A stretch of 64,000 nt of DNA, from assembly GCA_011109175.1 (NCBI GenBank), contig RDEW01000067.1, forward strand, positions 127,609-191,608. Reading direction: 5' to 3'. Made by a program: the position numbers and the translations under genes. The stretch's first letter is position 1, and each line of letters starts with the position of its first letter. Shown here one piece after another: positions 1 to 64,000 of the stretch. This DNA is from Dicyema japonicum. Lineage: Eukaryota > Dicyemida > Rhombozoa > Dicyemidae. The notes beneath the pieces were generated by a model. The model saw nothing but the letters and a program-made list of their open reading frames with translations, had not been told where the DNA came from and searched no databases.

Positions 1-540
1 GTCCCTAAACGCTGGAAATCTTCCATTGTCAGAATGATACTGAAACAGAAAATCGAGAAGGACCCTCTCAGCTATAGGCCAATAAGCCTCATCTGTTCGA
101 TCTCCAAGATTATCGAACGAATATTTTCAGGAGGCTTAACGACCACATAGAAGAGAGTGGTTTCCTCCTCGCAGAACAATGGGGCTTCAGACCTGGAAAA
201 TCATGCACGGGACTGTATATACACAGATGCATTCAACTGTATTGAGAGGTCTGGAAGTCAAAAGACTAGTCAACCTGGTATGTTTGGATCTGTCCAAGGC
301 TTTCGATAGTGTGTGCCATGAAGTACTCCTATCAAGGCTAGCAGCTGCTCAGATCCAAAGAAACTACTCAATCTGGATAAGGGATTTCCTAACAGGATGG
401 ATTTTCCCAAGTACGCGTTGGAGCACATATTTTCGAAAGACATCATAGAGAGGAGTTCTCAGGGTTCCGATCCTAGAGCCCTCTGCTATTCACAACATAT
501 TTCTATCGGATTTTCCAACTCCACCGGGCATAAACACAAA
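1..540 (+). mobile_element. Non-LTR reverse transcriptase fragment (jockey/CR1 type), frameshifted
   Basis: Three short frames in series spell pieces of a LINE reverse transcriptase. Bases 1-120 read like the region before motif A (WKSSIVRMILKQ, SYRPISLICSISKIIER). Bases 125-235 contain EESGFLLAEQWGFRPGKS, the usual (Q)FGFRPGRS motif. Bases 265-448 contain LVCLDLSKAFDSVCHEVLL, the motif A region with the catalytic Asp. Stops and frame changes separate the pieces, so this is a dead copy cut by the window edge. APE-type pieces at 668-991 and 1191-1735 may derive from the same family, but the orientation differs, so they are not one element. Confidence 0.8.
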
Positions 541-667
541 ACTATGTTTTGAGCCTTTCTACTTTTTTAGCCAATCCAACAATTTTATTTTCCTTTATTT
601 CCCTCGTTATTTTCTTTATTTTATACAGGGTTTGGTTCCGCATGACTCTTAGGATGTGTTCCTTTGC

Positions 668-991
668 CTAGTCCTGACAGGATTCGACCTGCAAACGTAG
701 GTTCCTCTGCAATTTGGATAGTTCTTCAAACTCGTGGTCATAGTGTCCGTTGAAATGCTTCGGTTTTACTCTAACTGTTGAATGGGCCGCGCACTTTATT
801 GCATCGATGGTGTCTTGCCACAGCTCAACAGACATTTTTTCTTTATTCCACTTTCTTATCTTTTCTCTCAATGTATTTTGATAGATTTTCCGAGTTGGTC
901 CCACCAGTTGGTTGAGCTGGTGACGTGGCTCTATTGCACACATGTCTTTTTCGTGCTTTTCTTCGGGATCGTTCACTATTAGCTCGTTCAA
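668..991 (-). mobile_element. LINE fragment, linker between endonuclease and reverse transcriptase
   Basis: A 107-residue minus-strand frame has the composition of the region between the APE endonuclease and the RT of CR1/jockey-like LINEs: NKEKMSVELWQDTIDAIK followed by a HYDHEFEELSKLQRNLRLQ stretch (usual pattern W..F...I...A...., then D-W-F/D-E, then a basic helix). No catalytic motif is present. It is a remnant in the opposite orientation to its neighbours. Confidence 0.55.
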
Positions 992-1190
992 TGTAGAGGA
1001 TTAAAGTCGGATACTAAAGAAGAAATTTATGCGTGGATCTTGGATCGTACAAGTAACCATGGCGTGCTTACAGAAACGAAAGGAAAAGGCGGACTAGATG
1101 AAATCAACAATGATTTCCGCCTGATTCTGCACCCTTAGAATTTCCCACACTACGGCATGGGAATTGCAATACAAAAATAACTGAACGGAG

Positions 1191-1735
1191 GTGAGTGATA
1201 GAATATGTGTTTTACAATTAAAATACGGTGAAAAGAACAATTCCATAATCTCCATTATTAATGTATATGCACCAACTTCGGTGAGAGTATCAATCAATGG
1301 AGACGAGCTATATGACTTCTATTCCTCCCTGTCGCAACTATATGCATCTTTGGAAACATCGTTCATGATATACATTGCCGGAGATTGGAACGCAAAGGCA
1401 GGACGTGGGAGTAGTCACGAAGAATTCATGGGAAGCCATGAAAGAGGATCAGGAACCAGTCAGGAGAATCGCTTATCGAATTTTACAATACATTCTAACT
1501 ATTTCTATGCAATACTGCTTTCAGGCACTCAGCAAGACATAAGACGACATAGAGCTGCTACCGAAAAGACAAATCTGGGACTATTAAAACTATATATAAC
1601 CAAATAGATTACATTATCTGCAAACAAACCTACAAGGCACTACTAACAGATTCTCGGAGCTTCACTGGGACACTAGTAGATAGTGATCACAGATTGGTTG
1701 TAGCACGTTTCATTTTCAAACGAGATTTTGGGTTT
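1191..1735 (+). mobile_element. LINE APE-type endonuclease fragment
   Basis: The frame 1191-1607 contains INVYAPTS and, about 50 residues on, YIAGDWNAKAG, the signature of the exonuclease/endonuclease/phosphatase fold of APE-type LINEs (the usual form is GDFNA with catalytic Asp and Asn). After a frame change around 1600, bases 1605-1730 continue with DYIICKQTYKALLTDSRS and then LVDSDHRLVVARF, the C-terminal SDH motif. Catalytic residues are recognisable but the frame is broken and no RT follows. It ends just upstream of the lysyl-tRNA synthetase promoter region. Confidence 0.8.
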
Positions 1736-1739
1736 CCAA

Positions 1740-1902
1740 ATCGGCTGACATGAGAATATCTGAAGGGAGGTTTGCAGTGGAGCAACTTTGCATGGTGGTA
1801 CCGACTCAAGAAGGACCAAAAGCATAAATCTGAGTTAATTAAATACTAAAAATATTTACAAAATCATTAAAATTACAAAATTAATTTTAAAATAATTTAA
1901 AT
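1740..1902 (+). promoter_or_regulatory. AT-rich upstream region of the lysyl-tRNA synthetase gene
   Basis: About 160 bases between the LINE endonuclease remnant and the synthetase ATG. From about 1830 it is strongly A/T rich with runs such as aaatatttacaaaatcatta. It presumably contains the promoter and short 5' leader. No TATA box or other element can be singled out with confidence. Confidence 0.3.
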
Positions 1903-3564
1903 ATGAAAATGTCACGTGGCTATGGAATATTGAATTTGTTTTCAAACAAATTCTTACGTCGCGCTTCACTCAGTACTCAATATCCTCACAAATTCGTCAC
2001 AAATTACACGATAAACGAATTCTTGGACAGATTTTCTTTCTTAGGAAAGCTTGAGTCAACCTCTGAAGATGTTAATTTAGCTGGTTTTCTCGTCGATTTG
2101 ATGGTCAGGCCGCATTTCCAAAATCCGAGAGTTAGGCTCTAAGCTGACCTTCCTTGATATTGTTGATTCTGCTAAAAAGCTGCAAATTAAAGTCCAAAAG
2201 TACTCTTATTCATCACACTAGCCTACATCCCCCAAAACTCAACTGTGGGGACATTGTGGGGTGTGCTGGTTTCCCAAGTTGTGTTCATTTTTACATTAAG
2301 TTCGCACAAATACGGGTGAGCTGAGTCTGCAGGCGACCGACGTGAGCATTCTCTCCCCCTGTCTGCACGAGATTCCCAATCCTGTGATAGGATTTGAGGA
2401 CAAGGTTGGTTTGAGCTTATTTGGAAGGATAAGAGACGAAGACAGAGATATTTGGACATGCTCGTGAATAGTCAGGTTAGGGAGACGTTCTACACACGTG
2501 CCAAGATTATCCGTTTTATCCGTTCTTTCTTCGACAATTTGGACTTTTTGGAGGTATTAGAGTTGCTCATATTAGGTGGAGACCCCGATTCTGCTGGATG
2601 TCTCTAGTGGGGCTATAGCTAGGCCATTTGTGACTCGCCACAGCAACAAACGTGAACAACTATTTTTGAGGATAGCTCCAGAGCTCAATCTAAAGGTACA
2701 TTGACTGTAAAAGACATCAGAGGCTGGTTATTGGAGGTCTCAATCGAGTCTATGAGATTGGCAAACAATTCAGGGACGAAGGAACCGATTCCTCCCATAA
2801 CCCGGAGTTCACGACCTGTGAGTTCTATATGGCTTATGGGGATTACTTTGATGCCATGGAGATCACTGAACGTTTCCTTGCAAGTAAGAGGGTCTGTCTT
2901 TTTAGCTTTGTGTGACCACGTGGTCGGTTCTAGAGAGTTTTCGGTAGGGAATACAAGATTACGGATCTCCCCGCCTTTCGATCGGATCGACGTGATCCCT
3001 AGTCTTGAAGAGGAACTTGGATTTAAATTACCCGATCCGACCGAGTTAGACACACGTGGTTGTCTGAGATTGTGATTTCAGAGTCCCATGACCTACTGGA
3101 AAGGATATGTGCTGTGAATGACATTTTTTGTGCCCCTCCGAGGTCCCCGAGTCGCTTGATGGACAAGGTTGTGGTGTGTGTGGTCATTTATAGCTGGTGA
3201 AGCGATTTATTGAGCCAAAATGTATAAATCCGACATTTATTTGCAACCATCCTTCAATAATGTCCATTAGCCAAAGGGTGGAGTTTAGGTTAATTAAAGA
3301 CATCGAGATAGGCCCGGGATCTCTGAGAGGTTCGAGCTGTTTATGTGTGGCATGGAGTTGGTGAATGCCTACACAGAACAGAATGACCCCAAAGTGCAGT
3401 TGCAACAGTTTGTTGCTCAGAATGTAGACTGTGACAGGGATTACTGCCGGGCTTTAGAGTATGGACTTCCCCCAACTGTTGGTTGGGGTCTGGGGGTAGA
3501 CAGATTGGTCATGCTGATTACTAACAACTCCGATATTAAAGATGTCATTTTATTCCCGCGTTAA
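1903..3564 (+). CDS. KARS1: Lysyl-tRNA synthetase (class II), 11 exons
   Basis: Charges tRNA-Lys with lysine. Joining 11 exons gives about 476 residues matching animal LysRS from the anticodon-binding OB fold to the C-terminus. Exons: 1903-2083, 2109-2199, 2222-2280, 2301-2404, 2428-2553, 2576-2695, 2721-2883, 2906-3058, 3082-3167, 3194-3277, 3300-3564. The introns are GT...AG of 20-26 nt and phases agree throughout except at the last junction. Recognisable pieces: YPHKF start of the OB fold, [32 protein letters not shown], motif 2 (FRDEG then [19 protein letters not shown]), [15 protein letters not shown], and motif 3 ([11 protein letters not shown]) near the end. Residues 1-25 are basic, hydroxylated and lack acidic residues ([13 protein letters not shown]), suggesting a mitochondrial presequence and perhaps dual targeting. 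The exon 10/11 junction is off by one: removing one G from the run at 3276-3278 would give a perfect in-frame splice. The start is the first ATG in frame. Confidence 0.93.
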
Positions 3565-3855
3565 ATGTGGTTGTTACTTGAATTTTGTAAATTATTTGTG
3601 TTAATCCAACGTGTTTGCACTTTGCGTCTTCGTTGGACAAAGTCAACTTGTTTCTTAAGCAACTATGTCTTTATAGACTTGAACAGACCCTACACTCAAC
3701 ATTCTTTTGTTGGAGTCGTCGATACGATGGAATGGTAGCGGATTCCTCCGCTTTTGTCAACATCCAGTGAATCCAAAATGTTTGTCCGTGTCACGAGCTT
3801 AAAAATGAACGGTCTTCCCTTAGACTTCGTCGTCCTGTCAAGTAATCGTATAGAC
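3565..3855. other. Intergenic region downstream of LysRS
   Basis: Contains the LysRS 3' region and no recognisable gene. A minus-strand frame at 3696-3896 (DRTTKSKGRPFIFKLV...) is open in both duplicates (19098-19298) but matches no family I know and runs into the MITE terminus. This stretch is repeated at 18966-19257. Confidence 0.4.
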
Positions 3856-4430
3856 CAGTGGTTCCCATCCTGGGTTCCGCGAAATTTAAAAATCATTTAA
3901 TAATTTTTGGGATAAATTTGATGACGATTGGGTTCAAAATCCATTCAGTGAAGTAATACCAGCAAATCTAACATCAATTCAATATTCTTATTGCTTTGAC
4001 ATCAGAATCCAGTCAAATCAGATATATAAAATGAACCCCTTTTTAAATTTTGGAGAGCATAAATTTCAAAATACCATGATATCCCAAATGCTATACGTAA
4101 ACTATTACCTTTTCCAGCGACTTACTTATGAGAGTCAGGGTTTTCAATATATACATCGGTTCTTTTTCAATACATGCTTCACGAATTAAGGCTCTAAATG
4201 AATTAATGATTTTTTTGAATATTAGATCTAAAAATAAAAAAATGAACAATGCCGAATTTGTAAATATTATTATAAATTTGCAAAAGTACCTATACATCTA
4301 CCAAAACTTCCGTGATATGAGGAGACAGTTGTTAACAATAACTCCTAACGTTACACAACTATGCTATAGTGAAAAGTTACCTCAATGTTCATATTAAAAT
4401 TATTTTTGGATATTACGATTATTTTTGCAA
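3856..4430. mobile_element. hAT-type MITE, copy 1, right end deleted
   Basis: Begins with the hAT-like terminus cagtggttcccatcctgg, preceded by gtatagac (3848-3855), the same 8 bases that flank the complete element in copy 2. The internal minus-strand frame 4091-4297 (NSFRALIREACIEKEP...) resembles the ZBED/hAT transposase segment in front of HTEVRWLSRG, so it is an internally deleted derivative. The right terminus is missing: sequence jumps at about 4430 straight into a LINE fragment that lies 1.1 kb farther away in copy 2. Confidence 0.75.
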
Positions 4431-4990
4431 CATGCAAACATCAACTCCCTGTACAGTCAATCCGAATACAGTCATCGTCCAAAAGGGTCCCCAGGGAGAA
4501 ACACGGGAGTGCATCCAGCCACGCTCAGCTCCCATGGTTGGCGGCAAACACGAGGCATGCAAGACGATGCTGGTTGGCCTTAGACTTTAGCACGTCGTAG
4601 ATATTCTTGGAGTAGATCTCATCCCAGTCACGTTGCCTCGAAGGAAGCGTGCATTGGTTCCAACTCGGCACATCAAAGTGAATGTTTAGAAGAAATTCGG
4701 CAGATTTTCTCAATGTCCTATCCAGTGACAGGAGGATGTCACGATGTTTGATCCATCAAACGTGGTCCCCGCCGACATATCGACGTTGTGTTGCCTCTCA
4801 TAATTGCAACAGAGATCAACTGGAGTAGCCACCGGGTCTCAAGTGCGTCGTGGCTTTTTAGTGTAGCTAGGCGTCCAAGTTTATTAAACGAAGCTATCTC
4901 ACACTTATTCCCCCAGTTGTCTCAACAACAATGAGGTAGAACGTAAATCGGTCGCGTAGCGCTTAGTATTTCTTCTCCTTTGCCCTCATT
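4431..4990 (-). mobile_element. LINE 3' fragments with nuclease-like C-terminal domain, copy 1
   Basis: Minus-strand frames read SWNQCTLPSRQRDWDEIYSK (4525-4713), which in intact relatives lies downstream of the RT in the line QRDWD...A.LLAA...GAWL. A second scrap at 4742-4990 matches the nuclease-like C-terminal domain described at 9300-11130 (antisense of ATEINWSSHRVSSASWLF). Both are broken. The same pieces occur at 21000-21560, where more of the domain survives. Confidence 0.65.
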
Positions 4991-5040
4991 TTTCCCTTTC
5001 GAATTGTGAATGGAATAAATATATTGATTTATAATTATTA

Positions 5041-5380
5041 ACCCCAGGCTTACCATTGTAAGCCCAGCACAAAGTCATAACTAACAAATCCAAGGAAAGA
5101 ACCAAAGGGAGAACATCTGCTTGTGCCGACCAAATCCATCTTCCAATACTTCATTACAAACTTCTGCTTCTGAAGAGAGGTGGAGAAGTAGATCCGCCCT
5201 CTTCCATTTTTGTCCCACGTCCTACCGTCGGGGACATCAATTTATTCTTTAGCTGAATAGTTTTCATAATGGAATCTTCAACAGAGGATTTGGTCAGGGA
5301 AATAGGTAGGAAAGGGTTTGGTCAGGGGATATGTTGATTTCATTGTAGTTAATATTTATGTTTTCACACATATAATAATA
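5041..5380. repeat. Dispersed repeat, copy a
   Basis: About 200-300 bases beginning near atccaaggaaagaaccaaag recur, more diverged, at 39491-39680 and 58183-58370, and as part of the tandem duplication at 21645-21890. The right half ends in a short direct repeat (agaggatttggtcaggg then gggtttggtcagggg). No coding frame is recognisable. The segment just before it has a small hairpin (gcttac catt gtaagc at about 5049-5064). Origin unknown; it could be a SINE or a fragment of an old gene. Confidence 0.5.
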
Positions 5381-5399
5381 ATCTTTCCATTTTAGCATC

Positions 5400-6420
5400 A
5401 AATAATAATATTTGTTTCCATGGACGTACTCTCCGTTTACTATCCTACGCATTTCGATATAGATAAATTCAAGCAGCTAGGTAAATTTGTTAAGAAAAAA
5501 ATTGTAAACCCCATCGAAACCTGGGGCCTTTCAATTAGACAAATCTCGAATAGTTTGTTCAAACAGATTCTTGAGTATTCAACAGACACGTCTTTAACAT
5601 CAGTCATTCTTTTTCCGATATTAAACATTCAGAATTTAGACTTCTCTTTTTCCATAATTCTTCCCAAAAATGTGTGTATTTTTCATTATCAAATGAGATA
5701 TTAATATTATTATGTCCTAAATTCAAATTCCTGTAAAAGAACCTTCTATTCAATTCAGACATTTGCTTTTTCATACGAAATTTCCTCCTTGATTCAAACG
5801 TCAACATATTTTTTCTCCTTGACTTTAATCTTATCTTGAAAAAGAGACGTAATTCAGGCCCTTTCTCCAGATTTTATTTTTTTGTATCCAACTAGCGACA
5901 AAGCATGACACCATAGACTTCTCTTAAGTAGAAAAAGTCCTCGTAAAAAACTTTTCAATAAAAACAAAATGTGATTTCCACTGATTAATTTTCTTAGTAA
6001 TATTTTCCTTCCATTTTGAAGCTCAAAATCTTTGTGGTAAGAGATTGGTAGGCAGTTTGCCAGCATAAATTATAGAGGAAGTTTGATCAATTGATGTTAG
6101 GTGATGAACTATTATCCAAGCATTAATAAAACGATTCAGGCATTCAAGAATATCCACATCAACTTTTACATGAGGAATTTTCTTGAGAATGTTAAATTGA
6201 CTGATTCGTTCGTAACTCTTCAACTGTAGGGACACAACCGATTCAAGAGCGCGGCAGTCCATTGTACTCGACAATCAGCTGTTGAGGAAGACATTATTAC
6301 TTGTAAAACCGGAAATTTCGTGTTGTTTTGCTGAGGACAAATACTATCAGCATCCGCGTCAGGAACATGTCGGACAAGCTCGGCTCCGTTCGATTTGGGT
6401 TTTCTTTATGGCTTTTGGCA
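5400..6420 (-). mobile_element. R2-like retrotransposon, degenerate 5' portion (Element III), copy 1
   Basis: Minus-strand frames line up with the N-terminal half of Element I and Element II: around 6200-6100 LKKIPHVKVDVDILECLN and then YAGKLPTNLL, at 6066-5854 SFLRGLFLLKRSLWCHALS followed by GYKKIKSGERA, and at 5807-5604 ELNRRFFYRNLNL and HFWEELWKKR. These correspond to the region before the RT (ELNRRRFYRNLSA, SFWEKVWSKR in Element I). No RT motifs follow, so only a 5' piece remains. The plus-strand frame at 5420-5704 is a shadow. Repeated at 21960-22960. Confidence 0.75.
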
Positions 6421-6659
6421 AGAGAAGTCCGCATAATCCGATGAATTTAGATGGTTCTTAGCAACAACAACAGTTAACCAGTAACATCATTTCGTGTCTT
6501 TAAAATCTAAATATAATAATCAATGAATTCTTTAAAATAATAACAATTATTAAATCGGTCATAATTATTTTTTATAAATAAATATAAAAAATGATAAATT
6601 ATTGCAAAGTTTATGTTGGCAAACCAAACTTTATAATAAATGATTAATAAAATTAGGTA
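6421..6659 (+). promoter_or_regulatory. AT-rich upstream region of TMX3-like gene copy 1
   Basis: About 240 bases with no coding signal, very A/T rich from 6480 on. It separates the R2-like fragment from the ATG at 6660 and probably carries the promoter. Copy 2 has the same sequence at 22985-23221. Confidence 0.3.
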
Positions 6660-7579
6660 ATGATGATCTACTTGATACTTTTTCTGATTGACATTACTTT
6701 CCAGAAATTAAAACATCTAAATAATGAAAATTTCTTTGATGAAGTTAGCAAAGCCGATTGGTATATTGTTGAATTCAGTATTTATTTGGTTGTAATAATT
6801 TTAGACAAAAATTTTTTCTTATCAACTCTACATGAGGTGAGTTTACGTCATAAATTTTCCAAACTATCTAGAGAATTATCAGAACAAAATATAAAGTTCG
6901 GATATGTGGATGCAACTTTCAATAAAGAGTTGATCAAAAAATTAGGTATTGAAAGTTTACCATCATTTGTCCTATTTAAAAATGGAACAAAGTCAGAAGA
7001 ATATTATGGTAACTTTTATTTAGTTAAAGTAGGAGAACAAACAATTGAAAAAATAAGAGATTATCTTGAAGATACAACAGGTCAACATTGGTTAAATAAA
7101 TTCAACTATAAAGATATATTTCAGAGAAACAAAAAAGTTATTGTGATAATGGTTGATAAAAAATCATATAAAATTAATGAATTAATAACAGTAGCTAATA
7201 ATGCTAGTAAAGAACACAATGATGTTAAAATTTTTAATTTTAATTTCAGATGGATTTCTGCTTTTTGGATTCCAAAGATCGTCAATTCCAATATCTTGAA
7301 CATTTCTTTAAAGTACATGAATTTCCAGCCTTTGTTGGATTGAACACAGGAGCGGACAATAATAGAGTCAGTCGACACGTTCCAATTGGAACTTTTAATT
7401 CAACAAATCTAATCAATTACTTTAACAATTTTCCAAATTCTAAACTCAACGTAAATTTTTATTTCAGTGATATTTAGAACAGTCAATCCGACTTGTATTG
7501 GAATAATAAAACTGTCGAAGTTATCACATGGAGAAACTTTCGTGGATTGTTAGACCTGATTTGTATTAATCTTATCTAA
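6660..7579 (+). CDS. TMX3-like thioredoxin-fold ER protein without CxxC, copy 1
   Basis: Four exons (6660-6777, 6805-7223, 7250-7450, 7478-7579) with introns of 27, 26 and 27 nt give about 279 residues. The N-terminus MMIYLILFLIDITFQ looks like a signal peptide. The first thioredoxin domain follows (YIVEF ... KFGYVDATF ... LGIESLPSFVLFKNG, with the cis-Pro of the fold in SLPSF). A later domain has EFPAFVGLN in the place of TMX3 VPTVVVLN. After splicing, the position of the catalytic Cys-Gly-His-Cys reads about FLST, and no cysteine codon occurs in frame there, so the domain cannot do disulfide exchange and may be a chaperone or binding module. Intron 1 is a multiple of three and open, so it is inferred from alignment length. 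A downstream reading with introns at 7563-7585 and 7601-7630 would add a hydrophobic tail (WVSLWGLFLVF), possibly the membrane anchor. Confidence 0.8.
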
Positions 7580-8550
7580 TTATAGTTGAAACCAATAATA
7601 GTTGAACGTGACTGCTCCAACCTTAGATAGCTTGGGTTTCTCTTTGGGGATTATTTTTGGTTTTTGATAAATTGAATTCAATTTCTTTTATTATAAGTTA
7701 GATTATTCATATTTTTCAATAAAATTAGGTCAATCTGTTCTTATATTTTATTATTCATTCGAATTAAAACTGAGCCAACAATCACGAATGTTCGAAAAGA
7801 TAAAATTTGTTATCTGAGAGACATCTGCTTTTTCCAACAGATTGATAGCTGGAATTAAGAGAGAAGAATTGAAGCGAGACTTGATTATTGATAACGTTGT
7901 TCCTCGTGTCCCAATTATTTTAATTTCTAATTTCTCTTTTATAATTTTATATTTTGGTTAATTGATCGTAGAAAATTATTCTACACATAAGGTTTAAGCA
8001 AAGTTAAATAAAGACCATGAGGTGAAATAGCGTACTTTAATGTGAATAGCTATGATCTTTCATCATATGTCAAGTCTACTACGTGATGACTTAGTGATAA
8101 GAGACCCCAGAGAGATTATCTTGAGGGCTATTAACAGATAGATTATTCATATTTGAATTTTTAGTAAAATTAGGTTAAACTGTTCTCATATTTTGATATT
8201 TTTTGGAAACTAAAATTGATTTAATTAATAAGATAAAGTATCTTACCCTGACAAACAGCTCATAGTCTTTATACCTTGAGATTTACAAAGACCTTATTAG
8301 CTACATTTTTGGCAGGACACGCATTTTATTTCAAGTAAAGAACAGTTATCATCACTAATTGATAAGAGGGAATTAAGGATGCTACTGACTCTTTTTTCCT
8401 TTTTGTTAGGTGTGATTCCTCTTTAGAAGATCCGGATACGCTGTGAGATTTTCACTGATGACGTCGTCACTTGTCAAGCCAAAACAATTGACAAAAAAAA
8501 ACTTGTAAAATTCTTGTGTACTAAATCTATATCAAACTGAAGTCATTTAT
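7580..8550. other. Non-coding stretch downstream of TMX3-like copy 1
   Basis: About 970 bases, A/T rich, closely matched at 24142-25110. I see no gene, RNA or clear transposon end. The near-repeated sentence agattattcatattt...caataaaattaggt(c/t)aa(t/a)ctgttct...atatttt at 7690-7750 and again at 8140-8200 suggests an old internal duplication of about 60 bases. Confidence 0.4.
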
Positions 8551-8553
8551 TTT

Positions 8554-8990
8554 TCATTTTAGTATATAAATTAATTGCCATCTCATACCGACTAGAATAT
8601 CATTCAGCTGCTCGAAGATCTCTTTGAAAGTGTTTATTAGAGATTGTGAAATATCCAGAGCATTCGTGCAAGATGAGGTGGAAAGTTCATTTTGGATATC
8701 CATGGAAATGTAAACGAGGAAGTATTTATGCACGACCAAGATAACTGATGCCTCTAACTATATCAAGATCAGCAAGTAGATTCGTTATACGCACCAATTT
8801 GGCTGTTAGGGAATTGATCTTGTACAAATTTGATATTGAAACCACTTCAGCCCATGAGGCACAAGCATACTCGACCGTCGGTTTTAAAGTTGCTTGTACA
8901 AGACGACTGCGCATTCTCGTGACGGCCTGGACTTTAAGAACGATTTCATTTTATTCATTTTCCTAGACCCTTTTTCAAAACCTTTTTTCA
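8554..8990 (-). mobile_element. LINE RT C-terminal fragment plus adjoining unknown frame, copy 1
   Basis: The minus frame 8914-8726 reads RLVQATLKPTVEYACASWAE, the typical jockey-type RT thumb motif (R..P..EYA...W). Immediately downstream on the same strand, 8739-8554 encodes ...SLINTFKEIFEQLNDILVG..., open in both duplicates (25299-25114) but not recognised. Remnant only. Confidence 0.6.
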
Positions 8991-9299
8991 ACATGTTGAG
9001 AAATGTCATCACGACATGTATAATTTACGGAAACCCCCGAGTAGTGGGGAAAAGTTGATGGCTCTCCTTTCGTTTCCTGAATGGTGACACCTTTCAACTG
9101 AGCCACAAGACATTCATTTTTAGTTTTCTCAATCAAATCCCACAATGTCCTGAGACAGTTAGGTAAATGGTTTAATGTCCATAAAATATATTAAAAAATA
9201 TTAATTCTGATGAAGTAAATAAGTTGCATATAAAAGATACAAGTACGAATAAAATTATAGCATTTTTGTTGAAAAATAATTTTCAACACAAATTTATTG

Positions 9300-11130
9300 T
9301 TTTATTTAAAACTGCCATCCATCCAAAGTGGACTCCGCCGACATTATCGACGTTGTGTTGCCTCTCATAATTGCAACAGAGATCAACTGGAGTAGCCACC
9401 GGGTCTCAAGTGCGTCGTGGCTTTTTAGTGTAGCTAGGCGTCCAAGTTTATTAAACGAAGCTATCTCACACTTATTCCCCAGTTGTCTCAACAACAATGA
9501 GGTAGAACGTAAATCGGTCGCGTAGCGCTTAGTATTTCTTCTCCTTTGCCCTCATTTTTCCCCTTTCGAAATACAGTGTGGCTACCGCGCTCCCGACAAT
9601 GTTGGACGGGCAAAGCGTGTCGACACAAGTAGCGTCCCAGACCAAAGGTTTCCCCTCTTCGAATGGAAAATTGTGATCCCGTAGGGACGTTTTCCGTCTC
9701 CTCTGTCCAGGCCGACAGGTTCTAGTATGGCTGGGTATCCGCAGACTCCAGGGCTCGCTTGTCAATTCCGTTGATCGCCTTGTGTCTTGGGAATCGTCCT
9801 GCACTTCTTCGACAAGAAAGGGCATGGAGTCCATAACAATCGACGGTTGCGCCACATCGGGATTTGTGGGTCCGGAAATCTCCAGTCAAAGTCTAGTGGA
9901 GATGCCGATGCGGATAGTATCGTCGTCAAGGTGGGTCCCGACACTGCCAACTGGGAGTGCATTGATTCATGCGCCACTCGATTCGCATCTTCCAGTAATT
10001 AGACAGGCATGTCTGTGTTGGTTTGATTGATTCAGAAGCCTCTCATATTTATCCTCGCAGATGGTCCTGTAACGATCTTTCTGCTCAGGCATAATGCTCC
10101 ATCTCTGTGATTTCAGATGATTCTGTTTGGAGTTGGAGAATCATCCTGATCAGCAGTCGGCTGGAGCCCAAAGAGGATAGATAAGCAGGGCAAGCCTGAT
10201 CTTTCGTTGAAGAGATTCCCAGTCCGCCCAGGCTAACAGGTAGGGTCGCTTGGTCCCACCCTTGGTCGTCAAATTTCACATTTGTGATACGTTCAATAGT
10301 ACTCCGGAAAAAGGAATCGATAGCATCGAGCTGTTGCATTTTCAAGTAGCAAGGTGCCCCCCGAAGAACGTAGTTCAGTTTCTGTGCTGATAAGGCGTTT
10401 CTCAGGAGGAATAGGGAGGTGTCTGCGTCCAGCATCTCCAGACGTCTGAATGTTGTTTTTAGTTTATGTTCTTTTGTTACTGATTCCAGCATCAGTAAGA
10501 GAGCATCCAAGTATTTCCAGTTGTTCTGATTTGGTTTCTGTGGATTCCGGAATGATTTCTCTGAACATACCAAGGATCAGATCCCATTCAGACTGTGGAA
10601 ATCCAAAGTTGGTTACTTCACACTTATTGGTGTTTAGAGTTAGGCATAGGGATTCCATTTGTACTATCAGACTTTTCAAACAATCTAGTACATCCTTCGG
10701 ATGGCCGCCATGGTGCAATCATTCAAATACCATACACTCAGAGGAGTGGAACAATATCCTGTGATACGGGCAATTTTCAGGGTGAACAAGGCGGGCCCCA
10801 GTGGGTCTCTTTGTTGGATTCCAGAAGACGATGGAATGTAATATTTACCGTGTACCAGATTGGATGGTTTTCCGTACTAGATATGAATATAGCTGTACAC
10901 TGATGGGTAGTATGTGAAGCAATCCTCCAGAATTGTATCACGTCGTATCGAGTTGATGCCATTTTTAATGTCAATTTTGACGATTACGTGAGGAATGTTC
11001 ACGTTCTTTTCGGTGAATGCTGTTCGGACAGCATGAACTGCCGCTTCACAACCCTCCGGTGTGCCGACCCCTATTTGGGTTGGTTGTAGCAGTGTTATCA
11101 GCGTAGGCAGGATTGCTGGGAGATGGGACT
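9300..11130 (-). mobile_element. LINE fragment: RT core to nuclease-like C-terminal domain
   Basis: Reading the minus strand from 11130 down gives a decayed but collinear RT. QIGVGTPEGCEAAVHAVR comes first, then VKIDIKNGINSIRRD (motif A), SGIQQRDPLGPALF (motif B, 10830-10790), and YLND where YLDD is expected (motif C, mutated). Next come LNTNKCEV, LRNALSAQKLNYVLRGAP (10380), and DQGWDQATLPVSLGGLGI (10250-10200). The end is a nuclease-like domain with [20 protein letters not shown] (9600s), VVETTG and LISVAIMRGNTTSI (9400-9330). It belongs to a widespread invertebrate LINE group whose tail carries a GK.LVWD..C.DT / ETTG domain. Several frameshifts; not functional. Most of it is absent from duplication copy 2. 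Confidence 0.82.
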
Positions 11131-11740
11131 GGGAGATGGGAAGATTTTGTTCATTAAAAATGCTGGCATCTGTGCAATGAAAAAGACGTAATGCATTTGG
11201 ACTCGTCTCTAAATCTCTGCGTTGGTAAAACCGATCCTACTATTCAACTCAGCAAAATGTGGAACATTGAAAGCTGATTTTAATAGACTAGAAAGATGTG
11301 AAGATAATCAAGTGAGGAAAAAGTAAGTATCTACTTACCAAAGGACTTTAAACAGGACTCTTTATGAATTATGTGGGTCTATGCATGATGAAGTAATAAG
11401 ATATATTATTCGTATGGATGCGGTGATGCCTTGTAACCTCATTATGGAGCATTATCCAACCAAAATGAGTATGTCCAAGTTGGTGGAAGATGAAAACAGT
11501 GTATGACCTCGACGAACTGCGGAATCGTATGAGAAGTGAAGTTGCATGAAGAAATCTAATATAATAGTATAAGCGAAAAATCAATTAATTAGGTGATCTC
11601 AGCTTCTAAAATCTCCAAGATTCTTATTGAATGTTCCACCAGCGAGTTAACTCCCTTCGTAAATGCCTTTTATGTCTGCATTAGGACACACACAAACAGT
11701 TATAATATTAGTAGCATTTTCAACTAATTTTTAAAATCGA
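11131..11740. other. No recognisable gene
   Basis: About 600 bases between two LINE remnants. A minus frame at 11369-11584 is likely chance. A tandem gggagatgggactgggagatggga motif lies at about 11118-11142 at the boundary. Nothing else supported. Confidence 0.4.
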
Positions 11741-11742
11741 GT

Positions 11743-12161
11743 TTGCCCACAATAAAGTTAAAATTCGTAAAATTATTCTTTTTAAAGATAATTGTAAGTA
11801 ATTTGAGTTCAATTTCAATAAGCCTCACAAGCTTATGGAAGATTGGAAAGCATTTTGTTTTGACGGTATATAAACAATTCATTGAATCATGCATCTCCTA
11901 TGCATGTGGTATATGGGGTCCACTCATCTCTTGGACGAATGTCTTGAAGATCGAGGCTAGCCGGAGAAGAGCCTCCAAAATGAACGCTGGATCTCTGGAG
12001 AACTCCAGCCACCTATGCCTCTTGAAGCCTCGATAAGAATGAACCACGGAAGCGCCGTCGTGACTGCGAAGGTCCAGTAACTCCACCGATACGTGCTTGT
12101 GCAGGAACGAGAGAGGAGCATCGGACCAAGATGAGTCCCTGATAGAGCGTGATGGGATCAC
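11743..12161 (+). mobile_element. LINE RT C-terminal fragment
   Basis: The plus frame includes LTVYKQFIESCISYACGIWGP, the jockey-type RT thumb motif also seen at 8.8, 14.1 and 46.0 kb, followed by a basic stretch (KIEASRRRASKM). No other domains survive. It is absent from duplication copy 2. Confidence 0.65.
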
Positions 12162-12169
12162 GTGATTAG

Positions 12170-13677
12170 TTAGTTTGTGTAACCGTGGTCTCTGGTGTTA
12201 TTATTATTAATTTTGCTATTTCATCATGCAAAGGTAAACCTGACACATAGCATTGGAGAATTGTAAATGTGCTGAATTACTATTGATGAATGATAAATAT
12301 TTTGTAGAATAGAGAATTTTAAAATTCAAGTTCTAACAAACGATAAACAAAGAAGTTCACTGGGAAATGTTTACTTAAACTAATCAGACTATGAATGTGA
12401 CTGTTTACCTTTGGATTTATCAAATAGAGCATCAATCAAAGCTTATAATATAAAACACAAATATGTCGTAAAAAGCTGAATCTAACAACAACTAACAATT
12501 TCATTTTTTTCATACAAATATATGGGTTGGGAAATTCAGGTTTATTGATGTCAAGTCTCTAAGGCTGCATTTAGTTCTGTCTGTCTAATTAACCTAACGA
12601 GTAGGAGAGCGTGACGTAGTGGAGAATTCATGTATGTGAGTACTGATGGAGGTGTTATCTAGTGGAGATCTTGATGGTAGTAACAATTACTGGAATGAGA
12701 ACTTTGAGAGCCTATGTGGAGAAGGGTTTCTTGTGAACATTAGTTGGACATTAGTTAGTGGGTCCTAAGCTCGTTGAAAGTTATTTGAAGTGGCTGTTTG
12801 ACCGAAAGGGAATGGGCTAATATTCTCGAACCTGAGCTGGCTGTTTTTGCGGAGACGCTTTCCTTATAGTCTAAGGAGGAAGGCATTTCAGAAAGAGTTA
12901 TCTTTTCTTTTAATGTCGATTTTTCTAGAAATGGTTTAGCCAGCAAAAGAGAGGTTGTTGATCATAGAACCCTTATCACTGATTATCAGCAAAGCATGGC
13001 AGTTTCTCCAATTCCGAAACATGTCGGTCGTTTCAAAAACCCCTGTAGTGGTTTAACAGTCACTTGACTACAATAATAGCAACATCTCTAAGGTTAGTAG
13101 CAAATAGATAAACGCTGATCAGGGAAGTCGGCAAAATATATTAGAACCTAAGTAGATCGATAAGAATGCAAACCTCGTGGTAAAGTACAAGAAGATGTTA
13201 AACATGCAAAAGATGATTTGATCTGCGAAAAGTGGGAGTTAGTCAACAAAAGAAAACGGTCATCAAAATGCATTGTATGCTCCGGAAGATTCCACGGAAT
13301 GACCAAGAATATACTAAGCTATATTATTTCATACTGGCATTGCCAAGCATGCCTCTCTCCTGGATGAACGACTCTCTTATCTCAAAGTTTTCCCCTCCGA
13401 TAATATTCTTTAAATTCTCAAATTCTTATTGAGCTGATCTCGAACCTGGCTTATTCTAAAAGACCGGTTATTAGGATCCCCAATTGTTCAGATTATCACA
13501 TGTATTGAGAAATCCGACGACCTTGAAGACAGATATGCCTAATGTGCTTCGCCTAGTGTACACTTATTATATCTTCCATCGAAGAATAGAGAAATCAATC
13601 AAATCCGGAGTATAATTTTATTTTTTTATTTTAATAACCCAGAAATGACGAGAAAGAGGATAAAAGTTATCGTCCAA
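12170..13677. other. Unassigned stretch with a possible PHD-like scrap
   Basis: Mostly without coding signal. From 12752 on it is repeated at 26353-27277. Around 13230-13370 one plus-strand frame reads SSKCIVCSGRFHGMTK and then SYWHCQACLSPG, a Cys spacing (C-x2-C ... W-x-C-x2-C) like the PHD-type finger that some LINE ORFs carry, but it is short and broken. No confident assignment. Confidence 0.35.
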
Positions 13678-14151
13678 TTAAGTGATTCCGGTGTCCATAC
13701 CAGTCCTTTTCCTGCGGTTAGTTTTGGAATCCTGGGTTAATCTTCCTAGCGGGGAAGGTTTCTTCTCATATATTAGGCAGGCGTCCATATATAATCTGAT
13801 GTGCGGTTCGAGGAGATGGTTAGGGGACTTTGCCATCTTGAGGAAGTCTCGGTTACATTCCGTAAGGTATTCCATGATTGGGGGGACGTTTAGTGTTCTC
13901 CGCAGTAACGAGGTGGACGTCTTTTTCGATGATCTCTATAGAATCCTGAGACATCGATTTTGTAAAGTCTCCAGCTTGCTCTGTGCCGATATTGATAAGG
14001 GGGCAATCCATGCAGCACAGGCGTACTCGATACTAGGTAGTACAAACTGTTTGTATAGAAGCTCTAACGATGTGCGGGAAGATACTGGAGAGTGAGTGAA
14101 CGCCTTTAAAAATCCAATTTTCTTTTGGATCCTCGTGGTTACTAGGTTCAC
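13678..14151 (-). mobile_element. LINE RT C-terminal fragment, copy 1
   Basis: The minus frame 14151-13936 reads TTRIQKKIGFLKAF then LLYKQFVLPSIEYACAAW and SKLETLQNRCLRIL, the classic jockey-type thumb and end of RT. The frame 13875-13678 continues the tail. The plus-strand frame over it is a shadow. Repeated at 27278-27750 with a one-base difference that breaks the frame. Confidence 0.75.
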
Positions 14152-14364
14152 TTGATGGGTAAATGTGAGTAGGGGATCCAGGATGACTCCAAGTATTGAA
14201 AGGGTCTTTTTAATGGGAAGTGGGGAGTCACAATGTTATTCGTGGTTCGTCAGAGTATAATAAAACATCAATAAGTTCTCTTCTAAGCCCATAAGAGTTT
14301 ACTTAAATGAACATGGACAACAGAAAATATTATATAAGAAAGAATCATTGAAGGTGCCAGAGAT

Positions 14365-15010
14365 GTGTCGATTGTTGGATGTAATACGCTCCAAATTGTC
14401 AGAAGGTGGAATCCGTTCGCCTATGATCAGAACTGTATCTGGAAACATCAGAAGAGAGTCAAAAGTTTTTCTTTGAACGACACCGACCCCCCTCCCTTCT
14501 CAAGCGAACAACGTATCCACCATTCCATAGGACAAACGCTTAGTTTACTTGCATCTGTAGAGGACATAACAAGGGAATACTTTCCTTCGTTCCAAGCAGT
14601 AGACGGACTCGATGGACTTCGTCCCGAATATCTCAAAGACCTCATTTATAATAAAACAGGTAGCTCTGGCAACCGACTTGTCGCAACAATCACCTATCTA
14701 TTGAACAGAATGCTCTCCGTTAAACTCCCAGAAGCAATTCGCCACATTATGCCCTCTGCCAAAATACTTATTTTTGTTTAAAAGAAGGAGTCCAACCCAT
14801 TCTGGTAGGTTCTGATTTTAGTCGCTTAGCGTCAAAACTGGCGGGCAGGACAGTTCTCTCCGTCCTTTTCGAACACATGCAACCACTCCAGGTTGGGGTT
14901 GGCACTCATGAAAGTTGTAAAGAGATAATTCATGTTGTGCGGACGTTTGCATGTAATCCTGGAGAATTGCTAGTCTTACTCAGTGATAAAAGGTTATGGA
15001 CAAGTTTTTA
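14365..15010 (+). mobile_element. LINE RT N-terminal half (same family as 9300-11130), copy 1
   Basis: The plus frame contains SFQAVDGLDGLRPEYLKDLI (finger region), then ATITYLLNRMLSVKLPEAIR. After a frame break at 14780 it continues with EGVQPILVGSDFSRLASKLAG and LQVGVGTHESCKEIIHVVR up to about 15010. This aligns with the region just before motif A of the element at 9300-11130, which is on the other strand. It is truncated before the catalytic motifs. Copy 2 (27970-28369) has lost about the first 250 bases. Confidence 0.8.
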
Positions 15011-15164
15011 AAGGTCGTATTTTATGTCGCTTATATAAAATTATGTTTTATTGGACTCTAAAAATATCTATATACTAAAATACTAGCTTTTGCATCTGTC
15101 TGTCAAAAAAGGTTAGCACTTTGATTTATATTAAAATTTTATTAAGGAAAGAAAAAACAAATGG

Positions 15165-15450
15165 TCATATAGCGGCTGTCCTAATTGCGTGGCTATTGCC
15201 TTTTAGAATGGCGAGCGAGATTCGCTCAAATAACCAGCAGCGTTCACGAGGGTTTTTTAATCGTGTATAAATACGATTCCTTAGACGACTCAAGAATTTC
15301 AGCGTCGCAGGCGCAAGTAAACAAGACGTCTCTACGGCAAGTGGAACAAACAAAAAAATCCTTGGGTAGGACCGCGTACTTTTCCCGATTCAACCTCTCG
15401 GCCTTCTCTCTATTTAATAAAATACTAATTTGACAGCGAACACAGCACAT
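15165..15450 (-). mobile_element. LINE 3' end, nuclease-like domain, copy 1
   Basis: Minus frames give AERLNREKYAVLPKDF followed by VPLAVETSCLLAPATLKFLS and WLFERISLAILKGNSHA. This is the R-x-K-Y ... P-AVET ... QRISLAI-RGN pattern at the end of the LINE group described at 9300-11130. The Cys-rich alternative frame (CCVRCQ...) is a shadow. Recurs at 28493-28735 and 47265-47437. Confidence 0.72.
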
Positions 15451-15483
15451 TCTTATGACCTAAAAAAATTAATTTTCTCCGCT

Positions 15484-15545
15484 GAAATTAGCTAGAAGTG
15501 AGCGAAGCGGAGCGTAATCCCTCCTCAGGAGCTAAGTGGCTATAA
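15484..15545. other. GC-richer motif island with gcgaagcg repeats, copy 1
   Basis: In otherwise A/T-rich DNA there is gagcgaagcggagcg, a small palindrome (cctcctcaggag), and then aagcgaagcgaacgacc. An identical block sits at 47488-47549 in the third segment; copy 2 has lost it in a deletion. Function unknown. It follows the LINE 3' end and could be part of its 3' UTR or a structured RNA. Confidence 0.35.
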
Positions 15546-15834
15546 GCGAAGCGAACGACCAGGTAATTCTTAATAAATATAATTGAATTTTTTTATTATT
15601 AACACAAAAATTAAGTAAATTTAAACTGAGAGACAGTCTAAATACCATGAGTAATGCAACAAAAGTATGGAGTATTTCATTAAGTCCTTTAGCACTCACT
15701 CAACTCTTAATCATGACGTGTTAGGCAGATCCTTAAAAAAGGAAAGCCGTTTTTTCTTCACCAGAATCTCCCTCACTGGTCTCAATAGTCTTTCTTGGTC
15801 ATTATTCAACTTTGATTTTTAAGCGTGCTGCACT

Positions 15835-16260
15835 TGAATGAAGATGCTCGCCAATCGTTCAAGCGATCCCTTGTTTTTCCTTATTTGTCTTAGAACTTCA
15901 TTAAGAATTTCAGTATCCGTCCAAGGAATATTTTTTCAGAAAATTATAGTAGTCTCCCTCATGACGTTTGTCGGTTTGTTGGGCCCATTCATAGGCAGTG
16001 AACAAACAAATCCCAGAGTCCTTCGTGATTAACGTACTTATAGGTTCTATGGAATTCTCAAGGCTTTCACATAATTTTCACTGAACTTGATTTTTTTGTG
16101 GAAAACGTAAAAATTGGGGAATTTTCCCCCGATTTCGGGGTCTGACTATACTTTGTCTACAATTCCACTAGCATCTAGTGCCACCATAAACACCGTTTTA
16201 GTACCATCTCTCATCGAAAAAAGAATTTCCTAGTAGAGTTCAATTCATAGCAAATTAAAT
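15835..16260 (-). pseudogene. Unrecognised minus-strand coding remnant next to ZYG11-like gene, copy 1
   Basis: Minus-strand frames read in order GTKTVFMVALDASGIVD (about 16215-16160), YKYVNHEGLWDLF (about 16030-15990), FTAYEWAQQTDKRHEGDYY (15990-15930) and then TDTEILNEVLRQIRKNKGS to a stop at 15829 (RLASIFIQVQHA end). All three copies preserve these segments (28912-29330, 47818-48230). The frame changes suggest either short introns or decay. I do not recognise the family. It lies divergently from the ZYG11-like gene, about 210 bases away. Confidence 0.4.
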
Positions 16261-16473
16261 AATAATTCAACAGTTTTGAGTATTTTAGAATTGAATATGT
16301 ATAAAATCAGATCAAAAAATACAGGAACATTACGAGTATTTGCAGAATCGCACTTGACCCGTTATTAAATTTAATAAAATTTAATTTTTCTTATAAATAA
16401 TATTATTTTTTTTATAAAAGTCAAATAATTTTTTTAAATTAACATAATTATAAATTCAAAATTTTGTTAGAAA

Positions 16474-18821
16474 ATGGAAATACCCTCATTATATGCGCAT
16501 TGCCTTGAACATATTCGAACAGATTTTTATTTTAAAAAATGTGAAGAATTAAATGAAAAAACTAAAAACATGATTTTTAAAAGAGTATTTAAGGAACTGA
16601 TATATTCGAACGATCCATATCCAGATGAAGATCTATATGATCAATATACGTTTATAGACACGATCTCAGATGGAGTACAGAAAAATGTTTTCTGCGTTGA
16701 ATTCATTGATGACATTGACGTTAAGGATGTTGTCAAGATGATTCAAGTTTATCCGAATTTATCGAATATTAAATTATGCAAAATAACTTCATCACAAAAG
16801 AATCCTTTACTACCATTCTCACCCAATAATATCCAATCATTCTCACTTCAGAGTTATCATAACCCAGATATGCTACATTCCCTATTTATGACTGGATTTA
16901 ACAAAATAACATCCCTTGAACTTGGCTGTATACATTATAGAAAAAAAATATTTAAAAACAGCACAATTAAAATAATGGATAAACTGGAAAACATAAACTT
17001 TATGAACGTTGTAATTACTGACTTTGAAGAATTTGCTGCTAACTTAAACTGTCCAGAGGCCCCGTGGTTTAATTTATATCAAATTCAGTTGTTTTACGCA
17101 TATGAATAATTATTATGTTGTTGAAACAGATGATACTTGTAAAGTTAATTGTATTCCTCTTCTTGAAAAGACCATCAATCTTAAATTTCTCGATTTATCG
17201 GGATGTATTGTAGACATGGAAAAATTAACAAAGTTATCGATTATAATAATCATAGCTACTTAAGCAAAAAGGGATTGAAAAAAAATCATTTTTACCAACT
17301 TATAAGTTTCAATGTGAATATAAATGAATGGGTAATTTTTACGATATAATATAGATTGATAAAGAATTACTTATAAATAACTTAATCAGGCCTCTCTTCA
17401 CGTTCCAATGTGAACATAAAATGTATGAAATTTTTAATGGGATTTGCAATTCGAATTACAAATTCCGATATAAATTATTAAGTCGATTTTTGAAAGTATT
17501 TTGAACATATTAGTTTAGTTTTGTGTCTTAAACCTATGGATGAAAATGAAGATCCAGAAAATTTCTTGTAAGTGAATTGTTTTATCCAGCTTACTTTAGC
17601 CAGTATTATCAAAAACTATCAAATATCGTACTTAACCGTTGGTATGTGTTGATTTTATCTTTAGTATGATTTACGATGGTATTTGTAAAATTGTTAAGCA
17701 TTACCGATTATTTAGTTACGAAATGGTAATTTAATTTAAATTTTTAGAATGCTTGTAATTGTTTAAAGATATTTCACTTTTTAAAACCATGGGAAACATC
17801 AATTTTCGTTTGCACATTTTTATTTTAGTTGCCTTCGTTTTCATTCATTCTTAAAGGAACTTATTGTTGGTATGAAGACGATAGTTATGATTACGATTCA
17901 TGTCGTTCTATTTTAAAAGGCATGAGCATAGAATTTTTGACTTATCTTGGATATTCAGGTCTTGTGAAAGTTTAAATTAATGACGGGATAATTTTAGTAC
18001 TGCTGTGAATCTTGTGAAACATGCGACGAGAAGGGTTATGGCATATTCAATGTATTGAGATATCTTCTAGGTATTTGAAATATATTTATTTAGACGAAAA
18101 TGAAAGAAATGTGGATTTGTTTTGATTTGGATGGAATTACTCGAATTCAGAATTTTTTAGAAAGATTTCCATTAGAAGATCAAAACCATAATATCATAAT
18201 TCCAATTATTAAAGTCGTCGAAACTCTAGCTAAATTTCAAAAAGCTAGAGTTTACTTGCTACGTGTGGAATAATAGAAGATTTATTGTAAAATTAGTGTT
18301 TCATTAAAAGAAATCCTGATTACGATGAACTTAATTTTAATGCGCATTATTTTATCTACAGTTGCATGTGTCTGATATTGAGTGATCCAAATTATATTTT
18401 GCCCACATTTGAAAATTTGGATTTCGTTGATTTGAGTCCAAAAGGAATTCATTCTAAATAAAATTTGTCAATTTATAAAAGAAAATCCGTATGAAGCAGA
18501 TTGCGATATCCATAGTAGGTAATTTAATTTTCTATGTCGAAGGTCAATGATACCAACAATAAAATTGTTAAGTATGAATACAGACGAGCGAATTTGGCTT
18601 TGGGTAGTGTGGGAATTTGATAATTTAACCACTAAATATCGTTAATCTTTACTTTAATAATAGCAAATCTTTTGTGGACATGTTAGTTCCCCATAACATT
18701 ATTCAGAAAATTGAGAATATTTGTTGTCAATCCAATATGGAAGAGATCCATTCCTACGCTGCTATTTTTAGAACAAACTACAATGTTGTTATTTTTATGA
18801 TTTTAGGATTATTCATCGTAA
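16474..18821 (+). pseudogene. ZYG11/ZER1-like Cul2 ubiquitin-ligase receptor, copy 1 (frameshifted)
   Basis: ZYG11/ZER1 proteins recruit substrates to Cullin-2 ligases. Fifteen exons are inferred; introns at 17064-17088, 17233-17255, 17332-17354, 17482-17518, 17568-17589, 17642-17664, 17726-17747, 17808-17828, 17970-17997, 18071-18093, 18287-18310, 18519-18542, 18641-18663 and 18785-18806 (21-37 nt). The N-terminus SLYAHCLEHI is a perfect BC-box (SLxxxCxxxI), the Elongin-C docking motif. Leucine-rich segments follow (LGCIHYRKK, LKFLDLSGCIVDME), then ARM-like helices. The best match is DENERNVDLF, D-G-I, FLERFPLEDQNHNIIIPII and WLWVVWEF near the C-terminus, aligning with the ZER1 region around DETPDNCEMF. 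Exons 1-5 are intact. There are then indels near 17591, 18121 (2-base loss), 18250, 18440 and 18640, so this copy looks dead or badly assembled. Confidence 0.85.
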
Positions 18822-18945
18822 CATATTAAGTATTCAAGTTAACAAATCTCTTTATTAATAAATTAACAATATGTATTCATTTCTTAGTCGCCATTACAGA
18901 GGCTTGCAACTTATTATTTATTGCTAGACTGATTTTTTTTCTCTC
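18822..18945. other. Junction region of the tandem duplication
   Basis: 3' flank of the ZYG11-like gene. At 18942 it leaves the sequence shared with copies 2 and 3 (which continue cttacaaatc), has the filler ctc, and at 18946 enters the LysRS last codons. See the findings. Confidence 0.8.
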
Positions 18946-19257
18946 GTCATTTTATTCCCGCGTTAATTGTGGTTGTTACTTGAATTTTGTCAATTATTTG
19001 TGTTAATCCAACGTGTTTGCACTTTGCGTCTTCGTTGGACAAAGTCAACTTGTTTCTTAAGGAACTATGTCTTTATAGAGTTGAACAGACACTACACTCA
19101 ACATTCTTTTGTTGGAGTCGTCGATACGATGGAATGGTAGCGGATTCCTCCGGTTCTGTCAACATCCAGTGAATCCATTATGTTTGTCCGTGTCACGAGC
19201 TTAAAAATGAACGGTCTTCCCTTAGACATCGTCGTCCTGTCAAGTAATCGTATAGAC

Positions 19258-19928
19258 CAGTGTTTCCCATCCTGGGTTCCGCGAAATTTAAAGATCATTT
19301 AATAATTTTTTGGGATAAAATTGATGACGATTGTGTTCAAAGTCCATTCAAAGTGAAGTAATACCAGCAAATCTAACATCAATTCAATATTCTTATTGCT
19401 TTGACATCAGAATCCAGTCAAATCAGATATATAAAATGAACCCCTTTTTAAATTTTGGAGAGCATACATTTCAAAATACCATGATATCCCAAATGCTATA
19501 CGTAAACTATTACCTTTTCCAGCGACTTACTTATGAGAGTCAGGGTTTTCAATATATACATCGGTTCTTTTTCAATACATGCTTCATGAATTAAGGCTCT
19601 AAATGAATTAATGAATTTTTTTTGAATATTAGATCTAAAAATAAAAAAAATGAACAATGCCGAATTTGTAAATATATTATATAAATTTGCAAAAGTACCT
19701 ATACATCTACCAAAACTTCCGTGATATGAGGAGACAGTTGTTAACAATAACTCCTAACGTTACACAACTATGCTATAGTGAAAAGTTACCTCAATGTTCA
19801 TATTAAAATTATTTTTGGATATTACGATTATGTTTTATGTGAAAATTGTAATAATTGAATTGAAGAGTTTGCAAAAAATAAATTAACCCAAAAGGGTTCC
19901 GTGAGCATTTTAATGTTGAGAACCACTG
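19258..19928. mobile_element. hAT-type MITE with 8-bp target duplication (complete, 671 bp)
   Basis: The left end is cagtgtttcccatcctgg at 19258. The right end, read on the minus strand, is cagtggttctcaacatt from 19928. The terminal dozen bases match the hAT consensus CAGTGGTTCYCA. The element is flanked by identical octamers gtatagac at 19250-19257 and 19929-19936, the 8-bp duplication expected for hAT. The interior has a minus-strand transposase remnant (NSFRALIHEACIEKEP, 19747-19496) and no intact transposase, so it is non-autonomous. Confidence 0.9.
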
Positions 19929-19936
19929 GTATAGAC

Positions 19937-20440
19937 ACTAGTGGAGTCAATTCCAAAAAGTTGTGGGGTCCCTCGATTAGTAGAGTATTATAGTGGATAG
20001 GGGTAGCAGGCATTACCCAATTAGTTTGGTTAGTATTATTTTTTTTCTCGGTGTTTTTGAGGGTTATGTAAATAAAAAAATTCTTCTTAAAAAAAATAAT
20101 TTTGTTGGGCCACCATGGCACTGTGCACCACCTGAGACGGGTGAATCACAATGCGGCACTTAATTAATAAAGGAAGAGAATGGACGAGGAAAAGAAATCT
20201 TTGACCAACTATCCATTGAGATTCAAACGCATTACCGTTGTTACATTTATAACACCTTAAAATATATTTTTGGACTTTGACTGAATAAGAAAATGCGTAA
20301 TATGTGGAATGGTCTACGCGATACCTATGGGAAGCCCGTTACATTAGTCTTGAACTAAGATTAACTTGAATTATTTATTTTATTTATTTATATAAATTAA
20401 TAACATTATTAAAATTAATCAATTAATTTTTTTATCAAGT
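19937..20440. other. No recognisable gene
   Basis: About 500 bases between the MITE and the LINE tail. A minus frame at 19828-20121 spans the MITE terminus and is probably chance. A/T-rich tracts at 20340-20440. Absent from duplication copy 1. Confidence 0.4.
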
Positions 20441-21560
20441 GACTATGGGAGAGAGTGGCTTCTGACATTACGGAGTAAGCGTTTCCGTGGACAACTGCGA
20501 TACCAATTTGTTGCCTCACCCAGACCGCTTCCCGCACGTCTTTCTTGCGGTGGGCTAATTTCCCTTCGATTTCCTTTAGGAAAGAAACTGTAATGCTTTC
20601 GGCCGCACCAGAAGTCTCGATTGCAACCGGTACAAAACGGTAGCGGTCTCCAATTTCGCCATATTTTTAATCTTGATTTTCTCGGCTAGATCGGCTGCCG
20701 ATCCAGTAGACTGCGCTGAGCTAAGCATCATCGAGTTCGAGAAAAAATCCACAACAGTGCAGTCCCATACGAGCGATTTTCTTTCAGTGAACGGAAAGAT
20801 AGGTAACCCATAAGTCTTTTCCCATCTGCGCGGTCCAATCCCACAGGTTCCAGTACTGGAAAGCCTGCCGCTTCAAGAGCTCGCATGACAATGTTGTTCA
20901 TAGGAACATGGCAGGGTGCTCTGCCCGCACTCCTTTCGCACGAGTGCGAGTGCGGCCCATTGGTATCGACGATCCCTCCACAACGACATTGGTGTTGATG
21001 CAAACATCAACTCCCTCTACAGTCAATCCGAATACAGTCATCGTCCAAAAGGGTCCCCAGAGAGAAACACGGGAGTGCATCCAGCCACGCTCAGCTCCCA
21101 TGGTTGGCGGCAAACACGAGGCATGCAAGACGATGCTGGTTGGCCTCAGACTTTAGCACGTCGTAGATATTCTTAGAGTAGATCTCATCCCAGTCACGTT
21201 GCCTCGAAGGAAGCGTGCATTGGTTCCAACTCGGCACATCAAAGTGGATGTTTAGAAGAAATTTGGCAGATTTTCTCAATGTCCTATCCAGTGACAGGAG
21301 GATGTCACGATGTTTGATCCATCAAACGTAGTCCCCGCCGACAATAACGACGTTGTGTTGCCTCTCATAATTGCAACAGAGATCAACTGGAGTAGCCACC
21401 GGGTCTCAAGTGCGTCGTGGCTTTTTAGTGTAGCTAGGCGTCCAGTTTTTAAACGAAGCTATCTCACACTTATTTCCCCCAGTTGTCTCAACAACAATGA
21501 GTAGAACGTAAATCGGTCCGTACGCTTAGTATTTCTTTTCTTTGCCCTCATTTTTCCCTT
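20440..21560 (-). mobile_element. LINE 3' end with nuclease-like domain, copy 2 (longer)
   Basis: Reading from 21290 down: NQCTLPSRQRDWDEIYSK, then (21128-20898) GWMHSRVSLWGPFW, then (21003-20728) HQHQCRCGGIVDTNGPHSHSC with a C-x-C...H-x3-C zinc-like cluster, [20 protein letters not shown], then SLVWDCTVVDFFSNS (about 20740), FVPVAIETSGA and VRQQIGIAVVHGN near 20500. This is the contiguous C-terminal third of the LINE group at 9300-11130, with only a few frameshifts. A second, separate scrap of the same domain follows at 21310-21560. Confidence 0.8.
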
Positions 21561-21600
21561 TCGAATTGTGAATGGAATAAATATATTGATTTATAATTAT

Positions 21601-21900
21601 TAACCCCAGGCTTACCATTGTAAGCCCAGCACAAAGTCATAACTACCTAATCCAAGGAAAGAACCAAAGGGAGAACATCTGCTTGTGCCGACCAAATCCA
21701 TCTTCCAATACTTCATTACAAACTTCCGCTTCCGAAGAGAGGTGGAGAAGTAGATCCGCCCTCTTCCATTTTTGTCCCACGTCCTACCGTCACGGATATC
21801 ACTTCATTCTTTAGCGAATTAGTATTCATAATGCAATCTTCATCAGAAAGTTTGGTCAGGGAGATAGGTAGGAAAGGGTTTGGTCAGTGGATATATTGAT
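21601..21900. repeat. Dispersed repeat, copy b
   Basis: Duplicate of 5041-5380 within the tandem duplication; same family as 39491-39680 and 58183-58370. No coding signal. Confidence 0.5.
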
Positions 21901-21959
21901 TTCATTGTAGTTAATATTTATGTTTTCACATATAATAATAATCTTTCCATTTAAGCATC

Positions 21960-22960
21960 AAATAATAATATTTGTTCCAATGGACGTACTCTCCGTTTAC
22001 TATCCTACGCATTTCGATATAGATAAATTCAAGCAGCTAGGTAAATTTGTTAAGAAAAAAATTGTAAACTCCATCGAAACCTGGGGCCTTTCAATTAGAC
22101 AAATCTCGAATATTTTGTTCAAACAGATTCTTGAGTATTCAACAGACACGTCTTTAACATCAGTCATTCTTTTTCCGATATTAAACATTCAGAATTTAGA
22201 CTTCTCTTTTTCCATAATTCTTCCCAAAAATGTGTGTATTTTTCATTATCAAATGAGATATTCATATTATTATGTCCTAAATTCAAATTCCTGTAAAAGA
22301 ACCTTTTATTCAATTCAGACATTTGCTTTTTCATACGAAATTTCCTCCTTGATTCAAACGTCAACATATTTTTTTCTTTTTAATCTTGGAAAAGAGACGT
22401 AATTCAGGCCCTTTCTCCAGATTTTATCTTCTTGTATCCAAAGCGACAAAGCATGACACGCCATAGACTTCTCTTCAGTAGAAAAAGTCCTCGTAAAAAA
22501 CTTTTCAATAAAAACAAAATGTGATTTCCACTGATTAATTTTCTTAGTAATATTTTCCTTCATTTTGAAGCTCAAAATCTTTGTGGTAAGAGATTGGTAG
22601 GCAGTTTGCCAGCATAAATTATAGAGGAAGTTTGATCAATTGATGTTAGGTGATGAACTATAATCCAAGCATTAATAAACGATTCAGGCATTCAAGAATA
22701 TCCACATCAACTTTTACATGATGAATTTTCTTGAGAATGTTAAATTGACTGATTCGTTCGTAACTCTTCAACTGTAGGGACACAACCGATTCAAGAGCGC
22801 GGCAGTCCATTGTACTCGACAATCAGCTGTTGAAGAAGACATTATTACACGTAAAACCGGAAATTTCGTGTTGTTTTGCTGAGGACAAATACTATCAGCA
22901 TCCGCGTCAGAAACATGTCGGACAAGCTCGGCAGCCGTTCGATTTGGGGTTTCCGATGAA
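21960..22960 (-). mobile_element. R2-like element 5' portion (Element III), copy 2
   Basis: Duplicate of 5400-6420. The minus frame 22367-22164 retains ELNKRFFYRNLNL and HFWEELWKKR. It has a few extra indels relative to copy 1 and a small local repeat (gatgaatttagatgg twice at 22955-23010). Confidence 0.7.
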
Positions 22961-23221
22961 TTTAGATGGCTTTTAACAACAAGAGAAGTCCGCATAATCC
23001 GATGAATTTAGATGGTTCTTACCAACAACAACAATTAACTAGTAACATCATTTCGTATCTTTAAAATCTGAATATAATAATTGAATGAATTCTTTAAAAT
23101 AATAACAATTATTAAATCGGTCATAATTATTTTTTATAAATAAATATAAAAAATGATAAATTATTGCAAAGTTTATGTTGGCAAACCAAACTTTATAATA
23201 AATGATTAATAAAATTAGGTA

Positions 23222-24141
23222 ATGATGATCTACTTGATACTTTTTCTGATTGACATTACTTTCCAGAAATTAAAACATCTAAATAATGAAAATTTCTTTG
23301 ATGAAGTTAGCAAAGCCGATTGGTATATTGTTGAATTCAGTATTTATTTGGTTGTAATAATTTTAGACAAAAATTTTTTCTTATCAACTCTACATGAGGT
23401 GAGTTTACGTCATAAATTTTCCAAACTATCTAGAGAATTATCAGAACAAAATATGAAGTTCGGATATGTGGATGCAACTTTCAATAAAGAGTTGATCAAA
23501 AAATTAGGTATTGAAAGTTTACCAGCATTTGTTCTATTTAAAAATGGAACAAAGTCAGAAGAATATTATGGTAACTTTTATTTAGTTAAAGTAGGAGAAC
23601 AAAAAATTGAAAAAATAAGAGATTATCTTGAAGATACAACAGGTCAGCGTTGGTTAAATAAATTCAACTATAAAGAAATATTTCAGAGAAACAAAAAAGT
23701 TATTGTGATAATGGTTGATAAAAAATCATATAAAATTAATGAATTAATGAAAGTAGCCAATAATGCTAGTAAAGAACACAATGATGTTAAAATTTTTAAT
23801 TTTAATTTCAGATGGATTTCTGCTTTTTGGATTCCAAAAATCGTAAATTCCAATATCTTGAACATTTCTTTAAAGTACATGAATTTCCAGCCTTTGTTGG
23901 ATTGAACACAGGAGCGGACAATAATAGAGTCAGTCGACACGTTCCAATTGGAACTTTTAATTCAACAAGTCTAATCAATTACTTTAACAATTTTCCAAAT
24001 TCTAAACTCAACGTAAATTGTTATTTCAGTGATATTTAGAACAGTCAATCCGACTTGTATTGGAATAATAAAACTGTCGAAGTTATCACATGGAGAAACT
24101 TTTTTGGATTGTTAGACCTGATATGTATTAATCTTATCTAA
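23222..24141 (+). CDS. TMX3-like thioredoxin-fold ER protein without CxxC, copy 2
   Basis: Same structure as the gene at 6660: exons 23222-23339, 23367-23785, 23812-24012, 24040-24141. I count 11 amino-acid substitutions in about 279 residues between the two copies (for example PSF to PAF next to the cis-Pro, QHW to QRW, KDRQF to KNRKF) and no frameshift in either, so both may be expressed. The CxxC position is again FLST-like. The intron bases also vary slightly (the last intron has one substitution, attttta to attgtta), as expected for non-coding sequence. Confidence 0.8.
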
Positions 24142-25110
24142 TTATAGTTGAAACCAATAATAGTTGAACGTGACTGCTCCAACCTTAGATAGCTTGGGTT
24201 TCTCTTTGGGGATTATTTTTGGTTTTTGATAAATTGAATTCAATTTCTTTTATTATAAGTTAGATTATTCATATTTTTCAATAAAAATTAGGTCAATCTG
24301 TTCTTATATTTTATTATTCATTCGAATTAAAACTGAGCCAACAATCACGAATGTTCGAAAAGATAAAATTTGTTATCTGAGAGACATCTGCTTTTTCCAA
24401 CAGATTGATTGCTGGAATTAAGAGAGAAGAATTGAAGCGAGACTTGATTATTGATAACGTTGTTCCTCGTGTCCCAATTATTTTAATTTCTAATTTCTCT
24501 TTTATAATTTTATATTTTGGTTAATGATCGTAGAAAATTGCTCTACGCATAAGGTTTAAGCAAAGTTAAATAAAGACCATGAGGTGAAATAGCGTACTTT
24601 AATGTGAATAGCTATGATCTGTTATCATATGTCAAGTCTACTACGTAATGACTTAGTATAAGAGACCCCAGAGAGATAATCTTGAGGGCCATTAAAAGAT
24701 AGATTATTCATATTTGAATTTTTAGTAAAATTAGGTTAAACTGTTTTCATATTTTGATATTTTTTGGAAACTAAAATTGATTTAATTAAAAAGATAAAGT
24801 ATCTTACCCTGACAAACAGCTCATAGTCTTTATACCTTGAGATTTACAAAGACCTTATTAGCTACATTTTTGGCAGGACACGCATTTTATTTCAAGTAAA
24901 GAACAGTTATCATCACTAATTGATAAGAGGGAATTAAGGATGCTACTGACTCTTTTTTCCTTTTTGTTAGGTGTGATTCCTCTTTAGAAGATCCGGATAC
25001 GCTGTGAGATTTTCACTGATGACGTCGTCACTTGTCAAGCCAAAACAATTGACAAAAAAAACTTGTAAAATTCTTGTGTACTAAATCTATATCAAACTGA
25101 AGTCATTTAT
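24142..25110. other. Non-coding stretch downstream of TMX3-like copy 2
   Basis: Near-identical to 7580-8550; no gene recognised. Confidence 0.4.
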
Positions 25111-25113
25111 TTT

Positions 25114-25560
25114 TCATTTTAGTATATAAATTAATTGCCATCTCATACCGACTAGAATATCATTCAGCTGGTCGAAGATCTCTTTGAAAGTGTTTATTAG
25201 AGATTGTGGAATATCCAGAGCATTCGTGCAAGATGAGGTGGAAAGTTCATTTTGGATATCCATGGAAATGTAAACGAGGAAGTATTTATGCACGACCAAG
25301 TTAACTGATGCCTCTAACTATATCAAGATCAGGTAGATTCGTTATACGTACCAATTTGGCTGTTAGGGAATTGATCTTGTACAAATTTGATATTGAAACC
25401 ACTTCAGCCCATGAGGCACAAGCATACTCGACCGTCGGTTTTAAAGTTGCTTGTACAAGACGACTGCGCATTCTTGTGACGGCCTGGACTTTAAGAACGA
25501 TTTCATTATATTCATTTTCCTAGACCCTTTTTCAAAACGTTTTCACATGTTGGGAAAATG
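25114..25560 (-). mobile_element. LINE RT C-terminal fragment, copy 2
   Basis: Duplicate of 8554-8990. The RT thumb frame carries a three-base loss and further decay, and the adjoining unknown frame 25299-25114 stays open (two substitutions from copy 1). Confidence 0.55.
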
Positions 25561-25859
25561 TCATCACGACATGTATAATTTACTAAAACCCCCGAGTAGT
25601 GGGGAAAAGTTGATGGCTCTCCTTTCGTTTCATGAATGGGTGACACCTTTTTGGCTGAGCCACAAGACATTACTTTTTAGTTTTCTCAATAAAATCCGTA
25701 CAATGTCCTGAGACAGTTAGGTAAATGGTTTAATGTCCATAAAATATATTAAAAATATTAATTCTGATGAAGTAAATAAGTTGCATATAAAAGATACAAG
25801 TACGAATAAAATTATAGCATTTTTGTTGAAAAATAATTTTCAACACAAATTTATTGTTT

Positions 25860-26352
25860 TATTTAAAACTGCCATCCATCCAAAGTGGACCCCGCCGACA
25901 TTATCGACGTTGCGTTGCCTCTCATGATTGCAACAGAGATCAACTGGAGTGGCCACCGGGTCTCAAGTGCGTCGTGGCTTTTTAGTGTAGCTAAGCGTCC
26001 AAGTTTCTTTAGGAAGCGAAACGATTTTCCACTTATTTCTCCAGTTGTCTCGACCACTATCGGATAAAACGCGAATCGGTCGCGTAGCGCTTTGTATTTC
26101 TTCTCCTTTGCCCTCATCGTTTTTTCTGCGGAATACAGTGTGGCTACCGCGCTCCCGACAATGTTGGACGGGCAAAGCGTGTCGACACAAGTAGCGTCCC
26201 AGACCAAAGGTTTCCCCTCTTCGAATGGGAAAATTGTGATCCCGTAGGGACGTTTTCCGTCTCCTCTGTCCAGGCCGACAGGTTCTAGTATGGCTGGGTA
26301 TCCCGCAGACTCCAGGGCTCGCTTGTCAATTCCGTTGATCGCCTTGTGTCTT
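25860..26352 (-). mobile_element. LINE nuclease-like C-terminal domain, copy 2
   Basis: The minus frame 26207-25863 (114 residues) is cleaner than copy 1: [71 protein letters not shown]. Together these are the whole terminal domain with K/Y, E-T-T and RGN motifs. Upstream it joins at 26352 to sequence that corresponds to 12755 in copy 1, a 3-kb deletion relative to copy 1. Whether the nuclease-like core (D, E, K) is catalytic cannot be judged by eye. Confidence 0.75.
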
Positions 26353-27277
26353 AGTTAGTGGGTCCTAAGCTCGTTGAAAGTTATTTGAAGTGGCTGTTTG
26401 ACCGAAAGGGAATGAGGCTAATATTCTTGAACCTGAGCTGGCTGTTTTTGCGGAGACGCTTTCCTTATAGTCTAAGGAGGGAGGCATTTCAGAAAGAGTT
26501 ATCTTTTCTTTTAATGTCGATTTTTCTAGAAATGGTTTAGCCAGCAAAAGAGAGGTTGTTGGTCATAGAAACCTTATCACTGATTATCAGCAAAGCATGG
26601 CAGTTTCTCCGATTCCGAAACATGTCGGTCGTTTCAAAAACCCCTGTAGTGGTTTAACAGTCACTTGACTACAATAATAGCAGCAATCTCTAAGGTTAGT
26701 AGCAAATAGATAAACGCTGATCAGGGAAGTCGGCAAAATATATTAGAACCTAAGTAGATCGATAAGAATGCAAACCTCGTGGTAAAGTACAAGAAGATGT
26801 TAAACATGCAAAAGATGATTTGATCTGCGAAAAGTGGGAGTAAGTCAACAAAAGAAAACGGTCATCAAAATGCATTGTATGCTCCAGAAGATTCCACGGA
26901 ATGACCAAGAATATACTAAGCTATTATTTCATACTGGCATTGCCAAGCATGCCTCTCTCCTGGATGAACGACTCTCTTATCTCAAAGTTTTCCTTTCCTA
27001 TAATATTCTTTAAATTCTCAAATTCTTATTGAGCTGATCTTGAACCTGGCTTATTTTAAAAGACCGCTGATTAGGATCCCCAATTGTTCAGATTATCACA
27101 TGTATTGAGAAATCCGACGACCTTGAGGACAGATATGCCTAATATGATTCGCCTAGTGTACACTTATTATTTATTCCATCGAAGAATAGAGAAATCAATC
27201 AAATCCGGAGTATAATTTTATTTATTTATTTTAATAACCCAGAAATGACGAGAAAGAGGATAAAAGTTATCGTCCAA
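26353..27277. other. Unassigned stretch, duplicate of 12752-13677
   Basis: No gene recognised. Includes the same weak Cys-rich scrap near 26850-26960. Confidence 0.35.
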
Positions 27278-27750
27278 TTAAGTGATCCCGGTGTCCATAC
27301 CAGTCCTTTTCCTGCGGTTAGTTTTGGAATCCTGGGTTAATCTCCCCAGCGGGGAAGGTTTCTTCTCATATCTCAGGCAGGCGTCCATATATAATCTGAT
27401 GTGCGGTTCGAGGAGATGGTTAGGGGACTTTGCCATCTCGAGGAAGTCCCGGTTACGTTCCGTAAGGTAATCCATGATTGGGGGGACGTTTAGTGTTCTC
27501 CGCAGTAACGAGGTGGACGTCTTTTTCGACGATCTCTATAGAATCCTGAGACATCGATTTTGTAAAGTCTCCAGCTTGCTCTGTGCCGATATTGATAAGG
27601 GGGCAATCCATGCAGCACAAGCGTACTCGATACTAGGTAGTACAAACTGTTTGTATAGAAGTTCTAACGATGGGCGGGAAGACACTGGAGAGTGAGTGAA
27701 CGCTTTAAAATTCCAATTTTCTTTTGGATCCTCGTGGTTACTAGGTTCAC
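27278..27750 (-). mobile_element. LINE RT C-terminal fragment, copy 2
   Basis: Duplicate of 13678-14151. A one-base difference near 27706 (gctttaaaattcc) breaks the upstream frame that is open in copy 1. Confidence 0.65.
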
Positions 27751-27969
27751 TTGATGGGTAAATGTGATTAGGGGATCCAGGATGACTCCAAGTATTGAAA
27801 GGGTCTTTTTAATGGGAAGTGGGGAGTCACAATGTTATTCGTGGTTCGTCCCGAGTATAATAAAACATCAATAAGTTCTTTTCTAACCCCATAAGAGTTA
27901 CTTAAATGAACATGGACAACAGAAAATATTATATAAGAAAAAATCATTGAAGGTGCTAGAGATGTGTCG

Positions 27970-28369
27970 ATTGTTGGATGTAATAAAACAGGTAGCTCTG
28001 GCAATCGACTTGTCTCAACAATCACCTATCTATGAAAAGAATGCTCTCCGTGAAACTCCCAGAAACAATTCGCCACATTATGCCCTCTGCCAAAATACTA
28101 ATTTTTGTTTAAAAGAAGGAGTCCAACCTATTCTGGTAGGTTCTGATTTTAGTCGCTTAGCGTCAAAACTGGCGGGCAGGACAGTTCTCTCCGTCCTTTT
28201 CGAACACATGCAACCACTCCAGGTTGGGGTTGGCACTCATGAAAGTTGTAAAGAGATAATTCATGTTGTGCGGACGTTTGCATGTAATCCTGGAGAATTG
28301 CTAGTCTTACTCAGTGATAAAAGGTTATGGATAAGTTTTCAAAGGTCGTATTTTATGTCGCTTATATAA
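27970..28369 (+). mobile_element. LINE RT N-terminal half, copy 2 (5' deleted)
   Basis: Corresponds to 14650-15010. Its left part joins directly to sequence equal to 14340-14380, removing the GLDGLRPEYL segment. VGSDFSRLASKLAG and GVGTHESCKEI remain. Confidence 0.7.
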
Positions 28370-28492
28370 AATTATGTTTTATTGGACTCTAAAAATATCT
28401 ATATACTAAAATACTAGCTTTTGCATCTGTCTGTCAAAAAGGTTAGCACTTTGATTTATATTAAAATTTTATTAAGGAAAGAAAACAAATAG

Positions 28493-28735
28493 TCATATAG
28501 CGGCTGTCCTATTTGCGTGGCTATTGCCTTTTAGAATGGCTAGCGAGATTCGCTCAAATAACCAGCAGCGTTCACGAGGGTTTTTTGATCGTGTATAAAT
28601 ACGATTCCTTAGACGACTCAAGAATTTCAGCGTCGCAGGCGCAAGTAAACAAGACGTCTCTACGGCAAGTGGAACAAACAAAAAAATCCTTGGGTAGGAC
28701 CGCGTACTTTTCCCGATTCAACCTCTCGGCATGAT
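28493..28735 (-). mobile_element. LINE 3' end, nuclease-like domain, copy 2
   Basis: Duplicate of 15165-15398; LAVETSCLLAPATLKFLS and ISLAILKGNSHA preserved. It ends at the 70-base inversion. Confidence 0.68.
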
Positions 28736-28800
28736 TAAGAGTTGAGTGAGTGCTAAAGGACTTAATGAAATACTCCATACCTTTTGTTGCATTACTCATG
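28731..28800. other. 70-bp inverted segment between duplicates
   Basis: Copy 2 carries, in inverted orientation, the segment found at 15647-15717 in copy 1 and at 47634-47703 in the third segment. The inverted block is bounded by catga and tcatg, which are reverse complements of each other. The 250 bases between the LINE end and the block in copies 1 and 3 are missing here. Confidence 0.85.
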
Positions 28801-28909
28801 ACGTGTTAGGCAGATCCTTAGAAAAGGAAAGCCGTTTTTCTTCACCAGAATCTCCCTCACTGGTCTCAATAGTCTTTTGGTCATTATTCAACATGGATTT
28901 TTAAGCGTG

Positions 28910-29330
28910 CTGCACTTGAATGAAGATGCTCGCCAATCGTTCAAGCGATCCCTTGTTTTTCCTTATTTGTCTTAGAACTTCATTAAGAATTTCAGTATCC
29001 GTCCAAGGAATATTTTTTCAGAAAATCATAGTAGTCTCCCTCATGACGTTTGTCGGTTTGTTGGGCCCATTCATAGGCAGTGAACAAACAAATCCCAGAG
29101 TCCTTCGTGATTAACGTACTTATAGGTTCTATGAATTCTCAAGGCTTTCACATAATTTTCATTGAACTTGATTTTTTTTGTGGAAAACGTAAAAATTGGG
29201 AATTTTCCCCGATTTCGGGGTCTGACTATACTTTGTCTACAATTCCACTAGCATCTAGTGCCACCATAAACACCGTTTTAGTACCATCTCTCATCGAAAA
29301 AAGAATTACCCAGTAGAGTTCAATTCATAG
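28910..29330 (-). pseudogene. Unrecognised minus-strand coding remnant, copy 2
   Basis: Duplicate of 15835-16260. One base is missing near 29132, which joins the frame ENYVKALRIHRTYKYVNHEG into one stretch; otherwise the same segments are kept. Confidence 0.38.
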
Positions 29331-29489
29331 CAAATTGAATAATAATTCAACAGTTTTGAGTATTTCAGAATTGAATATGTATAAAATCGGATCAAAAAAT
29401 ACAGGAACATTACGAGTATTTGCAGAATCGCACTTGACCCGTTAATTAAATTTAATAAATTTAAAATAACGAATAAATTAACTAATTAA

Positions 29490-32231
29490 TTAATTAAGCG
29501 TATTTTGATCCAGATTGTTGGTAATCCCTCTTCTTCTCTTAGAAGAAGAGTGTGCCATAACCTCCCTGTTACTCCGCATCTCCACATCATATTCAGTCAA
29601 AATATCTCCGTTAGAGTCCAGTGGGTTGTCTTCACGGCATGCCAGTTCCACCAGTTGGGAGGTAGCAGAGGCGTACTCTTCATCGTATACCTTCATCCCA
29701 TGCTTATGTTCAATGAGCATACTTTCGAGCGTTCTCTTTAGTACAACCGATTGGATGTAAGTCCTCGTTGATTCTTCAATAGATAATTTATCCATATGAT
29801 TCTTGAAGCATCTTGAGACAACTCCATCCCATGTCAAAACCACTGGAATAATCTTCACTTGGCATTCATAGAGCAGCGAAAGTTCATTTGCTAGCAAGTC
29901 ATATTTGTGAAGTTTCTCAACTTCAACTTGCTTTAGTCGGTCTTGTGAGGTAATCCCCACTTCAATTAACGTTACTTCCTTCTTTATTTTGTCATACACG
30001 AAAATATCAGGTTTATTGTATTGGACTTTTGTTTCTGTCAAAATCGACGTGTCAACTCTAATTTCGACATTTTGATTCGTCAATATTGACTGAACCGAAT
30101 GTCCTTTCAATTTCCTGCTTCTTTTGATTCCATAAATTCGACAAAGATGAAGATGGATGCACTTTACCACTTCATTATGTCTTCGGAGATAATCACTATT
30201 TAGCATTTTTCCACACTGAGTGGCCAAATGATCAACAGTTTTCTTGCTTTTTTTACAATGGTTGCATAATGACCCCGTGTGTGCAAAAAACAAATTCCTA
30301 TCTTGCAAAAGACAGTACAATGCTTCGCTCCGTGGGCCGTTATTTCCTTTGGATAACCATTCTGAGGAAGTATATAGGTCGACATTTGTTTCATCAATAC
30401 ATTTGAACATAATTGAGTGTAGTGTTCTGCAATAAATTTTATTTAATAAATATTTTTTCTGAGTGTCCTTGAGGGACTTAATATCCATGCTTTCCCTGTC
30501 GGCAATTGCATATTTAGAGGCAAGAAATCCTGCGATTGTAGCCAAGTGCCATTTTTTTGTTTTTATTACTCGCAGAATCCCCGACCTTCGCAAACACACA
30601 GTCGATTGTTTTTCCAAACTTTTAAAAAACTGGAAAAGTATTAATTCGCTCTTTAATGAAATCGAGGAAAGTCCTCTTCCAAAAGTCTTCCTGTCCAAAT
30701 ACAGCCTCTCTTTATTTGCAGGTTTGAGGTGCAACTTGAGTGACGTAAGCAGTTGCCGTATTTGTTGGTCAATATCATCAAATTCGTATGGTTCAATATT
30801 AATTAATCCTATATAATAGTTATATAGGGACATTGCGTATTCATTTATTGCGCGAAATAAGTTCACAGAATTTAACTTTGTTTTTGAAAGCATGGTTATT
30901 CTCTTCTTAACATTTTCAAGTATGGACTCCATAACTTTGCTTTTAAGAACATTACTTCCCTCATCTTCAAAAACACCCAAATATCGATATCCACTGACTC
31001 CTTCCAGATTCTCACAACATGATAACGATTTAACATTAGACAGTGACTTTTCCGAATTCATCTCCAAGCCGGCAACATGAAAGAAATCGCGAACAACTTC
31101 CATCATTTTAATAACAGTATCTTCTTTTAGCCCAAATATCTTTAGGTCATCAATGAATAACAAATGATTTGTAGAATAAGTCAGTGTATTAGGATCCTCC
31201 TGATTAATTTGGAGTCTTGGGAACATAAAGTTAAGGGTCCTGCTCAAGGGTTCCATTACCATAACAAATAGTTGAGGGGATAATGAATCTCCTTGCAAAA
31301 TTCCCCGTCCCAGTTTTACAGAACCAATTCTTCTTCCATCTAAGTGGAGATTTACAGTCCACTTCTTGACTATGGTCTTTACAAAGTTTACAATCCAACG
31401 GGGTATTCCTGAGCAGTCCAATACATGAAATAAAAATTCATGGTCAACAGAATCAAAGGCCTTCTTCACATCCACCCAAGCAGAATAAAGGGCGTTTCCA
31501 TACTCCTTATTTAAGCATTGATTAATAAGGGCCTGTTCCTTAGCGCCCTGACAATGTTTCCTCGTTCCCAGCTGATTGTCAGATAATAGCCCAAACGAAT
31601 CCACAAAATCTGAGAGTTTGGAATTAACACATTTGGTAATAAGTTTATATAAAGTTGGCATACACGTGATAGGACGTAAGTCATTAGGAGTCTCACAATC
31701 ATCCTTTTTAGGAATTAAATAGGTTATTCCAGTATAAAACCAACTTTCAGGCATATATTCCCCATTAATAATTCGGTTAATCTCAGTACATAAAAAGCCA
31801 TGTAAAGATTCCATTTTCTTAATAAAGAAGTTATATGAGCCATCGCATCCACACGCCTTCCAATCAGGGAGCCATTTAATAACATCCAGGATAAACTCAT
31901 TTGTGAACTCTGGCAACATGCCTTCAATACCAGTATTTACTTTACCCACACTGTCATATGGCACGTTCATCTCTTTTCTTTTAGACCACACTTTTTCCCA
32001 AAACGACATACAATCCTCATCATCGAAACCATATAACGTTACTTCATTGCTTGCTGATAGGTTCCGATAAAATCTTCTTCGATTTAATTCAAAACAACAG
32101 TTGTCCTTGCGAAAGTCCTTCCTCGAATGATGTACAGCTATTTGCTTTTTCTTAATTCTGACAAGGTCACATAGTAGAGCCTCAATCCTGGCAACCTCCC
32201 CTTTTTGGCCCTTTTGTATCCATAGGCACAA
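29490..32231 (-). CDS. Element I reverse transcriptase / REL endonuclease ORF
   Basis: 913 codons, uninterrupted. Residues about 175-190 PNDLRPITCMPTLYKL; motif A WVDVKKAFDSVDH at 252-264; motif B ILQGDSLSP at 311-319; motif C FIDD at 359-362 (the usual form is F/Y-A-D-D, so Ile replaces Ala but both Asp remain). Thumb region, then a CCHC-type knuckle CNHC...HLATQC at 656-672, and a C-terminal PD-(D/E)XK endonuclease: NKPDI at 739-743, IEVGI at 756-760, EKLHKYD at 772-778. This RT then knuckle then REL-endonuclease order is that of the R2/NeSL group. Performs target-primed reverse transcription in the nucleus. It looks translatable; the start shown is formal, as it is probably made by frameshift from the upstream ORF. 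Confidence 0.92.
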   Translation of the reverse strand: MCLWIQKGQKGEVARIEALLCDLVRIKKKQIAVHHSRKDFRKDNCCFELNRRRFYRNLSASNEVTLYGFDDEDCMSFWEKVWSKRKEMNVPYDSVGKVNTGIEGMLPEFTNEFILDVIKWLPDWKACGCDGSYNFFIKKMESLHGFLCTEINRIINGEYMPESWFYTGITYLIPKKDDCETPNDLRPITCMPTLYKLITKCVNSKLSDFVDSFGLLSDNQLGTRKHCQGAKEQALINQCLNKEYGNALYSAWVDVKKAFDSVDHEFLFHVLDCSGIPRWIVNFVKTIVKKWTVNLHLDGRRIGSVKLGRGILQGDSLSPQLFVMVMEPLSRTLNFMFPRLQINQEDPNTLTYSTNHLLFIDDLKIFGLKEDTVIKMMEVVRDFFHVAGLEMNSEKSLSNVKSLSCCENLEGVSGYRYLGVFEDEGSNVLKSKVMESILENVKKRITMLSKTKLNSVNLFRAINEYAMSLYNYYIGLINIEPYEFDDIDQQIRQLLTSLKLHLKPANKERLYLDRKTFGRGLSSISLKSELILFQFFKSLEKQSTVCLRRSGILRVIKTKKWHLATIAGFLASKYAIADRESMDIKSLKDTQKKYLLNKIYCRTLHSIMFKCIDETNVDLYTSSEWLSKGNNGPRSEALYCLLQDRNLFFAHTGSLCNHCKKSKKTVDHLATQCGKMLNSDYLRRHNEVVKCIHLHLCRIYGIKRSRKLKGHSVQSILTNQNVEIRVDTSILTETKVQYNKPDIFVYDKIKKEVTLIEVGITSQDRLKQVEVEKLHKYDLLANELSLLYECQVKIIPVVLTWDGVVSRCFKNHMDKLSIEESTRTYIQSVVLKRTLESMLIEHKHGMKVYDEEYASATSQLVELACREDNPLDSNGDILTEYDVEMRSNREVMAHSSSKRRRGITNNLDQNTLN

Positions 32232-33031
32232 AGAACATCCATAACCTTTTGTTTTTCATACACAGGGAGAGCTTGTCTGGAAAAGCTATTGACAAGTTCT
32301 AGTTCTGCCATCAGCTTTGAGATTTTCTTTTCAGTGTTCTCCAACCACGTACTTTGCGGTTTAACCTTCGCAGTTAAAGTCATATAAGCACACTGTGCAG
32401 CATATAGAATATCAGTAATTTGATTGATATCTTGAGGCGGATTATCTTTCGTAATATAATATATTGCAGAATTTAGTCCCGACAAAACATTAACTCTGAC
32501 ATACTTTCTCTGAATTTTGGGTGTTGGTTTTCGAGTATCCCTCGGAATTGACTTAATTTTCTCAATTTGTACTTTTAGTTCCTCAAGGCAATTTCTGAAG
32601 GTGGAAATTTCCACATTAGTATTATTTTGCACTTTGAAACATTCGCCTCCTTTTACATTGTTATTCCGATTTTCAGGTTTCAGCATCTTTTTTAGTTGAC
32701 ATAGACTGGAACTCTTGGAGTACTTTTCATTGAACTTTTTGAGTACGAGGTTCCAGCCACCTCTAGGTATCCTTCCAAATCTTTGTTTCGTGGCAAGAAA
32801 AATCTGAGATACCCACTCAGCTTCAGAGACACAGTCGACCTCTTCAATAATGGCAGATAATGAATGCAAGTTGGTTTTGGCACCAATATTCCCAGCGATG
32901 TTGATATTAGTTCTTGTGACATTATCCACCCCCACAGACGACGGTCCTGCTTCTACTAAACTATCTTCTTTATTTGATTTTGCAGGAAGGCCCATAGGAT
33001 TCGATTTCTCGGTATGATTAGAAACGGACAT
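32138..33031 (-). CDS. Element I N-terminal ORF (297 residues before frame change)
   Basis: Starts at ATG 33031 (MSVSNHTEKSNPMG). It corresponds to the N-terminal part of the single ORF in Element II (shared EW..Q......RF.R.P..GW and LYAAQ..Y). No zinc finger or Myb domain is obvious, unlike classic R2. The frame ends at 32138, but the protein homology leaves this frame at about 32200 (GYKRAKKG) and continues in the -1 frame (GEVARIEALL), so the natural product is probably a fusion with the downstream ORF. Confidence 0.75.
   Translation of the reverse strand: MSVSNHTEKSNPMGLPAKSNKEDSLVEAGPSSVGVDNVTRTNINIAGNIGAKTNLHSLSAIIEEVDCVSEAEWVSQIFLATKQRFGRIPRGGWNLVLKKFNEKYSKSSSLCQLKKMLKPENRNNNVKGGECFKVQNNTNVEISTFRNCLEELKVQIEKIKSIPRDTRKPTPKIQRKYVRVNVLSGLNSAIYYITKDNPPQDINQITDILYAAQCAYMTLTAKVKPQSTWLENTEKKISKLMAELELVNSFSRQALPVYEKQKVMDVLCAYGYKRAKKGRLPGLRLYYVTLSELRKSK
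32198..32204 (-). promoter_or_regulatory. Candidate -1 ribosomal frameshift site A_AAG_GGG
   Basis: On the minus strand, in the frame of the first ORF, the codons are GCC AAA AAG GGG AGG. The heptamer A AAG GGG fits X XXY YYZ. Slipping back one base here yields ...AKKG-EVARIEALL, exactly the join demanded by alignment with Element II, where the region is one continuous frame. The alternative is loss of one G from a run of five. Confidence 0.5.
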
Positions 33032-33142
33032 GTCAACACCACAACAACTACACGTTTTTTCTTATAAATAATATTATTTTTTTATAAATGTCAAATAATT
33101 TTTTAAATTTACATAATTATAAATTCAAAATTTTGTTAGAAA

Positions 33143-35480
33143 ATGGAAATACCCTCATTATATGCGCATTGCCTTGAACATATTCGAACAGATTTTTATT
33201 TTAAAAAATGTGAAGAATTAAATGAAAAAACTAAAACATGATTTTTAAAAGAGTATTTAAGGAACTGATATATTCGAACGATCCATATCCAGATGAAGAT
33301 CTATATGATCAATATACGTTTATAGACACGATCTCAGATGGAGTGCAGAAAAATGTTTTCTGCGTTGAATTCATTGATGACATTGACGTTAAGGATGTTG
33401 TCAAAATGATTCAAGTTTATCCGAATTTATCGAATATTAAATTATGCAAAATAACTTCACAAAAGAATCCTTTACTACCATTATCACCCAATAACGTCAA
33501 ATCATTCTCACTTCAGAGTTATCATAACCCAGATATGCTACATTCCCTATTTATGACTGGATTTAATAAAATAACATCCCTTGAACTTGGCTGTATACAT
33601 TATAGAAAAAAAATATTTAAAAACAGCACAATCAAAATAATGGATAAACTGGAAAACATAAACTTTATGAACGTTGTAATTACTGACTTTGAAGAATTTG
33701 CTGCTAACTTAAACTGTCCAGAGCCCTGTGGTTTAATTTATATCAAATTCAGTTATTTTACGCATATGAATAATTATTATGTTGTTGAAACAGATGATAC
33801 TTGTAAAGTTAATTGTATTCCTCTTCTCGATAAAACCAACAATCTTAAATTTCTCGATTTATCGGGATGTATTGTAGACATGGAGAAATTAACAAAGTTA
33901 TCGATTATAATAATCATAGCTACTTAAGCAAAAAAGGATTGAAAAAAAATCATTTTGACCAACTTATAAGTTTCAATGTGAATATAAATGAATGGGTAAT
34001 TTTTACGATATAATATAGATTGATAAAGAATTACTTATAAATAACTTAATCAGGCCTCTCTTCACGTTCCAATGTGAACATAAAATGTATGAAATTTTAA
34101 TGGGATTTGCAATTCGAATTACAAATTCCGATATAAATTATTAAGTCGATTTTTGAAAGTATTTTGAACATATAGTTTAGTTTTTGTGTCTTAAACCTAT
34201 GGATGAAAATGAAGATCCAGAAAATTTCTTGTAAGTGAATTTGTTTTAATCCAGCTCTACTTTAGCCAGTATTATCAAAAACTAATCAAATATCGTACCT
34301 TAACCGTTGGTATGTGTTGATTTTATCTTTAGTATGATTTACGATGGTATTTGTAAAATTGTTAAGCATTGCCGATTATTTAGTTACGAAATGGTAATTT
34401 AATTTAAATTTTTAGAATGCTTGTAATTGTTTAAAGATATTACACTTTTTTAAACCATGGGAAACATCAATTTTCGTTTACACATTTTTTATTTTAGTTG
34501 CCTTCGTTTTCATTCATTCTTAAAGGAACTTATTGTTGGTATGAAGACGATAGTTATGATTACGATTCATGTCGTTCTATTTTAAACAGCATGAACATAG
34601 AATTTTTGACGTATCTTGGATATTCAGGTCTTGTGAAAGTTTAAATTAATGACGGGATAATTTTAGTACTGCTGTGAATCTTGTGAAACATGCGACGAGA
34701 AGGGTTGTGCATATTCAATGTATTGAGATATCTTCTAGGTATTTGAAATATATTTATTTAGACGAAAATGAAAGAAATGTGGATTTGTTTATTGATTGGA
34801 TGGAATTACTCGAATTCAAATTTTTTAGAAAGATTTCATTAGAAGATCAAACCATAATATCATAATTCCAATTATTAAAGTCGTCGAAACTCTAGCTAAA
34901 TTTCAAAAAGCAAGAGGTTTACTTGCTACGTGTGGAATAATAGAAGATTTATTGTAAAGTAGTGTTTCATTAAAAGAAATCCTGATTACGATGAACTTAA
35001 TTTTAATGCGCACTATTTTATCTGGAGTTGCATGTGTCTAATACTAGGAGATCCAAATATTATTTTTCCAACATTTTAAATTTGAATATCGGTGATTTGA
35101 GTCCAAAGGAATTCATTCTAAATAAGATTTGTCAATTTATAAAAGAAAATCCGTACGAAGCAGATTGCGATATCCATAGTAGGTAATTTAATTTTCTATG
35201 TCGAAGGTCAATGATACCAACAATAAAATTGTTAAGTATGAATACAGACGAGCGAATTTGGCTTTGGGTTGTATGGGAATTTGCTAATTTAACCACTAAA
35301 TATTCGTTAATCTTTACTTTAATAATAGCAAATCTTTTATGGACATGTTAATTCCGCATAACATTATTGAGAAAATTGAGAATATATGTTGTCAATCCAA
35401 TATGGAAGAGATCCATTCATACGCTGCTATTTTTAGAACAAATTACAATGTTGTTATTTTTATTATTTTAGGATTATTAA
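33143..35480 (+). pseudogene. ZYG11/ZER1-like receptor, copy 2 (frameshifted)
   Basis: Same 15-exon plan as at 16474. A two-base loss in exon 1 (actaaaacatg at about 33230) stops the frame after residue about 33, which is why the longest frame starts only at 33238. One base is lost at the end of exon 1, so the 25-nt intron (33728-33752) can be read through in frame (EPCGLIYIKFSYFTHMNN). Further indels lie near 34287 (a stop), 34800 and 34830. The 3' part is the cleanest of the three copies: the exon 13/14 junction (TTKYS-KSFMDML) is intact only here. Element I lies 88 bases upstream and may separate it from its promoter. Confidence 0.8.
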
Positions 35481-35685
35481 TCGTCATTAATTAAATATTC
35501 AAGTAACAAATCTCTTTATTAATAAATTAACAATATGTATTCATTTCTTAGTCGCCATTACAGAGGCTTGCAACTTATTATTTATTGCTAGACTGATTTT
35601 TTTTCTTACAAATCAAAATATGTTTTTAACAATAATGAAATGTGAAGCTACACTCCATGTTTATTTCTTAAACATTATTTTAATA
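35481..35685. other. 3' flank of ZYG11-like copy 2
   Basis: A/T-rich, no gene. Shared with 50818-51012. It ends at the Ginger-like transposon target duplication taata (35681-35685). Confidence 0.4.
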
Positions 35686-36023
35686 TGTCACGGCCCATAC
35701 GTGGCCTCGGCCCAAACATGGTCGAGGCTAATAAACTTACAAAATTTTCTATAGCAGAATTAACTTAAATATACCCAATAAGTTTACCTCTGATATTAAA
35801 AATTCTGTAGAATGCAAAAATTGAGACATTCAAATTAAAAATTAACCACCAAATGTCACAGTAATAGTATCTTCGTGCTAAAAATAAATTTTATTTTGTT
35901 TAAAAAATATAAAATAAAATCTAATTATTTTAAATAACACTAGAATAGCAAAAGCAAAACTTTAACCAAAAATATTAAATTTTAAGCCTTGTTCTTTTAT
36001 CCATATACATGAAACTTTAACTC

Positions 36024-36092
36024 TATACCCTAAATTCTAAACACTGACCCTAACTAAAAACACTAAACATTAACCCTAAACCAAAAACCCTC
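36024..36092. repeat. Degenerate telomere-like block inside the Ginger-like element
   Basis: Repeats of ccctaa/ccctaac type separated by a-rich spacers (taccctaaattc, actgaccctaacta, attaaccctaaacc, aaccctc). Also present at 51355-51422 in the other copy. Degenerate; not a real telomere end. Confidence 0.5.
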
Positions 36093-36149
36093 AAAGTGTA
36101 ATTATTAAACATAATTTATTAATTAAAATTATTTAGCGTTTTCGATCAC

Positions 36150-37203
36150 TTAAACTCGTGACCTGTGAATATTTTTATCCTCACTGTTATTGAGAAAACA
36201 ATTATCTCCATCGTTTTTTGGTTACTTCATAGATGGACAGTCAAACTTATCGTACAGTGCCATTATACGATGAGCAGGATTTTGTCATGATCTCATCCTT
36301 TATGGACCTCGTCACCAATTTTTAAAGTTTCGTCGTCGTTTCTTCTTTTTTCAATCATTTTTCGTGCAGCTACTTTGGTATATATTCGTGTCTCTTCTCT
36401 TGCTTCATTCTACTTTATAAGACAGAAAATTTGACAAATCCTCCAGTATTGCTTCCTGTGGATACTTACATCCCATAAATATAAAGAATGGCATTTGTTT
36501 CGTTGCCTCGTGTATCGAATTGTTGTAATCAAAAAACATTTTTTTAAATAAAGAACATAATTCCCAAACTCTCCACTGGAAGCTAATGTGGAGGAAATCC
36601 ATTTTTATTGATTGGTTAAATCTAAATTTATAATTTATTTTTTTACCTCTCTACTTGACCTTGTATCCATGGAGCACGCGGTCTACCATGGACATACTTG
36701 ACTCGAACCTCCATTAACATGTCGGTCATCAATTTATTTTTAAATTCTTTTCCGTTATCCATGTGTAATAATAGCGGGGGCTATATGTATAAAATTTTTT
36801 TGAAGAGTTTCAACTAGTTTCTTTGAATTTTTTGAGTAAAGAGTTTCGACCACCCCAAATTTGCCAAAACAATCAACAACAGTCAAAAGCTACAGAAAAT
36901 TAATGAGAAAAAAAACCCAAGTTTTTGTCAGAATAACGTCGCAAATCGATCAGATCGTCTATATATCTGTCGCGTGGGTATTTTACCACAATTGGTGTTA
37001 TCGGAGGTTTTGTTTCCAAAAGCCTCTTAGACGTAATTTATAATTTGTTTCCTACAAATGAACAATTATAAATATACGTAGATATATTGCACATCGTTTT
37101 CAAACGTAAAACGACTGGCAAGCCTTTTATAAGGCCTCTTATCAGATATTGCCAGATCTGAAGGGAACAAGTCAAATTCTTTAAATTCCTTAATTATTTT
37201 CAT
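36150..37203 (-). pseudogene. Ginger-like transposase (integrase DDE fold), copy 2
   Basis: Frames joined by very short introns. ATG at 37203 (MKIIKEF). Then, before the core, LIDLRRYSDKNLG with the first Asp; MDNGKEFKNKLMTDML with the second; and QVERFNQSIKMD with the Glu, after which comes SFQWRVWELC...YNNSIHEATKQMPFFIFMG, the usual YN.S.H..T...PF.L..G tail. A 25-nt GT...AG intron (minus strand, 36618-36642) splits VER from FNQSIK. The DDE residues are all present, but there is an internal deletion near 36905 and a TGA before the C-terminal segment, so it is probably inactive. Confidence 0.78.
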
Positions 37204-37679
37204 ATCGTAAAGAAACAATCGAACAACAATAACCATCAGTCGCGTGTTAATAAAAGCGTGCTAAATAGTTTTTTAGTAATTTAAATTAATTATTATTAAA
37301 AAACAATTTATATATTAAAAACTAAGTATTTTGATACTGTACCCATTCTTCAATTTTATTTTTTCCATTTTTTCCAAAAAAGTGATTATTTTAACATAAA
37401 AAATACATATTTGTAATCCTTATCCAAAAACGAACAATAATATATATTTATTTTTTTTAAATGATTAAAAACATTGACCATGTGTGGGCCGATACCACGC
37501 ATGGGCTGTGACATAATATTTATATAAAATCAAAATTTAGAATTTTTCTAACTCGGGGACCTAACTCGTTCTCCATACCTAAATTGGCCTTAACTCTTCA
37601 AAAAAAATTTTGAGTACGTTTTCTCAAATTTTTTAAATTATTTATAATTTTTCTCATCTATGATTGTTTCTTAATTTTT

Positions 37680-39480
37680 TATATTTTTTCATTGGTTGAG
37701 GTGGTGACGACGTCTCTATTGCACTATGTCTTATTCGTATTCTTTACCGACTTCTCTGTTCACTCTTGGAACTTTTGATTGCAGAGGAATTAAACAACTT
37801 TAAAAGAAACAGCAACTGGCTTGCGATCTTTTAAAATACAACATCTCTGTCTGCGGCCTACAAGAGACAAAAACGACCGTACATTGTACAGAACTGATTG
37901 ACAAACTTCACCTTTTTACCGTATCATCGGACTGCCAAAATTATGGTCTCGGATTTGCAGTCTATCAGGACCTGATCCACTGTGTTACAAAATTGTGGGC
38001 AGCTTCTGACCATGTCGCAGTGCTGCAAATCGGAAATAAAATCTACTCAGTCATTCCCATTATGTATGCCTAATCTGTATAAACTATTACAAAGTGTTTG
38101 AACAAAAAATTATGAGATTATTTTGAGTCATATGCCTTAATCACTGATAATCAGCTGGGAATGCGTAGAATGTGTCAAGGAGCAAAAGAACAAGCTATTG
38201 TCAACAAGTGCGTAAATCAACAAATGGAAACAGTTTGAATTCCACTTGGATTGACGTCAAAAAACCTTATGACTCGGTCGACCACCAGTTTCTGGATCAG
38301 TATTACAAAATTATGGTCTTCCCTGCTGGATTGTCAGGTTTAATCAGGTACATATCACAAATGGACCCTCTAGTAGAATGCTGAACTGAAAATTTCCGAA
38401 AGTAACTATGGGAAGTCCGATAAATGGGGAACCAACGTATACGACGAATCACCTACTATTTATGGATGATATAAATTGTTTTCTCGCCATAGTCACTCAA
38501 TGGAAATGATGTTGGAGGTGGTTGAATCGTTTTTTGATGCAGTCGGGTTGGAGAGAAATCTTTGAAAAATCCGCAACAACCGTGAAGTTATTGTCCGAGA
38601 AAGCTCGTTTCCTCCATCGATTGAATGGATACCGATATCTTGGAGTTCTTGAAGATAAGAACAGTAATGTTCTTAAAGGAAAAATTATGGATAAAATCTA
38701 TGAAGCATCTAAGCGAATCAAAAATTTGACAAAAACGGATTTAAACTCAGTGAACCTGTTTAAGGGGATGAACGTGTATGCATTCTACTCTATTACTATT
38801 ACATTGGATTGATTGAGCAGTCAGAATTTGAACAGATCGATAAAAACACCCGCAGAATACTTATGGATAGCCACATACAATGCAACCAGCAAAGAAAGAA
38901 AGACTTTATCTACCAAGAAATAAATTTGAGGAGTCTGTCAGTAACAAAGCAGAACGAATGCTCCTCCAATTTTATGGTGACTTGGAACGTAAGGCAAATT
39001 ACTGCCTAAGAAGGTCGGGAATACTACGGGTCATTAATTCAAAGAAAACACACATGGGCACTATCGTAGAATTCATTTCCCGAAAGTATAACATTGAAAG
39101 TGTGAATGACTTGACAATGTCGAAATTGATGGATATACAGCATGCATATCTATTGGGAAAGTTGTCAAAAAAACGCTGAAATCTATTTTATTTCAGTGTT
39201 TGAAAGACACAGAAGTGAATATTGCTGAATCCTCTGGATGGCTAGTGCATGGAAATCACTCCTTATAACTGAGGGAAGGACGTGTCTACTTCAGGATCGT
39301 AACATGTTTTTTGATAACGGATAAACTAAGTGCGGACATTGTAACTCAGCAAAGAAGACCGTCGATCACTTGCAACCTGGTGTGGGAGAATGCTGAAGAG
39401 CTCATATCTCAGGCGGCATAATGAAGTGATCAGATGTTTACACCTACATCTCTGCCGTCAATATGGAATAAGAAAAACTT
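37680..39480 (+). mobile_element. Chimeric LINE remnant: APE endonuclease piece joined to R2-like RT, copy A
   Basis: 37760-38040 reads LGTFDCRGIKQL, YNISVCGLQETKT, SDCQNYGLGFAVYQ and VAVLQIGNKIYS, the N-terminal half of an APE-type endonuclease. At about 38045 it passes directly into CMPNLYKLL-type R2 RT, then DNQLGMRRMCQGAKEQAIVNKC, WIDVKKPYDSVDH (38250), LNGYRYLGVLEDKNSNVLKG, and a decayed tail to about 39480. Endonuclease and RT come from different LINE classes, so this is a junction of two elements. Many stops. Duplicated at 56380-58180. Confidence 0.8.
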
Positions 39481-39490
39481 AGAGTCACAC

Positions 39491-39690
39491 TAATTAATCC
39501 AAGGAAGGAACCCAAGGGAGAAAGTCTGCTTGTGTCTACCAAATCCATCCTCCAGAGTCCATTACAGGCTCCCGTTTCCAAAGATAGATGAAGAAGTCAT
39601 CGACATCACACATTCTTAGGCAGAAAAGTTTTCGTGGTAATCTTCACCAGTTGACTTAGTCAAGGAGACGGTAAGAGGATCCCATCAACA
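39491..39690. repeat. Dispersed repeat, copy c
   Basis: Starts atccaaggaaggaacccaag and parallels 5088-5290 with moderate divergence (both contain gggagaa...ctgcttgtg...accaaatccat). It lies directly after the truncated R2-like fragment. Confidence 0.5.
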
Positions 39691-39881
39691 ACTGTGCCGT
39701 GACAGAAGAATCTGGTAGACAAGAATTACCTTCGTCCAAAAGTCCATCTTTTAGATTCGAACTCACCACAGTCGATCCGATGTCATCTGACATGTTCATC
39801 CAAGGCCTTTACGATATTTTTGGTCTTGATGTTTATTAAGCTATTTTTTACACAAAAATTGTAAACAATTAATTATTTTTA

Positions 39882-42800
39882 TTATGCTATTTTAAGCGTA
39901 ACCATATAAGAATCTTCTACAGCTCCATGGGAATCGCTTATAAACACGTATATTTCTGCCTTTCCTTTGATTCCTGGCAAAAGACTGAACTTCATTCCAA
40001 TGTAGTTGCTCTCATATGGTCCTAGGATCATGATTAGTGGTTTTAATTCCAGCAGATCTGGTCGTGTACAGCTCAACTTGAACGTTTTCTCCACAGAATA
40101 GGTATTTCGATAACTCACACGCTTAAATACGTCGGAAATTCCGCATTTTTCCGCATCCAGCAAAACCTCAAAGACCTTTCCATATTATGGGATGCCAACC
40201 TTAGACACTGGCGGAGGAATAACCGTGGTATTGATGAACCAATAATGAAGTAGCTGACTATTGCTCACATCAACAAGGCTGATGTAATACTTTCTCTTAG
40301 CAACAATCAAAGGTTTCAGACAGAGAGTGCATTCGGAAGTGCAATCAGCCGAAAGGGTTGTGGGTGCGTCCTCGACTGAGACCTCAAACGGATGGGAGAC
40401 AAAGAATTTAACGTTTCTCTTTGATTTATATCCCCTTGTGGTCAATGAAACGATTACTTGATTAGCTGTTGGGATTTAGTGACCTGTCCTAGGACACACG
40501 TGAGATCTACTCGTTGACAGGCCTGAATGTATATTCCAATAGAATGCAAAGGACTTGTCATGAACTTGTCCTCGTACACAAACACAACCACGTGTTTTAT
40601 CGATGGGATTTCCCCAACCATCGTCTACACTAGTTATTTGGAATACTTTGACAATTAGTTCCTTCGGGTATGTCCTTGTTTGCAGATCCAAACTCACCGA
40701 ATCAGAGATGGAGCACTTCACGACCATGGTGGAAGGATTTTTGAAGTCTTCGTTCGTCGGGATTACGATATTTTTCTTGAACATTTCGTTTCCCGATCCC
40801 ATAAATCTGAACACGTGGGTAATTGGACATGATTTTATTTCTACAGAGAGATTTACTACGAGAATTCGGCATTCGTCCGAAATGAAGTTTATCTGGAATA
40901 TTTAAGAAGGTTACCTTCGTCGTCTTAGTCAGTTGAGGGGTAGTTTCCTCCAAATTTTGAATTTCCCTGTTGGTCGTCTTTAAATATCGAAACTATTTAC
41001 CGGTGGGAATTTGGTCCCCTGAACCGACAAGGCCCGGTAGACGAACGGGACAAACACAGTCTCGTCTGGGGAGAGGAACAAAATGGGACATTTTTTCTCA
41101 GAGGAATAGCTCATAAAGTTCCGTTCAATGGCAGTCCGAATATTCAAAAGTGTCTTATAGTGATTCCACTCTTCGTAGTTCGTTAGAACAGAAAGACATG
41201 GATCGGCAAACTCTACTCTTATTAATTGCTTGTTTTTTGTGAAATTGTGGACTTCAACCTCGAAAAACTCAGCCCTCCCCACAGTAGTTGTGATGGTCTT
41301 TGTGAGTGAGATATTCGATTCCAGTGCATTCTGAATTTGTTCGTATTTATTTTGACTTCTGTAGGCCTGGACAGTCCGCAAGTCCCTCTGTCTGTTAAAA
41401 GTAAGCGATCCAACCCCCTGAAATATACCCAAATCCTACAATCCAAAACTATCAGACTCCAAGGTCCTGACCTTTTCCATTCTTTCCATTTTACGTTTCC
41501 TGACTGGATCCATTATTGACTCTGAACACGTGGCGATGTCATGCCAATTCGTTCTTCTACTAGCGATGGGTGAAGTAAGGAAACACGTATTCCCCGATTC
41601 TAAACGAAAGTAGGGAATAATACTGATAACTCCCCAAAATCAAGCGATTTGCTCATGTTATCGGTTTTCTCGGTATTTTTTAGTTTCAGTTCGTTCAGGG
41701 CCAAAGGATGTCCAATATTTATGGTTTGCAGTATTAACTTTCCAATCGTGTTTGTCTCTTCCAGGGAACTGTCCACGTGGCTTATTATGTCCAACTGGGA
41801 GGAACATTCAACAGCCTCTTTCGACTGGCGGAGGAATACCTAAGATTCCTTAATGCTAAAACGTGGAGTGGCAGTTGACAAAACCCAATAAGCATGAGGG
41901 AAGTCGCGTCCCATATGTCAATGTGGAGGTAATGGGCCTTTAAGTATTTTATGAAATTCAATTTTTCCTCTCCCACATATTTAGAATCACACAAACACAG
42001 TCGATAGCCGGGGATCGACGTATTTTCGAGTTTAATCAGCGAAATTTGCTCTTCTCCCTTCATAAAATCAAGCAAAATTCTACAAATCAAGCATAACCGT
42101 ACTTATCAGTTGTTACAAATTCCTGGTCGTAAAATTGGTAGGTAAAAAATATCGTCTTCAAGGAAGAAATGATTGAAAACGTGTCCCCCATTTTTGGGTT
42201 TCTAAAATTATGCGTTATTTACTTGGAGAAGGCCAAAAATCTAATCGATATTACGTTCCTTTGGAGAATATCTCCCATTTCAACCTCCTGGTCGAGGATC
42301 ATGGATTTGGTTAGACTCACGGAGAAAGGAGAGTTTCCCTCTCTGTCAGTTATCGGGGGAAATCCGGCAGAATGGAGGACGGCGAGCTCATTTCTTGACG
42401 GTCCAACGAACTTTCCCCTACTCTCTCAGGCCATTGAATACAAAGGAGATGAATTCAAAGTCATCTTCCCAAATTTATCCAAAGAAATAGGAATTTCCTT
42501 CAAGTCGACTTCATCTACGAATTTTTCTTCCTTCGTCTTAACCTTACTATTCAAATATACAGGAATCATTGATTGAGGTCGATTCTGTGGTGAAGTAGCA
42601 GGGATCTGGTCACTAAGATCGTATTCGAAGGTTAAATGTCCAATAGTTTTGTTTTTGATTTGATTTTCTGAAGAAAAAATCAAGGCTGAAATGGGACTCC
42701 CACACGAATCTACAGTACTCCACCTTAAAATTACTTGATAACAGGGGACAAGTAGAGGCATCATTCGCAATTATCGGACTCCAAAGACTCCAAGCAGTTA

Positions 42801-44012
42801 TCACAGATTTATATTCGGGTTTCTGGACTTGGTTAGGAACCTTCGTAACATTGGAATGACTACTTTGGGGGTGACTACCAACTTAAGATTATATTCCAGT
42901 TTAAAAGTCAGGACAACATCTTTGCTCACAAAGAAATTCTCCATGTATACTTTATTGTCTGAAACAAGAGAGATATGACTTATCATATTTTGAGTACCAT
43001 TTTGAAGTTGTAACTTTTTTGGCTGGTCAATCATTCTCCAAGAATTGAATAATTGCATCTATATTCCACAAATTATAATACATAGAGATTAATGTCTTCG
43101 ACGATGACTTCGATTTGCTGTTTATTTCTCGAATATTCGGAATCTTGAATTCCCTTGCGTAACTCGTCTTTGAGATTTTCGCTCAGAATTAGAGAAATGT
43201 TGAAAATTTTTAATTTTTGCGGCTTTTGGTTCTGAGTTACATTTTCTACAATCATAGACGGCACAAACTGGTCACTTTCAAACCTTTGATTTCCTCAGTC
43301 GACCCCACTAGGGTGTCCAGGGGAATTAAAGGTTCTATTTGAGGGACAGATGTGCACGTGGATATATTGCAAACAGCGGAATCTCTAGTTTTGGCTTTAC
43401 TGAGCTGATCTTGTAGAACTGAATTTATCACAAAAACTCGGATACCTTCGGTTGACGACAGTAAACTCAAACATCTGGGAGATCCCCTGTATATTGACAA
43501 CCTTGAATAGATAAAACCGTAAACGTTGATTGCCCGTTCATATTTTGGCAGAGATCCGACAGAGAAGCCGTAAACCACCCAACAGATCTCTCCAAAGAGG
43601 TCTCGTGGGCGATGATCTCGATTACTATCCTTGTCGACAAATTCTTAAATCCCTGCTTTATCATTACGCCCTTTTGAAATGATCCCCATTTACTTGGTTA
43701 TAGTTGACCTCTGTCGAGTTATTCGCTGTTAGTGTCGGTCCCTTGTATGTTCTCCCTGTGAAAACTCCGAAGGTTGTGTCAAAAATGGAATAATTAAGGC
43801 TAAATAGATTTGAAGAGTTATTCTAGACTTATAATATGGGAAACATTAGGAATTTGAAATTTATCGACTCGTATAATGAATATATCAGTATTTTTGCTGG
43901 TTGCATATAAATTGGAATCTTTGTATGATTGGGGGGTCTTGCGACTTTGGCAAACTCTTAAATAGTCGTCAACATTCTGTGAGTATGCTTTTTCGTCAAT
44001 TTGTGGCTTCAT
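39882..44012 (-). CDS. NPHP4: Nephrocystin-4-like protein, copy A
   Basis: NPHP4 acts at the ciliary transition zone. About 17 exons join to roughly 1240 residues (vertebrate NPHP4 is about 1430). Introns (minus strand): 43823-43844, 43656-43693, 43502-43524, 43268-43308, 43059-43081, 42863-42882, 42710-42734, 42421-42441, 42202-42222, 42080-42102, 41840-41862, 41600-41623, 40978-41000, 40893-40914, 40466-40495, 40176-40199; lengths 20-41 nt. Diagnostic stretches: SIFDTTFGVFTGRTYK (N-terminal C2-like), LSIYRGSPRCLSLL, KTIFFTYQFYDQEF, HIDIWDATSLMLIG, then RKRKMERMEKVR and DLRTVQAYRSQNKYEQ, GRAEFFEVEVHN, HVFRFMGSGNEMFKKN, KFFVSHPFEV, and at the end RVSYRNTYSVEKTFKLSC and AEIYVF. Start at ATG 44012. 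Two blemishes: one G short at the 41624 junction, and a frame slip near 41450 (DSFGL stop). Otherwise all phases agree. Confidence 0.88.
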
Positions 44013-44640
44013 TATTTCTCGGTTGTTTCCAAGCAACAAATGATTATTTATGAAATACAAATTCGATTATGTCGTGTGATCCACCATTTGCTTTATAATC
44101 GCCGGGTAAGTACAAAGCACCTACTTTGGCTATCAAACCAACTTCTGACACAAGAGGTACAGCTAACGCAGACGGACCCATTGAAGGTCGCTGACAGCCA
44201 ATCAAAAAACACTAGAACACCCCACGGGGTTACAAATCAACCAACTTCTCTATGTCTCACTTTGTCCTCTTTCCTTAGTGCAATAACATATGATCTGTCA
44301 GTTATGACTCAATAATCGACCATAATCATATTTTACTGAAGTTAAAAAAATAAACCTTCGTTTGGAAAAGAGTCTCTTGGAATTACAACTACAAATGTGC
44401 CAACTGGAGTCTCTACATATTAACTACTGACAGCCTGCTGAGGTACCTATATCTACGTGGTTTCTCCTCCCTTGACAAAGTGGGGTCTATATTAACTGCA
44501 CTGCCCCGGAATCAAAATAGATTTCAGTACCAAACCTAGCTACCACTTTGATCAGAGGTTTCAAAATGGGAGGCGCGAAAAGCTTATCAGAAATATTATT
44601 TTTGTAAAATTAGATCTATAAGGTAGAGTGTTATCCGCAC
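44013..44640 (+). other. NPHP4 upstream region with a possible unknown exon
   Basis: Contains the NPHP4 promoter side. On the plus strand around 44335-44425 a frame reads KLKKINLRLEKSLLELQLQM with leucine spacing like a coiled coil, and farther on YHFDQRFQNGRREKLIRN. Both are kept at 62990-63300 with single-base differences. Not recognised; could be the end of a plus-strand gene truncated by the following LINE. Confidence 0.3.
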
Positions 44641-45150
44641 CTCGGTGCTAGTCAAGGACAATAAACCGGACATTGTGGTACACGATGAGGAGTCTAGCCA
44701 AGTCCTTATCATAGAAATTGGCATCACGTCTCAAGACCGTTTGCAGACTGTGGAGGTGGAGAAAATAGGAAGTATGACTTGCTTGCAAACGAGATGGGGC
44801 AGATGCTTGGTTGCAAGGTCCTCGTTATTCCTATAGTAATGACGTGGAAGGAATTGCAACAAAGTACCACAAGGGTTATCTGAAGCAGTTGGGGTAGATA
44901 GGAAGCTCCAGGCCTATCTACAGTCACTGGATTAAAGCGGACCCTAGAGAGCCTGACACTGGAGTATAGGAGGCAGAGCCCGGAGATGCCAAATGGGCAG
45001 AGGGTTCAATTGGACAAGGCACTATCGGAGTTGTTTTAGCAACCAGAATCGAACCTGCCTGAGGAGGCTGGCAAACAGGCAAACGAGGAAGGTTGTTGAT
45101 TATTAAATATTAACTTTTTATTGTTGGTTAAATAAAGTGGCTTGGTTTTT
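44640..45150 (+). mobile_element. 5'-truncated R2-like element (3' end only), copy A
   Basis: Starts abruptly within the endonuclease domain (LVKDNKPDIVVHDEESSQV, IEIGITSQDRLQTVEVE) and follows Element II to its last codons (NLPEEAGK) and 3' tail gttaaataaagtgg. A typical incomplete reverse-transcription product of the Element II family. Frameshifts at 44765 and a TAG replacing a Gln codon. Duplicated at 63330-63850. Confidence 0.9.
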
Positions 45151-45221
45151 TTAAAATAATATAGTTATTAATTTAAAAATTATATTTTTTTAAATCAATT
45201 CAATTTAAATTAGTTCACAGC

Positions 45222-45310
45222 ATGGATAAATTCTTGCCTCAGATGCAATGCGATTTAAATATCGAACTCGTTTATTAATGAATAATGAACTACGAGTAGC
45301 ACTCTCCTCA
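45222..45310 (+). other. Possible short exon or gene start
   Basis: ATG at 45222 (MDKFLPQMQCDLNIE), shared with 63919 in the other segment, where it continues SFINE then stop. It lies just after the R2-like tail. Too short to assign. Confidence 0.2.
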
Positions 45311-45429
45311 ATAACACTGAGATTTAAAAAAAACTGTGTCAAGAATAAAAAAATTATCTTTGTTGCGGACCTGGTGGATTCCCATTATTTTACTGAAAAA
45401 TCTATAAACATTTTTCATCGGATTCAAAA

Positions 45430-45815
45430 ATAGAACGATCAACTCCCGTACATTTAACCACGTTGTCGGATTTTATCAGCAAAGGATTATCAAACAAACC
45501 GAGACATCTGAAAACTCCTTTTTGTTTCGTGGATATTCACAAGGCGTTCGACTCCGTTCCAAGGACAAACTTAATTAGAAAATATTCAAATCCGAAATCC
45601 CTGGAAACCTTAACTCTGGTTTCCAAACTCCCCTTTTAATAGAAGGTTTGCTTTGGAGATTGGCATCACGACTTCTTCGAATCGTCCCCCAGATATCACC
45701 CCTATCCCCTTTATTATCAAACCAATTTACTGACGATCTATCTTCTTATCTCAGAAAATAAGAATGAAATCTTATTAACTTAAGCAGATGACATTGTTCT
45801 GTCCACAAGTGTATT
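45430..45815 (+). mobile_element. LINE RT fragment (plus strand)
   Basis: Reads TPFCFVDIHKAFDSVPR around 45520-45570 (motif A), then after breaks PLSPLLSNQF and ADDIVLSTS at 45786-45812 (motif C). Remnant; the adjoining 45816-46770 remnant is on the opposite strand. Confidence 0.7.
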
Positions 45816-46770
45816 AATGTTTTCTTTGTATACCATCTCTTCCATTAGTTTGAAGGCCCTTTTCTGGGTTGCGAAGATTTTCTGGATGTTCGTATAAGAG
45901 GCCAGTGGTCCTCATGAAGTACACGCATATGAAATGCATGGTTCGATGTACTGTGAGTAGAGCGTTTTAAGTATAGGGTGATGTCCAATTTTCCATAGAT
46001 CTGTTAGGCATTTCAGAAGGTTGATTTTCTTCTCACATTTGTTCTGCACGCTAGTGACATATCTCGAAAAGTTCATGTGCGTATTGAAAGTCAGACCCAA
46101 TATTTTTTGCCATTTGCTGAACGGCAATTATCTTCCTCCGCAGTAACTTTATTGTCCTGTTCGACAATTTTTTGTCCGAGGTATAGAGAGTTGTAACAGA
46201 TTTTTCGGTATTGATTGACATGCGATTTTTATTAAACCACTCGAGTAGTCGACCTATGTGGTGTTGTATTCTTTCCGTCGCTGTTTGGATGTTCTGATCC
46301 TGTGAGGCTAGGACGATATCGTCTGCATAAGCAGAAACAGGTCGTCTTCTCCATTCGGCGTCGGAATGTTATCGTAAATAAATTGAATAGATGGTGATAC
46401 GGCGAGCCCTGAGGTACTCCATTTGGGAATAAACGGGAGACAGAATGAATGTTTCCAATGCACACTCTACCTCTTCGTCCGCTAAGGAAGTTCATCAGCC
46501 AGCGTTTAAGGTTTTCAAGGATATCTGATTGGTAGATTTTCCATGTTAGGTTCTTCGTCGGCACAAAGTCGAAAGCTTTGTGGACACAGTTTTCTGGTGT
46601 CTTGGCTTGCACAGAAATCCAGAGCGAATAAAGTTAGTCAGGGATGTGAGGAAGCTCGTTGTGGACCGATATTTTCTGAAACCATGCTGGAACAGTTTAT
46701 CGGGAGTCCTTTCAGTGATTTTTGTGATGATATGCTATTCCAGAATTTTTGACATTGAGCATAAGAGAGA
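45816..46770 (-). mobile_element. LINE RT fragment (minus strand)
   Basis: From 46612 down: HKAFDFVPTKNLTWKIY, WLMNFLSGRRGRVCIGN and SRLFPNGVPQGSP (motif B). An ASQDQNIQTA-type stretch follows in another frame. At 46127-45912 LGLTFNTHMNFSRYVTSV, LLKCLTDLWKIGHHPILK and LYSQYIEPCISYACTS complete the RT thumb. Jockey-like. Several frameshifts. Confidence 0.8.
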
Positions 46771-46869
46771 AATAGACCTGAAAGAAGCTGGGTCTTCTTT
46801 CGGTTTTCCTGACTTCAATACTGAGCGAATGCTTGCAAGTTTCCATGTAGTTGGGATTGAGTTATAATT

Positions 46870-47261
46870 AATCGACAGTTGTTGATTTTGGTCAGGGTAC
46901 CGATTCCCTCATTTCCCAGGTTTTTCAGAGGATTATGGGAATTCAGTGTGGACCATCAAAATGTGTTACTTATGTTTGGCTTAGGGATGCAATTACTTCC
47001 TTTTCCGTAAAATAAGTTAATTGATTCTTTTTCTGTTTTCTTAGCGGCGGATCGGGTGAGTCAGTCCTCATGTGGTTTTTGTGAGAGATTTTCGCGTAGT
47101 ATTTTACTAGGGCGTTTAGGTCCTTTTGAATGAATTTTTCGTTTTAGGGTGTCCTCTCATCCACCTTCGAGATATTTCGAAATGTCTTCCAGACTTCGGA
47201 TGTTCACCGGTTACGATTTAATAAAGTAAAGACCATCTTCCATTTAACTTTCTGTATTTTC
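46870..47261. other. No recognisable gene; left flank of third duplicated segment
   Basis: Unique sequence in the window. No coding frame recognised. Confidence 0.4.
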
Positions 47262-47264
47262 GCA

Positions 47265-47437
47265 GGCGCAAGTGAACAAGACGTCTCTCGCGTCGCAGGC
47301 GCAAGTGAACAAGACGTCTCTACGGCAAGTGGAACAAACAAAAAATCCTTGGGTAGGACCGCGTACTTTTCCCGATTCAACCTTTCGGCCTTCTCTCTAT
47401 TTAATAAAATACTAATTTGACAGCGAACACAGCACAT
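47265..47437 (-). mobile_element. LINE 3' end, nuclease-like domain, third copy
   Basis: Same RLNREKYAVLPKDF / PLAVETSC segment as 15165-15450 but with the 35-base tandem duplication inside it, and truncated. Confidence 0.6.
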
Positions 47438-47487
47438 TCTTATGACATAAAAAAATTAATTTTCTCCGCTGAAATTAGCTAGCAGTG

Positions 47488-47549
47488 AGCGAAGCGGAGC
47501 GTAATCCCTCCTCAGGAGCTAAGTGGCTATAAGCGAAGCGAACGACCAG
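47488..47549. other. GC-richer motif island with gcgaagcg repeats, third copy
   Basis: Identical in its core to 15484-15545 (gagcgaagcggagcg, cctcctcaggag, aagcgaagcgaacgacc). Confidence 0.35.
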
Positions 47550-47817
47550 GTAATTCTTAATAAATATAATTGAATTTTTTTATTATTAACACAAAAATTA
47601 AGTAAATTTAAACTGAGAGACAGTCTAAATACCATGAGTAATGCAACAAAAGTATGGAGTATTTCATTAAGTCCTTTAGCACTCACTCAACTCTTAATCA
47701 TGACGTGTTAGGCAGATCCTTAAAAAACGAAAGCCGTTTTTTCTTCACCAGAATCTCCCTCACTAGGTCTCAATAGTCTTTCTTGGTCCTTATTCAACTT
47801 TGATTTTTAAGCGTGCT

Positions 47818-48230
47818 GCACTTGAATGAAGATGCTCGCCAATCGTTCAAGCGATCCCTTGTTTTTCCTTATTTGTCTTAGAACTTCATTAAGAATTTCA
47901 GTATCCGTCCAAGGAATATTTTTTCAGAAAATTATAGTAGTCTCCCTCATGACGTTTGTCGGTTTGTTGGGCCCATTCATAGGCAGTGAACAAACAAATC
48001 CCAGAGTGCCTTCGTGATTAACGTACTTATAGGTTCTATGGAATTCTCAAGGCTTTCACATAATTTTCACTGAACTTATTTTTTTGTGGAAAACGTAAAA
48101 ATTGGGGAATTTCCCCCCTATTTCGGGGTCTGACTATACTTTGTCTACAATTCCACTAGCATCTAGTGCCACCATAAACACCGTTTTAGTACCATCTCTC
48201 ATCGAAAAAAGAATTACCCAGTAGAGTTCA
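47818..48230 (-). pseudogene. Unrecognised minus-strand coding remnant, third copy
   Basis: Same segments as 15835-16260 (TDTEILNEVLRQIRKNKGS end conserved). No recognised family. Confidence 0.38.
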
Positions 48231-48458
48231 ATTCATAAAAAATTGAATAATAATTCAACAGTTTTGAGTATTTCAGAATTGAATATGTATAAAATCGGAT
48301 CAAAAAATACAGGAACATTACGAGTATTTTCAGAATCGCACTTGACCCGTTATTAAGTTTAATAAAATTTAATTTTTCTTATAAATAATATTATTTTTTA
48401 TAAAAGTCAAATAATTTTTTAAATTTACATAATTATAAATTCAAAATTTTGTTAGAAA

Positions 48459-50817
48459 ATGGAAATACCCTCATTATATGCGCATTGCCTTGAACATATT
48501 CGAACAGATTTTTATTTTAAAAAATGTGAAGAATTAAATGAAAAAACTAAAAACATGATTTTTAAAAGAGTATTTAAGGAACTGATATATTCGAACGATC
48601 CATATCCAGATGAAGATCTATATGATCAATATACGTTTATAGACACGATCTCAGATGGAGTACAGAAAAATGTTTTCTGCGTTGAATTCATTGATGACAT
48701 TGACGTTAAGGATGTTGTCAAGATGATTCAAGTTTATCCGAATTTATCGAATATTAAATTATGCAAAATAACTTCATCACAAAAGAATCCTTTACTACCA
48801 TTCTCACCTAATAATGTCCAATCATTCTCACTTCAGAGTTATCATAACCCAGATATGCTACATTCCCTATTTATGACTGGATTTAATAAAATAACATCCT
48901 TGAACTTGGCTGTATACATTATAGAAAAAAATATTTAAAAACAGCACAATTAAAATAATGGATAAACTGGAAAACATAAACTTTATGAACGTTGTAATTA
49001 CTGACTTTGAAGAATTTGCTGCTAACTTAAACTGTCCAGAGGCCCTGTGGTTTAATTTATATCAAATTCAGTTATTTTACGCATATGAATAATTATTATG
49101 TTGTTGAAACAGATGATACTTGTAAAGTTAATTGTATTCCTCTTCTTGATAAGACCATCAATCTTAAATTTCTCGATTTATCGGGATGTATTGTAGACAT
49201 GGAGAAATTAACAAAGTTATCGATTATAATAATCATAGCTACTTAAGCAAAAAAGGATTGAAAAAAAATCATTTTGACCAACTTATAAGTTTCAATGTGA
49301 ATATAAATGAATGGGTAATTTTTACGATATAATATAGATTGATAAAGAATTACTTATAAATAACTTAATCAGGCCTCTCTTCACGTTCCAATGTGAACAT
49401 AAAATGTATGAAATTTTTAATGGGATTTGCAATTCGAATTACAAATTCCGATATAAATTATTAAGTCGATTTTTGAAAGTATTTTGAACATATTAGTTTA
49501 GTTTTGAGTCTTAAACCTATGGATGAAAATGAAGATCCGAAAATTTCTTGTAAGTGAATTGTTTTACTCCAGCTTTACTTTAGCCAGTATTATCAAAAAC
49601 TATCAAATATCGTACCTTAACCGTTGGTATGTGTTGATTTTATCTTTAGTATGATTTACGATGGTATTTGTAAAATTGTTAAGCATTACCGATTATTTAG
49701 TTACGAAATGGTAATTTAATTTAAATTTTTAGAATGCTTGTAATTGTTTAAAGATATTTCACTTTTTAAAACCATGGGAAACATCAATTTTCGTTTGCAC
49801 ATTTTTTATTTTAGTTGCCTTCGTTTTCATTCATTCTTAAAGGAACTTATTGTTGGTATGAAGACGATAGTTATGATTACGATACATGTCGTTCTATTTT
49901 AAAAGGCATGAGCATAGAATTTTTGACTTATCTTGGATATTCAGGTCTTGTGAAAGTTTAAATTAATGACAGGATAATTTTAGTACTGCTGTGAATCTTG
50001 TGAAACATGCGACGAGAAGGGTTATGGCATATTCAATGTATTGAGATATCTTCTAGGTATTTGAAATATATTTATTTAGACGAAAATGAAAGAAATGTGG
50101 ATTTGTTTATTGATTTGGATGGAATTTCTCGAATTCATAATTTTTTAGAAAGATTTCCATTAGAAGATCAAAACCATAATATCATAATTCCAATTATTAA
50201 AGTCGTCGAAACTCTAGCTAAATTTCAAAAAGCTAGAAGTTTACTTGCTACGTGTGGAATAATAGAAGATTTATTGTAAAATCGGTGTTTCATTAAAAGA
50301 AATCCTGATTACGATGTACTTAATTTTAATGCGCATTATTTTATCTACAGTTGCATGTGTCTGATATTGAGTGATCCAAATTATATTTTGCCCACATTTG
50401 AAAATTTGGATTTCGTTGATTTGAGTCCAAAGGAATTCATTCTAAATAAAATTTGTCAATTTATAAAAGAAAATCCGTATGAAGCAGATTGCGATATCCA
50501 TAGTAGGTAATTTAATTTTCTATGTCGAAGGTCAATGATACCAACAATAAAATTGTTAAGTATGAATACAGACGAGCGAATTTGGCTTTGGGTTGTATGG
50601 GAATTTGCTAATTTAACCACTAAATATCGTTAATCTTTACTTTAATAATAGCAAATCTTTTTATGGACATGTTAGTTCCCCATAACATTATTGAGAAAAT
50701 TGAGAATATATGTTGTCAATCCAATATGGAAGAGATCCATTCATACGCTGCTATTTTTAGAACAAATTACAATGTTGTTATTTTTATTATATTTAGGATT
50801 ATATTAATCGTCATTAA
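48459..50817 (+). pseudogene. ZYG11/ZER1-like receptor, copy 3 (frameshifted)
   Basis: Same plan as copies 1 and 2. Exon 1 begins MEIPSLYAHCLEHI (BC-box intact) but loses one base at about 48899 (acatccttgaac instead of acatcccttgaac) and one more in the following A-run, breaking the frame. The middle and 3' exons are the best preserved: FFTLASIIKNYQ, then 50007-50279 with LFIDLDGISRIHNFLERFP, then SPKEFILNKICQFIKENP. The first intron (gtggtttaat...aaattcag, 25 nt) splices in frame here. No retrotransposon lies upstream in this copy. Confidence 0.85.
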
Positions 50818-51012
50818 TTAAATATTCAAGTAAACAAATCTCTTTATTAATAAATTAACAATATGTATTCATTTCTTAGTCGCCATTACAGAGGCTTGCA
50901 ACTTATTATTTATTGCTAGACTGATTTTTTTTCTTACAAATCAAAAATGTTTTTAACAATAATGAAATGTGAAGCTACACTCCATGTTTATTTCTTAAAC
51001 ATTATTTTAATA
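50818..51012. other. 3' flank of ZYG11-like copy 3
   Basis: Same as 35481-35685; ends in the target duplication taata (51008-51012). Confidence 0.4.
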
Positions 51013-51478
51013 TGTCACGGCCCATACGTGGCCTCGGCCCAAACATGGTCGAGGCTAATAAACTTACAAAATTTTCTATAGCAGAATTAACTTAAATATA
51101 CCCAATAAGTTTACCTCTGATATTATAAATTCTGTAGAATGCAAAAATTGAGAGATTCAAATTAAAAATTAATTACCAAATGTCACAGTAATAGTATCTT
51201 CGTGCTAAAAAAATTTTTATTTTGTTTAAAAAATATAAAATAAAATCTAATTATTTAAATAACTACTAGAATAGCAAAAGCAAAGCTTTGACCAAAATAT
51301 TAAATTTAAGTCTTGTTCTTTTATCCATGTACATGAAACTTTAACTCTATACCATAACCCTAAATTCTAAACACTGACCCTAACTAAAAACACTAAACAT
51401 TAACCCTAACCAAAAACCCTCAAAGTGTAAATTATTAAACATAATTTATTAATTAAATTATTTAGCGTTTTCGATCAC

Positions 51479-52548
51479 TTAAACTCGTGACCTGTGAATA
51501 TTTTTATCCTCTCTGTTATTGAGAAAACAATTATCTCCATCGTTTTTGGTTACTTCATAGATGGTACAGTCAAGCTTATCGTAAAGTGCCATTATACGAT
51601 GAGCAGGATTTTTGTCATGATCTCATCCTTTATGGACCTCGTCACCAATTTTTAAAGTTTCGTCGTCGTTTCTCCACCTTCTTTTTTCAATCATTTTTCG
51701 TGCAGCTACTTTGGTATATATTCGTGTCTCTTCTCTTGCTTCATCCACTTCATAAGACAGAAAATTTGACAAATCCTCCGGTATTGCTTCCTGTGGATAC
51801 TTACATCCCATAAATATAAAGAATGGCATTTGTTTCGTTGCCTCGTGTATCGAAATGTTGTAATCAAAAAACATTTTTTTAAATGAAGAACATAGCTCCC
51901 ACTCTCTCCACTGGAAGGTAATATAGAGGAAATCCATTTTTATTGATTGGTTTAATCTTAATTTATAATTTATTTTTTTACCTTTTTACTTGACCTTGTA
52001 TCCATGGAGCACACCATTTACCATGAATATACTTTACTCGAGGTTCCATTAACATGTCGGTCATCAATTTATTTTTAAATTCTTTTCCGTTATCCATGTG
52101 TAATAATAGCGGGGGCCATATGTATAAATTTTTTTGAAAAGTTTCAACTACTTCCTTTGAATTTTTGGAGTAGAGAGTTTCGACCACGCCAAATTTGCTG
52201 AAACAATCAACAACAGTCAAAAGCTACAGAAAATTAATGAGAAAAGACACATATGAATAACCCAAGTTTTTGTCAGAATAACGTCACAAATCGATCAGAT
52301 CGGCTATATATCTGTCGCGTGGGTAATTTACCACAATTGGTGTTATCGGAGGTTTTGTTTCCAAAAGCCTCTTAGACGTAATTTATAATTTGTTTCCTAC
52401 AAATGAGCAATTATAAATATACGTAGATATATGGTACATCGTTTTCAAACGTAAAACTACTGGCAAGCCTTTTATAACGCCTCTTATCAGATATTGTCAG
52501 ATCTGAAGGGAACAAGTCAAATTCTTTAAATTCCTTAATTATTTTCAT
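51479..52548 (-). pseudogene. Ginger-like transposase (integrase fold), copy 3
   Basis: ATG at 52548 (MKIIKEFKEFDLF, then KRRYKRLASSFTFENDVPY). Introns: one ending about 52373; 27 nt between GYSY and LLTVVDCFSKF (about 52221-52247); 25 nt (51962-51986) between VKR and LNQSIK. The core motif RDRYIADLIDL carries the first catalytic Asp, MDNGKEF the second; the catalytic Glu of VERFN is Lys here (VKRLN), and a CGA in copy 2 is TGA here after LIDL. The tail ATKQMPFFIFMG and KIGDEVHKG is followed by a TGA and then an in-frame C-terminal segment to 51479. Catalytically dead as read. Confidence 0.78.
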
Positions 52549-52585
52549 ATCGTAAAGAAACAATCGAACAACAATAACCATCAGT

Positions 52586-55500
52586 CGGTGGCGTTAAAAC
52601 TCTCTCGAGTTGGCAAAAATGTTGAAAGGAAAAAAGGAGAAGGGTCACTTGCATTACCTGATGGTATGAATGTAATTCTTGCCATATCCGAGAGCGTTGT
52701 GGCAGATGACCCAAAAGAATGGGCGAGGCAGGTAGTCCTGCAGGTACGTAGCAGGCTATCTCGAATGCCCTGGAATGGATGGCCATACTTGGCGGAGCTC
52801 TGCAGTGGCAGATTCAGTACTGCTATATCTGTGAGTGAACTCAAGAAGATGGCTGTAGGCAAAGAGGGTACTGGTCTAAAGGGGCGGGGACCAGGTGACC
52901 ACAACTGTCAAAGAGAGCACGAGCACCAGAGCTGTGATACGTTGCAGCTCAAGCATGTTTATGAGGTCTTTGCGCGGAATCTCGCTGCAGCGGCAGATGT
53001 CCCACTTGAGGACCGTAGATTTACCCGCAAGATTCCTCATTGTAAGGTTAACGGTGTAGTGTTAACCTGCATCAATAAGGCTGTGGCTTATGCGGTGGAG
53101 GCTAAGCCAGTAGGGTCATTGGGTGACATCTCCCTAGTGCTGTATGCAGCACAGATCACCTATGAGGAATTGACGGACAAGCCCAGACCACCCAGTAAAT
53201 GGAGGGAGCAGATCTGTGCCAAGATTGCTTGGAGACAGACTGAGCTGGAAGCACTGGAGGGGCACATAAGTAGTGTGGCGAGAGGGGTTAGAGGAAAAGC
53301 ACCGGCTATAGTAAAGGGGCTAATTAGTAAACTCCGTGTTCCCAAATGGGACCTCAAAGAGTTGAGGAGGGCAAAGGTGGAGTTAGAGGGGGCAATAATG
53401 GTGTATAAGAGGAAACTCTATACACATGAAAGTCGGTGTAAGAGAAGGAGAGAAAATAATCTGTTTGAGTTTAATCGCAGATTGTTTTACCGTCGCCTAC
53501 ACGAAAATGGCCATAGTGTATGTTCCCAGCAGGACGCGGAAATGCTTTCCACATGGGGTAGTATGTGGGAGGCTAAACCACGCAGAGGAAATGCGTGGAA
53601 TGTCCCGTACAGCGCCGCTCCTTTCTTGGCGGAATTTTCGATTTTCGCAAGAAATTTGAGGCGGTAGTGAGACATCTCTCTGATTGGAAACGACCGGGGT
53701 CGATAAAGTTTATAATTTCTTTATCAAAAGATGCACTTCATTACACGAGTCTTATGTGTGTGTATTACAGAAAAGCATCACTAACCCGGAAACGATTCCT
53801 GATTGGGCATGCACAGGGACAACTTATTTGATCCCAAAGCTGGACAACCCCCAGTCTGCTGCAGATTATCGACCGATAACCTGCATGCCAACCCTGTATA
53901 AGCTGATGACCAAATTGGTGGCTAATGAGGTCAGGAGCTTTGTAGACGCAAATGGGATTCTCTCCGAGAATCAGTTGGGAACTGTGCGAAATTGTCAGGG
54001 GGCAAAAGAGCAGGCTTTGATCAACAAATGCCTTTCTGTGTCTCACGGAAACTCACTTTTGTCTATGTGGGTGGATGTGAAGAAGGCTTACGATTCAGTT
54101 GATCATTCTTACCTTGTCGAGTGCCTACACAGTCTGTGTATGCCTGTGTGGTTCATCAGCTTTGTAGTGGCTGTGATGAATAGGTGGAGTATTCATCTGA
54201 ACTATAATAGGCACCGGATAGGCGAGGTAAAACTCAAGAGGGGGATCCTTCAGGGGATAGCATGTCTCCGCTACTCTTTGTTCTCTGTTTGGAGCCATTG
54301 AGTCGCCGCCTCAATGACCGGTTTGAGCAAATACCAGTTCATTGTGAAGGGGTCTGTTTCAGTACAAATCACCTTCTTTTTATCGATGACTTGAAGATGT
54401 ATGCTCGAACAGCCGAGGAGCTCTACTCCATGGGGGTCTGTGCCAGGGAATTCTTTGAGAGTATAGGGCTAGATTTGAATTATTCAAAGTCTGCGACTAA
54501 CACGCAAGTATGTAGCGAGTTAGTAAGAGTCCTAGAGGAACACGAAGGATATAAGTATCTGGGTGTTACCGAATCTCCAAAGTCCCTTATAATGCCTGAG
54601 ACAAAGCGACAAATTACTGAAGGCATCCGTAAAAGAGCAGCGTTATTGTGTAAGACGTCTCTAAATGCAAGGAATTTGTTCCTAGCATTAAATGAGTATG
54701 CTGTCTCGCTGCTAAACTACTACATAGGTGTTGTGGAGTTTGAGCCCAAAGAGTATGATGAGATGGATGTTATGATCCGTGGAGTACTCAGAGAGAACCA
54801 TGTCCATGTGTTGGCAGCCAATAAGGAGAGACTATATTTACCCCGTGATAAATTCGGCCGTGGACTGTGTGGAGTAGTCCAACTAAGTGAGCGTATCCTA
54901 ATGCGAATGCACGACACCCTGATAGCTGGGTCAAGTGTGTCTGCTAGGAAGCACGCCATAATAACGACCGAGAAAACACGGGCAACCCACCTAGGCACTA
55001 TCAGACCTTTTTTGTCTGCTAAGTATGGTGTTGATGATGGTGGGCTAGTAAATGTGAAGGCGTTGATCGAATTACAATATAATAATTTGATGGAAAAGAT
55101 CAACTTAAAAAGCCTTCATAAGGTCCTCTTCAGAGCATTGGACAACCCACATGTCGACCTTAAGTCGTCGACAATATGGCTAAAATACGGTGACAACTCA
55201 CCTCGATCGGAGGCGTTGTACACGTATATGCAAGACCGCAATATTTTTTGGGGTCGATCAACAAATACATGTCCCCACTGTAAGTCAAGGAGCATGTCGG
55301 TTGATCATTTAGCCACTCGATGTGGATCCATGCTCTGCCACGACTATGTGTGGAGGCACAACGAGGTAGTAAGGAGTCTTCATCTTCTACTATGCAATAA
55401 GTATGGTATTCGCCACACCAGAAAGTTGCGGACTCATAAGGTGCAATCTGTAGTAGAGAACACCAGGGTCCAAATTAAGGTAGACAGTGTTATCCGTACC

Positions 55501-56008
55501 TCGGTGCTAGTCAAGCACAATAAACCGGACATTGTGGTACACGATAAGGAGTCTGGCCAAGTCCTTATCATAGAGGTTGGCATCACGTCTCAAGACCGTT
55601 TGCAGACTGTGGAGGTGGAGAAAAAAAGGAAGTATGACTTTCTTGCAAACGAGATGGGGCAGATGCTTGGTTGCAAGGTCCTCGTTATTCCTATAGTAAT
55701 GACGTGGGAAGGAATTGCAACAAAGTACCACAAGGGTTATCTGAAGCAGTTGGGGGTAGATAGGAAGCTCCAGGCCTATCTACAGTCCACTGTGTTAAAG
55801 CGGACCCTAGAGAGCCTGACACTGGAGTATAGGAGGCAGAGCCCTGAGATGCCATATGGGCAGAGGGTTCAATTAGACAAAGCGCTCTCGGAGTTGTTTC
55901 AGCAACCAGAATCGAACCTGCCTGAGGAGGCTGGCGAACAGGCAGGCGAGGAAGGTTGTTGATTAAATATATTAACTTTTTTATTGTTTGTTAAATAAAG
56001 TGGGGTGT
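52586..56008 (+). mobile_element. Element II: R2-like (REL-endonuclease) retrotransposon, frameshifted
   Basis: About 3.4 kb present only in this Ginger-like copy. The empty site is near 37240, where about 70 bases differ, so insertion was probably accompanied by a small deletion. It is related to Element I but belongs to another subfamily: its GC content is clearly higher than its surroundings, and its 3' tail gttaaataaagtgg followed by a T-run is shared with the truncated copies at 45.1 and 63.8 kb. It is 5'-truncated by about 45 codons relative to Element I; no ATG precedes 52663 in frame. Confidence 0.88.
52588..55962 (+). pseudogene. Element II polyprotein (RT and REL endonuclease), 3 frame breaks
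   Basis: Segments: 52588-53667 (N-terminal region through ENNLFEFNRRLFYRRL), a short frame with FEAVVRHLSDWKRPG, then 53684-54301 with NFFIKRCTSLHESYV, YRPITCMPTLYKL, WVDVKKAYDSVDHSY (motif A) and RGILQG, and 54262-55962 with MSPLLF (motif B continued), LLFIDDLKMYA (motif C), CPHCKSRSMSVDHLATRC (knuckle), HNKPDIVVHD, IIEVGITSQD and EKKRKYDFL (endonuclease). Breaks are near 53645, 53695 and 54256; the last is exactly one missing G in QG(D)SMSP. All catalytic residues remain, so only the frame is damaged. Confidence 0.88.
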
Positions 56009-56379
56009 TTTTTTTTAAAAACTAAGTATTTTGATACTGTACCCATTCTTCAATTTTATTTTTTCAATTTTTTCCAAAAAAGTGATTATTTTAACATAAA
56101 AAATACATATTTGTAATCCTTATCCAACAACGAACAAAAATATATAATTATTTTTTTTAAATGATTAAAATCATTGACCATGTGTGGGCCGATACCACGT
56201 ATGGGCCGTGACATAATATTTATATAAAATCAAAATTTAGAATTTTTCTAACTCGGGGACCTAACTCGTTCTCCATACCTAAATTGGCCTTAACTCTTCA
56301 AAAAAAATTTTGAGTACGTTTTCTCAAATTTTTAAATTATTTATAATTTTTCTCATCTATGATTGTTTCTTAATTTTTA

Positions 56380-58180
56380 TATTTTTTCATTGGTTGAGGT
56401 GGTGACGACGTCTCTATTGCACTATGTCTTATTCGTATTCTTTACCGACTTCTCTGTTCACTCTTGGAACTTTTGATTGCAGAGGAATTAAACAACTTTA
56501 AAAGAAACAGCAACTGGCTTGCGATCTTTTAAAATACAACATTTCTGTCTGCGGCCTACAAGAGACAAAAACGACTGTACATTGTACAGAACTGATTGAC
56601 AAACTTCACCTTTTTACCGTATCATCGGACTGCCAAAATTATGGTCTCGGATTTGCAGTCTATCAGGACCTGATCCACTGTGTTACAAAATTGTGGGCAG
56701 CTTCTGACCATGTCGCAGTGCTGCAAATCGGAAATAAAATCTACTCAGTTATTCCCATTATGTATGCCTAATCTGTATAAACTATTGACAAAGTGTGTGA
56801 TCAAAAAATTATCAGATTATATTAAATCATACAACTTTATCATCGATAATCAACTGGGAACGCGGAGAATGTGCCAAGGTGCGAAAGAACAGGCTATCGT
56901 CAACAAGTGCGTAAATCAACAAATGGAAGCAGTTTGAATTCCACTTGGATTGACGTCAAAAAAGCTTATGACTCGGTTGACCACCTGTTTCTCCACCAGT
57001 ATTACAAAATTCTAGTCTTCCCTGCTGGATTGTCAGGTTTAATCAGGTACATATCACAAATGGACCCTCTAGTAGAATGCTGAACTGAAAATTTCCGAAA
57101 GTAACTATGGGAAGTCCGGTAAATGGGGAACCAACGTATACGACGAATCACCTACTATTTATGGATGATATAAATTGTTTTCTCGCCATAGTCACTCAAT
57201 GGAAATGATGTTGGAGGTGGTTGAGTCGTTTTTTGATGCAGCCGGGTTGGAGAGAAACTTTGAAAAATCCGCAACAACCGTGAAGTTATTGTCCGAGAAA
57301 GCTCGTTTCCTCCATCGATTGAACGGATACCGATATCTTGGAGTTCTTGAAGATAAGAACAGTAATGTTCTTAAAGGAAAAATTATGGATAAAATCTATG
57401 AAGAAGCATCTAAGCGAATCAAAAATTTGACAAAGATGGATTTAAACTCAGTGAACCTGTTTAAGGGGATGAACGAGTATGCATTCTACTATTACTATTA
57501 CATTGGATTGTTTGAGCAGTCAGAATTTGAACAGATCGATAAAAACACCCGCAGAATACTTATATAGCCACATACAAATGCAACCAGCAAAGAAAGACTT
57601 TATCTACCAAGAAATAAATTTGAGGAGTCTGTCAGTAACAAAACAGAACGAATGCTCCTCCAATTTTATGGTGACTTGGAACGTAAGGCAAATTACTGCC
57701 TAAGAAGGTCGGGAATACTACGGGTCATTAATTCAAAGAAACACACATGGGCACTATCGTAGAATTCATTTCCCGAAAGTATAACATTGAAAGTGTGAAT
57801 GACTTGACAATGTCGAAATTGATGGATATACAGCATGCATATCTATTGGGAAAGTTGTCAAAAAAACGCTGAAATCTATTTTATTTCAGTGTTTGAAAGA
57901 CACAGAAGTGAATATTGCTGAATCCTCTGGATGGCTAGTGCATGGAAATCACTCCTTATAACCGAGGGAAGGTCGTGTCTACTTCAGGATCGTAACATGT
58001 TTTTGATAACGGAGAAACTAAGTGCGGATATTGTAACTCAGCAAAGAAGACCGTCGATCACTTGCAACCTGGTGTGGGAGAATGCTGAAGAGCTCATATC
58101 TCAGGCGGCATAATGAAGTGATCAGATGTTTACACCTACATCTCTGCCGTCAATATGGAATAAGAAAAACTTAGAGTCAC
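56380..58180 (+). mobile_element. Chimeric LINE remnant, copy B
   Basis: Duplicate of 37680-39480. The junction between endonuclease (VLQIGNKIYS) and RT (CMPNLYKLLTKCVIKKLSDY) is at about 56748 and is better preserved here. DNQLGTRRMCQGAKEQAIVNKC and WIDVKKAYDSVDH retain motif A. Degenerate afterwards. Confidence 0.8.
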
Positions 58181-58182
58181 AC

Positions 58183-58400
58183 TAATTAATCCAAGGAAGG
58201 AACCCAAGGGAGAAAGTCTGCTTGTGTCTACCAAATTCATTTTCCAGAGTCCATTACAGGCTCCCGTTTCCAAAGATAGATGAAGAAGTCATCGACATCA
58301 CACATTCTTAGGCAGAAATGTTTTCGTGGTAATCTTCACCAGTTGACTTAGTCAAGGAGACGGTAAGAGGATCCCATTAACAACTGTGCCGTGACAGAAG
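58183..58400. repeat. Dispersed repeat, copy d
   Basis: Duplicate of 39491-39690. Confidence 0.5.
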
Positions 58401-58569
58401 AATCTGGTAGACAAGAATTACCTTCGTCCAAAAGTCCATCTTTTAGATTCGAACTCACCACAGTCGATCCGATGTCATCTGACATGTTCATCCAAGGCCT
58501 TTACGATATTTTTGGTCTTGATGTTTATTAAGCTATTTTTTACACAAAAATTGTAAACAATTAATTATT

Positions 58570-61500
58570 TTTATTATGCTATTTAAGTTAACGCAATGTA
58601 ACCATAATCTTCTACAGCTCCATGGGAATCGCTATAAACACGTATATTTCTGCCTTTCCTTTGATTCCTGGCAAAAGACTGAACTTCATTCCAATGTAGT
58701 TGCTCTCATATGGTCCTAGGATCATGATTAGTGGTTTTAATTCCAGCAGATCTGGTCGTGTACAGCTCAACTTGAACGTTTTCTCCACAGAATAGGTATT
58801 TCGATAACTCACACGCTTAAATACGTCGGAAATTCCGCATTTTTCCGCATCCAGCAAAACCTCAAAGACCTTTCCATATTATGGGATGCCAACCTTAGAC
58901 ACTGGCGGGGGAATAACCGTGGCATTGATGAACCAATAATGAAGTAGCTGACTATTGCTCACATCAACAAGGCTTATGTAATACTTTCTCTTAGCGACAA
59001 TCAAAGGTTTCAGACAGAGAGTGCATTCGGAAGTGCAATCAGCCGAAAGGGTTGTGGGTGCGTCCTCGACTGAGACCTCAAACGGATGGGAGACAAAGAA
59101 TTTAACGTTTCTCTTTGATTTTATATCCCCTTGTGGTCAATGAAACGATTACTTGATTAGCTGTTGGGATTTAGTGACCTGTCCTAGACACACGTGAGAT
59201 CTACTCGTTGACAGGCCTGAATGTATATTCCAATAGAATGAAAAGGACTTGTCATGAACTTGTCCTCGTACACAAACACAACCACGTGTTTTATCGATGG
59301 GATTTCCCCAACCATCGTCTACACTAGTTATTTGGAATACTTTGACAATTAGTTCCGTCGGGTATCTCCTTGTTTGCAGATCCAAACTCACCGAATCAGA
59401 GATTGAGCACTTCACGACCATGGTGGAAGGATTTCTGAAGTCTTCGTTCGTCGGGATTACGATATTTTTCTTGAACATTTCGTTTCCCGATCCCATAAAT
59501 CTGAACACGTGGGTAATTGGACACGATTTTATTTCTACAGAGAGATTTACGACGAGAATTCGGTATTCGTCCGAAATGAAGTTTATCTGGAATATTTAAG
59601 AAGTTACCTTCGTCGTCTTAGTCAGTTGGGGGGTAGTTTCCTCCAAATTTGAATTTCCCTGTTGGTCGTCTTTAATTATCGAAACTATTTACCGGTGGGA
59701 ATTTGGTCCCCTGAACCGACAAGGCTCGGTAGACGAACGGGACAAACACAGTCTCGTCTGAGGGAGAGGAACAAAATGGGACATTTTTTTCTCAGAGGAA
59801 TAGCTAATAAAGTTCCGTTCAATGGCAGTCCGAATATTCAAAAGTGTCTTATAGTGATTCCACTCTTCGTAGTTCGTTAGAACAGAAAGACATGGATCGG
59901 CAAACTCTACTCTTATTAATTGCTTGTTTTTTTGTGAAATTGTGGACTTCAACCTCGAAAAACTCAGCCTTCCCCACAGTAGTTGTGATGGCCTTTGTGA
60001 GTGAGATATTCGATTCCAGTGCATTCTGAATTTGTTCGTATTTATTTTGACTTCTGTAGGCCTGGACAGTCGCAAGTCCCTCTGTCTGTTAAAGTAAGCG
60101 ATCCAACCCCCTGAAATATACCCAAATCCTACAATCCCGATACTATCAGACTCCAAGGTCCTGACCTTTTCCATTCTTTCCATTTTACGTTTCCTGACTG
60201 GGATCCATTATTGACTCTGACACGTGGCGATTGTCATGCCAATTCGTTCTTCTACTAGCGATTGGGTAAAGTAAGGAAACACGTATTCCCCGATTCTAAA
60301 CGAAAGTAGAGAATAATACTGATAACTCCCCCAAAATCAAGCGATTTGCTCATGTTATCGGTTTTCTCGGTATTTTTTAGTTTCAGTTCGTTCAGGGCCA
60401 AAGGATGTCCAATATTTATGGTTTGCAGTATTAACTTTCCAATCGTGTTTGTCTCTTCCAGAGAACTGTCCACGTGGCTTATTATGTCCAACTGGGAGGA
60501 ACATTCAACAGCCTCTTTCGACTGGCGGAGGAATACCTAAGATTCCTTAATGCTAAAACGTGGAGTGGCAGTTGACAAAACCCAATAAGCATGAGGGAAG
60601 TCGCGTCCCATATGTCAATGTGGAGGTAATGGGCCTTTAAGTATTTTATGAAATTCAATTTTTCCTCTCCCACATATTTAGAATCACACAAACACAGTCG
60701 ATAGCCGGGGATCGACGTATTTTCGAGTTTAATCAGCGAAATTTGCTCTTCTCCCTTCATAAAATCAAGCAAAATTCTACAAATCAAGCATAACCGTACT
60801 TATCAGTTGTTACAAATTCCTGGTCGTAAAATTGGAAGGTAAAAAATATCGTCTTCAAGGAAGAAATGATTGAAAACGTGTCCCCCATTTTTGGGTTTCT
60901 AAAATTATGCGTTATTTACTTGGAGAAGGCCAAAAATCTAATTGATATTACGTTCCTTTGGAGAATATCTCCCATTTCAACCTCCTGGTCGAGGATCATG
61001 GATTTGGTTAGACTCACGGAGAAAGGAGAGTTTCCCTCTCTGTCAGTTATCGGGGGAAATCCGGCAGAATGGAGGACGGCGAGCTCATTTCTTGACGGTC
61101 CAACGAACTTTCCCCTACTCTCTCAGGCCATTGAATATAAAGGAGATGAATTCAAAGTCATCTTCCCAAATTTATCCAAAGAAATAGGAATTTCCTTCAA
61201 GTCGACTTCATCTACGAATTTTTCTTCCTTCGTCTTAACCTTACTATTCAAATATACAGGAATCATTGATTGAGGTCGATTCTGTGGTGAAGTAGCAAGG
61301 ATCTGGTCACTGAGATCGTATTCGAAGGTCAAATGTCCAATAGTTTTGTTTTGATTTGATTTTCTGAAGAAAAAATCAAGGCTGAAATGGGATCCCACAC
61401 GAATCTACAGTACTCACCTTAAGATTACTTGAGAACAGGGGACAAGTAGAGGCATCATTCGCAATTATCGGACTCCAAAGACTCCAAGCAGTTATCACAG

Positions 61501-62708
61501 ATTTATATTCGGGTTTCTGGACTTGGTTAGGAACCTTCGTAACATTGGAATGACTACTTTGGGGGTGACTACCAACTTAAGATTATATTCCAGTTTAAAA
61601 GTCAGGACAACATCTTTGCTCACGAAGAAATTCTCCATGTATACTTTATTGTCTGAAACAAGAGAGATATGACTTATCATATTTTGAGTACCATTTTGAA
61701 GTTGTAACTTTTTTGGCTGGTCAATCAATCTCCAAGAATTGAATAATTGCAGCTATATTCCACAAATTATAATACATAGAGATTAATGTCTTCGACAATG
61801 ACTTCGATTTGCTGTTTATTTCTCGAATATTCGGAATCTTGAATTCCCTTGCGTAACTCGTCTTTGAGATTTTCGCTCAGAATTAGAGAAATGTTGAAAA
61901 TTTTTAATTTTTGCGGCTTTTGGTTCTGAGTTACATTTTCTACAATCATAGACGGCACAAACTGGTCACTTTCAAACCTTTGATTTCCTCCGTTGACCCC
62001 ACTAGGGTGTCCAGGGGAATTAAAGGTTCTATTTGGGGGATAGATGTGCACGTGGATATATTGCAAACAGCGGAGTCTCTAGTTTTGGCTTTACTGAGCT
62101 GATCTTGTAGAACTGAATTTATCACAAAAACACTGATACCTTCGGTTGACGACAGTAAACTCAAACATCTGGGAGATCCCCTGTATATTGACAACCTTGA
62201 ATAGATAAAACCGTAAACGTTGATTGCCCGTTCATATTTTGGCAGAGATCCGACAGAGAAGCCGTAAACCACCCAACAGATCTCTCCAAAGAGGACTCGT
62301 GGGCAATGATCTCGATTACTATCCTTGTCGACAAATTCTTAAATCCCTGCTTTATCATTACGCCCTTTTTAAAATGATCCCCCATTTACTTGGTTATAGT
62401 TGACCTCTGTCGAGTTATTCGCTCTTACTGTCGGTCCCTTGTATGTTCTCCCTGTGAAGACTCCGAAAGTTGTGTCAAAAATGGAATAATTAAGGCTATA
62501 TAGATTTGAAGAGTTATTCTAGACTTATAATATGGGAAACCTTAGGAATTTGAAATTTATCGACTCGTATAATGAATATATCAGTATTTTTGCTGGTTGC
62601 ATATAAATTGGAATCTTTGTATGATTGGGGGGTCTTGCGACTTTGGCAAACTCTTAAATAGTCGTCAACATTCTGTGAGTATGCTTTTTCGTCAATTTGT
62701 GGCTTCAT
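58570..62708 (-). pseudogene. NPHP4: Nephrocystin-4-like protein, copy B (decaying)
   Basis: Collinear with copy A, with the same exons and introns, but with more damage. The donor of the 21-nt intron (61118-61138) is AT instead of GT, exposing a TGA. Single-base losses lie in the exon with SCGSPISAL (near 61390), in the A-run near 61350, in DLRTVQ (near 60072) and near 58633 in the last exon, whose C-terminal codons are scrambled (attatggttacattgcg). Some introns differ in length from copy A (24 vs 25, 21 vs 22, 29 vs 30, 40 vs 38 nt) without shifting the exons, which supports their intron status. Copy B conversely keeps the G missing from copy A at the LDFGG junction. Confidence 0.83.
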
Positions 62709-63330
62709 TATTTCTCGGTTGTTTCCAAGCAACAAATGATTATTTATGAAATACAAATTCGATTATGTCGTGTGATCCACCATTTGCTTTATAATCGCCG
62801 GGTAAGTACAAAACACCTACTTTGGCTATCAAACCAACTTCTGACACAAGAGGTACAGCTAACGCAGACGGACCCATTGAAGGTCGCTGACAGCCAATCA
62901 AAAAGCACTAGAACACCTCACGGGGTTACAAATCAACCAACTTCTGTATGTCTCACTTTGTCCTCTTTCCTTAGTGCAATAACATTATGATATGTCAGTT
63001 ATGACTCAATAAGCGACCATAATCATATTTTACTGAAGTTAAAAAAATAAACCTTCGTTTGGAAAAGAGTCTCTTGGAATTACAACTACAAATGTGCCAA
63101 CTGGAGTCTCTACATATTAACTACTGACAGCCTGCTGAGGTACCTATATCTACGTGGTTTCTCCTCCCTTGACAAAGTGGGGTCTATATCAACTGCACTG
63201 CCCCGGAATCAAAAGAGATTTCAGTACCAAACCTAGCTACCACTTTGATCAGAGGTTTCAAAATGGGAGGCGCGAAAAGCTTATCAGAAATATTATTTTT
63301 GTAAAATTAGATCTATAAGGTAGAGTGTTA
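62709..63330 (+). other. NPHP4 copy B upstream region
   Basis: Duplicate of 44013-44640 including the leucine-rich short frame near 63030-63120; no recognised gene. Confidence 0.3.
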
Positions 63331-63850
63331 TCCGCACCTCGGTGCTAGTCAAGCACAATAAACCGGACATTGTGGTACACGATGAAGAGTCTAGCCAAGT
63401 CCTTATCATAGAAATTGGCATCACGTTACCAAGACCGTTTGCAGACTGTGGAGGTGGAGAAAAAGGAAGTATGACTTGCTTGCAAACGAGATGGGCAGAT
63501 GCTTGGTTGCAAGGTCCTCGTTATTCCTATAGTAATGACGTGGAAGGAATTGGAACAAAGTATCACAAGGGTTATCTGAAGCAGTTGGGAGTAGATAGGA
63601 AGCTCCAGGCCTATCTACAGTCACTGTGTTAAAGCGGACCGTAGAGAGCCTGACACTGGAGTATAGGAGGCAGAGCCCGGAGTTGCCATATGGGCAGAGG
63701 GTTCAATTGGACAAGGCACTCTCGGAGTTGTTTTAGCAACCAGAATCGAACCTGCCTGAGGAGGCTGGCGAACAGGCAGGCGAGGAAGGTTGTTGATTAT
63801 TAAATATTAACTTTTTATTGTTGGTTAAATAAAGTGGCTTGGTTTTTTTT
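63330..63850 (+). mobile_element. 5'-truncated R2-like element, copy B
   Basis: Duplicate of 44640-45150: LVKHNKPDIVVHDEESSQV at 63342, tail NLPEEAGEQAGEEGC to 63797, then gttaaataaagtgg. Frameshift at 63425. Confidence 0.9.
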
Positions 63851-64000
63851 AAATAATAATAGTTATTAATTAAAAATTATATTTTTTTAAATCAATTCAA
63901 TTTAAATTAGTTCACAGCATGGATAAATTCTTGCCTCAGATGCAATGCGATTTAAATATCGAATCGTTTATTAATGAATAATGAGCTACGAGTAGCACTC

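Follow-up and report, generated by a model that had tools for sequence, protein, structure and literature searches.

The window, a stretch of 64,000 nucleotides from Dicyema japonicum (GC 0.368; the assembly comprises 64.67 Mb in 191 contigs), carries a LysRS-like, a TMX3-like and a ZYG11-like gene on the forward strand and two copies of an NPHP4-like gene on the reverse strand (Table 1). LysRS was confirmed as a gene name, as residues 25-477 of the spliced query matched the LysRS of PDB 4dpg, which we take to be the human enzyme, with 393 bits, and animal LysRS were the best named matches in a large protein set (475 bits; best 120 of 7993). By eye, the N-terminus of the LysRS-like product looks like a mitochondrial presequence. 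The other gene names, proposed in a preliminary description of the window, fared differently. The TMX3-like product contains a thioredoxin domain. Pfam did not confirm ZYG11-like with the one open frame tested. NPHP4-like is likewise unconfirmed, as its product found no Pfam support and a homologue search at E 0.001 returned nothing.

Table 1 Genes and introns listed in the window; the column "A" gives the place of adenine counted from the 3' end of the intron.
Feature	Position	Strand	Length (nt)	A	Basis or remark
LysRS-like gene	1903-3564	+			about ten introns, 22-26 nt; reading frame broken once near 3260
LysRS-like, intron	2084-2108	+	25	-8	homology
LysRS-like, intron	2200-2221	+	22	-7	homology
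LysRS-like, intron	2278-2300	+	23	-8	homology
LysRS-like, intron	2405-2427	+	23	-9, none at -7/-8	homology
LysRS-like, intron	2554-2575	+	22	-7	homology
LysRS-like, intron	2696-2720	+	25	-7	homology
LysRS-like, intron	2884-2905	+	22	none at a usable place	homology
LysRS-like, intron	3059-3081	+	23	-7	homology
LysRS-like, intron	3168-3193	+	26	-8	homology
LysRS-like, intron	3278-3299	+	22	-7	sequence reading by eye; outside the set of 18 introns of 22 nt
TMX3-like, intron	7224-7249	+	26	-7	gene finder; identical copy starts at 23786
ZYG11-like, intron	17233-17255	+	23	-7	sequence only; identical copy starts at 33897
NPHP4-like, predicted intron	43502-43524	-	23	-7	gene finder
NPHP4-like, predicted intron	43246-43268	-	23	-7	gene finder
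NPHP4-like, predicted intron	43059-43081	-	23	-7	gene finder
NPHP4-like, predicted intron	42841-42863	-	23	none at -7/-8	gene finder
NPHP4-like, predicted intron	42710-42734	-	25	-7	gene finder
NPHP4-like, predicted intron	42418-42441	-	24	-7	gene finder
NPHP4-like, predicted intron	42202-42222	-	21	-7 and -8	gene finder
NPHP4-like, predicted intron	42080-42102	-	23	-8	gene finder
NPHP4-like, predicted intron	41840-41862	-	23	-7 and -8	gene finder
NPHP4-like, predicted intron	40978-41000	-	23	-8	gene finder
NPHP4-like, predicted intron	40893-40914	-	22	-7	gene finder
NPHP4-like, predicted intron	40625-40646	-	22	-7	gene finder
NPHP4-like, predicted intron	40435-40457	-	23	-8	gene finder
Second NPHP4-like copy	58611-62385	-			intron set nearly that of the first copy, from which it differs by many one-base indels, in exons too

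In the LysRS-like gene the aligner called an intron of 17 nt at 3283-3299, seemingly misled by the frame break nearby. This call was rejected, as 3278-3299, judged by eye, agrees better with the LysRS protein. The NPHP4-like duplicates offer no clean test of the introns because the single-base indels also hit exons. In the second copy, the counterpart of 42418-42441 has AT for GT and that of 40893-40914 is shorter by one base.

Intron borders were tested by protein-to-DNA alignment, in which every gap had to begin and end with a preset pair of dinucleotides and nothing else about splice sites was specified. Seven genes were aligned, namely the window LysRS, two further LysRS copies, mitochondrial AspRS, AsnRS, a G-protein alpha subunit and endonuclease IV. 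GT-AG was the best of the 256 possible pairs in all seven, with a summed gain of 4255 vs 3625 for the runner-up. For the window LysRS alone, raw DNA against protein scored 833 with GT-AG, 739 with the next of the 256 pairs and 238 without gaps, while endonuclease IV gave GT-AG a narrow lead (451 vs 446). From the 58 gaps in the seven genes we kept the 46 with GT-AG ends and a length of 20-27 nt; the 12 left out were four GC-AG gaps that look misaligned, three GT-AG gaps below 20 nt and five gaps above 27 nt. A gene finder whose splice model was limited to the end dinucleotides returned 59 introns of 22-23 nt under GT-AG and 3-16 under each of 15 other pairs tried, with a codon table that had been trained earlier under GT-AG models. 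In the same 16-pair comparison neither the total score, which was 1796.8 for GT-AG vs 1803.7 for TG-GA and 1800.6 for AT-AC, nor the number of gaps favored GT-AG. Universal amino-acid frequencies alone made too weak a coding model, so that lower penalties and self-training were required.

The seven-gene homology test supports the view that the gaps in the window are real spliceosomal introns with the GT-AG ends of the U2 type, located in many genes and similar to those of dicyemids. This bears out the preliminary description, which had reported tiny GT...AG introns in several genes. All six intervals it gave as examples run from GT to AG with the coordinates and lengths claimed. Two of them, 2084-2108 and 2554-2575, were recovered from the LysRS protein alignment alone, 42202-42222 was the output of two gene-finder runs and 43502-43524 of one, another run having 16 nt there. 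The interval 7224-7249 appeared in one gene-finder run only, the later self-trained model having missed its TMX3-like gene, and 17233-17255 has the GT...AG sequence but is absent from the gene-finder output. The claim of more than 40 introns is plausible; the present list holds 25 introns of 20-27 nt in the window, together with exact duplicates of two of them and the second NPHP4-like copy.

The homology-defined introns comprise 3 of 21 nt, 18 of 22 nt, 13 of 23 nt, 4 of 24 nt, 7 of 25 nt and 1 of 26 nt. The same mode of 22-23 nt was obtained with a gene finder that treated all lengths from 15 to 45 nt alike. After self-training on 222 kb of other sequence together with the window, the gene finder called 221 introns, among them 37 of 22 nt and 45 of 23 nt, with duplicated genes counted each time. 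Homology and gene finder agree on a main length class of about 20-30 nt, as for dicyemid introns. We do not claim avoidance of lengths divisible by three, since the count of 7 such introns among the 46 homology-defined ones is uninterpretable because of the peak at 22-23 nt, and the gene-finder calls are biased against stop-free introns of these lengths.

Dicyemid ultrashort introns are reportedly treated by Ogino et al. 2010 in Gene. Dicyema japonicum has been described with a genome of 67.5 Mb, 36.7% GC and a mean intron of 38 bp (PMC6736024), D. acuticephalum with introns of 26.2 +/- 1.9 nt (n=16; PMC2222250) and Dicyema sp. with a median of 27 nt and about two thirds of introns below 30 nt (PMC6543705). 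The present data resemble these dicyemids in intron length, GC, genome size and the occurrence of introns in many genes. Among the 120 matches listed for an actin search, however, none was named as a dicyemid. Given these earlier reports of intron length, ultrashort dicyemid introns as such are already published and are not new in themselves.

What does stand out is an adenine at a nearly fixed place. In 17 of the 18 homology-defined introns of 22 nt, position 16 (-7 from the 3' end) is A (P = 2e-8), compared with a background of 0.31 at that place in 1620 GT-N18-AG strings. Around it, T occupies -9 in 14/18 and C or T occupies -6 in 16/18, which yields yUnAy, the pattern of metazoan branch sites. 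A gene finder with only GT and AG as its splice model also placed A at -7 in 23 of 26 introns of 22 nt (0.88). The single exception among the 18, 2884-2905, has no A from position 6 to the final AG. These findings contradict the preliminary description, according to which no conserved branch point was obvious; its own examples have A at -7 in five of six cases and at -8 in the sixth.

The place of this adenine loosens as the introns lengthen. At 23 nt, A is at -7 in 9 of the 13 homology-defined introns, and in a wider set at position 16 or 17 in 40/48, where about half would be expected from single-base frequency. This wider set combines the homology introns with those of a gene finder that drew on a donor model and, at the acceptor, on no more than positions -3, +1 and +2, and is thus partly modelled. 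The yUnAy context of the adenine was established in the 22-nt introns. At 25 nt, A at -7 falls to background in the homology introns (2/7); in the wider set A occurs at position 16 in 9/16 and at 17 in 7/16, vs 6/16 at -7 and 5/16 at -8. The 24-27 nt introns (n=32) have no dominant place for A, the best column reaching 0.47. In brief, one position prevails at 22 nt and two at 23 nt, and at 24-27 nt the position is unfixed. For the 25 listed window introns we counted A at -7 in 16 and at -7 or -8 in 22, a count based partly on introns called with an acceptor model whose training had already picked up A at -7. The 16 listed introns found without any acceptor model have A at -7 or -8 in 13 cases, with about half expected.

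Judging from its position and sequence context, A16 of the 22-nt introns is likely the branch point. The signal here is a place and not a sequence word. A free motif scan separated called introns from random GT-AG strings weakly, with 12% beyond the random 95th percentile. The literature matches listed contain no description of a branch point for dicyemid introns. A 2008 survey describes the introns of dicyemids, Paramecium and nucleomorphs as tiny and devoid of a branch-point signature; its table, which covers 41 introns from dicyemids, gives scores for motifs of six bases (PMC2483917). A signal that is a place and not a word may explain the signature's absence there.

Alternatively, the A at -7 could be part of an extended, protein-read 3' splice-site signal, with the true branch elsewhere or variable. 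The wording of the 2008 survey implies as much (PMC2483917), and both the weak motif scan and the one 22-nt intron without A at -7 would fit. We consider this explanation unlikely, given T two bases before the A and a pyrimidine directly after it, which is what pairing with the GUAGUA of U2 predicts. In addition, the A of 25-nt introns is commoner at positions 16 and 17 from the 5' end than at -7 or -8 from the 3' end, a bias not expected of a 3' splice-site motif. This difference is small, and when introns of 25-27 nt are pooled, position 16 or 17 holds A in 16 of 22 and position -8 or -7 in 14 of 22.

The genome encodes U1, U2 and U6 snRNAs. U2 snRNA gave 25 matches, 22 of them above the cut-off, with GUAGUA in all six copies read, and U6 gave 10 matches, nine above the cut-off, with ACAGAGA likewise in 6/6. 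The 11 U1 matches all stay below the Rfam cut-off (best 69 vs 69.5 bits), and at one locus (L047) the Rfam scan gave no U1 match at the gathering threshold; the U1 element ACUUACCU is intact in eight of nine copies read and has one base changed in the ninth. U2 and U6 are canonical in their pairing elements, and U1 is nearly so. Within the intron the 5' splice site carries little information, +3 to +6 adding up to only 0.9 bits (n=122), and on the exon side, where AG|G is found, the 46 homology introns show A or C at -3 (0.83), A at -2 (0.61), G at -1 (0.59) and G at +1 (0.48). The preliminary description had called splice-site recognition unusual, which holds for the geometry but not for the canonical pairing elements of the snRNAs.

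On the protein side, an SF1-like gene was recognized through its helix-hairpin domain (one match, 6e-21). A U2AF2-like gene was found exon by exon, its best piece reaching 82.6 bits and none attaining the cut-off of 310 set for the whole protein, below which two bacterial controls match this profile as well. Its product contains an RRM, and its C-terminal part is presumably UHM-like, an assignment for which a weak match to the RBM17 query was also used. With the human RBM17 UHM as query, only two loci emerged, this gene and one on contig C126. The latter was rejected as RBM17 since RRM domains precede the UHM, and from this domain order we take it to be PUF60-like.

An SPF45/RBM17-type factor could splice these introns in place of U2AF2, as in some human short introns (PMC8363638). 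The likeness is in the geometry, for the SPF45-dependent human introns are also too cramped for U2AF2 on a normal polypyrimidine tract, and the lack of room for such a tract between branch and AG is the situation that SPF45 serves in human (PMC8363638); short-intron ciliates, moreover, keep RBM17 (PMC12862383). The present 22-nt introns are nevertheless much tighter, with 15 nt from 5' splice site to putative branch vs 27 nt in the human HNRNPH1 intron of 56 nt (PMC8363638). RBM17/SPF45 itself went undetected in the genome with the human UHM query, whose sensitivity is limited by intron-split exons, and with only PUF60-like and U2AF2-like loci in hand we regard a replacement of U2AF2 as quite improbable. 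That the gaps are not introns at all but assembly indels, pseudogenes or ciliate-like eliminated pieces of DNA is extremely improbable, since, despite the single frame break near 3260 and the many single-base indels between the NPHP4-like copies, random indels or eliminated DNA would neither put GT-AG first of 256 in seven genes nor be expected to give a peak at 22-23 nt with a fixed A.

The minor spliceosome has left traces as well. U12 snRNA was matched with 85 bits (cut-off 53) and U6atac with 37 bits (cut-off 33), and a full Rfam scan assigned both to the same families. Of 14 control genomes, three match U12 and eight match U6atac, none above cut-off. Two AT-AC introns of 48 and 52 nt interrupt conserved coding sequence in an ArfGap gene and a polyprenyl synthase gene, as the proteins obtained by joining the exons match PF01412 (9e-21) and PF00348 (3e-14), with the match running over the junction in both cases. 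The search pattern was RTATCCTT with TCCTTRAY at short spacings only, so 48 and 52 nt say little about U12-type lengths in general. It matched 22 times, vs 17 for reversed-pattern controls, and most of these matches may therefore be chance; seven of the 22 were read and two traced into coding context. Together, U12, U6atac and the two AT-AC introns point to the survival of the minor spliceosome. Introns below 30 nt were left out of a published survey of minor introns, whose main text does not name dicyemids (PMC10639083).

We conclude, with a probability of about 0.85, that these are U2-type spliceosomal introns shrunk close to the least length with which a spliceosome can work, with position 16 of 22 nt as the branch A. 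In such an intron the branch would lie 15 nt after the first G and be followed by four nt and then the terminal AG. We propose that recognition proceeds by intron definition: U1, anchored mainly on the exon, would read the 5' splice site chiefly through the adjoining exon bases (AG|GT) together with the first three of the intron, U2 would pair around A16 through its normal GUAGUA, and the AG would be recognized by proximity. The lariat would then form and the first downstream AG be used, the 3' splice site being set by the short distance from the branch. Because four nt leave no room for a polypyrimidine tract, U2AF could do no more than bind upstream of the branch, where the intron is U-rich, or recognize the AG. 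More tentatively, U1 and U2 might sit almost adjacent on the RNA or bind in turn, and the retained minor spliceosome might handle the AT-AC introns of about 50 nt; for these details we have less than even confidence.

Partly comparable introns are found in other lineages. In Stentor coeruleus, with introns of 15-16 nt, the branch A is nearly fixed at the 10th or 11th base (the 10th in 15-nt introns) without a strong consensus, and GUAGUA and ACAGAGA are canonical as they are here (PMC9505925). Stentor is a ciliate with shorter introns, whereas in the present animal the putative branch A lies at position 16 of 22 and is less fixed when introns are longer. Trichomonas, Giardia and Yarrowia share with D. 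japonicum, given its putative branch A, a short, fixed distance from branch to AG with no polypyrimidine tract between, which by the measure of the 2008 survey is about 3 here, 2 in Yarrowia and 4 in Trichomonas or Giardia (PMC2483917). These three have intron-poor genomes and branch motifs conserved in sequence, in contrast to the weak motif and many introns found here (PMC2483917). Perhaps a comparable minimum from branch to AG was arrived at independently here.

Ultrashort introns were known from dicyemids; the near-fixed A of the 22-nt introns, likely a branch point, departs from the accounts of dicyemid introns consulted here, which describe no fixed branch point, and from the 2008 survey, which reports no signature (PMC2483917). 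Annotation pipelines with a longer minimum intron would overlook most such introns, and genomes like that of D. japonicum deserve re-examination for minor introns, given the 30-nt exclusion in the earlier survey (PMC10639083). If the proposed reading is true, it would be directly measurable how closely an animal spliceosome with canonical snRNA elements can space the branch and the two splice sites.

Genes for the U12 and U6atac snRNAs are present, and this genome with ultrashort introns thus seems to have retained the minor spliceosome. One gene for an ArfGap protein and one for a polyprenyl synthase contain AT-AC introns, which are about twice as long as the major introns. By eye, a candidate third AT-AC intron was seen at a further locus (L061, contig C126).

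Coordinates of snRNA genes, AT-AC introns, retroelements and two-copy genes in the source assembly (G000) and the window.
Feature	Location	Strand
U12 snRNA gene (L058)	C68:163471-163599	
U6atac snRNA gene (L056)	C34:237761-237858	
AT-AC introns, 48 and 52 nt	L067 and L068 (C137, C148)	
Long retroelement reading frames, set 1	window 29490-33061	-
Long retroelement reading frames, set 2	window 52507-55962	+
Two-copy gene, copies 1 / 2	window 6657-7343 / 23219-23905	
Two-copy gene, copies 1 / 2	window 16471-17109 / 33235-33927	
NPHP4-like gene, copies 1 / 2	window 39.9-43.7 kb / 58.6-62.4 kb	

Three genes are present in two copies each within the window, perhaps by tandem duplication or perhaps as unmerged alleles. 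The NPHP4-like copies are identical at 3969 of 4118 alignment columns, with numerous single-base indels. Using Pfam on one frame per set, we found a reverse transcriptase domain (PF00078) in both retroelement sets. There are at least three LysRS-like genes (window 1903-3564, L001 and L002); the window copy has a single frame break near 3260 and a start resembling a presequence.

Among the introns of the seven protein-aligned genes, lengths divisible by three are scarce (7/46). This may merely reflect the 22-23 nt peak, or it may indicate avoidance of such lengths as reported for Paramecium. Finally, the homology-supported 22-nt intron at window 2884-2905 lacks any A between position 6 and the final AG, making it a test case for branching on a non-A base or very close to the 5' end.
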